Source: an uncultured Clostridia bacterium
GTDB lineage: Bacteria; Bacillota; Clostridia; TANB77; CAG-508
Length of the DNA stretch: 46,508 nt
Reading direction: 5' to 3'
NCBI GenBank assembly: GCA_944386685.1
Contig: CALXCA010000015.1
Span: 1-46,508 of the forward strand
Shown here: positions 1 to 46,508 of the stretch, in pieces
Layout: each line of letters opens with the position of its first letter
How positions within the stretch are numbered: position 1 is the stretch's first letter
Notes under the pieces: model-generated
Told to the model about the DNA's origin: nothing
The model's input: the letters and a program-made list of their open reading frames with translations, nothing else
Databases searched by the model: none
Translations under genes and position numbers: made by a program

Positions 1-91
1 CGCTTGGGCGCGAACATTTTCCATAAAATTAATTTAAGAAATTCTAAATTTCCTCCAATCGTATTCAAAATTTATTTATTATTAATATATA
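1..91 (-). repeat. Partial copy of a TIR-bearing MITE-like repeat (family R3)
   Basis: Read on the minus strand, this begins with the AT-rich end found at 43834 (TATTAATAATAAATAAAT, then TTTTGAATACGATT) and continues into an inner block ending AATTTTATGG. The same inner block occurs in the partial copy at the other end of the window. The body of this copy extends to the left, outside the window. Confidence 0.65.
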
Positions 92-107
92 AAAATTTCT
101 TACTGAA

Positions 108-140
108 CATCAGCAAAATTTTTATAAAAAATTGCTGATG
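108..140. terminator. Hairpin terminator candidate
   Basis: CATCAGCAA and TTGCTGATG form a 9-bp stem around an AT-rich loop. It would end transcription entering from the left, just before the promoter at 144. There is no long T-tract on the + strand, so its function as a terminator is inferred. Confidence 0.45.
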
Positions 141-143
141 TTA

Positions 144-172
144 TTGACATGATATATCAAATGTGATAATCT
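144..172 (+). promoter_or_regulatory. Sigma-A type promoter for the acyl-CoA synthetase gene
   Basis: TTGACA at 144-149 is followed after 17 bp by TAATCT at 167-172 (GATAAT overlaps at 165-170). It lies about 50 bp ahead of the start codon at 220, downstream of the hairpin. Confidence 0.55.
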
Positions 173-219
173 AGTTTTGAAAACTATATTGATAGATTTT
201 CAGAAAGGAAACATAAATT

Positions 220-1935
220 ATGGAAAAATATTTTGAATCAGTAGATTGCAAAAATATAAAAGAAATATTATATAATTCTGTAAAAAAATTTTCAGACAAT
301 ATTGCATTTGTAATAAAACACAAAAAGGACAAAGAAAATATAGAATATGAAAAAGTAACATACAAAAAATTGTTAGAAGATGTAAACAGTTTTGGGACAA
401 AATTATATGAATTAGGACTAAAAGGCAAAAGAATAGCAATTGTTGGAAGAAACAGATATGAATGGGTAGTGGCACACTTAGCAAATTTATTAGGAAATAT
501 TGTATCTATACCATTAGACAAAGAGTTACAAGTAGATGAATTAGAAAGTTGCTTAGAAAGAAGCAAAGCAGATGTTGTTGTATTTGATGAAAAATACACA
601 GAAAATATAAAAACAATAGAAAAAAATAATAAAACAAATTTAACTAAATATATATGTATGACAAAATTAGAAGGATATGATAATTTCTGGGATTTAAAAA
701 CAGATGGAGAAAATCTTATAAAACAAGGAAATACAGAATTTATAGATTGTAAAATAGATAATGATAAAATGGCTATTTTACTATTTACATCAGGAACAAC
801 ATCAAAATCTAAAGCAGTAATGTTATCACAATATAATGTTGCATCAAATGTATATGCAATGCTACTTGTAGAAGACATACGTTCAACAGACCATAATCTA
901 GCATTTTTACCATTTCACCATATTTTTGGTTCAACATGTATGATTGTAATGATTGCTGTTGGAGCTCAAACTTCTTTTCCAGATGGTCTAAGATATGTGG
1001 CACAAAATTTAAAGGAATATGAAATTTCAATATTTGTAGGAGTTCCTCTATTAGTAGAAGCAATCTATAAAAACATAGAAAAAGAAATTGACAAAAAAGG
1101 AAAAACAAAACTTATTAATAAAGCAAAAAAGATCAGCAACTTTTTGCTAAAAATAGGAATTGATGTAAGAAGAAAGTTATTTAAAGAAGTAATAGTTGCA
1201 CTTGGCGGAAAAATGAGATTTATAATTTCTGGAGGAGCACCATTAGACAAAAAAGTAGCACAAGGGTTTAACGAACTTGGAATCGACCTTGTTCAAGGAT
1301 ATGGTTTAACAGAAACTGCACCGGTAATTTCTGCAGAAAACTTTAAAAAGAGAAAATTTGGTTCAATAGGTGTTCCAATGGGAAATGTAGAATTAGAAAT
1401 TGTTAATAAAGATGAAAACGGAGTTGGAGAAATACGTGTAAAAGGACCAAATGTAATGTTAGGATATTATGAAAATGAAGAAGCAACAAAACAAGTGCTA
1501 AAAGATGGATGGTTTTACACAGGAGACTTAGCATATATAGATAAAGATGGTTACATCTTTTTAACAGGACGTCAAAAAGACATGATAGTTTTAAAAAACG
1601 GAAAAAAAGTTTTTCCAGATGAATTAGAAACATTAATAAAAAGAGTAGACTTAGTAAAAGAATGTATAGTTTATGGAATGCCAGATGAAAAAGATAAAAA
1701 TGATGTAAAAATTTCTGTAAAAGTTGTTTATGATAAACAAGTAGCAGAAGAAAAATATCCAGGCAAAACAGAAGAAGAACTTAAAAAAATTATGTGGGAA
1801 AAAATCAAAGAAATTAATAAAACATTTCCACCATATAAATACATTAAGAATATGATTTTTACAGATGAAGAACTAATAAAAACTACAACACAAAAAGTAA
1901 AAAGAAATGAAGAAATAAAAAGAATTTTAGGATAG
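220..1935 (+). CDS. AMP-forming long-chain acyl-CoA synthetase (AMP-binding family)
   Basis: 571 residues. This family activates a carboxylic acid with ATP to an acyl-adenylate and then an acyl-CoA thioester. The phosphate-binding motif LLFTSGTTSKSKAVMLS lies near residues 187-203. GYGLTETAPVIS (about 360-371), the TGD motif (WFYTGDLAYID, about 432) and the hinge region GRQKDMIVLKNGKKVFPDE (about 449-467) follow in the expected order. A basic C-terminal subdomain ends the protein. Length fits FadD/long-chain acyl-CoA synthetases; substrate length cannot be read from sequence, and aryl or medium-chain acids are possible. The start is ATG 220 with CAGAAAGGAAA upstream. The gene appears monocistronic, followed by a REP-type palindrome cluster. 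Confidence 0.85.
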   Translation: MEKYFESVDCKNIKEILYNSVKKFSDNIAFVIKHKKDKENIEYEKVTYKKLLEDVNSFGTKLYELGLKGKRIAIVGRNRYEWVVAHLANLLGNIVSIPLDKELQVDELESCLERSKADVVVFDEKYTENIKTIEKNNKTNLTKYICMTKLEGYDNFWDLKTDGENLIKQGNTEFIDCKIDNDKMAILLFTSGTTSKSKAVMLSQYNVASNVYAMLLVEDIRSTDHNLAFLPFHHIFGSTCMIVMIAVGAQTSFPDGLRYVAQNLKEYEISIFVGVPLLVEAIYKNIEKEIDKKGKTKLINKAKKISNFLLKIGIDVRRKLFKEVIVALGGKMRFIISGGAPLDKKVAQGFNELGIDLVQGYGLTETAPVISAENFKKRKFGSIGVPMGNVELEIVNKDENGVGEIRVKGPNVMLGYYENEEATKQVLKDGWFYTGDLAYIDKDGYIFLTGRQKDMIVLKNGKKVFPDELETLIKRVDLVKECIVYGMPDEKDKNDVKISVKVVYDKQVAEEKYPGKTEEELKKIMWEKIKEINKTFPPYKYIKNMIFTDEELIKTTTQKVKRNEEIKRILG

Positions 1936-1953
1936 AAAATATTATTTTTATAT

Positions 1954-2247
1954 TGGGGTCGGTCCTTTTCTCTATTGGGGTCGGTCCTTTTTTTGCTTAG
2001 TGGTTGTTGTTGGGGTCGGTCCCTTTTTTGATTGGGGTCGGTCCTAAAATCAAACCAAATATATAAATTGTTTTGTAATACCGCGTAAGCGACCAAATGA
2101 GCGTAGCGAATGCGATTTGGAGCAACCTACTTATTGAAATTCTTTTGTAGGTTGCGACACACAAGGTATAAAAAACAATTTATATATTTGGTTTGATTTT
2201 AGGACCGACCCCAATCAAAAAAGGGACCGACCCCAACAACAACCTCT
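1954..2247. repeat. REP (GGGGTCGGTCC) cluster forming a giant inverted repeat
   Basis: Four + strand copies of GGGGTCGGTCC (about 1955, 1977, 2012, 2034) face two minus-strand copies (about 2203, 2224). The segments 2002-2074 and 2172-2244 look like perfect 73-bp inverted arms, including the unique parts TAAAATCAAACCAAATATAT. Between them is a second hairpin, GCAACCTAC/GTAGGTTGC. The same 11-12 bp core flanks the RAYT transposase at 38901-39671, which makes this a probable REP/BIME element mobilised by it. Confidence 0.75.
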
Positions 2248-2276
2248 AGACAAAAAAGGAAAATTTAAAATTATAC

Positions 2277-2305
2277 TTGAAAGTTTATATATAATGTTAT
2301 ATAAT
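2277..2305 (+). promoter_or_regulatory. Sigma-A type promoter for yqeG
   Basis: TTGAAA at 2277-2282, 17-bp spacer, TATAAT at 2300-2305. It overlaps the upstream in-frame ATG at 2294, so that ATG would lie at or before the transcript start. This supports the TTG start at 2330. Confidence 0.6.
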
Positions 2306-2329
2306 TTGAGAAAAAAAGGAGAAAGAACA

Positions 2330-2848
2330 TTGATATTTTATCCAGACGCATATTTTAAAAATGCCAAACAAATAACAACAGAATTTTTAAACAAAAATAA
2401 TATAAAAGCACTAATATTAGATTTAGATAATACATTAATAGATTATGATAGAAATATGCCAGAAGGTATAATAGAGTGGGCAAATGAACTTAAGAAAAAT
2501 GGCATAAAATTATATATAGTAACAAATACAAACAAAAAGAAAAAAGCAGAAAGTGTTTCAAAAAAATTAGATATACAATATAATTATTTTGCAACGAAAC
2601 CATTAAAATTTGGATTATTAAAAGCACAAAAAAAATTAAAAGAAAAACCAGAAAATATAGCTGTAGTTGGAGACCAACTTTTTACAGATGTACTAGGTGC
2701 AAATAGATGTAAAATGTTTTCAATATTAGTAGATCCAATTGCAGAAAGAGATATATTAATAACAAAAGTAAAAAGACCAATAGAAAACTTTTTAAAGAAA
2801 AAATATTTCGAAAAACTAAACAAAGGAGGAGTTATGGATAAAAAATAG
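2330..2848 (+). CDS. yqeG: YqeG-family HAD-superfamily (IIIA) phosphatase
   Basis: 172 residues from the TTG at 2330, chosen because AAAGGAGAAAG sits correctly upstream and the promoter overlaps the earlier ATG at 2294. HAD motif I is ALILDLDNTLIDYD, with the two catalytic aspartates in DLDNT. Motif II is LYIVTNTN (Thr/Asn), motif III a lysine in ATKPLKFG, and motif IV VVGDQLFTDVLGA. YqeG proteins are conserved in Firmicutes and probably hydrolyse a phosphorylated metabolite; their substrate is not settled. The 3' end contains a strong ribosome site (AAAGGAGGAG) and a small hairpin that may serve the next gene. Confidence 0.85.
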   Translation: MIFYPDAYFKNAKQITTEFLNKNNIKALILDLDNTLIDYDRNMPEGIIEWANELKKNGIKLYIVTNTNKKKKAESVSKKLDIQYNYFATKPLKFGLLKAQKKLKEKPENIAVVGDQLFTDVLGANRCKMFSILVDPIAERDILITKVKRPIENFLKKKYFEKLNKGGVMDKK

Positions 2849-2868
2849 TATTATCCATACAATAAAAA

Positions 2869-3621
2869 ATGTACATTAATGATACACATATTGTTTTTTA
2901 TTTTATCATAGGCATATTAGGACTGCTTGTTGGAAGACTTGTGGCTTGGATGAATAAAAGACTACCAGAATATAAAAAAGTATTTTCCAGAGAGATGTTC
3001 CAAGAACATAAAATTAATCCAAAATGTAATCTTCCACTTATGATTATAACAATGATAATTTATATAGCATTATTATTTAGATATGGAATACAATCTACAT
3101 TTATAGAAAATTTGAATTTAATAAAATTTATGATATTAACACCAATGCTGTTATCAGCATTTGTTATAGACTATAAATTACAAATAATACCAAATAGATT
3201 AAATTTAACAATGTTTGAAGTTGGACTTATAATAGCATTTTTATATGGAATGTCAAATGTAGCAATAACAATAGATATGTTATTAGGAATGTTAGCTGGA
3301 GGTGGTGTATTTTTAATAATAACATTACTAGGAAGTTTATTTTTTGGGAAAGAAGCACTTGGGTTTGGTGATGTTAAATTGATGGGAGCATTAGGATTAT
3401 ATTTTGGATGGGCAAATATTTTAGCAATATCTGCAATGTCATTTTTAATTGGTGCAGTATTAGGAATTATACTGGTAATAACAAGATTAAAGAAAAAAGA
3501 TGAATATATACCTTTTGGACCATTTATAGTAATTGCAACATTTATAAGTATTTTTATACCTTTTAATATTTTATTACCAATACTTTTAAAAATCTTTACT
3601 TTAGGAACTTATAAAAACTAA
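2869..3621 (+). CDS. Prepilin peptidase (A24 family aspartyl protease), integral membrane
   Basis: 250 residues, mostly hydrophobic, with about seven membrane segments. The two catalytic aspartates of the GxGD protease fold are visible in LLSAFVIDYKLQIIPNRLN (about 103-106) and GFGDVKLMGALGLYFGW (about 168). These enzymes cleave the leader of type IV prepilins or competence pseudopilins. The four-cysteine N-terminal zinc motif of PilD-type enzymes is absent, so N-methylation is less certain. The ATG at 2869 has no good ribosome site directly upstream. The strong AAAGGAGGAG at 2822-2831 is separated from it by a hairpin (2834-2858), so translation may be coupled to yqeG. No pilin genes are in the window. 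Confidence 0.8.
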   Translation: MYINDTHIVFYFIIGILGLLVGRLVAWMNKRLPEYKKVFSREMFQEHKINPKCNLPLMIITMIIYIALLFRYGIQSTFIENLNLIKFMILTPMLLSAFVIDYKLQIIPNRLNLTMFEVGLIIAFLYGMSNVAITIDMLLGMLAGGGVFLIITLLGSLFFGKEALGFGDVKLMGALGLYFGWANILAISAMSFLIGAVLGIILVITRLKKKDEYIPFGPFIVIATFISIFIPFNILLPILLKIFTLGTYKN

Positions 3622-3795
3622 ATAATATGAAATTTTAATTTATATAATACAATGCGAAAAAAATTTAATATTATAAATCTTTTTCAAAAGAAAGTTATAT
3701 TTGTTTAAAAATTCAGCAAATTAAAATTAAAATAAATAGGTTTATAGGCAAATCCTAACCAAAAACCTAAATAATATACAAGGAATTGAATTATA

Positions 3796-4854
3796 ATGAA
3801 TGGAAAAATGCAATGGTTAAGAAACAAACTATTAAGTATGGATTTACAAGGAATGATAGTATCAAACCCTGTTAATATTAGATATTTAACAAACATAAAA
3901 GCAGAGGGATTGTTATTAGTAACAAGAAAAGAAAATATATTTTTAACAGATGGAAGATATATAGAAGATGTTCATAATACACTAACATTATTTGATGAAA
4001 TAGTTGTATATGACACAATAGGATTAACATTAGATGATTACGAAAATTTCTTTATGTTTTGTGAAAAAGTAGGATTTGAAGAAAATTATGTTACATATGC
4101 AAAATATAAAGAATATATGCACAAATTCAAAATTAATAGTTTAGTAGAAACAGAAGGAATGATAGAAAAACAAAGGATGATAAAAGATGAAGAAGAAATA
4201 GAATCAATTAAAAAAGCTTGCAAAATAACAGATGACTGTTATAATTATATATTAAATTATATCAAACCAGGAATGACAGAAAAACAAATTGCAAGAGAGA
4301 TTGACGACTATTATTATAAACATGCAGAAGGAACATCATTTGACACAATTGTTGCATCTGGAGAAAATTCTTCTAAACCACATGCAATACCAACAGATAG
4401 ACAAATACAAGAAAAAGATATAATAACAATAGACATGGGATGTAAAGTTAATGGATATTGTTCAGATATGACAAGAACATTTTTTGTTGGAGAAGTTCCA
4501 GAAGAAATAAAACCTATATATGATTTAGTATTAAAAAATCAACTACAAACATTAAATGATATGAAAGAAAACTTTAATACAAAACTTTTATCAAAAATGG
4601 TAGATAATGATTTTAGACTAAATAATTATGATTTAATTCATGCTTTAGGTCATGGAGTAGGGTTAGATATACATGAAGCTCCAACAATAAGTATTAGGTC
4701 AGAAAATATGTTAAAAGAAAATATGGTAGTAACAGATGAACCAGGAATATATGTAGCAGGAAAATATGGAGTAAGAATAGAAGATACAGTATTAGTTGGA
4801 AAAGGTGGAAGCGAACCTTTAACAAAATCAAATAAAGACTATGTTATAATTTAA
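3796..4854 (+). CDS. Xaa-Pro aminopeptidase (M24B metallopeptidase)
   Basis: 352 residues. An N-terminal creatinase-like domain (about 1-125) precedes a pita-bread M24 domain. Metal ligands fall in the expected order: Asp in TIDMGCKVNGYCSDMTRTF (two aspartates, about 215 and 226), His in HALGHGVGLDIHEAP (about 284-298), Glu in VVTDEPGIYV (about 316) and Glu in GVRIEDTVLV (about 329). The family removes an N-terminal residue preceding proline, using two divalent metals, in the cytoplasm. Length matches the short PepP/PepQ-like enzymes of Firmicutes. The start is ATG 3796 with AAGGAATTG upstream. In many Firmicutes this gene precedes efp, but no efp follows here. Confidence 0.85.
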   Translation: MNGKMQWLRNKLLSMDLQGMIVSNPVNIRYLTNIKAEGLLLVTRKENIFLTDGRYIEDVHNTLTLFDEIVVYDTIGLTLDDYENFFMFCEKVGFEENYVTYAKYKEYMHKFKINSLVETEGMIEKQRMIKDEEEIESIKKACKITDDCYNYILNYIKPGMTEKQIAREIDDYYYKHAEGTSFDTIVASGENSSKPHAIPTDRQIQEKDIITIDMGCKVNGYCSDMTRTFFVGEVPEEIKPIYDLVLKNQLQTLNDMKENFNTKLLSKMVDNDFRLNNYDLIHALGHGVGLDIHEAPTISIRSENMLKENMVVTDEPGIYVAGKYGVRIEDTVLVGKGGSEPLTKSNKDYVII

Positions 4855-4976
4855 TTGTAAATAAAACTTTATTATTTACAATGTAAATTGTTACAAGACA
4901 TAGAATTTATTAAAATTATATACTTCAAATTAATAAGCAATATTAATAAAATTTTATATTAAATAGGGAGAATATT

Positions 4977-5867
4977 ATGGGGTTAAAAGTTGAAAATGTT
5001 AGTAAACATTTTGGTAGCAAATTAGCAGTAGATAACATCAGTTTTGAAATAAATGAGCCAGGTGTATTTGGTTTACTTGGAACAAATGGTGCAGGAAAAT
5101 CTACTACAATAAGAATGATTTTAGGAATATTAAAAAAGGATTCTGGAAATATTACATGGAATGGAAAACCAGTAGAAAGAAAAAATATAAATTTTGGATA
5201 TTTACCAGAAGAAAGAGGGATTTATCCAAAAACAAAAATATATGAACAATTATTGTTTTTCTCAGAATTAAAAGGAATGAAAAAAGAAGATGCAACAAAA
5301 GAAATTGATTATTGGATGGGAAGATTAAAAGTTGATGAATACAAAAACATGACAGCAGAAAAATTATCAAAAGGAAATCAACAAAAAATTCAATTTATAA
5401 TATCAATATTACATAATCCAGAATTAATAGTTTTGGACGAACCATTTAGTGGCTTAGACCCTGTAAATACAGAAATGTTAAAAGAAGTTATTTTAGAATT
5501 AGTTGAAAAAGGAAAATATATAGTAATGTCAAGCCATCAAATGACTTCAATAGAAGAATTTTGTAAAGATATAGTTATTATAAATAAAGGAAAAACAGTA
5601 TTAAAAGGAAATTTACAAGAAATAAAAAACTCATATAAAGCCAACAGACTAGAAATAGATACAGAAAAAGATATATCTAAAGAAATAGAAAAACAGAATA
5701 TGAAATTAATAAAACAAGTAGATAGAAATTATGAAATAGAAATTAAAGACGAAGATGATGCATATACTTTAATGAAAAATTTAGTAAATAATAATTATAA
5801 AATTAATAAGTTTGAATTAAAGAGACCAAGTTTAAATGACATATTTATAGAAAAAGTTGGACAATAG
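4977..5867 (+). CDS. ABC-2 type transporter ATP-binding protein (NatA-like)
   Basis: 296 residues. Walker A is GTNGAGKSTT (about 39-48). A signature-like LSKGNQQK precedes Walker B, LIVLDEPFSGLDP, and the switch histidine is in MSSHQMT. The C-terminal about 80 residues form the extra domain typical of NatA/YhaQ-type exporters. It should power the permease encoded next (5966-7237), exporting an unknown substrate; sodium/proton or peptide/antibiotic export are the usual roles. The start is ATG 4977 with AATAGGGAGAAT upstream. Confidence 0.85.
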   Translation: MGLKVENVSKHFGSKLAVDNISFEINEPGVFGLLGTNGAGKSTTIRMILGILKKDSGNITWNGKPVERKNINFGYLPEERGIYPKTKIYEQLLFFSELKGMKKEDATKEIDYWMGRLKVDEYKNMTAEKLSKGNQQKIQFIISILHNPELIVLDEPFSGLDPVNTEMLKEVILELVEKGKYIVMSSHQMTSIEEFCKDIVIINKGKTVLKGNLQEIKNSYKANRLEIDTEKDISKEIEKQNMKLIKQVDRNYEIEIKDEDDAYTLMKNLVNNNYKINKFELKRPSLNDIFIEKVGQ

Positions 5868-5965
5868 TTTGCAAGAAATACTTTCTAGCAATTTGTGTAT
5901 TATAGTTAGAAATAATAAACATAGTAATATGTCTTTAGAGAAAATAGAAAGGAATAGATTTTAAA

Positions 5966-7237
5966 ATGAAAGATTTATTTATAGTTGCAAAATTTACAAT
6001 AAAAGATATGATAAAAAGAAAATCTTTTATTATTTCAAATTTAATAATTTTATTATTTATTGTTATTGGATTTAATATACCTAATATAATGGACTTAATT
6101 ACAGGAAAGAATACTCAAGAATCTGGAGACTCAAATTCAAGTGCAAATGCCTTTGAAACAAAAATGTTAATTGTAGATTCAGAAAATATTTTTGAAAATA
6201 CATTAACAAATTTAAATGAAATGAACTTAGGATATAATTTTACTATCTCAAATGAAAATTTAAGCTTTGATAATATCAAACAAAAAATAGAAAATAAAGA
6301 ATTAGATGAAGCAATAGTTATAAGTAAAAAAGAAAATCAAATAAACTTAGAATATATAGTAAAAAATTTATCAATGGTAAATTCAGTACCAGAAAGTTTG
6401 GTAAATGCACTTACAAGTTTATATAGTAATTTACAAATTTCAAAACTGGGATTAACACCAGAACAAATACAAAGTATTACACCAAATTTTGCTTTTGAGA
6501 TGAAACAAACAGAAGAACAGGAAGTACAAGGAAATCCATTTGTAATAATGTTAATATCTTTAGTATTATTTTATGCAATATATTTCTGTGCATATCAAGT
6601 ATCAAGCTCTATAACAACAGAAAAAACATCAAAAATAATAGAAACACTTGTTACATCAACTACACCAAGAACAATTGTATTAGGAAAAACAATTGGAATA
6701 GGAATTGTAGGAATAATACAAATAGTTGCAATTATTGCAACAGCATTAATTTCTAATGCACTATTCTTAGAAGAAGGAATATTAGATGGAATAATAGATT
6801 TTGACAATATAACACCATTTTTAGGATTAGTTACACTGGTATATTTTGTATTTGGATATGCAGTTTATGCTTTACTATATGCACTTACAGGTTCTACAGT
6901 AAGTAAGCCAGAAGATGTTCAATCCGCAAATGGACCAGTTGCAATTATAGCAGTTATAGGATTTTATTTATCATATTTTACAATGATGAACCCAACAAGT
7001 AACTTAAACCAAATTGCAGCAATTTTACCAATATCATCACCATTTTGTATGCCATTTAGAGTAATGATGGGAATTGCAACACCAACAGAATTAATAGTAT
7101 CAATTGCAATACTTGTAATAACAATATTTGTAGTTGCAAAAATTTCTATAAAAATATATTCTCAAGCAATACTAAATTATGGAAGTAAAATTAGTTTAAA
7201 AGAAGCTTTACAAATGTATAAAAATAAAAATGTTTAA
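5966..7237 (+). CDS. ABC-2 family transporter permease (NatB-like)
   Basis: 423 residues. One N-terminal membrane helix (about 19-40) is followed by a roughly 150-residue extracytoplasmic domain, then five or six hydrophobic helices from about residue 190. This is the ABC2_membrane_3 layout. The conserved stretch KTSKIIETLVTSTTPRTIVLGKTIG occurs between helices. It lies 98 bp downstream of the ATPase gene and is presumably co-transcribed, forming an exporter. The start is ATG 5966 with GAAAGGAAT upstream. Repeat R2 begins 23 bp after the stop codon and may terminate the transcript. Confidence 0.82.
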   Translation: MKDLFIVAKFTIKDMIKRKSFIISNLIILLFIVIGFNIPNIMDLITGKNTQESGDSNSSANAFETKMLIVDSENIFENTLTNLNEMNLGYNFTISNENLSFDNIKQKIENKELDEAIVISKKENQINLEYIVKNLSMVNSVPESLVNALTSLYSNLQISKLGLTPEQIQSITPNFAFEMKQTEEQEVQGNPFVIMLISLVLFYAIYFCAYQVSSSITTEKTSKIIETLVTSTTPRTIVLGKTIGIGIVGIIQIVAIIATALISNALFLEEGILDGIIDFDNITPFLGLVTLVYFVFGYAVYALLYALTGSTVSKPEDVQSANGPVAIIAVIGFYLSYFTMMNPTSNLNQIAAILPISSPFCMPFRVMMGIATPTELIVSIAILVITIFVVAKISIKIYSQAILNYGSKISLKEALQMYKNKNV

Positions 7238-7260
7238 ATATAAATGGATATATATTAAAT

Positions 7261-7423
7261 TTTTTATTGAATAGGAAAAATCGCTTTTTCCTATTCAATA
7301 AAAGAGCTTCGCTCAAACGGATGCACACAAATTTTACTTTGTAAAATTTGGCGCGCGAACAATAACGCGGACTTTAAAGTGTTATAAATATATAAAATGT
7401 CCAAAAAAGTCCGCTATTGTTCT
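7261..7423. repeat. Three-hairpin repeat R2, copy a
   Basis: Three successive hairpins: TTTTATTGAATAGGAAAAA with its complement around TCG; AAATTTTAC/GTAAAATTT; and GAACAATA-CGCGGACTTT with AAAGTCCGC-TATTGTTC. A near-identical copy lies at 8434-8593 and a shorter inverted one at 32766-32853. It follows the permease stop and may act as a terminator or a structured mobile repeat. Confidence 0.75.
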
Positions 7424-7486
7424 TGAATTATAACTAAATAAAAATAGGATATTATATAAAAAATATGCAAAAAGGAAAGAATGTTT

Positions 7487-8347
7487 ATGTATGATACTAT
7501 AATTATAGGAGCAGGACCAGCAGGAATAACTGCTGGTATATATGCCAAAAGAGGAAATTTAGAAACTCTAATAATTCATAATTGTGAATCTGCATTACAA
7601 AAAGCTACAAAAATTGAAAATTATTATGGATTTATAGATGGTATAACAGGAGATAAGTTATATTATAATGGAATTAGGCAAGCAGAAAAACTAGGAATTG
7701 ATGTAAAAAATGAAGAAGTATTAAAAATAGAATTTTGTGCAGATGGTTTTAAAGTTATTACAAATGTAAAAACACATCTTACAAAATCTATAATTTTAGC
7801 AACAGGAACAAAGAAAAATGCTCCCAAAATTAAGGGCATAAAAGAATTTGAAGGAAAAGGTATAAGTTATTGTGCTATATGTGATGGATTTTTTTATAAA
7901 AACAAGACAGTTGCTGTTGTTGGAAATGGTAGTTATGCAGTTTCAGAAGCAAATGATTTAATTAATATTGTAAGTAAATTAATTATGTTAACAAATGGTG
8001 CAGAAAGACCACAAATAAGAGGAGATAATGTAGAAATAAACTCTAAACCAATAAAAGAATTTGCTGGTCAAGATAAAATAGAAAAAGTAGAATTTAATGA
8101 TGGAACAGATTTAAAAATAGATGGAGCATTTATTGCTCAAGGTTCTGCAGATAGTAGTGATTTTGCAAGAAAATTGGGAATAATATTAAATGATAATAAA
8201 ATAAAAGTAGATGAAAACATGGAAACAAATATAAAAGGAATTTTTGCTTGTGGAGATTGTATAGGTGGAACTTTACAAATTTCTAAAGCAGTAGATGATG
8301 GTATGGTGGCAGGTTTAAGTGTTATTAAGTATTTAAAAATACATTAA
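7487..8347 (+). CDS. trxB: Thioredoxin reductase-like FAD/NAD(P) disulfide oxidoreductase
   Basis: 286 residues from ATG 7487. The ATG at 7481 is only 1 bp from the AAAGGAAAG ribosome site, so the second is preferred. The FAD-binding motif GAGPAGITAG is near the N terminus. The redox-active disulfide is YCAICDG (CxxC, about 130-133). The NADPH-binding loop GNGSYAVSEAND replaces the usual GGGDSA with GNGSYA. GIFACGDC is the C-terminal FAD motif. The enzyme would pass electrons from NAD(P)H through FAD to thioredoxin; trxA lies 340 bp downstream. The altered nucleotide loop leaves open a ferredoxin-dependent or NADH-linked variant. Confidence 0.82.
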   Translation: MYDTIIIGAGPAGITAGIYAKRGNLETLIIHNCESALQKATKIENYYGFIDGITGDKLYYNGIRQAEKLGIDVKNEEVLKIEFCADGFKVITNVKTHLTKSIILATGTKKNAPKIKGIKEFEGKGISYCAICDGFFYKNKTVAVVGNGSYAVSEANDLINIVSKLIMLTNGAERPQIRGDNVEINSKPIKEFAGQDKIEKVEFNDGTDLKIDGAFIAQGSADSSDFARKLGIILNDNKIKVDENMETNIKGIFACGDCIGGTLQISKAVDDGMVAGLSVIKYLKIH

Positions 8348-8433
8348 AATATAGTTATTTTTTAAATTTATAAAAATTTTAAATGCTAAATTTTATTTTT
8401 TCTATATATTGAAAACTATAGATTTCTTAAATC

Positions 8434-8593
8434 TTTTTATTGAATAGGAAAAATCGCTTTTTCCTATTCAATAAAAGAGCTTCGCTCAAACGGATGCACA
8501 CAATTTTACTTCGTAAAATTGGCGCACGAACAATAACGCGGGCTTTAAAATGTTATAAACATATAAAATGTCAAAAAAGCCCGCTATTGTTCT
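8434..8593. repeat. Three-hairpin repeat R2, copy b
   Basis: Near-identical to 7261-7423. Several differences keep pairing: GCGGACTTT/AAAGTCCGC becomes GCGGGCTTT/AAAGCCCGC, and the middle stem shortens symmetrically. It lies between trxB and trxA. Confidence 0.75.
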
Positions 8594-8688
8594 AGATAAA
8601 AGATTAAATGGTTAAAAAATTAAGCATAAAAAATATATATGTTAATAAAATTTATAAATATATTATACGAGAAAGGAAAGTGATTAAT

Positions 8689-8997
8689 ATGGAAATATTA
8701 GAAATTAAAGGAACAGAACAATTTGATAAAGAGGTGTTAAAATCTGAACAAACAGTATTTGTTGACTTTTTTGCAACATGGTGTATGCCATGTAAAATGA
8801 TGGCAGGAGTTATAGACAAAATGGCAGAAGAATATACAAATGTAAAATTTGTAAAAATAGATGTTGACCAAAATCAACAATTATCTGAAAAATATAATGT
8901 TATGAGCATTCCAACAATGATGGTCTTTAAAAAAGGAATGGCAACAAAAACATTTATTGGAGTAACAGATAAAGACGAAATAGCAAAAGAATTTTAA
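8689..8997 (+). CDS. trxA: Thioredoxin
   Basis: 102 residues from ATG 8689, which follows GAAAGGAAAGTGATTAAT. An earlier in-frame ATG at 8608 overlaps the end of repeat R2b and lacks a ribosome site. The active site is FATWCMPCKMM (WCxPC), with the cis-proline in MSIPTMMVF and the usual beta-alpha-beta order. It reduces protein disulfides in the cytoplasm and is presumably re-reduced by the upstream reductase. Confidence 0.92.
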   Translation: MEILEIKGTEQFDKEVLKSEQTVFVDFFATWCMPCKMMAGVIDKMAEEYTNVKFVKIDVDQNQQLSEKYNVMSIPTMMVFKKGMATKTFIGVTDKDEIAKEF

Positions 8998-9032
8998 ATA
9001 TTAGATTGTGGGCTGCCTTTTTTTTGTTAGGG

Positions 9033-9101
9033 TCGGTCCCTTTTTTTGTCCGGTACCGGTTCTAAAATCAAACCCAACAAAAAAAGGGACCGACCCCAGA
9101 C
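9033..9101. repeat. REP inverted pair (GGTCGGTCCC/GGGACCGACC)
   Basis: AGGGTCGGTCCCTTTTTTTG on the + strand faces AAAAAAAGGGACCGACCCCA, with CGGTTCTAAAATCAAACC between them. That inner sequence resembles the arms of the cluster at 2002-2244. It lies between trxA and a convergent gene and could terminate both. Confidence 0.7.
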
Positions 9102-9118
9102 AAACAACAGACGAAAAA

Positions 9119-9148
9119 AGCGAGCATCTCAATTGAGATGCTCGCTTG
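9119..9148 (-). terminator. Rho-independent terminator of the minus-strand HTH gene
   Basis: AAGCGAGCATCTCAAT and its exact complement form a 14-15 bp perfect palindrome, followed on the minus strand by TTTTTTCG. It lies 57 bp beyond the stop at 9205. Confidence 0.8.
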
Positions 9149-9204
9149 GACTGCATTATTAAACTTGAACAGATACTACACGAATAGTGCAGTGATATGT
9201 TGCG

Positions 9205-9945
9205 TTAGAGATGACTACAAGGAATGTAACTCACAATAACACTGTCTCCAAAACCCTGAGAAAGAACAAGGTGTTCAATATCCTTAGAGGTTGTAAACAG
9301 ATGTACTTTGAGTCCATTGAAAAATAGTTCACTACATACAGCGGCAACACCACGAACTCTGGGTTTAAGGGAGGGAGAAGGATAAACCGTAAGAAGCTCT
9401 TCCTCCTGTTCCTTATTCAACGAAATAGTCGTAAAGTTGTTCCTTTTTACAAAACAAAAAGCTTCATCTGCATAACTGTTGCGAAGAGAAAGGTTTTGCA
9501 GTTCTGTAAAACAGAACTTTGGAATAAAAACTTCGTTACCCACAAAGTTATTGAGAGAATGTTCCTCACTCTGCGAGTGTGCGCAAAACATCAGGTAGCC
9601 TGTTTCAACAACAATAGCAGTTGTATCTTCAGGGATAAAATTGTACTCCACTGTATTTACTGCTTTTTTTGCCTCTGCTTCAGCTTTGGCATTTTGTGCT
9701 GCCTTCTGAAGCAGATTCTGGTAAATAGTCTTATTACGCCGTTGACAAGTAGTAAGTTCAGAATCGGGTGTACGGGAATCTTCAGGAAGTCCATAGTGGA
9801 CTACGCGAAGATAACGCTGAATGGTTACACGGTCACGCTCAAAGAATTTTTCAAGCGAACTCCAGGTAGCCCCCTGAGTGTTAATCAAATTAACACTCAT
9901 ACGTGCAATAGATTTCTGTTTGCTTAAATTGTTGCGACTGTTCAT
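9205..9945 (-). CDS. Unrecognised HTH-containing protein with possible PIN-like C-terminal domain
   Basis: 246 residues from the ATG at 9945, which has GCGGAGGTATTT upstream. Residues about 8-45 (SKQKSIARMSVNLINTQGATWSSLEKFFERDRVTIQRYLR) look like a helix-turn-helix. An Ala/Lys-rich helix (about 88-106) links it to a 140-residue domain starting TTAIVVETGYLMFC and containing VRGVAAVCSEL and HLFTTSKDIEHLV. That pattern of acidic positions suggests a PIN-like nuclease fold, as an inference only. Base composition is clearly richer in G+C than neighbouring genes, with codons such as CGC, GTG and CCC, implying horizontal acquisition. It has its own terminator and probably its own promoter. Confidence 0.55.
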   Translation of the reverse strand: MNSRNNLSKQKSIARMSVNLINTQGATWSSLEKFFERDRVTIQRYLRVVHYGLPEDSRTPDSELTTCQRRNKTIYQNLLQKAAQNAKAEAEAKKAVNTVEYNFIPEDTTAIVVETGYLMFCAHSQSEEHSLNNFVGNEVFIPKFCFTELQNLSLRNSYADEAFCFVKRNNFTTISLNKEQEEELLTVYPSPSLKPRVRGVAAVCSELFFNGLKVHLFTTSKDIEHLVLSQGFGDSVIVSYIPCSHL

Positions 9946-10020
9946 AAATACCTCCGCTAAAAATACTGTTCGACTACAAACTGCGAATATGCAGTATTTT
10001 GCAATCCAAAATACTAACAC

Positions 10021-10324
10021 ATGAAAATTATTATAACATAATAAAATAAAATAATCAATGATTATGTAAAATTTGATTCAATTTGTAATAAAAATTTTTT
10101 TAATGATTTTTATTACAAGAATGCTTTTTTAAGTAGATTTTAAATATTTTCTATTATAAAAAAGTAAAGTTACCATAAGCTTACTGCCTATAGTAATATG
10201 ATATAAAAACAATTTTTTATTACGAATTAAAGAATAAATAAAAGGACTATTGAATTATGTAAAATGATATGATATAATAAGACTGTTTCGCATAAGCGAA
10301 CATGCCAAAAAGGAGGTTATAGAA
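10021..10324. other. Gene-free interval between divergent genes
   Basis: AT-rich. It contains a hairpin at 10083-10118 (TTGTAATAAAAAT paired with ATTTTTATTACAA) and, just before the small gene at 10325, GTTTCGC-ATA-AGCGAAC. Promoters for the two divergent genes are expected here, but I cannot assign them firmly. Confidence 0.4.
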
Positions 10325-10507
10325 ATGGCAATAAAAATGTACATAATTGCCAAAAAGGCTTACATTGGTTGGACATGGGATGCTTTGGAGAACTACTTTT
10401 TCCTTAGCAAAAAACTGTTAATTATGCAAATTAATCAATATTTTAAAGGAAAGGAAGATGTAGGTAGGAAAATTTGCTCTCAGATAGAAAAAAACAGCAA
10501 TGTTTAA
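10325..10507 (+). CDS. Small hypothetical protein
   Basis: 60 residues with a strong ribosome site (AAGGAGGTTATAGAA) before ATG 10325 and a strong terminator after it, so it is probably a real gene. It contains YIGWTWDALENYFFLSKKLLIMQINQYFKG, which has the helix spacing of a small HTH and weakly echoes the TWSSLEKFFERDRVTIQRYL segment of the protein encoded at 9205-9945. The two genes are divergent and may form a regulatory or toxin-antitoxin-like pair; that is a guess. No family recognised. Confidence 0.5.
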   Translation: MAIKMYIIAKKAYIGWTWDALENYFFLSKKLLIMQINQYFKGKEDVGRKICSQIEKNSNV

Positions 10508-10532
10508 AAAGAAGAAAGATAACCTCATTAAG

Positions 10533-10558
10533 CAGGGCTGAATTTCAGCCCTGCATTC
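10533..10558 (+). terminator. Rho-independent-like terminator
   Basis: GCAGGGCTGAA pairs with TTCAGCCCTGC (11-bp stem, tiny loop) 25 bp after the stop of the 60-residue gene. The downstream tract is A/T rich, not pure T. Confidence 0.65.
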
Positions 10559-10613
10559 AAAATTATTACTATGTGTGCCTTTAGAGCGAAGCGAGAAAGG
10601 AATGGATTTTATA

Positions 10614-11414
10614 ATGAATAGAGAAATGTTAAATGAATATAAAAATAAAGAAGAAAAAATGTTGCTTGCACAAATTTTTGACAAAATAGAAAATACAAAT
10701 AAAAGAAATAAAATTGAATATACAGATTTTTTGGATATGTCACAAATAAAACTAGTACAAAACTTTATTAATAAGCAAAGAGTAAATGATTATATTTTAA
10801 CTGGAGGATTTGAAGAAGCCGAAAGAAAAATCTTTATATTTTATCCAGAAAAATTTAATGAACAAGTTGTAAAAAAGAATATACCAAATATTATTCAAAT
10901 TATAAGAATACAATTACCAGATGATTTGCAAGGAAAATATACACATAGAGATTATCTTGGTGGAGTAATGAAACTTGGAGTTAAAAGAGAAAAAGTTGGA
11001 GACATAATAGTAGATAATGATGGAGCAGATATTATTATAGATAAAGAAATATCTAAATTTTTATTGGAAAATTTAAAAGAATTAACTCGTTTTTCGAAAT
11101 CAATAGTAACTTTAGAAAATATACAAAACTTAAGAAATGTAGAAATTAGAAAAGAAGAACTAGAAATAATTGCATCTTCATTAAGATTGGATAATATAAT
11201 AGCAGAACTTGCTAGATGCTCTAGAAATAAAGCTATAGATATAATTAACATGGAAAGAGTATTTGTAAATTTTCAGGTAGAAACTAAAAAAACAAAACAA
11301 ATAAAATCTGGAGATATTATTACAATTAGAGGAAAAGGTAGATTTATTATAAAAGAATTAGTTGGACAGACTAAAAGTGGCAGAAGTATTTTAAAAGTTG
11401 AAAAATTTGTATAA
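10614..11414 (+). CDS. ylmH: YlmH-like RNA-binding protein (S4 domain)
   Basis: 266 residues from ATG 10614, which follows GAAAGGAATGGATTTTATA, nearly the same leader as the permease gene at 5966. The N-terminal about 180 residues include HRDYLGGVMKLGVKREKVGDIIV, a hallmark of YlmH/photosystem-S4 proteins. The S4 RNA-binding domain is C-terminal (about 195-264), starting LRLDNIIAELARCSRNKA and ending KSGRSILKVEKFV. YlmH acts in ribosome-associated quality control of stalled peptidyl-tRNA and is usually encoded near divIVA and sepF. Here it stands alone. Length is close to the family norm of about 257. Confidence 0.85.
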   Translation: MNREMLNEYKNKEEKMLLAQIFDKIENTNKRNKIEYTDFLDMSQIKLVQNFINKQRVNDYILTGGFEEAERKIFIFYPEKFNEQVVKKNIPNIIQIIRIQLPDDLQGKYTHRDYLGGVMKLGVKREKVGDIIVDNDGADIIIDKEISKFLLENLKELTRFSKSIVTLENIQNLRNVEIRKEELEIIASSLRLDNIIAELARCSRNKAIDIINMERVFVNFQVETKKTKQIKSGDIITIRGKGRFIIKELVGQTKSGRSILKVEKFV

Positions 11415-11484
11415 TTTATTTATTATTAATAGATCAAAAACTTTCTACAAACTGTTATCAAAGTTAAAAATTTATAGTGTTACA

Positions 11485-11545
11485 ATTGATGTGAAACAAA
11501 TTTTAATATAATTCTGTAATATAATTAATTTGTTTCACATCATTG
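11485..11545. repeat. Long imperfect palindrome
   Basis: GATGTGAAACAAATT and AATTTGTTTCACATC are perfect inverted arms around an AT-rich loop that itself partly pairs. It overlaps the last codons of the transposase remnant at 11540-11692. It could be a terminator or the end of a small non-autonomous element. Confidence 0.6.
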
Positions 11546-11692
11546 ACACACATACAATGTAAAATATATTATGTCTTTACAACTTATTTTTCTATTTCTA
11601 GTAAAATATTTTTTTGAATATTTATATTTATCTAGTAATTTTTTGCTATTAATTTTAATTTTTAATTTTTTTACTTTATCATATGTTATCAT
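11540..11692 (-). pseudogene. Remnant of a DDE (IS4-like) transposase, N-terminal part only
   Basis: 50 residues from the ATG at 11692 (GAGGTG upstream) to a TGA at 11540. The segment KYFTRNRKISCKDIIYFTLYV matches the FTRxRKLxFxDxxxFxL motif near the N terminus of IS4-type transposases. No catalytic residues remain; the frame runs directly into the palindrome at 11485-11545. Family assignment is from motif memory only. Confidence 0.45.
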
Positions 11693-11723
11693 ATTTTTCA
11701 CCTCTTTTTTTCATATTTTATAC

Positions 11724-11757
11724 AAAAAAAGCCAATAATTCAATTATTGACTTTTCT
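11724..11757. terminator. Bidirectional hairpin terminator
   Basis: AAAAAAAGCCAATAATT pairs with AATTATTGACTTTTCTT around a short loop, giving T-tracts on both strands. It separates ylmH from the convergent rimI-tsaB pair. Confidence 0.55.
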
Positions 11758-11764
11758 TAAGTTA

Positions 11765-11812
11765 ATGACATTGGGACTGACCCCAGACAAAAAAGGGACC
11801 GACCCCAGCAGA
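11765..11812. repeat. REP copies (minus orientation)
   Basis: GGGACTGACCCCA and AAAAAGGGACCGACCCCAGC in direct order. The first is a one-base variant of the core motif. Located downstream of rimI. Confidence 0.65.
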
Positions 11813-11850
11813 ACAGTAAGAAAGTAACAGACCTCTAACAATAATAAAAT

Positions 11851-12285
11851 TTAAAAATCAGATTTAGTCATAATATAAGCATCTGTTGAATTATTATAGT
11901 ATTTTTTTCTAATACCTAAATTTTTAAAACCAAACTTTTCATATAGTTTAATTGCAGGAATATTTTCTACATTTACTTCTAAAGTAAATGATTTTAATTT
12001 TAAATCTGCACATAAATCAATTAAAGTTTCTAATAGTTCTCCACCAATTCCGCGACATCTACAAGATTTTTTTACAACAATATTATTTAGTGTTGCTTCA
12101 TCAAGAACAACTAAAATTCCAGCAAATCCAACAACTTCATTATTTTCTTTTGCAATAATATACTTAGTTTTTTCATTTTCTAATTCTTGTTTTAGTACAT
12201 TGTAGCTCCAAAAGTTGTCAAAATCAGAATACAAAGTATCTTTCATTAATTCTAAGTCAGCCAAAGTCATACTAGTTATTTCCAT
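11851..12285 (-). CDS. rimI: Ribosomal-protein-alanine N-acetyltransferase (GNAT family)
   Basis: 144 residues. The GNAT fold is shown by VVGFAGILVV followed by the acetyl-CoA pyrophosphate loop VKKSCRCRGIGGELLETLI (RxxGxG-type, here CRCRGIGG). The C-terminal helix-turn FTLEVNVENIPAIKLYEKFGFKNLGIRKKYY is typical of RimI. RimI acetylates the N terminus of ribosomal protein S18. The gene starts 7 bp after tsaB ends, a conserved pairing in Firmicutes. Confidence 0.87.
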   Translation of the reverse strand: MEITSMTLADLELMKDTLYSDFDNFWSYNVLKQELENEKTKYIIAKENNEVVGFAGILVVLDEATLNNIVVKKSCRCRGIGGELLETLIDLCADLKLKSFTLEVNVENIPAIKLYEKFGFKNLGIRKKYYNNSTDAYIMTKSDF

Positions 12286-12292
12286 ATAAAAC

Positions 12293-12961
12293 TCAATTCC
12301 TTTCTAAAGCTCTTTCTGCTTGGGATTTTCTTAAATATAATGGCATTAAACTATTTTTTATATTGCGATTATATTTATATAATCCTGCAATTCCTAAAGA
12401 ATAACTGCTTAAGTCATTTTTATCACAAAAAGAACAATTTTGTGTACTATTTTTTAATAATTCTTGATGTGCTAAAGCACCATCTCCTACAAAAGTTATA
12501 TTGTCAAATATTTTTATTTTTGATATTACTTCGTCAATAGATAAAAATGCAAGATCATCAAGTTGTTGATAATTTTGGTCATTTTCAAATAAACCAAAAT
12601 AAACATTATCATTTTTTGCATCAATAAGAGAACATATTATACCTTTTTTCTTAACATTATAGGCTAAAGATTCTAAAGAAGAAACTCCTATACAAGGAAT
12701 ATTTAAACTATCCTCAAATGCTAAAACAGTACCAACTCCAATCCTAATTCCTGTAAAAGAGCCAGGTCCTTTATCACAAACAATTAAATTAATATCTTTT
12801 AAATTTAAATTAGTTCTATTTAAGGCTTCTTCTATTACTGGCATAATTTTTTCTGAATGATTTCTTGCATCGTTTACAGTTATTTCTTCTTTACATTCAT
12901 AATCTTCTAAAATAGCAACTGTACATATATTGCTTGCAGTATCTATACTTAATATTTTCAT
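12293..12961 (-). CDS. tsaB: tRNA t6A threonylcarbamoyl transferase accessory subunit TsaB
   Basis: 222 residues. It starts MKILSIDTASNICTVAIL, an ASKHA-fold phosphate-1 motif, and contains NDARNHSEKIMPVIEEAL and the TsaB signature DKGPGSFTGIRIGVGTVL. TsaB works with TsaD and TsaE to make N6-threonylcarbamoyladenosine at tRNA position 37. It is the upstream gene of an operon with rimI; tsaD and tsaE are not in the window. ATG 12961 is preceded by AAGGAATGTG on the minus strand. Confidence 0.9.
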   Translation of the reverse strand: MKILSIDTASNICTVAILEDYECKEEITVNDARNHSEKIMPVIEEALNRTNLNLKDINLIVCDKGPGSFTGIRIGVGTVLAFEDSLNIPCIGVSSLESLAYNVKKKGIICSLIDAKNDNVYFGLFENDQNYQQLDDLAFLSIDEVISKIKIFDNITFVGDGALAHQELLKNSTQNCSFCDKNDLSSYSLGIAGLYKYNRNIKNSLMPLYLRKSQAERALERN

Positions 12962-13608
12962 TGTTAATCACATTCCTTATTTACTTATATTTTAATAATA
13001 TTTCTATTAAAAATAAACTTATAAAAATTATATACTTTTTGTTTTGTAATTTTTCTTTGATTTTTTTAATGAACTTATAAAAAACATAATTTGTTAGTTT
13101 AACCATTTTATTTTTGTTTTGTATTGCAAAACAAAATATTCATATAGTTTCTTATTTGTTCTCGCCCGATTTGAGCTTTAGGGCTGAAAGGAGAAAATCT
13201 CAAAGGGCTAGCGATTGTAGCAATTTATACAATAGTAAAGTTATACTTTCCTATTGTATAAATTCAAATAATAAAATTATTATACTACATTTAACTGTAA
13301 ATTACAATAAGTAACATAAAAAATAAAAAAGCATATTATATATTAATGTATTATAATAATTTGCTATTTAAAAATTTTTTATATAATAGGAAACAATATG
13401 GAAATTTAGTTTTCATAACTTAAATTGAAAATAAAATTTTGAATATAAAAATTTTATTTTCAAAAAAATATATATTTTTTTATTATATAATTTGTTTTTA
13501 ATTTAAATTGTGAGAAAAAATAATACATTTTAAATAGATAATACAGTAGGTTTATAGGTAGAACCTTATATAAAAACTTAAATTAAATAAAAAGGAAAGT
13601 GATTAAAT
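12962..13608. other. Gene-poor intergenic region with several hairpins
   Basis: About 650 bp between tsaB (minus) and a small plus-strand gene. 13219-13262 is a hairpin, TTTATACAATAG/CTATTGTATAAA, with the palindromic loop AAAGTTATACTTT. That loop recurs inside the repeat at 13894-14019. 13422-13462 is another, TTGAAAATAAAATTTT with its complement. A 66-codon open frame at 13114-13314 spans the first hairpin and is not credible as a gene. A less AT-rich block at 13160-13220 (CTCGCCCGATTTGAGC onward) is unexplained. Confidence 0.5.
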
Positions 13609-13875
13609 ATGGAACCAGAAATAGATATTTATTGTAAAAATGATTGTAAAAAGAAAGACTGCACATGTTTATATATTATAACATCATTAATTTCTTTAAT
13701 ATTATTTTTCTTTTTAGGAGTACTTGTACAAAGCTTAGTTGGAATTGTAGCTGCCTTAACATTAGGTGCAGTAATAGTTTTATTAATAACTCTAGCAATA
13801 TTATTATTAATTTCTATAATATTACTATTATGTTGTAAAAAAAATAATAAAAAGAAAAAATGTTGTTATTGTTAG
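13609..13875 (+). CDS. Small cysteine-rich two-helix membrane protein, unknown function
   Basis: 88 residues. ATG 13609 follows AAAAGGAAAGTGATTAAAT, the same leader type as trxA. A short N-terminal segment with three cysteines (YCKNDCKKKDC) is followed by two hydrophobic helices (about 22-46 and 50-75), then a Lys-rich tail ending in CCYC. The termini look suited to metal or membrane-surface binding. Its neighbour downstream is spoIVA, convergently oriented, and a hairpin repeat lies between the two. No family recognised. Confidence 0.65.
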   Translation: MEPEIDIYCKNDCKKKDCTCLYIITSLISLILFFFLGVLVQSLVGIVAALTLGAVIVLLITLAILLLISIILLLCCKKNNKKKKCCYC

Positions 13876-13893
13876 TTAAAGAATGTAACTAAA

Positions 13894-14019
13894 TTTTATA
13901 AAAGGCAAAAAAGTGCCGGTTCTATTTTTTCCCTTTTTAATATAATTATGAAAGTTATACTTTCCTATTGTATTAAAAAGGGAAAAAATAGAACCGGCAC
14001 TTTTTTGCCTTTTATAAAA
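13894..14019. repeat. Long-armed palindrome (family R4) at the 3' end of spoIVA
   Basis: Arms of about 48 bp are nearly perfect complements: TTTTATAAAAGGCAAAAAAG, then TGCCGGTTCTATTTTTTCCC, and the mirror image at 13972-14019. The loop contains AAAGTTATACTTTCCTATTG, shared with the hairpin at 13219-13262. The right arm overlaps the spoIVA stop codon (14012-14014), so it likely terminates spoIVA and its convergent neighbour. Confidence 0.75.
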
Positions 14020-14293
14020 TAATACAGATTAATCCTCCAGACCCCTCATTAACAATACGCTCTAATGTTTCCTGTAATTTAATTTGAGCTTCTTCAGGCA
14101 TTTTGGCAAGTTTTGTTTGTAAGCCCTCATTTACAAGTTCATGTAAACTTTTTCCAAAAATATTTGAATTCCAAATACTTGTAGGGTCACTTTCAAAACC
14201 AGAAAGTAAATAATCAACTAATTCTTCAGATTGTTTTTCAGAGCCAACAATAGGAGATACTTCTGTTTCTATATTAGCACGAATTAAATGTAT
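14012..14293 (-). CDS. spoIVA: SpoIVA, C-terminal part of the split gene
   Basis: These 93 codons plus stop begin inside the hexamer ATACAT (Ile-His) and continue LIRANIETEVSPIVGSEKQ, then SEELVDYLL, ending EGSGGLICIIL. This is the conserved SpoIVA C terminus that, from family knowledge, contributes to localisation at the forespore membrane. Upstream of ATACAT the open frame runs on into the mobile element (to 14488), but that portion does not resemble SpoIVA. Joined to codons 1-401 at 29010-30212 it gives a continuous 492-residue protein. There are no stops or frameshifts, which argues against decay. As it stands it has no promoter or start of its own. Confidence 0.93.
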   Translation of the reverse strand: MHLIRANIETEVSPIVGSEKQSEELVDYLLSGFESDPTSIWNSNIFGKSLHELVNEGLQTKLAKMPEEAQIKLQETLERIVNEGSGGLICIIL

Positions 14294-14314
14294 GATAGGC
14301 TCTAAACAGACACA
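14274..14314. other. Element junction, spoIVA 3' side (attachment half-site)
   Basis: The crossover core ATGTAT is at 14288-14293. To its left is the host arm GCACGAATTAA; to its right is the element arm GATAGGCTCTAAACAGACAC. The element arm contains CTAAACAG, the inverted partner of CTGTTTAG at the other junction. The core position is supported because joining here restores spoIVA in frame. Confidence 0.85.
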
Positions 14315-14423
14315 TACATTTGCAAGAAAAAGTGGGCAATTCGTGGAAAGAAGAGTACATGGAATTAAGGAAATGAAGTATGATATTGAGTTTGGAATAG
14401 ATGAATTAAAAATAGATAAATAG
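14294..14423 (+). other. Open 3' coding tail that joins the broken recombinase frame in the excised circle
   Basis: In the frame of the recombinase fragment at 28597-29015, joining across ATGTAT gives an uninterrupted 43-codon continuation (MIGSKQTHTFARKSGQFVER, then RVHGIKEMKYDIEFGIDEL, then KIDK and TAG at 14421). A terminator follows at 14471. The tail therefore looks like the natural end of a gene that is cut by integration. Whether it is translated is unknown. Confidence 0.5.
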
Positions 14424-14470
14424 TTCATAGAAAAATTTAATAAAATATAAATATAAAAAGAGTGAAAAAG

Positions 14471-14495
14471 GATGCAAATTTGAAGCATCTTTTTT
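14471..14495 (+). terminator. Rho-independent terminator
   Basis: GATGC and GCATC pair around AAATTTGAA, followed by TTTTTTTCTTT. It lies 48 bp after the TAG at 14421, consistent with the end of a + strand gene crossing attP in the circle. Confidence 0.65.
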
Positions 14496-14608
14496 TCTTT
14501 GAGAAAAAAGAAAGGTTGTGAGGTTGGTGTTTATTTAAAAAAGAAGATAGAAAAATAAATTTTAAATATACAATATAAACGATGAGAGAAATGGAGGAAA
14601 TATAGTAA

Positions 14609-15727
14609 ATGAAGAAATATAAACATTATTATTTAACAAGTGAATCAGTAACAGAAGGGCATCCTGATAAAGTAGCAGACCTAATATCTGATTCAATTTT
14701 AGATGCTTGTTTAGAGCAAGATAAAAATTCTAGAGTAGCAGTAGAAACAATGCTATCTAATAACAGAGTAGCAGTTGCAGGTCAAATAACAAGTAATGCT
14801 ATAATAGATATTGAAGATATTGTTAGAAAAACATTAAAGCAAGTAGATTATACAGATAAAGAAGTAAATATGGATTACAGAACTTGTGTAGTTGATGTAA
14901 ATATTACAAAACAAAGTAATGATATAGCAATGGGAGTAAATACAGGGGGAGCAGGAGATCAAGGAATTATGTTTGGATATGCTACAGATGAGTCAGAAGA
15001 TTATATGCCATCTCCAATAAGTATTGCTCATAAATTATCAAAAAGACTAGCAGAGGTAAGAAAAAATGGTGAGATGCCATATTTAAAGAGTGATGGAAAA
15101 GTCCAAGTAACAATGGAATACTTAAATGATTTTCCTTTTAGAATAGATACAATATTAATATCAGCACAACATTCAAAAGAGGTGGATTTAGAAACATTGC
15201 AAAAAGACATATTACAAAAAGTTATTGGAAAAGTAATTGAGCCTGATTTGGTAGATATTGAAACAAAATTCTTTATTAATCCAACTGGAAGATTTGTAAT
15301 AGGTGGAGCAGTTGCTGATACAGGATTAACTGGTAGGAAAATTATTGTGGATACTTATGGAGGAGTTGCAAGGCATGGTGGAGGTGCATTTTCAGGAAAA
15401 GATGGAACTAAAGTAGATAGATCTGCATCATATATGTTAAGACATATTGCTAAAAATATTGTAGCAAATGGTTTAGCAAGAAGATGTGAAATTCAAATGA
15501 GTTATGGAATTGGATTAAATGAGCCACTTTCAATATTTATAGATTGCTTTGGTACAAATAGAATTCCAGAAGGTCTTATAATAAAGATAATAAAAGAAAG
15601 ATTTGATTTAACACCACAAGGAATAATTGAATATTTAAAACTAAAAGAGCCGATATATTCTAAAACTACAAATTATGGTCATTTTGGAAGAGAGGGCTTT
15701 ACTTGGGAAGAATTAGTTCAAATATAA
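14609..15727 (+). CDS. metK: S-adenosylmethionine synthetase (element-borne)
   Basis: 372 residues. The enzyme makes S-adenosylmethionine from methionine and ATP. Visible motifs are the ATP/Mg site SVTEGHPDKVADLISD (about 13-28), GGAGDQGIMFGYA (about 117-129) and the phosphate loop RHGGGAFSGKDGTKVDRSA (about 254-272). C-terminal GHFGRE is also kept. It is about 20 residues shorter than typical bacterial MetK but retains the catalytic signatures. ATG 14609 has ATGGAGGAAATATAGTAA upstream. It is the first intact gene of the element and is closed by a strong terminator. No SAM riboswitch is visible ahead of it. No methyltransferase accompanies it, so the reason for carriage is unknown. Confidence 0.93.
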   Translation: MKKYKHYYLTSESVTEGHPDKVADLISDSILDACLEQDKNSRVAVETMLSNNRVAVAGQITSNAIIDIEDIVRKTLKQVDYTDKEVNMDYRTCVVDVNITKQSNDIAMGVNTGGAGDQGIMFGYATDESEDYMPSPISIAHKLSKRLAEVRKNGEMPYLKSDGKVQVTMEYLNDFPFRIDTILISAQHSKEVDLETLQKDILQKVIGKVIEPDLVDIETKFFINPTGRFVIGGAVADTGLTGRKIIVDTYGGVARHGGGAFSGKDGTKVDRSASYMLRHIAKNIVANGLARRCEIQMSYGIGLNEPLSIFIDCFGTNRIPEGLIIKIIKERFDLTPQGIIEYLKLKEPIYSKTTNYGHFGREGFTWEELVQI

Positions 15728-15737
15728 TAAAATTATG

Positions 15738-15810
15738 AAAAGACTTGTATAAAGTTTGAACAAGAGTTAATATACAACACAAACTTTATACGAGGTCTTT
15801 TTTTAGTTTG
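15738..15810 (+). terminator. Strong rho-independent terminator after metK
   Basis: AAAGACTTGTATAAAGTTTG pairs with CAAACTTTATACGAGGTCTT (one or two bulges), then a run of T. The stem is about 18 bp with a 22-nt loop. Confidence 0.85.
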
Positions 15811-15826
15811 GAGAGGTGAATATAAA

Positions 15827-15970
15827 GTGTATATTTTAATTTTAATAGGAGTAGCAATGTTAAGTTCATTTTTAACATTGGTATTGCATTGTTGTTTAAT
15901 CGTAGGAAAGGATAGTGATAAAAATTGGGAGGAAGAGCAGATTATGAAGAAAGAAGAAACAGAAGAATAG
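15827..15970 (+). CDS. Small single-pass membrane protein (DUF3789-like)
   Basis: 47 residues from GTG 15827 (GGAGAGGTGAATATAAA upstream). A single hydrophobic helix, VYILILIGVAMLSSFLTLVL, is followed by HCCLIVGKDSD and an acidic/Lys-rich tail ending KKEETEE. Its size, topology and location ahead of a DUF3560 gene resemble the tiny DUF3789 proteins of gut Clostridia mobile elements; that assignment is from memory. It overlaps the next gene by 46 bp in another frame. Confidence 0.5.
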   Translation: MYILILIGVAMLSSFLTLVLHCCLIVGKDSDKNWEEEQIMKKEETEE

Positions 15971-16638
15971 AAAGGTATAAAGAACTTTCTAAAAAAGCAA
16001 AAGAAAGGTCTAATCAATATATGAATTCAAATGCTAATAAGACTTTAAGTAGAATCCCAGTAGGACAGCCAATATTAACTGACCAGTATTCAGCTAAAGC
16101 ACATACAAGATTAATAGAAAAAGCACATAATAATATACGAAAATCAATAGAAATGGATGATAAAAGCAAATTTTATAATGACAGAGCAAAATCAGCAGAA
16201 AATAGCAAAGTAATATATAGTGATGATCCACAAGCAATTGAAAAGTTAAAAGAAAAATTAGAAAGATTAGAAAATGAAAGAAATTCAATAAAAGCAAGAG
16301 AACATGAAAGTTGGGAACTTGCAAATATTGGTGCTACTATAAGAGAAACCAAAAAGAGAATTGAAAGACTAGAAAATCAAGAAAAAATACAATTTCAAGA
16401 AGTTAATTTTAAAGGTGGAAAAATAATTCATAACAAGGAGATAAATAGAATCCAGTTTCTATTTAACAGTATTCCAAATGAAGATACTAGAAAGATATTA
16501 AAATTACATGGATTTCATTGGTCAAGAAAAGAACAGGCTTGGCAAAGAGAATTCAATCAAAATTGTATAAGAGCAACACATATTATACAAGAAAAAATTA
16601 AAGAACTAGATCAACAGGAGGGTGAAGAATTTGAGTAA
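15925..16638 (+). CDS. DUF3560 domain-containing protein
   Basis: 237 residues from TTG 15925. It starts MGGRADYEERRNRRIERYKE, then SKKAKERSNQY, and contains the DUF3560 features IPVGQPILTDQYSAKAHTRL and KSAENSKVIYSDDPQAIEKL. A long charged coiled coil spans about 60-160. The C-terminal module FNSIPNEDTRKILKLHGFHW, followed by SRKEQAWQREF, is also typical of the family. DUF3560 proteins are common on conjugative and integrative elements and their function is unknown; a nucleic-acid or partition role would be speculation. ATG alternatives within the first residues are lacking. AGGAAAGG lies 13 bp upstream of the TTG. Confidence 0.75.
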   Translation: MGGRADYEERRNRRIERYKELSKKAKERSNQYMNSNANKTLSRIPVGQPILTDQYSAKAHTRLIEKAHNNIRKSIEMDDKSKFYNDRAKSAENSKVIYSDDPQAIEKLKEKLERLENERNSIKAREHESWELANIGATIRETKKRIERLENQEKIQFQEVNFKGGKIIHNKEINRIQFLFNSIPNEDTRKILKLHGFHWSRKEQAWQREFNQNCIRATHIIQEKIKELDQQEGEEFE

Positions 16639-16724
16639 TTTTTAAAGGTAAAACTACTCTAAATAAAAAGCAAAAGGGCACAAAATCGATTCTCGTGCGA
16701 GAGAATCTAAAGGAGAAAATATAA

Positions 16725-17330
16725 ATGGATTTAATAATGAAATTAAATATAGTAAATAAACATGAATATGAAGAACAAGAGGATTACAGAGAAATTATTT
16801 TAAAAATACCAAACCAAATGGAAAGGATGGAAAGAGATTTTAGATATCTAGGATTAGATTATAATAATTTATCAATTCAAGATACACATATATTAAATTG
16901 TGAAGTAATTGATAAAACTGATCCAAGTTTTTCTGGAGCAATTTCAACAGAAATTTCAAATATTATTTCTAGAGCAAAAGATTTAGGATACACAACACCA
17001 TTCCAAGATATTAAAAAAATGTTTACTATTATAAATACTTTTAATAGTAAAGATAAGGATAAATTATTAGCAATACTAGAATGTAAAGAAAGAGAAATCT
17101 CAAAAATGAAAGATGTAATTAAATTTGCTAATAATATTAATTGTTTTGAATTGCTTGAAGCTTATAATGAAGAAGACTTGGCAAGAAAGTTAATTTATAA
17201 CAATGAAATAGATATAGAAGATTTAATGGAATATAGTGATTTACAAAAACTAGGAAGAGATATATCTATAGAACAAAAGATTCTAATGACAGAACAAGGA
17301 TATTTAAGACAAAATGAAGAATTATATTAG
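16725..17330 (+). CDS. ArdA-like antirestriction protein candidate
   Basis: 201 residues. ATG 16725 follows AAAGGAGAAAATATAA. The C-terminal half shows the repeating pattern of Firmicutes ArdA-like proteins: LLAILECKERE, MKDVIKFANNINCFELLEAY, NEEDLARKLIYNNEIDIEDL and LGRDISIEQKIL. ArdA proteins are acidic DNA mimics that block type I restriction when an element enters a cell. This one is acidic and Asn/Glu rich, but the N-terminal half is not clearly ArdA, so it may belong to a related family. A hairpin, GATTCTC-GAGAATC, precedes it at 16688-16709. Confidence 0.5.
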   Translation: MDLIMKLNIVNKHEYEEQEDYREIILKIPNQMERMERDFRYLGLDYNNLSIQDTHILNCEVIDKTDPSFSGAISTEISNIISRAKDLGYTTPFQDIKKMFTIINTFNSKDKDKLLAILECKEREISKMKDVIKFANNINCFELLEAYNEEDLARKLIYNNEIDIEDLMEYSDLQKLGRDISIEQKILMTEQGYLRQNEELY

Positions 17331-17347
17331 CAAAAAGTGGACAACTT

Positions 17348-17377
17348 GGGAGGTCTAAATGACCTCCTCGATTTTTA
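17348..17377 (+). terminator. Hairpin terminator
   Basis: GGAGGTC and GACCTCC pair around TAAAT, followed by TCGATTTTT, 18 bp after the ArdA-like gene stop. Confidence 0.6.
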
Positions 17378-17388
17378 AGAGCACACAG

Positions 17389-17465
17389 CTAAAAGCCACG
17401 CTTTTAGGCAGTTTTCGGGCGAGGGGAGGTCGCCCTGATCCTGCAAAATTGCTAAAAGCAATTTT
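17389..17465 (+). ncRNA. Triple-hairpin structured RNA candidate
   Basis: Three perfect adjacent stems: CTAAAAGC-cac-GCTTTTAG (17389-17407), GGGCGA-TCGCCC (17417-17435) and AAAATTGCT-aaa-AGCAATTTT (17445-17465). The block is much richer in G+C than its neighbours. It lies between a terminator and the AAA+ gene cluster. A 78-codon open frame covers it, but the stems argue for an RNA or leader element. Confidence 0.5.
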
Positions 17466-17496
17466 GATGTGCAAGGAGCAAAACAAGGAGGTATTT

Positions 17497-17595
17497 TTGG
17501 AGAAGAAAAAAGAATGTGAAAAGTTAGAAAAATTGACAATAAGACTTTCCAAAGATAAAAAATTAAAAGATGCAACATTTCCAAAAAAAGTTTAA
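17497..17595 (+). CDS. Possible small basic protein
   Basis: 32 residues from TTG 17497 with a near-consensus ribosome site, AACAAGGAGGTATTT, 5 bp upstream; an in-frame ATG lies at 17467. The product (EKKKECEKLEKLTIRLSKDK, then KLKDATFPKKV) is very basic and would be helical. It lies between the triple-hairpin block and the AAA+ cluster. The ribosome site is the only real support. Confidence 0.35.
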   Translation: MEKKKECEKLEKLTIRLSKDKKLKDATFPKKV

Positions 17596-17712
17596 AATAA
17601 AGGCAAAAAAAGTTGTGGAAAAAAAGTTGTTATGCTACAATAATAAAAGAAGTGATATTTTTGTAAAAAATTATAATGAAGCAAAACTTATAAACATAGA
17701 GGAGTAATATAT

Positions 17713-19894
17713 ATGAGTGATTTTACTTTTTTAACTGAAGAACAATGTTTTGGTAATGATAAACTAGATATATTAAAAAAAAGAGGAACAAAAGCAGCAA
17801 TAACAGATTTTTCTATTCTTTTAGGTGCGTATGTTTCTGATTATCATATAGATAATGATAGTTCTTTGGAGGGAAGAACAGGATATTATTGGACAAAATC
17901 AGATGATGGAGATAATGACGCGCGCGTGGTTGACGATGATGGTTCTAGAGATTACAACGATGTTTACAAACGCGGTGGTGGGGCTCGCCCAGTTTTACCG
18001 TTCTCATCAATCAGCTCAATCCCCACGAACGGAGAGAGTGGGAAAAGAGCAAGAGATGGTGTGCTTGAAGTAGAATATGGATATTACCCACAAAAAGCAG
18101 TTTCAAGAGATATGCAGGATAGATTAGAAAGAGCATATAAAAGTGGAACTATTTCAAAAACAAGAAATAGTTATACAACTGACTCAAGAAAACATAATAC
18201 ATATGATGAAAAATTTTTAGCAAAACAACACGAAGAATATGAATATAATGGAAAGAGATATGTGAGGGTTGAGGCAAATTCTGACTTTGAATGGGGCGAA
18301 ATTCAACTTTCAAATGGAGAAAGTTATAGAGATGGAGATAATGTATGGGTAGAAGTACAACCAGTTAAATGGCTAGTTGATGAAAGAGCAAAAGTTATGA
18401 TAACAGATAAATTGATTTTTTCTGGAGTACAATTTAATTATACGAGAAATTACCATACGAGAGATTTTGATAAAACAGACATAAAAACATTTATGGATAG
18501 ATATTTGTCTAGAGATTTAGAACAATCAAGAGGAACGATAACTTTGGGAGAACAAACAGAAGAATTTAAACCAAGAAAATCTAGATTACAGAAATTAAAT
18601 CCAGATAAAACTAAAGAGCAGGACAGAGCAAAAATGACAGATACTGAAATAATACACAATTGGATTGAAGCAGGGGAATCAGTATTACTTAGAGGACCTT
18701 CTGGAATAGGAAAAACAGAAAGAATTAAATCACTATATCCAGATTTAATTTACATGAAATTAACAAATAATATGTTTCCAGAAAAAGTAGTAGGATCAGT
18801 AAATTTACAAACAGGACAAAGCATTCCACCAGACTTTGCAAAAACAGTCATAATGCAAGAGGCAACAGAAGAGGAAAGAAAATTAATAGAAGAAAACATA
18901 CAAAACATATATGATATAGCAGATGAAGTATATGAAAGGTCAAAAACAAGCGACAAAAAAATTGTAATTATGCTAGATGAACTTTTAAATGTAAAACCAG
19001 CAGTTCAAAGTTTAGTATATACTTTAGTATTAAATAGAATGGTAGAGATAGGAAAAGGATTAAAATTACCAGACAATGTAGTAGTAGTAGCAACAGGAAA
19101 CCAAAAGAAATATTCAAATGTAGCAGAAGATTTGGCAGAGCCATTAGAAAAGAGATTTGATCATATATTAGATATGGAGCCAAAAGTAGGAGAATGGATA
19201 ACAGAATATGCAATACCACAAAAAATACACCCAGCAGTAATAGGATATATGTTGTCAAAATATAACAATTCTGGAAAAAGTGAAGATATACAAGACATAG
19301 GATATTTTTATGAAGAGCCAGAAGTAGGAGAAGAACATTTAGATAGAAATGGATGTAAAGGAAGGACAAATGATCCAAGAGGATGGACATCAATATCAAA
19401 TACATTATATAATTTTGAAAGAAATTTAGAGCAAGGTAAATATGAAGGAAAAGATGTAGAAGATATAATACAAAGGTCAATAGGGACAAAACTAAGAGAA
19501 GAATGGGCAGCAGAATTTTTTGATTTTTATAATCTCCCAACACTAACACCAGAAGAAGTAGTAAAAGGAATGGGAGAAGGATATACGCAAGCAGATTTGC
19601 CAAGAGATATAAGCGAAAGATTTGCATATATGACAGCATTAATAACAGCAGATGAAAAACAAGTAGAAACATGTAGAGAGTTCATAAGAAAATATTGTGA
19701 TCCAGAATATTTAGAAGTATATGATATATATTGGGCAGGAAATGATGAAAGAAGACAAGAGAAAATAAGTGAATTACAAGAAATGACTTTAGCTTTGCAT
19801 ACAAGTAAAGAAACCAAAAGTTTTGCACCAGATGGAGCAAGTAGATATCCAGACATAGGACAAATGTATAGTGCATATTTAGGAAGAGATTCAA
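17713..19894 (+). repeat. 2,182-bp exact duplication, unit 1
   Basis: Runs from the start codon to GATTCAA near the gene end and appears identical to 20798-22979 (offset 3,085 bp); proteins in several frames are identical. Outside these limits only the ribosome-site region is similar. The 3' ends diverge after Ser-727. Confidence 0.88.
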
Positions 19895-19914
19895 AAGAAA
19901 TAATTAGGGAGTGA
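17713..19914 (+). CDS. MoxR-like AAA+ ATPase with FGE/C-type-lectin-like N-terminal domain, copy 1
   Basis: 733 residues. Residues 1 to about 260 resemble DUF6273/formylglycine-enzyme-like (C-type lectin fold) domains: GYYWTKSDDGDNDARVVDDD, then RGGGARPVLPFSSI, and later VEVQPVKWLVDERAKVMITD. The AAA+ module follows: Walker A GPSGIGKT (328-335), Walker B IVIMLDE (417-423), sensor-1 VVVATGN (Asn 463), arginine finger in LEKRFDH (Arg 481). A long helical C-terminal region completes it. MoxR ATPases act as chaperones or remodellers working with VWA proteins; the VWA partner is at 23048. AGAGGAGTAATATAT precedes the ATG. The coding sequence is repeated at 20798. A conflict or defence role is inferred from context. 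Confidence 0.8.
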   Translation: MSDFTFLTEEQCFGNDKLDILKKRGTKAAITDFSILLGAYVSDYHIDNDSSLEGRTGYYWTKSDDGDNDARVVDDDGSRDYNDVYKRGGGARPVLPFSSISSIPTNGESGKRARDGVLEVEYGYYPQKAVSRDMQDRLERAYKSGTISKTRNSYTTDSRKHNTYDEKFLAKQHEEYEYNGKRYVRVEANSDFEWGEIQLSNGESYRDGDNVWVEVQPVKWLVDERAKVMITDKLIFSGVQFNYTRNYHTRDFDKTDIKTFMDRYLSRDLEQSRGTITLGEQTEEFKPRKSRLQKLNPDKTKEQDRAKMTDTEIIHNWIEAGESVLLRGPSGIGKTERIKSLYPDLIYMKLTNNMFPEKVVGSVNLQTGQSIPPDFAKTVIMQEATEEERKLIEENIQNIYDIADEVYERSKTSDKKIVIMLDELLNVKPAVQSLVYTLVLNRMVEIGKGLKLPDNVVVVATGNQKKYSNVAEDLAEPLEKRFDHILDMEPKVGEWITEYAIPQKIHPAVIGYMLSKYNNSGKSEDIQDIGYFYEEPEVGEEHLDRNGCKGRTNDPRGWTSISNTLYNFERNLEQGKYEGKDVEDIIQRSIGTKLREEWAAEFFDFYNLPTLTPEEVVKGMGEGYTQADLPRDISERFAYMTALITADEKQVETCREFIRKYCDPEYLEVYDIYWAGNDERRQEKISELQEMTLALHTSKETKSFAPDGASRYPDIGQMYSAYLGRDSKEIIRE
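17917..18042 (+). other. G+C-rich, DGR-variable-region-like segment in the lectin-like domain
   Basis: My hand count gives 68 G/C of 126 (about 54%), in a gene otherwise near 30%. Codons switch to GCG, CGC, GTG and CGG, while the rest of the gene uses AGA for Arg. It encodes ARVVDDDGSRDYNDVYKRGG and then GARPVLPF, the place where diversity-generating retroelement targets vary. CCGTTC and GAACGG form a stem just downstream. An identical segment is at 21002-21127. Confidence 0.5.
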
Positions 19915-19919
19915 AGAAA

Positions 19920-20393
19920 ATGAGAGAGATTGAATATAGTGAGGCAGCAGTCGAAGTATTAGACATATTAAATCATACAAATAAAGAAGATGTGGCAAGA
20001 ATACCACAAAGTTTTATAAAATTTTTAACTAATATTTCAAGCAAGAGTTATAAAGTTAAATTCAATCATGAACAGCCAATTAATGGTTTAAATTTAAAAA
20101 AACAAACAAGAGAATTATTAGGATTTATATATATTACGTGGTGGTGTGATAAAGAAGAACGTGAAAAATATAAAAATCAAATACATGAAAGCAATATAAA
20201 AAAAGAAGAAATAAAAGAAAACTATAATATAAATGAAATTTTTAAAAATAGGAAACAAAATCAAGAACAAAAAATAAGTGAAAATAAAATGATTGAACCA
20301 ACAAGTATGATAGAATATAAAAAAGAAAGTGTATTTAGAAAAATTATAAATAAAATAATAAGTTTTTTTAATAGTAAAAATGGAGGAAAGTAG
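19920..20393 (+). CDS. Hypothetical protein between the two ATPase copies
   Basis: 157 residues from ATG 19920, which has TTAGGGAGTGAAGAAA upstream; the ribosome site overlaps the end of the ATPase gene, implying translational coupling. The N-terminal about 90 residues look globular and helical (VARIPQSFIKFLTNIS, TRELLGFIYITWWCDKEERE). They resemble a short conserved protein seen on Firmicutes elements whose function I do not know. The remainder is a charged, low-complexity tail ending in an Ile/Phe-rich helix, FRKIINKIISFFNS. It is probably part of the MoxR/VWA module. Confidence 0.6.
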   Translation: MREIEYSEAAVEVLDILNHTNKEDVARIPQSFIKFLTNISSKSYKVKFNHEQPINGLNLKKQTRELLGFIYITWWCDKEEREKYKNQIHESNIKKEEIKENYNINEIFKNRKQNQEQKISENKMIEPTSMIEYKKESVFRKIINKIISFFNSKNGGK

Positions 20394-20394
20394 A

Positions 20395-20760
20395 ATGATT
20401 GATAAAGAATTAATAGAATTACAAAAAGGATGTCTTGCTACTTGTGTTGTAATTCCGAACGAAGATTGTGAAGAACTAGATTCAAAAATTATTGTGAATA
20501 GCAATTGCAGTGATAATGAATTACTTAAGACTTTTAAAGAAAATATCTCTAATAAAGAAAAATTAAATTATTTGGTAATATCTGAAATTGATAAATTGGA
20601 CGAAGAAGCACAAGACAAGTTTTATCAAATTGTTAAAGATAGAGAATTTTTTGGATATAAATTACCAAAAGAGATAATTATTGTATTAACTGTAAAAAAT
20701 AAAGAAGGATTAAAAAATATCTCACAGAAACTTTATAATTTTTGTATTGTTACATTTTAA
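20395..20760 (+). CDS. AAA+-like protein lacking a P-loop
   Basis: 121 residues from ATG 20395, one base after the previous stop; GGAGGAAAG overlaps it. The core LNYLVISEIDKLDEEAQDKF, then YQIVKDREFFGYKLPKEIII and VLTVKN, mirrors the Walker B to sensor-1 stretch of MoxR ATPases (compare KIVIMLDELLNVKPAVQSLV in the neighbour). No GxxGxGKT exists upstream; the N terminus is short and cysteine-bearing (LQKGCLATCVVIPNEDCEEL). It may be an inactive ATPase-like partner or a remnant of an earlier ATPase copy. The in-frame, well-translated layout favours a functional gene. Confidence 0.55.
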   Translation: MIDKELIELQKGCLATCVVIPNEDCEELDSKIIVNSNCSDNELLKTFKENISNKEKLNYLVISEIDKLDEEAQDKFYQIVKDREFFGYKLPKEIIIVLTVKNKEGLKNISQKLYNFCIVTF

Positions 20761-20797
20761 ATTACAGTGATTTTATAATAAATATAAGGAGTAGTAT

Positions 20798-22979
20798 ATG
20801 AGTGATTTTACTTTTTTAACTGAAGAACAATGTTTTGGTAATGATAAACTAGATATATTAAAAAAAAGAGGAACAAAAGCAGCAATAACAGATTTTTCTA
20901 TTCTTTTAGGTGCGTATGTTTCTGATTATCATATAGATAATGATAGTTCTTTGGAGGGAAGAACAGGATATTATTGGACAAAATCAGATGATGGAGATAA
21001 TGACGCGCGCGTGGTTGACGATGATGGTTCTAGAGATTACAACGATGTTTACAAACGCGGTGGTGGGGCTCGCCCAGTTTTACCGTTCTCATCAATCAGC
21101 TCAATCCCCACGAACGGAGAGAGTGGGAAAAGAGCAAGAGATGGTGTGCTTGAAGTAGAATATGGATATTACCCACAAAAAGCAGTTTCAAGAGATATGC
21201 AGGATAGATTAGAAAGAGCATATAAAAGTGGAACTATTTCAAAAACAAGAAATAGTTATACAACTGACTCAAGAAAACATAATACATATGATGAAAAATT
21301 TTTAGCAAAACAACACGAAGAATATGAATATAATGGAAAGAGATATGTGAGGGTTGAGGCAAATTCTGACTTTGAATGGGGCGAAATTCAACTTTCAAAT
21401 GGAGAAAGTTATAGAGATGGAGATAATGTATGGGTAGAAGTACAACCAGTTAAATGGCTAGTTGATGAAAGAGCAAAAGTTATGATAACAGATAAATTGA
21501 TTTTTTCTGGAGTACAATTTAATTATACGAGAAATTACCATACGAGAGATTTTGATAAAACAGACATAAAAACATTTATGGATAGATATTTGTCTAGAGA
21601 TTTAGAACAATCAAGAGGAACGATAACTTTGGGAGAACAAACAGAAGAATTTAAACCAAGAAAATCTAGATTACAGAAATTAAATCCAGATAAAACTAAA
21701 GAGCAGGACAGAGCAAAAATGACAGATACTGAAATAATACACAATTGGATTGAAGCAGGGGAATCAGTATTACTTAGAGGACCTTCTGGAATAGGAAAAA
21801 CAGAAAGAATTAAATCACTATATCCAGATTTAATTTACATGAAATTAACAAATAATATGTTTCCAGAAAAAGTAGTAGGATCAGTAAATTTACAAACAGG
21901 ACAAAGCATTCCACCAGACTTTGCAAAAACAGTCATAATGCAAGAGGCAACAGAAGAGGAAAGAAAATTAATAGAAGAAAACATACAAAACATATATGAT
22001 ATAGCAGATGAAGTATATGAAAGGTCAAAAACAAGCGACAAAAAAATTGTAATTATGCTAGATGAACTTTTAAATGTAAAACCAGCAGTTCAAAGTTTAG
22101 TATATACTTTAGTATTAAATAGAATGGTAGAGATAGGAAAAGGATTAAAATTACCAGACAATGTAGTAGTAGTAGCAACAGGAAACCAAAAGAAATATTC
22201 AAATGTAGCAGAAGATTTGGCAGAGCCATTAGAAAAGAGATTTGATCATATATTAGATATGGAGCCAAAAGTAGGAGAATGGATAACAGAATATGCAATA
22301 CCACAAAAAATACACCCAGCAGTAATAGGATATATGTTGTCAAAATATAACAATTCTGGAAAAAGTGAAGATATACAAGACATAGGATATTTTTATGAAG
22401 AGCCAGAAGTAGGAGAAGAACATTTAGATAGAAATGGATGTAAAGGAAGGACAAATGATCCAAGAGGATGGACATCAATATCAAATACATTATATAATTT
22501 TGAAAGAAATTTAGAGCAAGGTAAATATGAAGGAAAAGATGTAGAAGATATAATACAAAGGTCAATAGGGACAAAACTAAGAGAAGAATGGGCAGCAGAA
22601 TTTTTTGATTTTTATAATCTCCCAACACTAACACCAGAAGAAGTAGTAAAAGGAATGGGAGAAGGATATACGCAAGCAGATTTGCCAAGAGATATAAGCG
22701 AAAGATTTGCATATATGACAGCATTAATAACAGCAGATGAAAAACAAGTAGAAACATGTAGAGAGTTCATAAGAAAATATTGTGATCCAGAATATTTAGA
22801 AGTATATGATATATATTGGGCAGGAAATGATGAAAGAAGACAAGAGAAAATAAGTGAATTACAAGAAATGACTTTAGCTTTGCATACAAGTAAAGAAACC
22901 AAAAGTTTTGCACCAGATGGAGCAAGTAGATATCCAGACATAGGACAAATGTATAGTGCATATTTAGGAAGAGATTCAA
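20798..22979 (+). repeat. 2,182-bp exact duplication, unit 2
   Basis: Matches 17713-19894 base for base as far as I can compare. It includes the G+C-rich segment (21002-21127 here), so that segment has not diversified since duplication or has been homogenised. Confidence 0.88.
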
Positions 22980-23014
22980 GGAAAGTACAAAATAAAGAAA
23001 AAGAAAGAAGCTAA
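20798..23014 (+). CDS. MoxR-like AAA+ ATPase with FGE/C-type-lectin-like N-terminal domain, copy 2
   Basis: 738 residues, identical to copy 1 through residue 727 (GRDS), then ending RKVQNKEKERS in place of KEIIRE. All motifs of copy 1 are kept: lectin-like domain, GPSGIGKT, IVIMLDE, VVVATGN and LEKRFDH. ATAAGGAGTAGTAT precedes the ATG. The metallopeptidase/VWA gene begins 33 bp later, so this copy sits in the canonical MoxR-VWA gene order and may be the ancestral one. Two identical proteins could only raise dosage unless the tails or a variable segment make them differ. Confidence 0.8.
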   Translation: MSDFTFLTEEQCFGNDKLDILKKRGTKAAITDFSILLGAYVSDYHIDNDSSLEGRTGYYWTKSDDGDNDARVVDDDGSRDYNDVYKRGGGARPVLPFSSISSIPTNGESGKRARDGVLEVEYGYYPQKAVSRDMQDRLERAYKSGTISKTRNSYTTDSRKHNTYDEKFLAKQHEEYEYNGKRYVRVEANSDFEWGEIQLSNGESYRDGDNVWVEVQPVKWLVDERAKVMITDKLIFSGVQFNYTRNYHTRDFDKTDIKTFMDRYLSRDLEQSRGTITLGEQTEEFKPRKSRLQKLNPDKTKEQDRAKMTDTEIIHNWIEAGESVLLRGPSGIGKTERIKSLYPDLIYMKLTNNMFPEKVVGSVNLQTGQSIPPDFAKTVIMQEATEEERKLIEENIQNIYDIADEVYERSKTSDKKIVIMLDELLNVKPAVQSLVYTLVLNRMVEIGKGLKLPDNVVVVATGNQKKYSNVAEDLAEPLEKRFDHILDMEPKVGEWITEYAIPQKIHPAVIGYMLSKYNNSGKSEDIQDIGYFYEEPEVGEEHLDRNGCKGRTNDPRGWTSISNTLYNFERNLEQGKYEGKDVEDIIQRSIGTKLREEWAAEFFDFYNLPTLTPEEVVKGMGEGYTQADLPRDISERFAYMTALITADEKQVETCREFIRKYCDPEYLEVYDIYWAGNDERRQEKISELQEMTLALHTSKETKSFAPDGASRYPDIGQMYSAYLGRDSRKVQNKEKERS

Positions 23015-23047
23015 ATTTAATAATTTTAAGGAAGGGAGAAACATATA

Positions 23048-24577
23048 ATGGGAATTAGTACAGATTTGATTTATGATGTAAAGAGAAAAATGTTAGCAAA
23101 ATATCCTAGATTCGGTAGCGAAATAGCTGTGGCTAATATTGAATTTAAAGAAAATTTACCATATCATACTGCAGCAACTGATGGAAAAAATGTATATGTT
23201 GATCCTAATTATTTTGAAAGTTTAAGCGAAAATGAAAGAATATTTATAATAGCACATGAAATAATGCATATTAAATTTATGCACATGTTTAGATTAAAGG
23301 ATAAAGATGGTAAAAAAAGAGATCCAGACCTTTGGAATATAGCAACTGATGCTATTATAAATGCAAATTTGGAAAGAGATGGATTTACAATTAAAGAAGG
23401 ATATGTAAATATGCCAGAAGCATTAAATTATTCGGCAGAAGAATTTTATCAAAAGTTATTGGAAGAAAAAGAAAAGAAACAGAATGAACAACAAAATGGA
23501 CAAAAGCAGGAGCAAGGAGATGGACAGGAACAAGGTCAAAATAGTGGACAAAGCAAAGAACAAGATGGTGGTCAAAAGCAAAAGGATAAACAAAGTCAAA
23601 ATCAAGAAGAAAATGATGAACAAGAAAATGGGCAAGATAATAATAAGGAAAAATCGGATAAAGATGAAAATCAAAATTCAAATGAAGGCAAATATAAAGG
23701 TGATGATCATAGCTTATGGGAAGAGGCTTTTAAACAACAACAAGCTTCTAAGGAAAAAGGGCAAAAGCAAAGTAATACACAAAAAAAGCAAGAACAACAA
23801 GCACAAGGGCAAGAGCAAATTGGCGAAGAACAGATAGATATGGATTTTGACGAAAGAGGAGAATTTGAAGATAATAGAAAAGAAAAAAGAGAAAAGTTTA
23901 AATCTAGACGAGAAAAGACTCAAAAAGGCATAAGAAGTGCAAAAGAAGAAACAATTAAATTAGGAAATATAGGTGAAAGCAAAGAAGCTATTGATTGGAA
24001 AGTTTTATTACGAAGGGAAGTAGAAAAAACAGAAACAATTTGGAGTCAAAGGCGTTCTATTGCAGAAAATAATTATGCTTATAGACTAGAAGAAAATGAT
24101 ATAGAAGATGAGGCAGAAACAGAAATAATGATAGATGTTTCTGGATCAGTAGATTTAGATTTAGTAAAAGCATTTTTAAGGCAAATAAAGCCAATCTTAA
24201 AGCAATCAAAATTAAAAGTGGGATGCTTTAACGAAAAGTTTTGGGGGCTTGTAGATATTAAAAGTGCAAGAGATATAGATAATTTTGCTATACCTAGAGA
24301 GGCTAGAGGACATTCTGCATGGACAGAGGATTGGGATTTAGCAGTAAGAAGTTTTACCCGAAAAAGAGAAATAAATAAAATAGTATTTACTGATGGTTAT
24401 CCATGTCCTGGTACAATGCCAAAAGAAGATTTAAAGAGAGAAAATGTTATTTGGTTAGTCTATGGAAATAAAGATTTTCAACCTTGTTGTGGTAAGGTTA
24501 TAAATATTACTGAAAAACAATTAGAACAATTACATCAAATTGATAAAAGTAGTTCTATTGATGAGTTAAGTAGATAA
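23048..24577 (+). CDS. DUF2201-type zinc metallopeptidase / VWA-like protein
   Basis: 509 residues. The N-terminal domain (1 to about 140) has the zincin motif AHEIMHIKFMH (HEIMH at 70-74) and TDAIINANLERDG. Residues about 140-280 are a low-complexity Gln/Glu/Lys/Asn linker. The C-terminal VWA-like domain has the metal-dependent adhesion motif MIDVSGSVD (DVSGS at 363-367) and IVFTDGYPCPG. The domain order fits DUF2201 proteins, which are usually encoded next to MoxR ATPases, as here (33 bp downstream of copy 2). By analogy the ATPase would remodel or load this protein onto targets, and the peptidase could be an effector. AAGGAAGGGAGAAAC precedes ATG 23048. Confidence 0.8.
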   Translation: MGISTDLIYDVKRKMLAKYPRFGSEIAVANIEFKENLPYHTAATDGKNVYVDPNYFESLSENERIFIIAHEIMHIKFMHMFRLKDKDGKKRDPDLWNIATDAIINANLERDGFTIKEGYVNMPEALNYSAEEFYQKLLEEKEKKQNEQQNGQKQEQGDGQEQGQNSGQSKEQDGGQKQKDKQSQNQEENDEQENGQDNNKEKSDKDENQNSNEGKYKGDDHSLWEEAFKQQQASKEKGQKQSNTQKKQEQQAQGQEQIGEEQIDMDFDERGEFEDNRKEKREKFKSRREKTQKGIRSAKEETIKLGNIGESKEAIDWKVLLRREVEKTETIWSQRRSIAENNYAYRLEENDIEDEAETEIMIDVSGSVDLDLVKAFLRQIKPILKQSKLKVGCFNEKFWGLVDIKSARDIDNFAIPREARGHSAWTEDWDLAVRSFTRKREINKIVFTDGYPCPGTMPKEDLKRENVIWLVYGNKDFQPCCGKVINITEKQLEQLHQIDKSSSIDELSR

Positions 24578-24593
24578 GTTAAAAGCAAATTAA

Positions 24594-25310
24594 ATAGATG
24601 GAGTAAAGTTAACTGGAGCAGGGCAAGAGTTTTTTAAATATGCAGAGCAAGGACTTGCAACCTTGAATTTAGGTGAAAAGTTAATAATGCAAAAAAGTGA
24701 TTTAGCAACTGTAGAAATAGCAATAGGTTGTCCATCACATCTAACAACATTTTATCTAATGGATTATATAGAAAAGGCAAAAACTGATTACCCTGATTTA
24801 AAAATAAACCTTATTAGTGGTGCAAATTTTGATAAAACGATACAAATGTTAGAAGAACATAGACTAGATTTTATAATAGATACAACACAAGTAGATACAA
24901 ATTATAATAACCTTGTAATTGAAGAAATAAAAGAAGTACAAAATATATTCATTTCTAACAAACCAATTAAAATAAAAGATTTAAAAGAACTAGAAAGTCA
25001 AAAGTATATATTGAATTTTGAATATAGTTCTACTATAAAGAAATTGAGAAATATACTAAAACAGCATGATGTAGAAATAGAGTCAAATATGCAATGTGAT
25101 ATAACAGAGTTGAGAGTAGAGGCTACAAAACGAGGATTAGGAATAGGTTATGTAATGAAAGAGGCTGTAAAAAACGAATTAGAAAACAAGGAATTATATA
25201 AAGTGGAATTGCCGATAGAATTACCTAAATCTAAAATTAATTTAATCTATATAAAAGAACAATTAACACAAGCAGATAGAAAATTTATAAAAGAATATTT
25301 GAAAAAATAA
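24594..25310 (+). pseudogene. LysR-type regulator lacking its DNA-binding N terminus
   Basis: From 24594 the frame reads IDGVKLTGAGQEFFKYAEQG, the wing and linker-helix start of a LysR winged HTH, after a stop at 24591. The rest is a complete substrate-binding domain: VEIAIGCPSHLTTFYLMDYI, RLDFIIDTT and EATKRGLGIGYVMKEAV. The first roughly 60 residues, which bind DNA, are missing and the junction lies 14 bp after the VWA gene stop. A protein could still start at TTG 24663 or ATG 24690 as a solo effector domain, but a 5' deletion is the simpler reading. Confidence 0.7.
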
Positions 25311-25334
25311 GCATCACAAAATGGTGCTTTTTTC
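25310..25334 (+). terminator. Rho-independent terminator
   Basis: AGCATCA and TGGTGCT pair (one T-G wobble) around CAAAA, followed by a run of six T. It directly follows the stop of the LysR remnant. Confidence 0.7.
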
Positions 25335-25461
25335 GTTATATAAAGAAAGAAAAAGTGTAAATCAAATTGCAACAGAAATGAATTTACAAAGAAGTACAAT
25401 ATGGAGAATAAAAAATAAAACTCAAGATAAAATCTTGAAATATTTATTGGGAGGAAAATAA
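25321..25461 (+). CDS. Small HTH fragment
   Basis: 46 codons. SLYKERKSVNQIATEMNLQR, then STIWRIKNK, is a clear helix-turn-helix of the resolvase/transposase type. The apparent ATG at 25321 lies inside the terminator stem and has no ribosome site, so this may be a remnant of a longer regulator or recombinase, or be read from an unrecognised start. Confidence 0.35.
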   Translation: MVLFSLYKERKSVNQIATEMNLQRSTIWRIKNKTQDKILKYLLGGK

Positions 25462-25462
25462 A

Positions 25463-25633
25463 ATGTTTAATAATTTTGATTTAAGTGATGAAGAAATATT
25501 GAAAATATTAGAAGATTATAAACCTTTAATAGTAAAAATGAGTAGATTAAGAGATGGTCTTGATGAGGATTTAATGCAAGAAATTAAATATATAATTTAT
25601 AAAACTTTAACAAAAAATAGAAAAAATTTATAA
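25463..25633 (+). CDS. HTH_16-like conjugative-element regulator domain protein
   Basis: 56 residues. ATG 25463 follows TTGGGAGGAAAATAAA. The sequence LSDEEILKILEDYKPLIVKM, then SRLRDGLDEDLMQEIKYIIY, resembles the sigma-70-region-like short proteins (helix_turn_helix 16) found on Tn916-type elements. It could be a small regulator controlling the recombinase genes downstream. Family call from motif memory. Confidence 0.5.
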   Translation: MFNNFDLSDEEILKILEDYKPLIVKMSRLRDGLDEDLMQEIKYIIYKTLTKNRKNL

Positions 25634-25691
25634 AAAATGCAACATCGGTATTTTAAATTGAAACTCCTATTATTGAAGGAGATAAGAAAAT

Positions 25692-25976
25692 ATGGATGAT
25701 AAAAAAGAAATCAAACCAGTTACTGAAGTAAAAGAAATAAAGGAAACAAAAGATTCTAAAGAAACAAAAGCAACATTAAAAGTAAATCAAAAAGAAGAAA
25801 TGGAACTTATTATTGCTTATGCTCAAGTATCAATTCATACTTTACAACACAGTGGAACAGAAATTACACCAAAAGCAATTAGAGAAGAAATAAAAATGTT
25901 TTACAATAAGTTTGGTAATGAAGATATTAAAAGATTAGCAAATACTATTGTGAAAGAGAAAAAGGAGAAAAAATAA
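25692..25976 (+). CDS. Hypothetical element protein
   Basis: 94 residues. ATG 25692 follows GAAGGAGATAAGAAAAT. The first 35 residues are a disordered Lys/Glu/Thr run; the remainder (MELIIAYAQVSIHTLQHSGT, then EITPKAIREEIKMFYNKFG) appears helical. Overlapping expression signals couple it to the next gene, which starts one base after its stop. Role unknown. Confidence 0.55.
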   Translation: MDDKKEIKPVTEVKEIKETKDSKETKATLKVNQKEEMELIIAYAQVSIHTLQHSGTEITPKAIREEIKMFYNKFGNEDIKRLANTIVKEKKEKK

Positions 25977-25977
25977 A

Positions 25978-26274
25978 ATGATTAAATATATTATTTTCTC
26001 TGTAATCTCTTTCATGCTTGGTATTTTTGCCAGAGAGATTATAGAGATATTAGAAAGAAAAAAGAAAAAAGATGATATTGCTTATGAACAATTAAAACAA
26101 GCACATATTCAAGCAACTATGGAATTATCAGGAGGAAGAAAAACTATAAGCAATCGAGCATTTAGAAATTGGAATTCTTCAATATATAAATATAATGAAA
26201 AGAACCAAAGTTACCAATTAAAGAGTGGTATTAATGTAGGAGCAGATGTACCTAAAACTATAAAGTGGAAATAA
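25978..26274 (+). CDS. Small membrane-anchored hypothetical protein
   Basis: 98 residues. ATG 25978 follows AAGGAGAAAAAATAAA. An N-terminal membrane anchor (MIKYIIFSVISFMLGIFARE) precedes a charged helix and a short tail with GGRKTISNRAFRNWNSSIY. It is translationally coupled to the upstream gene. Unknown function; membrane location would be unusual for a recombination directionality factor. Confidence 0.5.
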   Translation: MIKYIIFSVISFMLGIFAREIIEILERKKKKDDIAYEQLKQAHIQATMELSGGRKTISNRAFRNWNSSIYKYNEKNQSYQLKSGINVGADVPKTIKWK

Positions 26275-26324
26275 TTGTAATATTTTTTTTATATGTTCAA
26301 TATACATTAAACAGAGGTGACGGA

Positions 26325-26477
26325 ATGGACAAAATATTTGATAATATAGATACAAAGATAGTAGACAAGTTTGAAAAATCTATAATTGAGATTTTGAGTA
26401 TTTATTTAATTAGTTCAGCAAATAAGCAAGGATTAATTGATGATAATATGAAAGAATATATAATACATAACATTTGA
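26325..26477 (+). CDS. Small acidic protein preceding the recombinase
   Basis: 50 residues from ATG 26325 with AGAGGTGACGG upstream. The earlier in-frame region from 26265 overlaps the previous gene and is not needed. Sequence: MDKIFDNIDTKIVDKFEKSI, then IEILSIYLISSANKQG, predicted helical. It ends 16 bp before the recombinase start. Conserved short proteins in this position accompany many clostridial large serine recombinases; a directionality-factor role is possible but unproven. Confidence 0.5.
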   Translation: MDKIFDNIDTKIVDKFEKSIIEILSIYLISSANKQGLIDDNMKEYIIHNI

Positions 26478-26493
26478 CTTTGGAGGATTGAGT

Positions 26494-28125
26494 ATGGATT
26501 TATATACAATTAGAAAAGAGTTAAGTGAGGGAAAATCTATTTATGATTTACCTTTAAGAGTTACATATTATGCGAGAGTTTCAACAGAGAAAGAAGAACA
26601 AAAAAATTCATTGGGAAATCAAGATACATATTATAAAAACAAGATATTAGAAACACCAAAATGGGTTTTAGTTCCTGGATATACAGATGATGGAATAACA
26701 GGAACATCTACTAAAAAAAGAAAAGATTTTAACTCAATGATAGAGGATGGATTAAATGATAAATATGACTTGATTTTAACAAAAGAGGTATGTAGATTTG
26801 CAAGAAATACATTAGACACATTACGATTAACCAGAGATTTATTAGCAAAGGGAAAAGGAGTATATTTTGAATTAGATAATATCAATACATTAGAACAAGA
26901 AGGAGAACTAAGATTAACTATTATGGCATCACTTGCTCAAGACGAAAGTAGAAGAATTTCTGAAAGAGTAAAATTTGGTTTCAAAAGATCAATAGAGAAT
27001 GGAAGAGTTCTAGGAAATAATTCAATTTGGGGATACGAAAAAGATAATTGTAAATTGAAATTAAATGAGGAAGAAGCACAAATAGTAAAAAAGATTTATG
27101 AAATATATTCTACAGGAAAAATAGGTATTAGAAAAATTGGAAAAGAACTTGCTAGACAAGGGATATATACAAGAGATGGTGAAGAATTTGCATATTCAAC
27201 AATTAAAAATATATTGACTAATCCAAAATACAAAGGTTTTTATTCAGGAAACAAAACAAGAGTTATAGATTTTATGACAAAGCAAAGAGTATATTTGGGT
27301 GAAGATGAAATTGTAGAATATAAAGCAAAAGAAGATGTAGTTCCTCAAGTTGTAGATGATAAAATTTGGGAAAGATGTAATGAAATTTTTAAGAAAAGAA
27401 GTGAACAGGCTAAAAGCTTAACCAAAGGATATAATAATAAATATAAATATTCAGGAAAAATATTTTGCAAACATGATGGACAAAGTTATTGGAGATCCAT
27501 AAATCGAGGAAAAGAATTTTGGCAATGTTCATTATATAATAAGAAAGGAACACAAGGTTGCGAACATAATGTTAATGTATATACAGAAACATTGGATTTA
27601 GTATTTGTAAAAATATTTAAAGAATTATTTGTTCATAAAGATGAGTTCATTAATAACTTATTAGAGAAATCTATGACTTATATAAAGGAATGTATGACAG
27701 GAAATGATATGCAAAGACTTGAAGAAAAGATTGAGAAAACTAAAAAAGAAAGAAAAAAATTAATAAAATTATATACTACTGATTTAATAGATGAAAAAGA
27801 ATTTGAAGAAGAAAACAACATTTATAATGATAAAATAAATAAACTAGAAGATGAATATAATAAATTAAATGAATCAAGAAATTTAAATAATATAAATCAG
27901 TTAGAAGAAAATTTAAGAAAGAGTTTTCAGAAAGATATGGAATTTAATTTAGGTGTGCCAGATGAAATAACAGATAAAATATTAGATAAAATAGAAGTTG
28001 AAAGATTAGATGATAATGGATTAGCAAATTTAGAAATCTTTTTAAGTGTTGGAATAAGATTAAACATATTATATAAAAAGAAAAAGATAATCAAATACAT
28101 AGAGCAACAAAAAGTTGCAATTTAA
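26494..28125 (+). CDS. Large serine recombinase (site-specific integrase/excisionase)
   Basis: 543 residues from ATG 26494, 7 bp after GGAGG (TTG 26488 is too close). The catalytic domain contains TYYARVSTEKEEQ (nucleophile Ser30), DDGITGTSTKKRKDF and KEVCRFARNT. The recombinase domain (EEEAQIVKKIYEIYSTGKIG, then LTNPKYKGFYSGNK) and zinc ribbon (KIFCKHDGQSYWR, CSLYNKKGTQGCEH) follow. A coiled-coil region (about 395-460) completes it, all as in the phiC31/TnpX/SpoIVCA-type enzymes. It presumably inserts and excises this element at the ATGTAT core. A terminator follows directly. Confidence 0.92.
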   Translation: MDLYTIRKELSEGKSIYDLPLRVTYYARVSTEKEEQKNSLGNQDTYYKNKILETPKWVLVPGYTDDGITGTSTKKRKDFNSMIEDGLNDKYDLILTKEVCRFARNTLDTLRLTRDLLAKGKGVYFELDNINTLEQEGELRLTIMASLAQDESRRISERVKFGFKRSIENGRVLGNNSIWGYEKDNCKLKLNEEEAQIVKKIYEIYSTGKIGIRKIGKELARQGIYTRDGEEFAYSTIKNILTNPKYKGFYSGNKTRVIDFMTKQRVYLGEDEIVEYKAKEDVVPQVVDDKIWERCNEIFKKRSEQAKSLTKGYNNKYKYSGKIFCKHDGQSYWRSINRGKEFWQCSLYNKKGTQGCEHNVNVYTETLDLVFVKIFKELFVHKDEFINNLLEKSMTYIKECMTGNDMQRLEEKIEKTKKERKKLIKLYTTDLIDEKEFEEENNIYNDKINKLEDEYNKLNESRNLNNINQLEENLRKSFQKDMEFNLGVPDEITDKILDKIEVERLDDNGLANLEIFLSVGIRLNILYKKKKIIKYIEQQKVAI

Positions 28126-28150
28126 AAGCTCAAAAGGGCTTTTTTCTTTT
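28124..28150 (+). terminator. Rho-independent terminator of the recombinase gene
   Basis: AAAAGCTC and GGGCTTTT pair around AAAA, followed by TTCTTTTT; it begins at the stop codon. Confidence 0.75.
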
Positions 28151-28171
28151 TAAATAAAAACTCCCAAAGTG

Positions 28172-28200
28172 TTGACAATACACTAAAACAGAGTTACAAC
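28172..28200 (+). promoter_or_regulatory. Promoter candidate for the second recombinase gene
   Basis: TTGACA at 28172-28177, 17-bp spacer, TACAAC at 28195-28200. The inverted pair ACTCCCAA (about 28160) and TTGGGAGT (about 28218) brackets it; the latter includes the ribosome site of the next gene. Confidence 0.45.
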
Positions 28201-28232
28201 ACAACTAAGATTATTAGTTGGGAGTGATTTAT

Positions 28233-29015
28233 ATGAATTTATATGAAATGCGAAAAGCATTATCTTCTGGAAAAAGTATATATGATCTACCGTTAAGAGT
28301 GACATATTATGCTAGAGTATCAACAGAAAAAGATTATCAAAAAAATTCTCTTGAAAACCAAGATACTGATTATAAAAAGAAAATTTTGTCAGTACCTAAA
28401 TGGACATTAGTAAACGGATATACAGATGATGGAATCACAGGGACATCTACTAAAAAAAGAGATGACTTCAATGCTATGATACGAGATGGATTAGAAGATA
28501 TGTATGATTTAATATTAACAAAAGAAGTATGTAGATTTGCAAGGAATACAATAGACACATTACAAATAACAAGAGAATTATTAGCAAAGGGAAATAGTGG
28601 AAAAATATAAAAAAGAACATATAGATACTACTAATTTGGAAAATAAGATAGAAGAGATAGAACAGAATAAAAAAGGTTTAGTAAAGTTATATTCAATAAA
28701 CAAAATTGATGAAAATGAATTTGAAGAATTAAATAATGAATACAAAAATAAAATACTTGAATATAAAGCACAATTAATAGATATAAAAAATGACAAATAT
28801 GGAAGGGAGATGGAAAAAAATGCTGGTAAAATAAGAGAATATTTTAACTTTGATAATTTTGAAATAACAAAGGAATTTATACATAACAAGATAAGTTGTA
28901 TATATGTTAAGAAGTTAGAAAAAAATCATGTAAGATTAAAAATAAATTTCCACCTCGATCTTACGATGTCTGAGGTGGATAAAAAAAGTATCTGTTTAGG
29001 TCTTATTATATGTAT
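28233..29015 (+). pseudogene. Second large serine recombinase, internally deleted and frameshifted
   Basis: ATG 28233 (TTGGGAGTGATTTAT upstream) opens a catalytic domain paralogous to the intact enzyme: TYYARVSTEKDYQ, DDGITGTSTKKRDDF, KEVCRFARNT, with Ser30 kept. It stops at 28610 just after LLAKGN. From GTG 28597 in another frame the coiled-coil and C terminus resume (LENKIEEIEQNKKGLVKLYS, then NFEITKEFIHNKISCIYVKK). About 270 residues, the recombinase and zinc-ribbon domains, are missing. The C-terminal frame stays open through the junction core at 29010-29015. The N-terminal piece may still make a catalytic-domain protein. Confidence 0.8.
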
Positions 29016-30212
29016 TGATGGTGCTGTAGCACGTAGTTTTACTCCAAATCTTGAACCTTGTTTTACCATTTCTGGTTCTTCTAAAACTAATTCATCAATA
29101 GATGGTGTAACAATACCATATCCTTTTCTTTTTACATCTTCTAAAGCGGAAGAAATTTTATCATATTTTTTCTTTGTATCAGCTAAATCATGCATTATAG
29201 AAAATAATTCACCCTCATTTGTTATTTCTAACCCAGTAATTTCTGATAATACTTTATAAAATAACTCGTTTTTTAAATTAATTGTTATACAAACTTTGCC
29301 TGTTCCAAGCATAATATTATCAATAAATGTTTTAGAAATAATATCTGTCGATTCTATTGCAGAAACACAATTAGAAATATCTTTTAAAGCAGAAACATCT
29401 ATAAAAGCATTTTTTATTTGTTCAAATAATTGTGATTTTAAAGGATGATTATAATCTAGCGAATTTACCCATTTTGGAAAGTTTATTTTTATTTCTTCAA
29501 CAGGAAATTCGTATAATAGACTAGCAAACATTGAATTAATATCATCTGCTGTTAATTGTTCACAATTTATAGGCATAACTTTAGTATGATATTTATCTGA
29601 TAGCTGAACAGAAAGTTCTTTAACTTCTGGCGAATGTGGATTTTCTGAGTTTAATAAAATAATAAATGGCTTATGTAATGCACGAAGTTCGCTAACAACT
29701 CTTTCTTCTGCTTTAATATAATCATCACGAGGAATATCTGTTATAGAACCATCTGTTGTAACTAGAATACCGATTGTAGAATGTTCTTCTATAACTTTTT
29801 TTGTTCCAATTTCTGCAGCTGTTTCAAATGGAATTTCTTCTTCTGACCAAGGTGTTTTTACCATTCTTGGCATATCATCTTCTAAATATCCAATTGCATT
29901 GTCTACTAAATACCCAACGCAATCTACTAAACGAGTTTTTAATTTTAAATTTTTATCTATTGTAATTTCTACAGCCTCATTTGGTACGAACTTAGGCTCA
30001 GTAGTCATTATTGTACGACCACCAGCACTTTGTGGAAGCTCATCTTTAGCTCTTTCTTTTTTGTATTCATTATCTATATTAGGAATAACAAGTAAATCCA
30101 TAAATTTTTTAATAAATGTAGATTTACCAGTTCTAACAGGACCTACAACTCCTATATAAATATCTCCATCTGTTCGTTTGGCTATATCTTGATATAAGCC
30201 TACATTATCCAT
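28926..30212 (-). CDS. spoIVA: SpoIVA, N-terminal part of the split gene
   Basis: Residues 1-401 (30212 to 29010) are authentic SpoIVA; the remaining 27 codons to the TGA at 28926 are read from the element. The NTPase motifs are intact: Walker A VGPVRTGKSTFIKKF (Lys30), TIMTTEPKFVPNEAVE with the threonine switch, and DCVGYLVDNA. SpoIVA is a cytoskeletal ATPase that polymerises on the mother-cell face of the forespore and anchors coat and cortex assembly. The truncated product lacks the last roughly 90 residues. ATG 30212 has AGAGGAGGTATTTAA upstream. Excision of the element would restore 492 residues. Confidence 0.95.
   Translation of the reverse strand: MDNVGLYQDIAKRTDGDIYIGVVGPVRTGKSTFIKKFMDLLVIPNIDNEYKKERAKDELPQSAGGRTIMTTEPKFVPNEAVEITIDKNLKLKTRLVDCVGYLVDNAIGYLEDDMPRMVKTPWSEEEIPFETAAEIGTKKVIEEHSTIGILVTTDGSITDIPRDDYIKAEERVVSELRALHKPFIILLNSENPHSPEVKELSVQLSDKYHTKVMPINCEQLTADDINSMFASLLYEFPVEEIKINFPKWVNSLDYNHPLKSQLFEQIKNAFIDVSALKDISNCVSAIESTDIISKTFIDNIMLGTGKVCITINLKNELFYKVLSEITGLEITNEGELFSIMHDLADTKKKYDKISSALEDVKRKGYGIVTPSIDELVLEEPEMVKQGSRFGVKLRATAPSIHIIRPKQILFLSTSDIVRSRWKFIFNLT
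28988..29030. other. Element junction, spoIVA 5' side (attachment half-site)
   Basis: Core ATGTAT at 29010-29015. The element arm on the left, GTATCTGTTTAGGTCTTATT, includes CTGTTTAG; the host arm on the right is TGATGGTGCTG. Joined with the other junction, attP has CTGTTTAG/CTAAACAG placed symmetrically (24 bp apart), and attB has GCAC/GTGC 13 bp to either side of the same centre. Confidence 0.85.
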
Positions 30213-30520
30213 TTAAATACCTCCTCTTACTATAATTGAATAGATTTTATTAAATCTAACCAATTCTAAAAATACTTTCGTTTAAGACAAACTAAACTTT
30301 TACTAATATATATGGTAATTCTTAATAAATATGATAAATCTTGCAAAAAAATTTTTTTTGTGATAGAATAGGAACGTTAAGATACATATAATAAAATAGG
30401 GGTGAATTAAGTTTTTTTAAAATTAAAACTTATTATATTATTTAAAATGTAAATATTTAATAAGAAAAAATTATAACTTTTTATAACTAATAAACTTTAT
30501 GGAAAGGAAAGAAAATTAAA
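30213..30520. other. Divergent intergenic region, spoIVA / UDP-sugar pyrophosphorylase
   Basis: About 310 bp holding the spoIVA leader, the sigma-E-like promoter and AT-rich sequence before the + strand gene. No repeats of the families seen elsewhere and no additional gene are visible. Confidence 0.5.
30305..30334 (-). promoter_or_regulatory. Sigma-E-like promoter upstream of spoIVA
   Basis: On the minus strand TCATATT (30328-30334) precedes CATATATATT (30305-30314) by 13 bp. This compares with the mother-cell sigma-E pattern of an ATATT-type -35 and CATACAAT-type -10. It is about 90 bp ahead of ATG 30212. AT-richness makes chance matches likely, so this is only a candidate. Confidence 0.4.
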
Positions 30521-31771
30521 ATGGATAAAAGACAAGAAATAGAAGACTTATTAAAAGAATATAACCAAGAACATATTATAAAATATTTTGATAAACTAAA
30601 TAAAAATCAAGAGGAAGAATTATTTAAACAAATACAAAAAATAGATTTACACCAAATAACAGAACTTTATAATAATACAAAAAGACCAATTGAATTTAAA
30701 GAAAGTAAAATAGAAGCTTTAAAATATTTAGATAAAGCAAAACTTACAAAAGAACAAAAAACAAAATTTGACGATTTAGGTAAACAAGTAATAAAAAATG
30801 GACAATATGCAGTTGTTACTATGGCAGGAGGTCAAGGAACAAGACTTGGACATAATGGGCCAAAAGGAACATTTAAACTAGATGTATATGGAAAAGGAAA
30901 ATATTTATTTGAAATTTTAGTTGATAATTTAAAAGAAGCTAATAAAGAATATGGTGTAATTATAAATTGGTATATAATGACAAGTAAAGAAAATAATCAA
31001 GAAACTATAGAATTTTTGGAAAAAAACAATTATTTTGGATATGACAAAAATTTTGTTAAAATATTTATGCAAAGTGAACTTCCAATTGTTGATGCAAATG
31101 GAAGATTGATGATGGGAAAAAATTATAAAATAAAAGAAGCATCTGATGGAAATGGTGGTACATATTCTTCTTTAAGAAGAAGTGGATGTTTAACAGATAT
31201 GAAAGAAAAGGGAATAAAATGGGTATTTATAGGTCCTGTTGATAATGCTTTATTAAAAATGGCTGATGTAACATTACTTGGAATGGCAATTTCAGAAAAT
31301 GTACAAATTGCATCAAAATCTGTTGTTAAGGCAAATCCACATGAAAAAGTTGGAGTTTTCTGCAAAATGAATGGTCATCCAAAAGTAATAGAATATTCAG
31401 AATTGCCAGAAGAAATGGCAGAAGAAGTAGATAATGATGGAGAACTAAAATTTGGCGAATCACATATAATGTGTAATTTATATACTATTGATGCAATAGA
31501 GAAAATTAGTAAAGAAATATTAATGTATCATAGTGCATTTAAGAAAAATTCATATATAGATGAAAATGGAAAAGAAATAGTTCCTCAGCAACCAAATTCA
31601 TACAAATTCGAATCATTTATCTTTGATGCATTTGAGTTTTTTGATGATATTGCAATTTTAAGAGGAAAAAGAGAAGATGATTTTGCACCAGTAAAAAATG
31701 CAGAAGGAGTAGATAGTCCAAAAACAGCAAAAGAACTTTATGAAAAATATTGGAATAAAAGAAAAAATTAA
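30521..31771 (+). CDS. UDP-sugar pyrophosphorylase (UDPGP family, AGX/UAP1-like)
   Basis: 416 residues. ATG 30521 follows GGAAAGGAAAGAAAATTAAA. The nucleotide-binding loop VVTMAGGQGTRLGHNGPKGT (about 104-123) and the conserved downstream features MTSKENNQETIEFL, FIGPVDNALLKMADVTLLG and KMNGHPKVIEYSELPEEM place it in the UDPGP family. It is closest in motif pattern to UDP-N-acetylglucosamine/galactosamine pyrophosphorylases, which make the UDP-sugar from UTP and sugar-1-phosphate. UDP-glucose as product is also possible. It has no acetyltransferase domain; a beta-helix acyltransferase-like protein is encoded next. Confidence 0.8.
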   Translation: MDKRQEIEDLLKEYNQEHIIKYFDKLNKNQEEELFKQIQKIDLHQITELYNNTKRPIEFKESKIEALKYLDKAKLTKEQKTKFDDLGKQVIKNGQYAVVTMAGGQGTRLGHNGPKGTFKLDVYGKGKYLFEILVDNLKEANKEYGVIINWYIMTSKENNQETIEFLEKNNYFGYDKNFVKIFMQSELPIVDANGRLMMGKNYKIKEASDGNGGTYSSLRRSGCLTDMKEKGIKWVFIGPVDNALLKMADVTLLGMAISENVQIASKSVVKANPHEKVGVFCKMNGHPKVIEYSELPEEMAEEVDNDGELKFGESHIMCNLYTIDAIEKISKEILMYHSAFKKNSYIDENGKEIVPQQPNSYKFESFIFDAFEFFDDIAILRGKREDDFAPVKNAEGVDSPKTAKELYEKYWNKRKN

Positions 31772-32060
31772 CATTGGGGTCATAACATTGGGGGCACATC
31801 ATTGGGGTCAGACCCTAATCAATAAATTATAACACATTAATGGGTAACATTGGGGTCAGACCCTAATCAATGAATTATAACACATTAATGGGTAACATTG
31901 GGGTCAGACCCTAATTAATAAATAATAACACATTATTGGGTAACATTGGGGTCAGACCCGAATCAATAAATAATAACATATTATTGGATAACTTATTGAA
32001 ATCAAACTCTAATTTATAAATTATAACATATTGATTAGGGTCTGACCCCAATGTTACTAC
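31772..32060. repeat. REP variant (GGGGTCAGACCC) in four 48-bp tandem units plus an inverted copy
   Basis: ATTGGGGTCAGACCC starts at 31801, 31849, 31897 and 31945, spaced exactly 48 bp, with AT-rich spacers AATCAATAAATTATAACACA. A degenerate fifth unit follows, and an inverted copy, AGGGTCTGACCCCAATG, lies at about 32037-32053. Two partial cores lie at 31774-31800. This is a second REP subfamily (CAGA for CGGT in the core). Confidence 0.8.
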
Positions 32061-32088
32061 CAATGCTAGTGAAAGGAAGATAGTTAAA

Positions 32089-32763
32089 GTGGAAGATTGT
32101 AAAATTAGAAATTTATTTAATAATTTAGAACATACAATTGCAAAAGAGTTATTAGAAAAGTTTGAATATCCATGGGAAGTTTTGACTTATATAAATGATT
32201 TTATTATAGAACTTGGGAATAAATTAGATAAAAACATATATGAAGAAAAAGGAGAGAATATATGGATTGCCAAAAGTGCAACTATATATCCATCTGCATA
32301 TATTAAAGGACCAGTTATAATTGGCGAAAATGCAGAAATTAGACATTGTGCATTTATTAGAGGAAAAGCAATAATTGGAAATAATTGTGTGGTTGGAAAT
32401 TCAACAGAATTAAAAAATGTAATTTTATTTGATAATGTTCAAGTTCCACATTATAACTATGTTGGAGATTCAATATTAGGGTATAAATCACACATGGGAG
32501 CAGGATCTATAACATCAAATGTTAAGTCTGATAAAAAATTAGTTATAATAAAAAATGGTAAAGAAAAAATAGAAACAGGAATAAAAAAGATTGGAGCAAT
32601 ATTAGGAGACGAAGTAGAAATTGGATGTGGAAGTGTTTTAAATCCAGGAACAATTATAGGCTCACATACAAACATTTATCCTTTATCTTCTGTAAGAGGT
32701 GTTGTTCCAGCAAATTCAATTTACAAAAATCAAAATGAAATTGTAGAAAAAAAGAAGATGTAA
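32089..32763 (+). CDS. Left-handed beta-helix (hexapeptide) acyltransferase-like protein
   Basis: 224 residues from GTG 32089, with GAAAGGAAGATAGTTAAA upstream. A helical N-terminal segment (1-50) leads into hexapeptide repeats from about 62: ATIYPSAYIKGPVIIGENAE, then IIGNNCVVGNSTELKNVILF. The pattern YNYVGDSILGYKSHMGAGSI recalls GlmU-type C-terminal domains and UDP-GlcNAc pyrophosphorylase-associated helices. It could acetylate a sugar phosphate for the upstream pyrophosphorylase, splitting GlmU-like chemistry over two proteins, or have only a binding role. The catalytic His of GlmU is not certain here. Confidence 0.72.
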   Translation: MEDCKIRNLFNNLEHTIAKELLEKFEYPWEVLTYINDFIIELGNKLDKNIYEEKGENIWIAKSATIYPSAYIKGPVIIGENAEIRHCAFIRGKAIIGNNCVVGNSTELKNVILFDNVQVPHYNYVGDSILGYKSHMGAGSITSNVKSDKKLVIIKNGKEKIETGIKKIGAILGDEVEIGCGSVLNPGTIIGSHTNIYPLSSVRGVVPANSIYKNQNEIVEKKKM

Positions 32764-32765
32764 AT

Positions 32766-32853
32766 GATAGCGGACTTTTTTAGACATTTTATATGTTTAT
32801 AACATTTTAAAGTCCGCGTCATTGTTTGTATGTATCCGTTTGAGTGAAGTAAT
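32766..32853. repeat. Three-hairpin repeat R2, short inverted copy c
   Basis: Reverse complement of the last third of R2 (AGCGGACTTTTTTAGACATT, then AAAGTCCGCGTCATTGTTTG), plus the ATCCGTTTGAG segment. The middle hairpin of the other copies is missing. It fills the gap between two convergent genes and probably terminates both. Confidence 0.7.
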
Positions 32854-32861
32854 GATTACAA

Positions 32862-35237
32862 TTAAATTTTCAAATTAACAACAGTAACACCCATTTCACC
32901 TTCTCCAAAAGTTCCAAGTCTAAAAGAATCAACACATTTATTTGTTTTTAAATAGTTATGAATTCCATTACGTAAAGCTCCAGTGCCTTTACCATGAACA
33001 ATACGAACAGGTGAAATTTTTGCCATAAAACAATCATCTAAATATTTATCAACAAGTGGGATTGCTTCATCAACAGTTAAACCAATAACATTAATTTCTG
33101 AATTAACATATTTAGATTTTAATTGTTCAGAACGTTGATGGTAATCATATTCTGTTTTATTTTTTTTATCTTTTTTTGATAAATTTTTTTCTTGCAAATA
33201 ATTAATATTTACTTTAATTTTCATAGAGCCAATTTGAACAATAACATCATCATTTTTAGAAATATTAGATAAAACTATTCCATCAGAATTATAATTTGTA
33301 ACAAAAACATTCAAACCTTGTTTTATTTTATCTCTAGAAATTGGATGATTAATGTTTGTAGTATTATTAATATCTATTTTATTATCTGATAAATCTGAAA
33401 TTTTTTCATTTAAAGTATTACGTAATTTATTAGCCTTTGATGCAGAGGCATTTGATTCAATATTTTTTATAATTGAATTTGCAGTTTCTTTTGCATCTAA
33501 TAAAATTTCTTTTGCTTCTTGTTTTGCTTTATAAACAAATTCCTTTTTATGCTCTTCTAAATTTTTATTTTGGATTGATAATTTATTTTTTAAATCTGTA
33601 ATTTCTTGTAAATACTTGTTTGTTAGTTCTTTTTCTTTTTCCAATTCAGATTTTGTATCATAAATACTTTTTAATAAATCTTCTAAATGTATAGAATTTT
33701 TATCAATCATAGAAGATGCTTTTTTTATAATATTTTCATTTAATCCTAATTTTCTACTAATAGCAAAAGCATTGCTTTTTCCAGGTATTCCAATTAAAAG
33801 TTTGTAAGTTGGTTGTAATTTTTCTATATCAAATTCAACACTTGCATTTTTAAAATTAGGAGTAACTAAAGCATATTGTTTTAGCTCCTGATAGTGGGAT
33901 GTAGCAATAGTAATAGCTCCTAATTCAGAAAAATATTGTAAAATACTTATAGCAAGGTTTGCACCTTCTAAAGGATCTGTACCAGAGCCTAATTCGTCTA
34001 CTAAAATTAAACTATTACTTGTAGCAAAATTTGTAATATTAACAATATTGCTCATATGTGATGAAAAAGTACTTAAAGATTCGCTAATACTTTGCTCATC
34101 ACCAATATCTGCATATATATAATCAAAAACAAAAAAACTAGAATGTTCGTCAGTTGGTATATTTAATCCACTACAAGCCATTGCTGATAATAGACCAATT
34201 GTCTTTAGAGAAACAGTTTTTCCACCAGTATTTGGACCTGTTATAATTAATGTTCTAAAATCTTTTCCAATTTCAACAGAAATTGGAACAACTTGGTTAG
34301 AATCTATTAAAGGATGGCGAGCATTTATAAAATTTACTTGTTTTTCTTTATTAATTGTTGGTGTAGAACAATTTAAATCAATGGAAAATCTAGCTTTTCC
34401 AAAAATAAAATCTAATTTACCAATCATATTTACATCATTTTGTAATTCATTTGTATATGGATAAAATAAACTGCTTAAATTTTGTAAAATTCTTTCAATT
34501 TCTTGTTCTTCCTCAACATGTAAATTAGAAAGTTCATTGTTTAATTCAAATACTGATAAGGGTTCAATAAAAACAGTAGAACCACTACTAGAAATATCAT
34601 GTATAAAACCCTTAATATTTGAACGATATTCTTCTTTTACTGGAATTACAAAACGACCACTACGAATTGTTATAAGGTTTTCCATCATGTATTTAGAATA
34701 TGTGGAAGAATGCAAAATTGCATTTAGCTTAGATTTTATGTCTTGTTCAATATTTTTTTCTTTTTTTCTAATTTGATTTAACTTGCTAGATGCAGAATCT
34801 GCAATTGTATCTTCGTCAATTATAGACTTTTCTATAGTTGAAACAATATTTGAATTTATATATAAGTTATTAAAATAATATTCTAGTGCAGAAAAATCTG
34901 ATGTTTCTAAAAAGTCTTGTGCAAAATACTTTTTTAAATTTTCTGCTATTTGCAAAATATTTTTCAAATCTATTAATGCTTTAATACTTAAAGTTCCACA
35001 TCCATCTAGAATTTTTAAATATAGAGTTATATCTGCAATTTCATCTATAGGAGGACAACTATTTCTTTGGATAAGTACAACACCTTGATTTGTTTCGTTT
35101 AAATTTTTTTGTACTTCAATTACATCATGCAAAGGACGTAATTCTTTTGCTATTTTTTTCCCTATATATGTTTTGCAAAAATGTGATAATTTTTCTAATA
35201 TTTTGTCATATTCTAATTTTTTTAAATTATGGTTCAT
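32862..35237 (-). CDS. mutS2: MutS2 family DNA/ribosome-associated ATPase with Smr endonuclease domain
   Basis: 791 residues from ATG 35237, which has AGAGGATGTTTAAAA upstream; the longer in-frame reading from 35300 has no ribosome site. A MutS core and clamp (about 1-320) precede Walker A ITGPNTGGKTVSLKTIG and Walker B LILVDELGSGTDPLEGANLA. A coiled coil (about 510-620), a KOW-like stretch and the C-terminal Smr domain follow, with VIGLTVDEAIPLVDKYLDD and VRIVHGKGTGALRNGIHNYL. MutS2 lacks the mismatch-recognition domain and is linked to recombination control and, more recently, to rescue of collided ribosomes. Confidence 0.92.
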   Translation of the reverse strand: MNHNLKKLEYDKILEKLSHFCKTYIGKKIAKELRPLHDVIEVQKNLNETNQGVVLIQRNSCPPIDEIADITLYLKILDGCGTLSIKALIDLKNILQIAENLKKYFAQDFLETSDFSALEYYFNNLYINSNIVSTIEKSIIDEDTIADSASSKLNQIRKKEKNIEQDIKSKLNAILHSSTYSKYMMENLITIRSGRFVIPVKEEYRSNIKGFIHDISSSGSTVFIEPLSVFELNNELSNLHVEEEQEIERILQNLSSLFYPYTNELQNDVNMIGKLDFIFGKARFSIDLNCSTPTINKEKQVNFINARHPLIDSNQVVPISVEIGKDFRTLIITGPNTGGKTVSLKTIGLLSAMACSGLNIPTDEHSSFFVFDYIYADIGDEQSISESLSTFSSHMSNIVNITNFATSNSLILVDELGSGTDPLEGANLAISILQYFSELGAITIATSHYQELKQYALVTPNFKNASVEFDIEKLQPTYKLLIGIPGKSNAFAISRKLGLNENIIKKASSMIDKNSIHLEDLLKSIYDTKSELEKEKELTNKYLQEITDLKNKLSIQNKNLEEHKKEFVYKAKQEAKEILLDAKETANSIIKNIESNASASKANKLRNTLNEKISDLSDNKIDINNTTNINHPISRDKIKQGLNVFVTNYNSDGIVLSNISKNDDVIVQIGSMKIKVNINYLQEKNLSKKDKKNKTEYDYHQRSEQLKSKYVNSEINVIGLTVDEAIPLVDKYLDDCFMAKISPVRIVHGKGTGALRNGIHNYLKTNKCVDSFRLGTFGEGEMGVTVVNLKI

Positions 35238-35300
35238 TTTTAAACATCCTCTTTTCAAATTCAATATACTCATTATGCCATAAAAAATAAAAAAATACAA

Positions 35301-35428
35301 GGATTTTTATTATTTACTTACAGTTTTGGTTACAGGATAATGGTCTTTTAAATCGTTTCTTAATTCTATTTTATTCAAGACCATTATCTAAACTGTATCA
35401 TTATTTACTATAATATGCAAGAAATCTC
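35301..35428. other. Structured intergenic segment between mutS2 and porC
   Basis: Nested inverted repeats: ACAGTTT (about 35321) with AAACTGT (about 35390), and GATAATGGTCTT with AAGACCATTATC inside. The stem is about 19 bp in two parts, with a 37-nt apical AT-rich loop. The divergent genes mutS2 and porC lie to either side. Possible regulatory hairpin or short mobile repeat. Confidence 0.5.
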
Positions 35429-35457
35429 TTGACATCAAAACGAAATAATAATATACT
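35429..35457 (+). promoter_or_regulatory. Strong sigma-A promoter for the por operon
   Basis: TTGACA at 35429-35434, 17-bp spacer, TATACT at 35452-35457. The leader to porC would be about 175 nt and includes a weak hairpin around AAAACATATTC. Confidence 0.65.
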
Positions 35458-35639
35458 AACCATAGAAAATCTTTCAAAATTTGTATGAAAATTCTTTGTA
35501 ATTTTATATAATTAATTATTGTTAAAGAATAAAACATATTCATAAAAAATCAATAAAATATGTTCAGTAAAAATTATATAAAAAGAAAATTTCAAGAAAG
35601 TTGGAAGAATATACTATTTAGAAAGGAATGGTACCAGTA

Positions 35640-36221
35640 ATGAGTAATTTAATTGAAATTAGATGGCATGGTAGAGGAGGACAAGGAGCAAAAACAGCTT
35701 CATTACTACTTGCAGATGCAGCATTTAATACTGGAAAGTATATACAAGGTTTTCCAGAATATGGTCCGGAAAGAATGGGAGCACCAATAACTGCTTATAA
35801 CAGAATTAGTGATGAACCAATTACAATACATAGCAACATTTATGAACCAGATTATGTAGTAGTTGTAGATGATACATTATTAAATAGTGTACCTGTAACA
35901 GCAGGGCTAAAAGAAGAAGGAGCAATTGTAATTAATACAACAAAAAGTCCAGAATATTTAAAAGAAAAATTAAATGGATACAAAGGAAGAATTTACGCAA
36001 TTGATGCAAAAAAAGTTTCTGAAGAAACATTAGGAAAATATTTTCCTAATACACCAATGCTTGCTGCAATTGTAAAAGTAACAGGAATAATGGACGAAAA
36101 CTTATTTATAGAAGATATGAAATCATCATTTAAACATAAATTTGCAAAAAAACCAGAAGTTATTGAAGGAAATATGAAAGCATTAGAACTTGCTTTAAAA
36201 GAAGTTAAACAAATTCAATAA
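35640..36221 (+). CDS. porC: Pyruvate:ferredoxin oxidoreductase, gamma subunit
   Basis: 193 residues from ATG 35640 (GAAAGGAATGGTACCAGTA upstream; ATG 35628 is too close to the ribosome site). The N-terminal motif IEIRWHGRGGQGAKTASLLL and GFPEYGPERMGAPITAYNRI are diagnostic of the gamma/catalytic-gamma domain of 2-oxoacid:ferredoxin oxidoreductases. First gene of a porCDAB operon that oxidises pyruvate to acetyl-CoA and CO2 with reduction of ferredoxin. Confidence 0.9.
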   Translation: MSNLIEIRWHGRGGQGAKTASLLLADAAFNTGKYIQGFPEYGPERMGAPITAYNRISDEPITIHSNIYEPDYVVVVDDTLLNSVPVTAGLKEEGAIVINTTKSPEYLKEKLNGYKGRIYAIDAKKVSEETLGKYFPNTPMLAAIVKVTGIMDENLFIEDMKSSFKHKFAKKPEVIEGNMKALELALKEVKQIQ

Positions 36222-36236
36222 GAGGAGGAAAAATTA

Positions 36237-36527
36237 ATGACAGATATAAATGCAAAAACACCAATGGAAAAACTAACAATTGGTGGAGACATATATTGTG
36301 CAGGAAATGCAAGAGAATTTAAAACAGGAGACTGGAGGAGCATGAAACCAGTTTGGATAGAAGAAAAATGTAAACAATGTGGACTTTGCTTCCCTGTTTG
36401 CCCAGATAATTCAATTCCTGTAGGAGAAGATTTAAAAAGAAAAGATTATAATTATGATTATTGCAAAGGATGTGGCGTATGTGCTAAAGTATGTCCATTT
36501 AAAGCAATAGAAATGAAAGAAGTTTAA
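36237..36527 (+). CDS. porD: Pyruvate:ferredoxin oxidoreductase, delta (2x[4Fe-4S]) subunit
   Basis: 96 residues. ATG 36237 follows AAGAGGAGGAAAAATTA. Two ferredoxin motifs are complete: CKQCGLCFPVCPDN and CKGCGVCAKVCPFKAIE, each CxxCxxCxxxCP. It wires electrons from thiamine-bound intermediates to ferredoxin. The N-terminal DWRSMKPVWIEEKC is typical of PorD. It lies 15 bp after porC. Confidence 0.92.
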   Translation: MTDINAKTPMEKLTIGGDIYCAGNAREFKTGDWRSMKPVWIEEKCKQCGLCFPVCPDNSIPVGEDLKRKDYNYDYCKGCGVCAKVCPFKAIEMKEV

Positions 36528-36596
36528 ATAGATAAAATAACAATCACTAAGCTTTACTAAAAGTATAATAGTGAGCAAAGGAAAGGAATGAAAAAA

Positions 36597-37787
36597 ATGA
36601 GTATTAGAGAAAGATTAAGTGGAAATGAGGCAACAGCAATTGCAATGAAGCAAATTAATCCAGATGTTGTTGCTGCATTCCCAATAACACCATCAACAGA
36701 AATACCACAATATTTTTCTACATTTGTATCAAATGGAGAAGTTGATACAGAATTTGTGGCAGTAGAAAGTGAACATTCTGCAATGTCTGCAACAATAGGA
36801 GCAGAAGCAGCTGGAGCAAGAGCTATGACAGCTACATCAGCAAATGGATTATCTTTAATGTGGGAAATGATTTATATAGCTTCAAGCTTAAGACTTCCAA
36901 TTGTTATGGCATTAGTAAATAGAGCAGTATCAGGACCATTAAATATTCACAATGACCATTCAGATGCAATGGGAGTTAGAGATGCAGGATGGATTATGCT
37001 ATTTTCAGAAAATAATCAAGAAGCATATGATAATATGTTAATGGCACATAAAATAGCAGAAAATAAAAATGTTTTATTACCATTAATGGTATGCCAAGAT
37101 GGATTTATAACATCACATTCAATTGAAAATATTCAATTAGAAACTGATGAAGAAGTAAAAAAATTTATAGGAGAATACCACCCAGAACATTATTTATTAA
37201 ATGATAAAGAACCAATAGCAGTTGGACCTTTAGATTTACAATCATTTTTATTTGAACATAAAGCTGGGCAAGCTGAGGCAATGAAAAATGCAAAACAAGT
37301 TATTAAAGAAGTATCTGAAGAATTTGAAAAATGGACAGGTAGAAAATACGGATTTTTTGAAGAATATATGTTAGATGATGCAGAAATAGCAATAGTTTGT
37401 ATGAATTCAACAGCAGGAACAACAAAAGCTGTAATAAATAAATTAAGAGAGAATGGAATTAAAGCAGGATTATTAAAAATAAGAATGTTTAGACCATTCC
37501 CTGTTGATGAAGTTGCAGAAGCTTTATCACATTTAAAAGCTGTAGCTATTTTAGACAAAGCAGATTCTTTAAATGGAGCAGGAGGAGCATTATTTGAAGA
37601 TGTAACTTCAGCGATGTATGTAAACAAAAAACAAGTTCCTATGGTAAATTATGTATATGGAATTGGTGGAAGAGATACAACAGAAGCTCAAATTGAATCT
37701 GTTTATAGTGATTTACAAAAAATTGCAGAAACAGGAAATATAGAAAATCCATATAGATATTTAGGCTTAAGAAAGGAGAGAAACTAA
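36597..37787 (+). CDS. porA: Pyruvate:ferredoxin oxidoreductase, alpha subunit
   Basis: 396 residues from ATG 36597, 9 bp after AAAGGAAAGGA; ATG 36588 abuts the ribosome site. Pyrimidine-binding domain motifs are FPITPSTEIPQYF, VESEHSAMSATIGAEAAGAR and TATSANGLSLMWEM; domain II contains GLLKIRMFRPFPVDEV. Its pattern matches PorA rather than the VorB type, although sequence alone does not strictly separate pyruvate from branched-chain oxoacid enzymes. It starts one base before the next gene's ribosome region ends, in a tight operon. Confidence 0.88.
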   Translation: MSIRERLSGNEATAIAMKQINPDVVAAFPITPSTEIPQYFSTFVSNGEVDTEFVAVESEHSAMSATIGAEAAGARAMTATSANGLSLMWEMIYIASSLRLPIVMALVNRAVSGPLNIHNDHSDAMGVRDAGWIMLFSENNQEAYDNMLMAHKIAENKNVLLPLMVCQDGFITSHSIENIQLETDEEVKKFIGEYHPEHYLLNDKEPIAVGPLDLQSFLFEHKAGQAEAMKNAKQVIKEVSEEFEKWTGRKYGFFEEYMLDDAEIAIVCMNSTAGTTKAVINKLRENGIKAGLLKIRMFRPFPVDEVAEALSHLKAVAILDKADSLNGAGGALFEDVTSAMYVNKKQVPMVNYVYGIGGRDTTEAQIESVYSDLQKIAETGNIENPYRYLGLRKERN

Positions 37788-37788
37788 T

Positions 37789-38742
37789 ATGGCATATGAT
37801 TTAAAAAAAGTAGTGGTTGAGAAACCATCAAGATTTACAGAAGGACATAGAATGTGTGCAGGATGTGGAGCTCCTGTTGTAGCCAGAATGATAATGAGAG
37901 CATTAAAACCAGAAGATCATGCTGTAATTTCAAATGCAACAGGATGTATGGAAGTATCATCATTTATATATCCATATACAGCATGGACAGATTCATATAT
38001 TCATACAGCTTTTGAATGTGCAGGGGCAACTTGTTCTGGTGCAGAAGCGGCATATAAATCATTAAAAAAACAAGGAAAGTTACCACAAGAAAAAACAACA
38101 AAATTCATTGCATTTGGTGGAGATGGAGGAACATATGATATAGGACTTCAAAGTTTATCTGGAGCAATGGAAAGAGGACATGACATGGTATATGTATGTT
38201 ATGACAATGGAGCATATATGAATACAGGAATACAACGTTCATCAGCAACACCACATTTTGCAGATACAACAACATCACCAGCAGGAAAGGTAATTCCAGG
38301 GAAAATGCAAGTAAGAAAAGACTTAACAGAAATAATGGTAAGTCACCATATACCATATGTTGCACAAACACTTGCAATGACAAATTTTAAAGATTTATAT
38401 GAAAAATCAGAAAAAGCAATATATACAGAAGGTCCAGCATTTTTAAATGTACTTGCACCATGTCCAAGAGGTTGGGGATATCCAACAGAAGACTTAATGC
38501 AGATAAATAAATTAGCTGCAGACACATGTTATTGGCCATTATATGAAGTTGTAAATGGAGTTTACAAAATAACATATAAACCAGCTAAAAAACTACCAAT
38601 AGAAGAATTTCTACGTCCACAAAAAAGATTTAAACACATGTTTAAAGAAGGAAATGAATGGATGATAAAAGAATTCCAAGAAGAAGTAGACAAGAGATGG
38701 GAAGATCTTCTAAAATTGGAACAAATAACAAATCAAGAATAA
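37789..38742 (+). CDS. porB: Pyruvate:ferredoxin oxidoreductase, beta (TPP-binding) subunit
   Basis: 317 residues. ATG 37789 follows AAAGGAGAGAAACTAAT. The TPP/Mg motif is FGGDGGTYDIGLQSLSGAME (GDGG, with N at YDNGAYMNTGIQ). The cysteines that hold the proximal cluster are MCAGCGAPV (CxxC), C in NATGCMEVSSF and C in PCPRGWGYP. It closes the porCDAB operon. A run of REP copies begins 13 bp after the stop. Confidence 0.9.
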   Translation: MAYDLKKVVVEKPSRFTEGHRMCAGCGAPVVARMIMRALKPEDHAVISNATGCMEVSSFIYPYTAWTDSYIHTAFECAGATCSGAEAAYKSLKKQGKLPQEKTTKFIAFGGDGGTYDIGLQSLSGAMERGHDMVYVCYDNGAYMNTGIQRSSATPHFADTTTSPAGKVIPGKMQVRKDLTEIMVSHHIPYVAQTLAMTNFKDLYEKSEKAIYTEGPAFLNVLAPCPRGWGYPTEDLMQINKLAADTCYWPLYEVVNGVYKITYKPAKKLPIEEFLRPQKRFKHMFKEGNEWMIKEFQEEVDKRWEDLLKLEQITNQE

Positions 38743-38754
38743 AAAAGTGCCGAT

Positions 38755-38830
38755 CCCTTTTGTTACTGGGGTCGGTCCCTTTTGTTATTGGGGTCGGTCC
38801 CTTTTGTTACTGGGGTCGGTCCCTTTTTGA
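38755..38830 (+). repeat. REP array, left flank of the RAYT gene
   Basis: Three close copies of GGGGTCGGTCCCTTTTGTTA (spacing about 24-25 bp) preceded by a partial one (GCCGATCCCTTTTGTTACT). They are inverted relative to the copies at 39677-39716 on the other side of the transposase. Confidence 0.85.
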
Positions 38831-38900
38831 AAAAATTTTGTTTCTAAGTCTAGAAATTTATATTTTTATGTGTTATAATTTTTTGGAAAGTGAGGTAATT

Positions 38901-39671
38901 TTGTCAAGATTATTAAGAACATTTAGTAATTCAAAGATTTATCATATTATTTATAAAGGTGTAAATAATCAAGATATTTTTTATTATAATTCAGATAGAA
39001 AATTTTTTCTCGAACAATTATTAATCAATAAAAACCAGTTTAACTATCAAATATATTCATATTGTTTAATGGATAATCATATTCATTTATTAATTAGAAT
39101 TGAAGATGAATTTTTATCAAGAGCCATGCAAAGTCTTGCAGGAAGATATGCTCAATATTTTAATTATAAATATGAAAGAATTGGTCCCCTTTTCCAGAAT
39201 AGATTTAAAAGTAAAAATGTTGAAAATTTAAGATATTTTTTAGAAGTGTGCAAGTATATTCATAGAAATCCAGAAAATGCTAAAATATCAAAAACTGAAG
39301 ATTATAATTGGAGTAGCTATAGAGAATACATTGAAACTCCAAAACTAATTGACAAGGAAATATTATTGCACTATTTTGATAATAATGTAGATGAGTTTGT
39401 AAAATATACTAAAAGTAATGAAAGCAACAATATAAGTGATTATTCGGAGTTTGAAATAATAAGAAAATTAACAGATGATGAATTGAAAGAGATTATTATG
39501 AATAATTTTAAAATTGATAAAGATGAAGACGTTATAAAAATTTTTAAAGGAAAAGAAGAAGAAATACAAAAGAAATTATTAATATTAAAAGAAATAAAAT
39601 CAACAAATAAAACCCAAATTTCTAGAGTAACAGGTGTAAGTCAAAAAATTTTAAAAAAAGTTTTTGATTAA
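38901..39671 (+). CDS. REP-associated tyrosine transposase (RAYT, Y1 HUH family)
   Basis: 256 residues from TTG 38901, preceded by GGAAAGTGAGGTAATT; the longer frame from 38658 overlaps porB and the REP array. The HUH motif is MDNHIHLLIRI (His60, His62). The presumptive catalytic tyrosine is Tyr87 in SLAGRYAQYFNYKY, followed by GPLFQNRFKSKNV and the signature YIHRNPENAKI. A C-terminal HTH-like region (TQISRVTGVSQKILKKVF) is present. RAYTs are single-stranded DNA transposases that recognise REP hairpins; this one is bracketed by inverted GGGGTCGGTCCC repeats and is the likely source of the dispersed REP copies here. Confidence 0.9.
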   Translation: MSRLLRTFSNSKIYHIIYKGVNNQDIFYYNSDRKFFLEQLLINKNQFNYQIYSYCLMDNHIHLLIRIEDEFLSRAMQSLAGRYAQYFNYKYERIGPLFQNRFKSKNVENLRYFLEVCKYIHRNPENAKISKTEDYNWSSYREYIETPKLIDKEILLHYFDNNVDEFVKYTKSNESNNISDYSEFEIIRKLTDDELKEIIMNNFKIDKDEDVIKIFKGKEEEIQKKLLILKEIKSTNKTQISRVTGVSQKILKKVFD

Positions 39672-39676
39672 TTAAG

Positions 39677-39716
39677 AAAGGGACCGACCCCAACAGAAAA
39701 AGGGACCGACCCCAGT
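39677..39716 (-). repeat. REP pair, right flank of the RAYT gene
   Basis: AAAGGGACCGACCCCAACAG and AAAAAGGGACCGACCCCAGT, inverted with respect to the left flank; they start 6 bp after the transposase stop. Confidence 0.85.
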
Positions 39717-39837
39717 AAATAATTTTTTTATTTTTGACTATACAAATTAAAAAATTAGTTATATAATGTATGCTATAATAGAATAATAATGTCAACTGAC
39801 AATATTATAAAATAATAAAAACATAAAGGAGTTTCAA

Positions 39838-41301
39838 ATGAAGTTAAATAAATTATTGTTAGGATTAGATAATTTGAAAGCAAAAGGAAATTTAGATATT
39901 GAAATATCTGGAATTGAAAGTAATTCAAAAAATATTAAAGAGGGTTTTTTGTTTATAGCAATTAAAGGATTTAGTGTAGATGGTCATGATTACATAAATA
40001 ATGCTATTGAAGCAGGTGCAAAAGCAATTATGGTTCAGGAAGGATGTGATTTGAAAAAAATAAAATTGCCAGCAGATGTTACACTAATTATGGCAAAAGA
40101 TACAAGGCAAGCACTAGCAATTTGTAGTTGTAATTTTTATGATAATCCATCAAGAAAATTTCAATTAATTGGGGTAACAGGAACAAAAGGAAAAACAACT
40201 ACTACATTTATGATTAAAGAAATATTAGAAAAAGCAGGATATAAAGTTGGACTAATAGGAACAATTGCAACATATATTAATGGAAAAATGATTTCAGAAA
40301 GTAGTAGAACAACACCAGAAAGTTTGGAATTACAAAAGACATTTGCAAAAATGGTTGAAGCAGGTGTACAATATGTTGTTATGGAAGTTTCTTCACAAAG
40401 CTTAAAATTACACAGAGTAGATGGATGTAATTTTAATATTGTGGTATTTACAAACTTTTCAGAGGATCACATCAGTGAAAAAGAACACCCAGACATGAAA
40501 GATTATTTTGAATCTAAACTAAAATTATTCAAAATGTGTGATAATGGAATAATAAATGTTGATGATTTACAAGTATCTAAAATACCAAAATTATTTCCAG
40601 ATAGTAATATTATGACATATGGAATAGACAATTATTGCCAGATGTTAGCTAAAGACATTACAATAACAAACTCATATGTTGACTTTAGAGTAAAAGTATC
40701 TGATAGAAATGAAAGAGTAAAAGTGGATATTCCAGGTAGGTTTAGTGTATATAATGCACTTGCTGCAATATGTGTAGCAAAAAAAATAGGAGTACCATCT
40801 GAAAAAGTAATAGAAGCATTAGCAGAAATAAAAGTACCAGGAAGATCAGAAATGGTACCAAACAAAAAGGAAATACCAATTATGATAGATTATGCACATT
40901 CACCAGAAAGTTTACAAAATATTTTGTCTGCTGTAAAAAGCTATACAAAAGGAAAAGTTATTTCTGTATTTGGATGTGGTGGAGATAGAGACAAAGGAAA
41001 AAGACCAATAATGGGAGAAGTTTCCGGGAAAATAGCAGATTTTACATTTATAACAACAGATAACCCAAGAACAGAAAAGCCAGAAGAAATTGTTAAAGAA
41101 ATTGAAGAAGGAATAAAGAAAACAAAAGGAAAATATAAAGTTGTTGTAGATAGAAAAGAAGCAATAAAAGAAGCAATAGAAATGGCAAGTAAACAAGATA
41201 TTATAGTATTAGCAGGAAAAGGACATGAGCCATATCAAGAAATAAATGGAAAAACATATCCATTTGACGAGAGAATTATAGTAAAGGATATAATAGGTTA
41301 A
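39838..41301 (+). CDS. murE: UDP-MurNAc-L-Ala-D-Glu:meso-diaminopimelate ligase
   Basis: 487 residues. ATG 39838 follows AAAGGAGTTTCAA. The ATP loop is GVTGTKGKTTTTFMI (about 111-125). The substrate-binding VVMEVSSQSLKLHRV and the C-terminal IMIDYAHSPESL and VFGCGGDRDKGKRPIMG follow. TTDNPRTEKPEEIV carries the DNPR motif that selects meso-diaminopimelate rather than lysine. It adds the third residue of the peptidoglycan stem peptide in the cytoplasm. First of a wall-synthesis cluster with mraY, ftsW and murG; murF and murD are not between them. Its last 13 codons are partly repeated in the following spacer. Confidence 0.93.
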   Translation: MKLNKLLLGLDNLKAKGNLDIEISGIESNSKNIKEGFLFIAIKGFSVDGHDYINNAIEAGAKAIMVQEGCDLKKIKLPADVTLIMAKDTRQALAICSCNFYDNPSRKFQLIGVTGTKGKTTTTFMIKEILEKAGYKVGLIGTIATYINGKMISESSRTTPESLELQKTFAKMVEAGVQYVVMEVSSQSLKLHRVDGCNFNIVVFTNFSEDHISEKEHPDMKDYFESKLKLFKMCDNGIINVDDLQVSKIPKLFPDSNIMTYGIDNYCQMLAKDITITNSYVDFRVKVSDRNERVKVDIPGRFSVYNALAAICVAKKIGVPSEKVIEALAEIKVPGRSEMVPNKKEIPIMIDYAHSPESLQNILSAVKSYTKGKVISVFGCGGDRDKGKRPIMGEVSGKIADFTFITTDNPRTEKPEEIVKEIEEGIKKTKGKYKVVVDRKEAIKEAIEMASKQDIIVLAGKGHEPYQEINGKTYPFDERIIVKDIIG

Positions 41302-41452
41302 AATATCAGTTTGATGAAAGAATTATAGTAAAGGATATAATGGGTTAAAATATCCATTTGATGTGAAAAAATTATTTCAAAAGATATAATAGTATAAGAT
41401 ATCAGTTTAACGAAAGAACTATTGTAAAAAATAATAGGATAAAAAATAAGAA
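41260..41452 (+). repeat. Degenerate tandem repeats of the murE 3' end
   Basis: The stretch coding PFDERIIVKDIIG plus stop recurs at about 41307, 41354 and 41403 (units 47-49 bp) with increasing divergence: CAGTTTGATGAAAGAATTAT, CCATTTGATGTGAAAAAATT, CAGTTTAACGAAAGAACTAT. It fills most of the murE-mraY spacer. Confidence 0.8.
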
Positions 41453-41464
41453 AGGTTGATAAAA

Positions 41465-42442
41465 GTGGATTTTCAAACAAAAATATTATTAGCATCATTT
41501 GCGGTAACAGTAATACTAGGACTAATTATTGTACCAATATTAAGAAAATTTAAAATAGGTCAAATAGAAAGAACAGATGGACCACAATCACATTTAAAAA
41601 AACAAGGAACACCAACAATGGGTGGAATTATAATAATGTTAGGAATAATAATTGTAACAGCAGTTGCATATATTTATTATAAAAGTAAAGATGCAGAACT
41701 TGCAAAACATTTAATACCGATTTTATGCTTAACAACAGGTTTTGGGATTATAGGATTAATAGATGATTTTAAAAAATTATTTTTAAAAAATACAGAAGGC
41801 TTGAAACCAAGTTTAAAAATGCTAGGATTATTTATAATCTCTGTAATATTTGTCTCATATTTAGTTTGGGGATTAAAATTAGGAACAGAAACATATATAC
41901 CTTTTGTTGATATATATGTAACAATTCCAATATGGATTTATATACCATTTGCAATTTTAGTAATATTAGCAACAACAAATGCAATAAATTTAACAGATGG
42001 GATAGATGGACTTTCATCAAGTGTTAGTACAATTATTATTACATGCTTAACAGTTATTGCTACAATGTTTGGAGCAAAAGAAATTATTGTATTTGGTGCG
42101 ATTGTAATAGGTGCAACCTTAGGATTTTTAATGTTTAATATTTATCCTGCAAAAGCATTTATGGGAGATACAGGTTCTCTATTTTTAGGAGGAGTTGTAT
42201 CTGGAATAGCACTTTATTTAAAAATGCCAATATTGTTATTATTAATTGCTATAATACCTGTTATAGAAACGGTATCAGTTATGATTCAAGTTATAGTATT
42301 TAAGAAAACAGGAAAAAGATTTTTCAAAATGGCACCAATTCATCATCACTTTGAATTATCAGGATGGAGAGAAAATCAAGTTGTTATGATGTTTAGTGTT
42401 ATAACATTATTTGCATGTATATTAGGACTTAAAATAATTTAA
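41465..42442 (+). CDS. mraY: Phospho-MurNAc-pentapeptide translocase
   Basis: 325 residues from GTG 41465, 9 bp after AGAAAGG (TTG 41456 abuts the ribosome site). A ten-helix membrane enzyme transferring phospho-MurNAc-pentapeptide to undecaprenyl phosphate (lipid I). Signatures are KKQGTPTMGGIIIMLG, the aspartate pair LIDDFKK, NLTDGIDGLSS and AKAFMGDTGSLFLGG. HHHFELSGWRENQVV near the C terminus is the histidine motif of MraY. It lies between murE and ftsW. Confidence 0.94.
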   Translation: MDFQTKILLASFAVTVILGLIIVPILRKFKIGQIERTDGPQSHLKKQGTPTMGGIIIMLGIIIVTAVAYIYYKSKDAELAKHLIPILCLTTGFGIIGLIDDFKKLFLKNTEGLKPSLKMLGLFIISVIFVSYLVWGLKLGTETYIPFVDIYVTIPIWIYIPFAILVILATTNAINLTDGIDGLSSSVSTIIITCLTVIATMFGAKEIIVFGAIVIGATLGFLMFNIYPAKAFMGDTGSLFLGGVVSGIALYLKMPILLLLIAIIPVIETVSVMIQVIVFKKTGKRFFKMAPIHHHFELSGWRENQVVMMFSVITLFACILGLKII

Positions 42443-42622
42443 ATAAAAGTATAAAAAATAATATTTTATAATTTGTTTTAATGATAAATAATAGTTGATT
42501 TAAAAGTATAAAAATTCAAAAATTAGCGAAAATTTTACTAAATATAATATTAAAGAAATATTTAATTTAAAAGATATTAGTTTAAAAACTAAAGATAATA
42601 AAAAGAAAGGATTTGTACTGGA

Positions 42623-43795
42623 ATGGCAAGGAATAGAAAAAAAACCAAAAATGAAGTAAAAGGGTTTTCCAGTTATTTAAATAATTCTGTGGATTTTACA
42701 CTATTAATAACAGTATTATTACTATTATCAATAGGCTTAGTAATGCTACTATCAGCAAGTGCACCATCTTCTTTGCAAGAATATGGAACTAGTTATAGAA
42801 TATTTTCTAGACAATTATTATTTGCAGTTGCTGGATTAATAGCAATGTGGTTTATTTCCAAATTTGACTATAGAATTTATCAAAGATTTTACATATGGGC
42901 ATGGATATTGTCTATAATATTGTTAGTTGCAGTATTAGTTTTTGGAACGGAAAGCCATGGAGCTACAAGATGGATTGATTTAAAAATAACTACATTTCAG
43001 CCATCAGAATTAGTAAAAATACTTATGATTATATTTTATGCTGGAATATTAGTAAAAAATAGAGATAATTTAGGTAAATATTTTAAAGGATTAGTATTTC
43101 ATGTGCTATTTCTAATACCTATTATAGGTCTTTTATTAATGGAACCACATTTAAGTACATCAATTGTTATAATTATTGTTTGTTGTGTAATGATGATTAT
43201 AGCAGGATGTAAGTTTTGGCAATTTTTGGTTACAGGATTGGTTGCAGGAGGTATTGGAGGAATAGGAGCAACGGTTTTATATCTTGTAAATCAAGGATTT
43301 CAAGAAAAATTCCAATATGTATTAACAAGAATAACAACATTTATAGATCCATGGAAATATATTAAAGATGAAGGATGGCAAGTAATACAAAGTTTGTATG
43401 CAATAGGCTCAGGAGGGCTATTTGGAGCTGGTTTGGGAGAAAGCAAACAAAAATATTTGTATTTACCAGAACCACATAATGATTTTATTTTTTCAGTATT
43501 AGCAGAAGAATTTGGATTTGTTGGATGTTTAGTTGTATTTATTTTATTTGCAGTATTTATTTGGAGGGGTGTTTTAATTGCAATGAAAGCTCCAGATATG
43601 TTTGGTAGTTTAGTTGCAATAGGTATTACAACTCTTGTTGGAATTCAAGCAATAATAAATGTAGCTGTTGTTACATCATCAATGCCAGCAACAGGAATGC
43701 AATTGCCATTCTTTAGTTATGGAGGTACTGCGTTATTCTTATTATTATGTGAGGTTGGAATACTCTTAAGTATATCTAGAGCAAGTGAACACTAA
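42623..43795 (+). CDS. ftsW: SEDS peptidoglycan glycosyltransferase (FtsW/SpoVE type)
   Basis: 390 residues. ATG 42623 follows AGAAAGGATTTGTACTGGA. About ten membrane helices; SEDS motifs include ATRWIDLKITTFQPSEL, the acidic EPHLSTSIVI, GDG-like WQVIQSLYAIGSGGLFGAGL, YLPEPHNDFIFSVLAEEFGF and MPATGMQLPFFSYGGTALF. SEDS proteins polymerise glycan strands from lipid II. Its place between mraY and murG fits FtsW or its sporulation paralogue SpoVE, and sequence alone does not decide which. A MITE-like repeat separates it from murG. Confidence 0.88.
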   Translation: MARNRKKTKNEVKGFSSYLNNSVDFTLLITVLLLLSIGLVMLLSASAPSSLQEYGTSYRIFSRQLLFAVAGLIAMWFISKFDYRIYQRFYIWAWILSIILLVAVLVFGTESHGATRWIDLKITTFQPSELVKILMIIFYAGILVKNRDNLGKYFKGLVFHVLFLIPIIGLLLMEPHLSTSIVIIIVCCVMMIIAGCKFWQFLVTGLVAGGIGGIGATVLYLVNQGFQEKFQYVLTRITTFIDPWKYIKDEGWQVIQSLYAIGSGGLFGAGLGESKQKYLYLPEPHNDFIFSVLAEEFGFVGCLVVFILFAVFIWRGVLIAMKAPDMFGSLVAIGITTLVGIQAIINVAVVTSSMPATGMQLPFFSYGGTALFLLLCEVGILLSISRASEH

Positions 43796-43833
43796 AAAAT
43801 TACAAGAATATCTTCAAAGTTCCATAAAAAATT

Positions 43834-44025
43834 TAATATATTAATAATAAATAAATTTTGAATACGATTGAAAATATTTTAGAAATTTGTTATATGATTT
43901 ATTGAGGGATGTTCACGGTACTCGAGGTAACGAGAGGGTCTGAGTGAAAGAGGCTCAATAAATCATATTACAAATTCTTAAATATTGTAATGAGTCGAAA
44001 AATTTATGCAATTATTAATATATTA
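43834..44025. repeat. Complete 192-bp MITE-like element (family R3)
   Basis: The ends TAATATATTAATAAT and ATTATTAATATATTA, with the related next 20 bp, form imperfect terminal inverted repeats. The core is a 23-bp stem (43884-43906 with 43954-43976; AATTTGT-ATATGATTTATTGAG type). Its 47-nt loop is G+C-rich and contains CTCG-AGGTAA-CGAG. It sits within the ftsW-murG spacer, inside the presumed operon. Confidence 0.75.
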
Positions 44026-44106
44026 AAATTTTTATGGATTGTAACATAATATTAAAATAAATAAGATTAAAAAATATATAAACAAGAAAAAGAAGGGAGT
44101 GCTACG

Positions 44107-45231
44107 ATGAGAGTTATTGTAGCTGCAGCAGGAACAGGTGGTCATATAAATCCAGGATTAGCAATAGCAAATAAAATAAAACAAGAAGAAAAAGATTCTG
44201 AGATTATATTTATAGGAACAAATAGAGGTTTAGAGAATGATTTAGTACCACGTGCAGGATATGAATTAAAAACAATTGAAGCATATGGACTTAGTAAAAA
44301 ATTATCTATAGATAATATAAAAAAAATGTGTAAAACATTAGGTGCAACATCAAAAGCCAGAAAAATAATAAAAGAGTTTAAACCAGATGTTATTGTTGGA
44401 GCTGGAGGATATATATGTGGACCTGTTGTTTGGGCTGCCAAAAAAGAAAAAATACCAGTTGTATTACATGAAAGTAATGCATATCCAGGAAAAGCAGTAA
44501 AACATTTAGCAAAAAATGCAAATGTAGTATTAATATCATTTGAAGAAGCAAGAGAAAGAATTCCAAATGCAAAAAAAATAGTATTTACAGGAACACCTGT
44601 TAAAATTCAAAAAAAAGATTATACAAAAGAAGAGAAAAATAAAATATTAAATGAACTAAAAATAGAAGATAAATTACCTATTATATTAGTTTTTGGAGGA
44701 AGCCAAGGAGCTCAAAAAATAAATGAAGCAATAATTGGAATTTTAACCAAAAAATTGAACAAAAAATATCAAATTATATGGGCAACTGGACCAAAACAAT
44801 ATGATATTGTAAAAGAAGAATTAAAGCAAAAATCAATAGATATAGAAAATGTTCCAAATGCAAAAATTCTTCCATATATATATAATATGGAAGAAATAAT
44901 GAATATTTCAGATGTAATTGTTGCAAGAAGTGGTGCAATGACAATTACAGAAATATCTAATTTAGGTAAACCATCAATATTAATACCACTTCCAAATGTA
45001 AGCCAAGACCATCAATTAAGAAATGCAGAAGTATTGCAAAAAATTGGGGCTGGAAAAATAATTTTAAATGATAAATTAACTTCAGAAAATCTTAATCAAG
45101 AAATATCAGAAATTATTTTAAACCCAACTAATATGAAGAAAATGGGAGAAAAAGCTTATACAAAATCAGTAAAAAATGTACAAGAAAAAATTTATAATGA
45201 AATTAAAAAAGTAGTAAAAGGTGACAAATAA
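44107..45231 (+). CDS. murG: UDP-GlcNAc:lipid I N-acetylglucosaminyltransferase
   Basis: 374 residues. ATG 44107 follows GAAGGGAGTGCTACG. The N-terminal G-loop IVAAAGTGGHINPGLAIA, the second G-loop VGAGGYICGPVVWAA and the C-terminal nucleotide-sugar region ILVFGGSQGAQKIN, VIVARSGAMTITEISNLGKP and PNVSQDHQLRNAEVL are all present. MurG makes lipid II at the inner face of the membrane. Its stop overlaps the sensor kinase start by one base (TAATG). Confidence 0.94.
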   Translation: MRVIVAAAGTGGHINPGLAIANKIKQEEKDSEIIFIGTNRGLENDLVPRAGYELKTIEAYGLSKKLSIDNIKKMCKTLGATSKARKIIKEFKPDVIVGAGGYICGPVVWAAKKEKIPVVLHESNAYPGKAVKHLAKNANVVLISFEEARERIPNAKKIVFTGTPVKIQKKDYTKEEKNKILNELKIEDKLPIILVFGGSQGAQKINEAIIGILTKKLNKKYQIIWATGPKQYDIVKEELKQKSIDIENVPNAKILPYIYNMEEIMNISDVIVARSGAMTITEISNLGKPSILIPLPNVSQDHQLRNAEVLQKIGAGKIILNDKLTSENLNQEISEIILNPTNMKKMGEKAYTKSVKNVQEKIYNEIKKVVKGDK

Positions 45232-46406
45232 TGCTAGAAAATTTTAAATTTATAATTTTAATAATTATAATAGACATAATTATTTTAATAATAAGTGAAA
45301 TATTATTAAAAAAATATTTAAAAAAGAAAATATTATTTCCAAAAACAAGAATGATAAGAGGTTCAGGAGTTACAAATGATGATTTAGACATAAATAATAG
45401 TGTGTTTTTACATATGACGGACGGAATTATAGCTTTTGATAGAACTGGAAATGTAATATTAATAAATCCAGCTGCAAAAAAAATGATGAATATATCTCAA
45501 GAAAATAGTACTTTTGACGAAATATTTGGAAAATTACATATGAATATAAATCTTGAGAAAATCATTTATTTAGAAAATTGGACAAACACAGAAGAAAGAT
45601 TGCAAATTGATGACAGATTTTTAAATGTTTATTTTGCACCATTTAAAAAAGAAAATGATAAAACAGTAGGAGTCATTGCTGTTTTACAAGATATTACAGA
45701 ACATGTAAAATTAGATAATATGAGAAAAGAATTTATTGCAGATGTATCTCATGAATTAAAAACACCAATAACATCTATTATGGGATATGCAGACACATTA
45801 TTAGAAGAAGAATATGATAAAGAAACTCAAAGTAAATTCTTAAGTGTTATTGCTTCAGAAGCTAGAAGAATGGCTAAATTGGTAACAGACTTACTTACAT
45901 TATCTAAAAATGATAGTAATAAAAATGTAGTAAAAAAAGAACAATTTGATTTAGGAGAACTTGTAAAGAAGTGTCAAGACAAATTAGCAATAGAAATAAA
46001 GAAGAAAAATCATAATGTAAATTGTTTTGTAACTGCAGATGTTCCGCCAGTATATGCTGATAAAGATGATATAGAAAGAGTTGTATTAAATATTCTAACA
46101 AATAGTATTAAATATACAAAAGATAACGGAGAAATAAAAATATATGTTGGTTTTGTATATAATGATGCATATATAAAGATTTTTGATAATGGAATAGGTA
46201 TTCCAGAGGAAGATTTAAATAGAATATTTGAAAGATTTTATCGTGTTGATAAAGCTCGTAGTAGAGAAATGGGAGGTACAGGATTAGGACTTTCTATAGC
46301 AAAAGATTTGTTAGATAGGAATGGAGGTAGCATAGATATTAAGAGTCAAGTTGGAAAAGGAACAGAGGTAGTAATTAAAGTTCCAACAAAAACTACTGAA
46401 ATTTAA
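45231..46406 (+). CDS. PAS-containing sensor histidine kinase (PhoR/WalK-like)
   Basis: 391 residues. One N-terminal membrane helix (FIILIIIIDIIILIISEILL) precedes a PAS domain (about 57-160: DGIIAFDRTGNVILINPAAK, VGVIAVLQDITEHVKLD). HisKA has DVSHELKTPITSIMGY with phospho-acceptor His174. The HATPase boxes are NILTNSIKYT (N), DNGIGIPEED (G1) and GGTGLGLSIAKDLL (G2). There is no large extracytoplasmic domain, so it may sense a membrane or cytoplasmic cue through PAS. The 1-bp overlap with murG suggests co-translation and a link to wall precursor status. No response regulator gene is in the window. Confidence 0.88.
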   Translation: MLENFKFIILIIIIDIIILIISEILLKKYLKKKILFPKTRMIRGSGVTNDDLDINNSVFLHMTDGIIAFDRTGNVILINPAAKKMMNISQENSTFDEIFGKLHMNINLEKIIYLENWTNTEERLQIDDRFLNVYFAPFKKENDKTVGVIAVLQDITEHVKLDNMRKEFIADVSHELKTPITSIMGYADTLLEEEYDKETQSKFLSVIASEARRMAKLVTDLLTLSKNDSNKNVVKKEQFDLGELVKKCQDKLAIEIKKKNHNVNCFVTADVPPVYADKDDIERVVLNILTNSIKYTKDNGEIKIYVGFVYNDAYIKIFDNGIGIPEEDLNRIFERFYRVDKARSREMGGTGLGLSIAKDLLDRNGGSIDIKSQVGKGTEVVIKVPTKTTEI

Positions 46407-46432
46407 TTCAACTATATTTAAATAAAAAGTAT

Positions 46433-46508
46433 ATATATTAATAATTGCATAAATTTTTCGACTCAATACGGAAATATAAGAATTTCTAAAATAATTTTAT
46501 GGCACCCT
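46433..46508 (-). repeat. Partial copy of repeat family R3 at the window end
   Basis: Matches the reverse complement of the right end of the element at 43834-44025 (TATTAATAATTGCATAAATT, then TTTCGACTCA) and continues into GAATTTCTAAAATAATTTTA TGG, the block also found in the copy at 1-91. The body lies beyond the window. Confidence 0.65.

What the first reader, a model, noticed from the sequence alone, without database searches (positions are those of the whole stretch)
14012..30212. spoIVA is split by a 14.7-kb skin-like element whose precise excision would restore a 492-residue SpoIVA
Seen: the two halves of spoIVA lie on the same strand on either side of 14,722 bp, each ending in the shared hexamer ATGTAT (+ strand). 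Joining gives APSIH-LIRANIETE with no frameshift or stop, 399+2+91 residues. Both halves are undecayed and a full large serine recombinase is present. Established: skin (sigK) and SP-beta (spsM) excise in the mother cell, which dies, so the spore keeps the element. SpoIVA is needed in that same cell. Inference: this element is a developmentally excised intervening sequence in spoIVA, a target I cannot recall as an established case.
Basis: partly seen in the sequence, partly recalled or inferred. Interest (0 to 1): 0.95.

Follow-up and report, generated by a model that had tools for sequence, protein, structure and literature searches.

The report
Mobile DNA splitting sporulation gene spoIVA
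In this gut bacterium and in 11 other genera of Clostridia, spoIVA, a gene that spores need, is cut at the same codon by inserted DNA that mostly carries its own recombinase, and this DNA is likely removed again in the mother cell so that the gene can work.

Summary
The split is real. spoIVA is cut after codon 401 (His) by 14,722 bp; both halves (401 and 91 codons) are open, and this 1.93-Mb, 100%-complete genome shows no other copy. The element carries an intact large serine recombinase (LSR) and a second, broken one. Another species (G110) has the same element ends (98-99% over ~2.3 kb) at the same codon while its close relatives are intact: recent, site-specific integration. Beyond the window, spoIVA is cut after the same His in 12 genera of six families, by elements of 4.8-47 kb with different LSR lineages. 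In five Ruminiclostridium species a 5.4-6.3-kb element co-diverges with its host; spoIVA halves and LSR stay under strong purifying selection. One of these genomes matches R. cellulolyticum H10, published as 35.7% heat-resistant. Excision during sporulation, as for skin and SP-beta, is therefore the best explanation, but no excision junction was seen and the timing is inferred. New here: spoIVA as target, recombinase-SpoIVA_C fusions, and an att site inside the recombinase gene, so that integration splits host gene and recombinase together. For the window's own element, excision is less sure (second LSR broken, host sporulation untested).

The parts
29010..30212 (-). spoIVA N-terminal half, 401 codons, ATPase and middle domains
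   Evidence: PF09547 E 5.9e-119, PF20438 E 2.2e-62; open frame continues 27 codons into the element
14012..14287 (-). spoIVA C-terminal half, 91 codons plus stop, SpoIVA_C domain; nearest in-frame ATG 47 codons upstream, inside the element
   Evidence: PF20439 E 1.1e-37
14288..29009 (.). intervening element, 14,722 bp
   Evidence: junction codons by comparison with intact relatives
14288..14293 (+). ATGTAT repeat, C-half side; deduced crossover dinucleotide is the CA (TG on +) of the His codon
   Evidence: core deduced by comparing attL and attR of G230
29010..29015 (+). ATGTAT repeat, N-half side (codons Ile-His)
14294..14316 (+). element-side att arm, C-half side (contains CTCTAAACAGACACAT)
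   Evidence: conserved in G110, G103, G230, G353, G295
28987..29009 (+). element-side att arm, N-half side (contains GTATCTGTTTAGGTCTTATTAT), inverted copy of the other arm
   Evidence: identical in G110 and G136:C99, related in G230, G322, G353, G295
26488..28125 (+). large serine recombinase LSR1, 545 aa, intact
   Evidence: Resolvase, Recombinase, Zn_ribbon_recom above cut-off
28218..29009 (+). second recombinase LSR2, broken by an internal deletion; its frame runs through the att site antisense into spoIVA
   Evidence: matches P0188 residues 1-120 and 413-573 in different frames; full-length in relatives
26325..26477 (+). 50-aa small protein directly upstream of LSR1; candidate recombination directionality factor (inferred)
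   Evidence: small protein of 44-65 aa near this place in the other elements examined, picked by eye; no Pfam or NCBIfam family
25692..26274 (+). two small ORFs (94 and 98 aa) conserved upstream of the recombinase in class-A elements
   Evidence: tblastn hits in L088-L091
14609..15727 (+). second metK (SAM synthetase) carried as cargo
   Evidence: chromosomal metK on G000:C7 at 72% DNA identity
15925..16638 (+). DUF3560 protein
   Evidence: PF12083 E 3.1e-31; recurs in G110, G103, G023, G230, G295, G353
17713..19914 (+). AAA ATPase, first copy
   Evidence: PF07728
20798..23014 (+). AAA ATPase, second copy, first 2182 nt identical to the first
23048..24577 (+). DUF2201 (metallopeptidase/VWA-like) protein
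   Evidence: PF13203 E 5.9e-27
24663..25310 (+). LysR-type substrate-binding domain; no DNA-binding domain found in this frame
   Evidence: PF03466 E 3.5e-19

Best explanation
The 14.7-kb stretch is an integrated mobile element that splits the genome's only detected spoIVA at a His codon, and it is likely cut out precisely by its own large serine recombinase during sporulation, which would restore a 492-codon spoIVA in the mother cell. Shown by sequence: single-copy spoIVA, halves on one strand, identical crossover codon in many lineages, the same element ends in two species, intact recombinase. Shown for Ruminiclostridium: an old element that diverges in step with its host, with both halves and recombinase under purifying selection. 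Inferred: precise excision, its timing, its limitation to the mother cell, and control by the small protein next to the recombinase. The forespore would keep the unexcised copy, so that the element is inherited.
For: Junctions and single copy. G110 holds the same element ends (99% DNA over 2.3 kb at one end; about 70 bp at the other) at the same codon although its spoIVA N-half is only 77% identical to the window's, and its closest relatives compared are intact. 22 genomes chosen as split candidates: 21 of 22 have SpoIVA_C, only as an 86-114-aa frame or a 637-643-aa recombinase fusion, plus one 58-aa piece at a contig end of G814; 21 of 22 have the ATPase part, none in a full-length gene. Ruminiclostridium: 6 of 11 species split; in the five with the 5.4-6.3-kb element (10 pairs) dN/dS is 0.021-0.055 (N-half), 0-0.014 (C-half), 0.052-0.086 (LSR), LSR dS 0.21-0.89 beside N-half dS 0.18-0.56, and a branch with support 1.000 separates the five from the rest. 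Li et al. 2014 (PMC3936895, passages): C. cellulolyticum wild type 35.7% heat survival, none detected in a spo0A mutant. SpoIVA is essential for resistant spores in C. sporogenes (PMC11076785, abstract) and C. difficile (PMC6436350, abstract).
Against: No attB or attP junction was found: one copy of each spoIVA half in the own genome; the metK-end stretch of the element matched only itself and the 72% chromosomal metK there; a degenerate attP pattern had 0 matches in viral contigs. LSR2 of the window is broken. No sigma-E-type box upstream of the LSR in 5 of 5 Ruminiclostridium elements (my own consensus scan). The window's element arrived recently (sister G107 is intact), so the constraint on its halves mostly predates the insertion. 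G103 has the C-half and an element end but no N-half in a 99%-complete genome. Whether the window's host sporulates was not tested.
Confidence: 0.77

Rival explanations
1. spoIVA is only a handy integration site: the element inactivates it, and carriers sporulate poorly or only in the few cells where it leaves by chance (active-lysogeny-like, not developmental).
For: The window's element is mobile and recent; LSR2 is broken; G103 has no N-half; the recombinase of four of five Ruminiclostridium elements has a sigma-A-like upstream sequence (read by eye).
Against: In five Ruminiclostridium species the split is shared and the halves keep dN/dS of at most 0.055; C. cellulolyticum is published as sporulating at tens of percent, too much for rare excision.
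Confidence: 0.15
2. The split protein works in two pieces: N-half with a short tail plus a separately made C-domain, without DNA excision.
For: In Ruminiclostridium the recombinase stop codon overlaps an ATG at the start of the C-half (ATGA), and other elements fuse the recombinase in frame to SpoIVA_C.
Against: In the window and G110 the C-half starts with Leu and the nearest in-frame ATG is 47 codons upstream in the element; tails on the N-half differ between classes; the crossover codon is exactly the one that rejoins the gene.
Confidence: 0.06
3. Assembly error or mixed strains joined two unrelated contigs.
For: The genome is in 49 contigs and the element holds an exact 2.2-kb repeat; G136 and G100 contain both an intact and a partial spoIVA.
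Against: Same kind of junction in G110, in five named MAGs and in single-contig genomes G602, G664, G845.
Confidence: 0.02

Closest known systems
skin element in sigK (B. subtilis, C. difficile; PMC5025042, passages)
   Same: LSR element in a mother-cell sporulation gene; removal restores the frame
   Different: Target is spoIVA, made earlier than sigK (recalled); excision not yet seen here; att site inside the recombinase gene
SP-beta in spsM (PMC4191935, passages)
   Same: Mobile element of LSR type integrated in a sporulation gene; relatives with most phage genes lost
   Different: No phage structural gene among the ten window-element proteins scanned; target differs
gin in gerE (PMC5595907, passages)
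   Same: Non-prophage intervening element with a serine recombinase
   Different: Target, size range (4.8-47 kb here) and spread over six to seven families
yin in yabG (PMC10747680, passages), vfbin in spoVFB, vrin in spoVR (named there and)
   Same: Intervening elements in sporulation genes of Firmicutes
   Different: Other genes; PMC10747680 and PMC4191935 hold no mention of spoIVA

Membership tests
Sporulation gene-intervening elements (skin type) | Lies inside a sporulation gene, both parts on one strand and in frame when it is removed | tested here: met
Sporulation gene-intervening elements (skin type) | Short identical sequence at both ends and an own site-specific recombinase | tested here: met
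Sporulation gene-intervening elements (skin type) | No intact second copy of the target gene | tested here: met
   window genome; other split genomes:
Sporulation gene-intervening elements (skin type) | Precise excision in sporulating cells | not testable with these tools
   no reads or cultures; no junction in what was searched
Sporulation gene-intervening elements (skin type) | Recombinase or its directionality factor made only in the mother cell | tested here: inconclusive
   promoter scan weak; small partner protein found but its role and promoter are untested
Active prophage (SP-beta type) | Phage structural genes in the element | tested here: not met
   10 element proteins against PHROGs: only ATPase, clamp-loader-like, primase-like, HNH and unknown families; metK, the LSRs, the second AAA copy and shorter or antisense ORFs were not in that scan
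SCCmec cassette recombinases (CcrA/B/C) | NCBIfam equivalog score | tested here: not met
   LSR1 113.8 bits against cut-off 900 for CcrB
fdxN-element recombinase XisF | NCBIfam equivalog score | tested here: not met
   69.8 bits against cut-off 375

The most novel reading that the evidence does not exclude
Integration cuts two genes at once. The att core lies in the His codon of spoIVA on the host side and inside the 3' end of the recombinase gene on the element side, so integration splits spoIVA and truncates the recombinase, and excision repairs both. In one class the integrated recombinase even ends in the SpoIVA C-terminal domain. The recombinase tail would then report whether the element is in or out and set the direction of the reaction, making spoIVA one of the most widely used rearranged developmental genes of Clostridia.
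Probability: 0.4. Interest if true: 0.92.

Novelty: new variant of a known kind. Interest (0 to 1): 0.87.

Why it matters
[quoted passage not shown] Galperin et al. 2012 (PMC3533761, Table 3) list spoIVA among genes conserved in all spore-forming bacilli and clostridia. If it is normally broken in the inherited genome of many Clostridia and rebuilt only in the dying mother cell, developmental DNA rearrangement is far commoner than the handful of known cases, and genome pipelines will misjudge such species as spoIVA-defective. It would also explain why that paper lists spoIVA as omitted from the annotation of C. cellulolyticum H10 (Table 2). C. cellulolyticum is culturable, sporulates and has been mutated with group II introns, so the claim is directly testable.

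Tried and rejected
Sigma-E promoter scan: a box lies upstream of spoIVA in all five Ruminiclostridium genomes scanned and in the window, none upstream of their LSR; weak candidates near LSR1 of the window; not used as evidence for control. Viral-contig scans gave nothing: recombinase 0 confirmed of 9 stretches, attP pattern 0. PADLOC gave no convincing defence system (best DolB E 1.8e-5, partial). I first took the short spoIVA frames of G015, G028, G010, G096, G106 for further insertions; they are +1 frameshifts at CGG. Frames of 389-396 aa (G073, G152, G188, G198, G119) were not examined. No genus-wide count of split genes is given because cut its list.

How far the recombinase hits were followed; 67 of 210 genus genomes had a hit at E <= 1e-60; context was examined for G000, G136 and, through, G079; 43 of 385 genomes had a hit; besides the window 13 were fetched: 10 split (G351, G044, G446, G254, G315, G295, G322, G353, G272, G393) and 3 with no spoIVA near the LSR (G079, G358, G420); 29 were not fetched; 26 of 391 had a hit; besides the window 15 were fetched: 5 show no spoIVA near the LSR (G625, G546, G722, G521, G595), 10 have split spoIVA, of which G817 has its LSR on a contig apart from both halves; 10 were not fetched. 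So LSRs of this kind also sit elsewhere.

Rows dropped: G846 was not parsed and is missing from the Ruminiclostridium tree; N-halves of G322, G353, G446 were not parsed (CGG frameshift) and C-halves of G528, G640, G814, G817 failed the script's pattern there; G295 and G315 were not parsed. Structure prediction, fold search and Rfam were not used.
Full report
OBSERVATION. On the minus strand the N-half runs 30212..29010 (401 codons, ending APSIH) and the C-half 14287..14012 (91 codons and stop); 14,722 bp lie between. The + strand hexamer ATGTAT stands at 14288 and 29010. The halves carry SpoIVA_ATPase plus most of SpoIVA_middle, and the end of SpoIVA_middle plus SpoIVA_C. The genome (1.93 Mb, 49 contigs, 100% complete, 1.7% contamination) has one ATPase-domain hit and one C-domain hit. 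Of the 30 loci of relatives, 27 read through this codon in one frame and 3 have a frameshift elsewhere. The closest host relative compared, G107 (SpoIVA N-half 94% identical), is intact.

THE ELEMENT. It carries metK, DUF3560, two AAA ATPases (first 2182 nt identical), a DUF2201 protein, a LysR-type substrate domain, small ORFs, an intact 545-aa LSR (26488-28125) and a second LSR broken by an internal deletion (residues 121-412 of P0188 missing). Ten proteins scanned against PHROGs gave no structural phage protein. Species G110, whose SpoIVA N-half is 77% identical to the window's, has the same junctions and element ends on two contigs: 99% DNA identity over 2.3 kb at the metK end (MetK 98.7%, DUF3560 98.3%) and about 70 bp, matching in the stretch printed, at the other. 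The middle of its element, recombinase included, was not found in its assembly (hits to E 1e-60). In the SpoIVA tree G000 is sister to intact G107, and G110 falls with intact G034, G027, G020, G007. So this element moved between species and entered the same codon.

A WIDER PHENOMENON. All 5 loci found in named genomes with the window's LSR lie beside a spoIVA N-half cut at the same place. Searches over 385 genomes of the order and 391 of the class, followed in part (see Tried and rejected), led to 22 split candidates that I tested with both Pfam domains: SpoIVA_C in 21 of 22, as a lone 86-114-aa frame or as part of a 637-643-aa recombinase (G814 also has a 58-aa piece at a contig end; G322 none); SpoIVA_ATPase in 21 of 22, none in a full gene (G103 none; the 492-aa frame of G230 is 401 codons plus element sequence). 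The N-half leaves the spoIVA sequence right after APSIH in 20 of 21 genomes parsed, and in G322 and G353; G640 is cut about ten codons later. The same codon is hit in 12 genera (g1, g14, g16, g21, g25, g40, g9, g73, g220, g146, g228, g66) of six families; G640 adds a 13th genus and a seventh family. In g146 (G817) the recombinase was on a contig apart from both halves. Where both ends lie on one contig, sizes are 4.8 kb (G351), 5.2 (G272), 5.4-6.3 (five Ruminiclostridium), 9.4 (G393), 14.7 (window), about 22 (G488), 26 (G766), 35 (G230), 39 (G528) and 47 kb (G254) (the larger ones worked out by hand from coordinates). Stand-alone C-halves also occur among metagenome proteins: of 19 proteins read, 12 start in element-type leader sequence; P0013 is in 114 contigs and P0001 in 19.

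SITE. The element arms flanking the core are inverted copies of each other, as expected for serine-integrase attP sites (recalled feature). In G230 attL and attR agree only at CA plus short flanking positions, so I place the crossover at the CA that starts the invariant His codon: host drift at third positions cannot spoil it, and rejoining always restores His. This is deduced, not measured.

ARCHITECTURES. Class A (window with LSR2 broken, G230, G136:C99, three g14 genomes, two g16 genomes; G110 by its ends): tandem LSR pair next to the N-half. Class B (G351, G044, G446): the LSR reads through the junction into SpoIVA_C. Of the 120 proteins listed (of 6360 hits), 16 carry SpoIVA_C; I read 12, all joined at the same His. 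Class C (G272, G393, Ruminiclostridium): LSR ending at the junction. The LSRs fall in at least three lineages of one midpoint-rooted tree (A with B; C with G488, G766, G814, G817; G640), and gut-family and Ruminiclostridium class C LSRs group together although the hosts are distant: horizontal spread.

THE ATT SITE LIES IN THE RECOMBINASE GENE. In five of five Ruminiclostridium elements the integrated LSR is 547 aa and takes its stop codon from spoIVA (overlapping an ATG); across the would-be circle it would be 581 aa with a conserved tail. The tail frame has pN/pS 0.32; the overlapping N-half tail frame 0.41; the third frame 1.38. In its last 12 codons, beyond the N-half's stop, the tail frame has 0.20 against 1.38 and 1.84 in the other frames, and the stretch after the tail 0.94. 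In class A, the LSR2 frame continues, at the far end of the element, into a similar 38-45-aa tail in 8 of 8 genomes (similarity by eye). In G351 the fusion (635 aa) would become 575 aa, with a tail I could not compare. These tails join the recombinase only when the element's ends meet, as in an excised circle, so their conservation speaks for recurrent excision. Small numbers and possible DNA-level constraint near att are caveats.

LONG-TERM CONSTRAINT. In Ruminiclostridium (names), 6 of 11 species are split and 5 intact. Five with a 5.4-6.3-kb element are separated from the others by a branch of support 1.000 (the order within the five is poorly supported), the LSR diverges in step with the host gene, and dN/dS stays at 0.021-0.055 (N-half), 0-0.014 (C-half), 0.052-0.086 (LSR) over 10 pairs (G846 not in the tree). 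The sixth, R. sufflavum (G528), has a 39-kb element and groups with an intact species. A broken, unused gene would not stay so conserved. For the window against intact G107, dN/dS is 0.052 (N) and 0.022 (C), but most of that history precedes the insertion. G602 is a single contig of 4,068,724 bp; PMC5748583 (passages) gives C. cellulolyticum H10 as one contig and the species genome as 4.07 Mb, so I take G602 as H10 (inferred). Wild-type C. cellulolyticum showed 35.7 +/- 7.3% heat survival and a spo0A mutant no detectable colonies (PMC3936895, passages). SpoIVA is needed for resistant spores in C. sporogenes and C. difficile (PMC11076785, PMC6436350; abstracts and, for the second, passages). 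PMC3533761 (section 7 read) lists spoIVA as omitted from the H10 annotation; the passages found with six terms do not mention an insertion.

MECHANISM. Most likely the recombinase, helped by a directionality factor, removes the element in the mother cell; SpoIVA is then made there, while the forespore keeps the element. A 44-65-aa protein sits just upstream of the LSR in 18 of the 20 elements looked at (13, picked by eye among the small ORFs listed; 5; 2 not parsed) and has no family (8 scanned, 7); I propose it as that factor. Sporulation control of recombinase or factor was not shown. PMC5595907 (passages) reports both modes elsewhere: constitutive recombinase with a sporulation-specific factor, or a sporulation-specific recombinase.

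NOVELTY. Intervening elements named in the passages read: sigK, spsM, spoVFB, spoVR, gerE, yabG. spoIVA has 0 occurrences in the main texts of PMC5595907, PMC4191935 and PMC10747680. Searches combining spoIVA with recombinase, integration site, prophage insertion, skin element and cellulolyticum listed no title or abstract start on an interrupted spoIVA; only the open-licence library was searched, and most listed papers were seen as listings only.

LIMITS. No junction of excision was seen. The window's own element is recent in its host, with one LSR broken. G103 (C-half only), G100 (relic C-half beside an intact gene) and G136 (intact gene plus split N-half on another contig) show that carriage is sometimes disordered or the bins mixed.

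Noticed in passing
L210-L215, L224, L015, L025, L034, L035, L019, L163, L165 (spoIVA); L096:2226, L097:11529 (DUF3560): Recurrent +1 frameshifts: all 16 frame breaks in 14 spoIVA loci, and two in DUF3560, fall on a CGG, mostly where one extra C turns a Gly codon GGN of relatives into CGGN, including the Walker-A Gly, at different positions in different species. CGG is absent from 4760 codons of 12 window genes. Suggests programmed +1 frameshifting or quadruplet reading at an unused CGG codon in this family.
   Followed up: partly
window 17713-19914 and 20798-23014: Two AAA ATPase genes identical over 2182 nt at 3085-bp spacing; G107:C17 carries the same doubled cargo (AAA and DUF2201 97-99%) beside another recombinase, while its spoIVA is intact on another contig.
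   Followed up: partly
window 14609-15727; G000:C7:47362-48472: The element carries a second metK beside the chromosomal one; metK with DUF3560 recurs in elements elsewhere.
   Followed up: no
L195, L196, L197, L199 (Ruminiclostridium): The ~6-kb element carries agr-like genes and, in four of five species, a dockerin-bearing galactanase-like protein (names by eye, recalled): host-like cargo in an old element.
   Followed up: no
L032 (G100:C44) and L033 (G100:C24): A spoIVA C-half with a damaged att junction beside an intact spoIVA in the same bin: relic or mixed bin.
   Followed up: partly
L094 (G103:C2): C-half with a diverged relative of the element (81-83%) but no spoIVA N-half detected in a 99%-complete genome.
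   Followed up: partly
L011 (G025): spoIVA frame of 449 aa with an internal loss inside the C-terminal domain, no element.
   Followed up: no
G220:C26 and G220:C86: Two full-length spoIVA genes in one bin.
   Followed up: no
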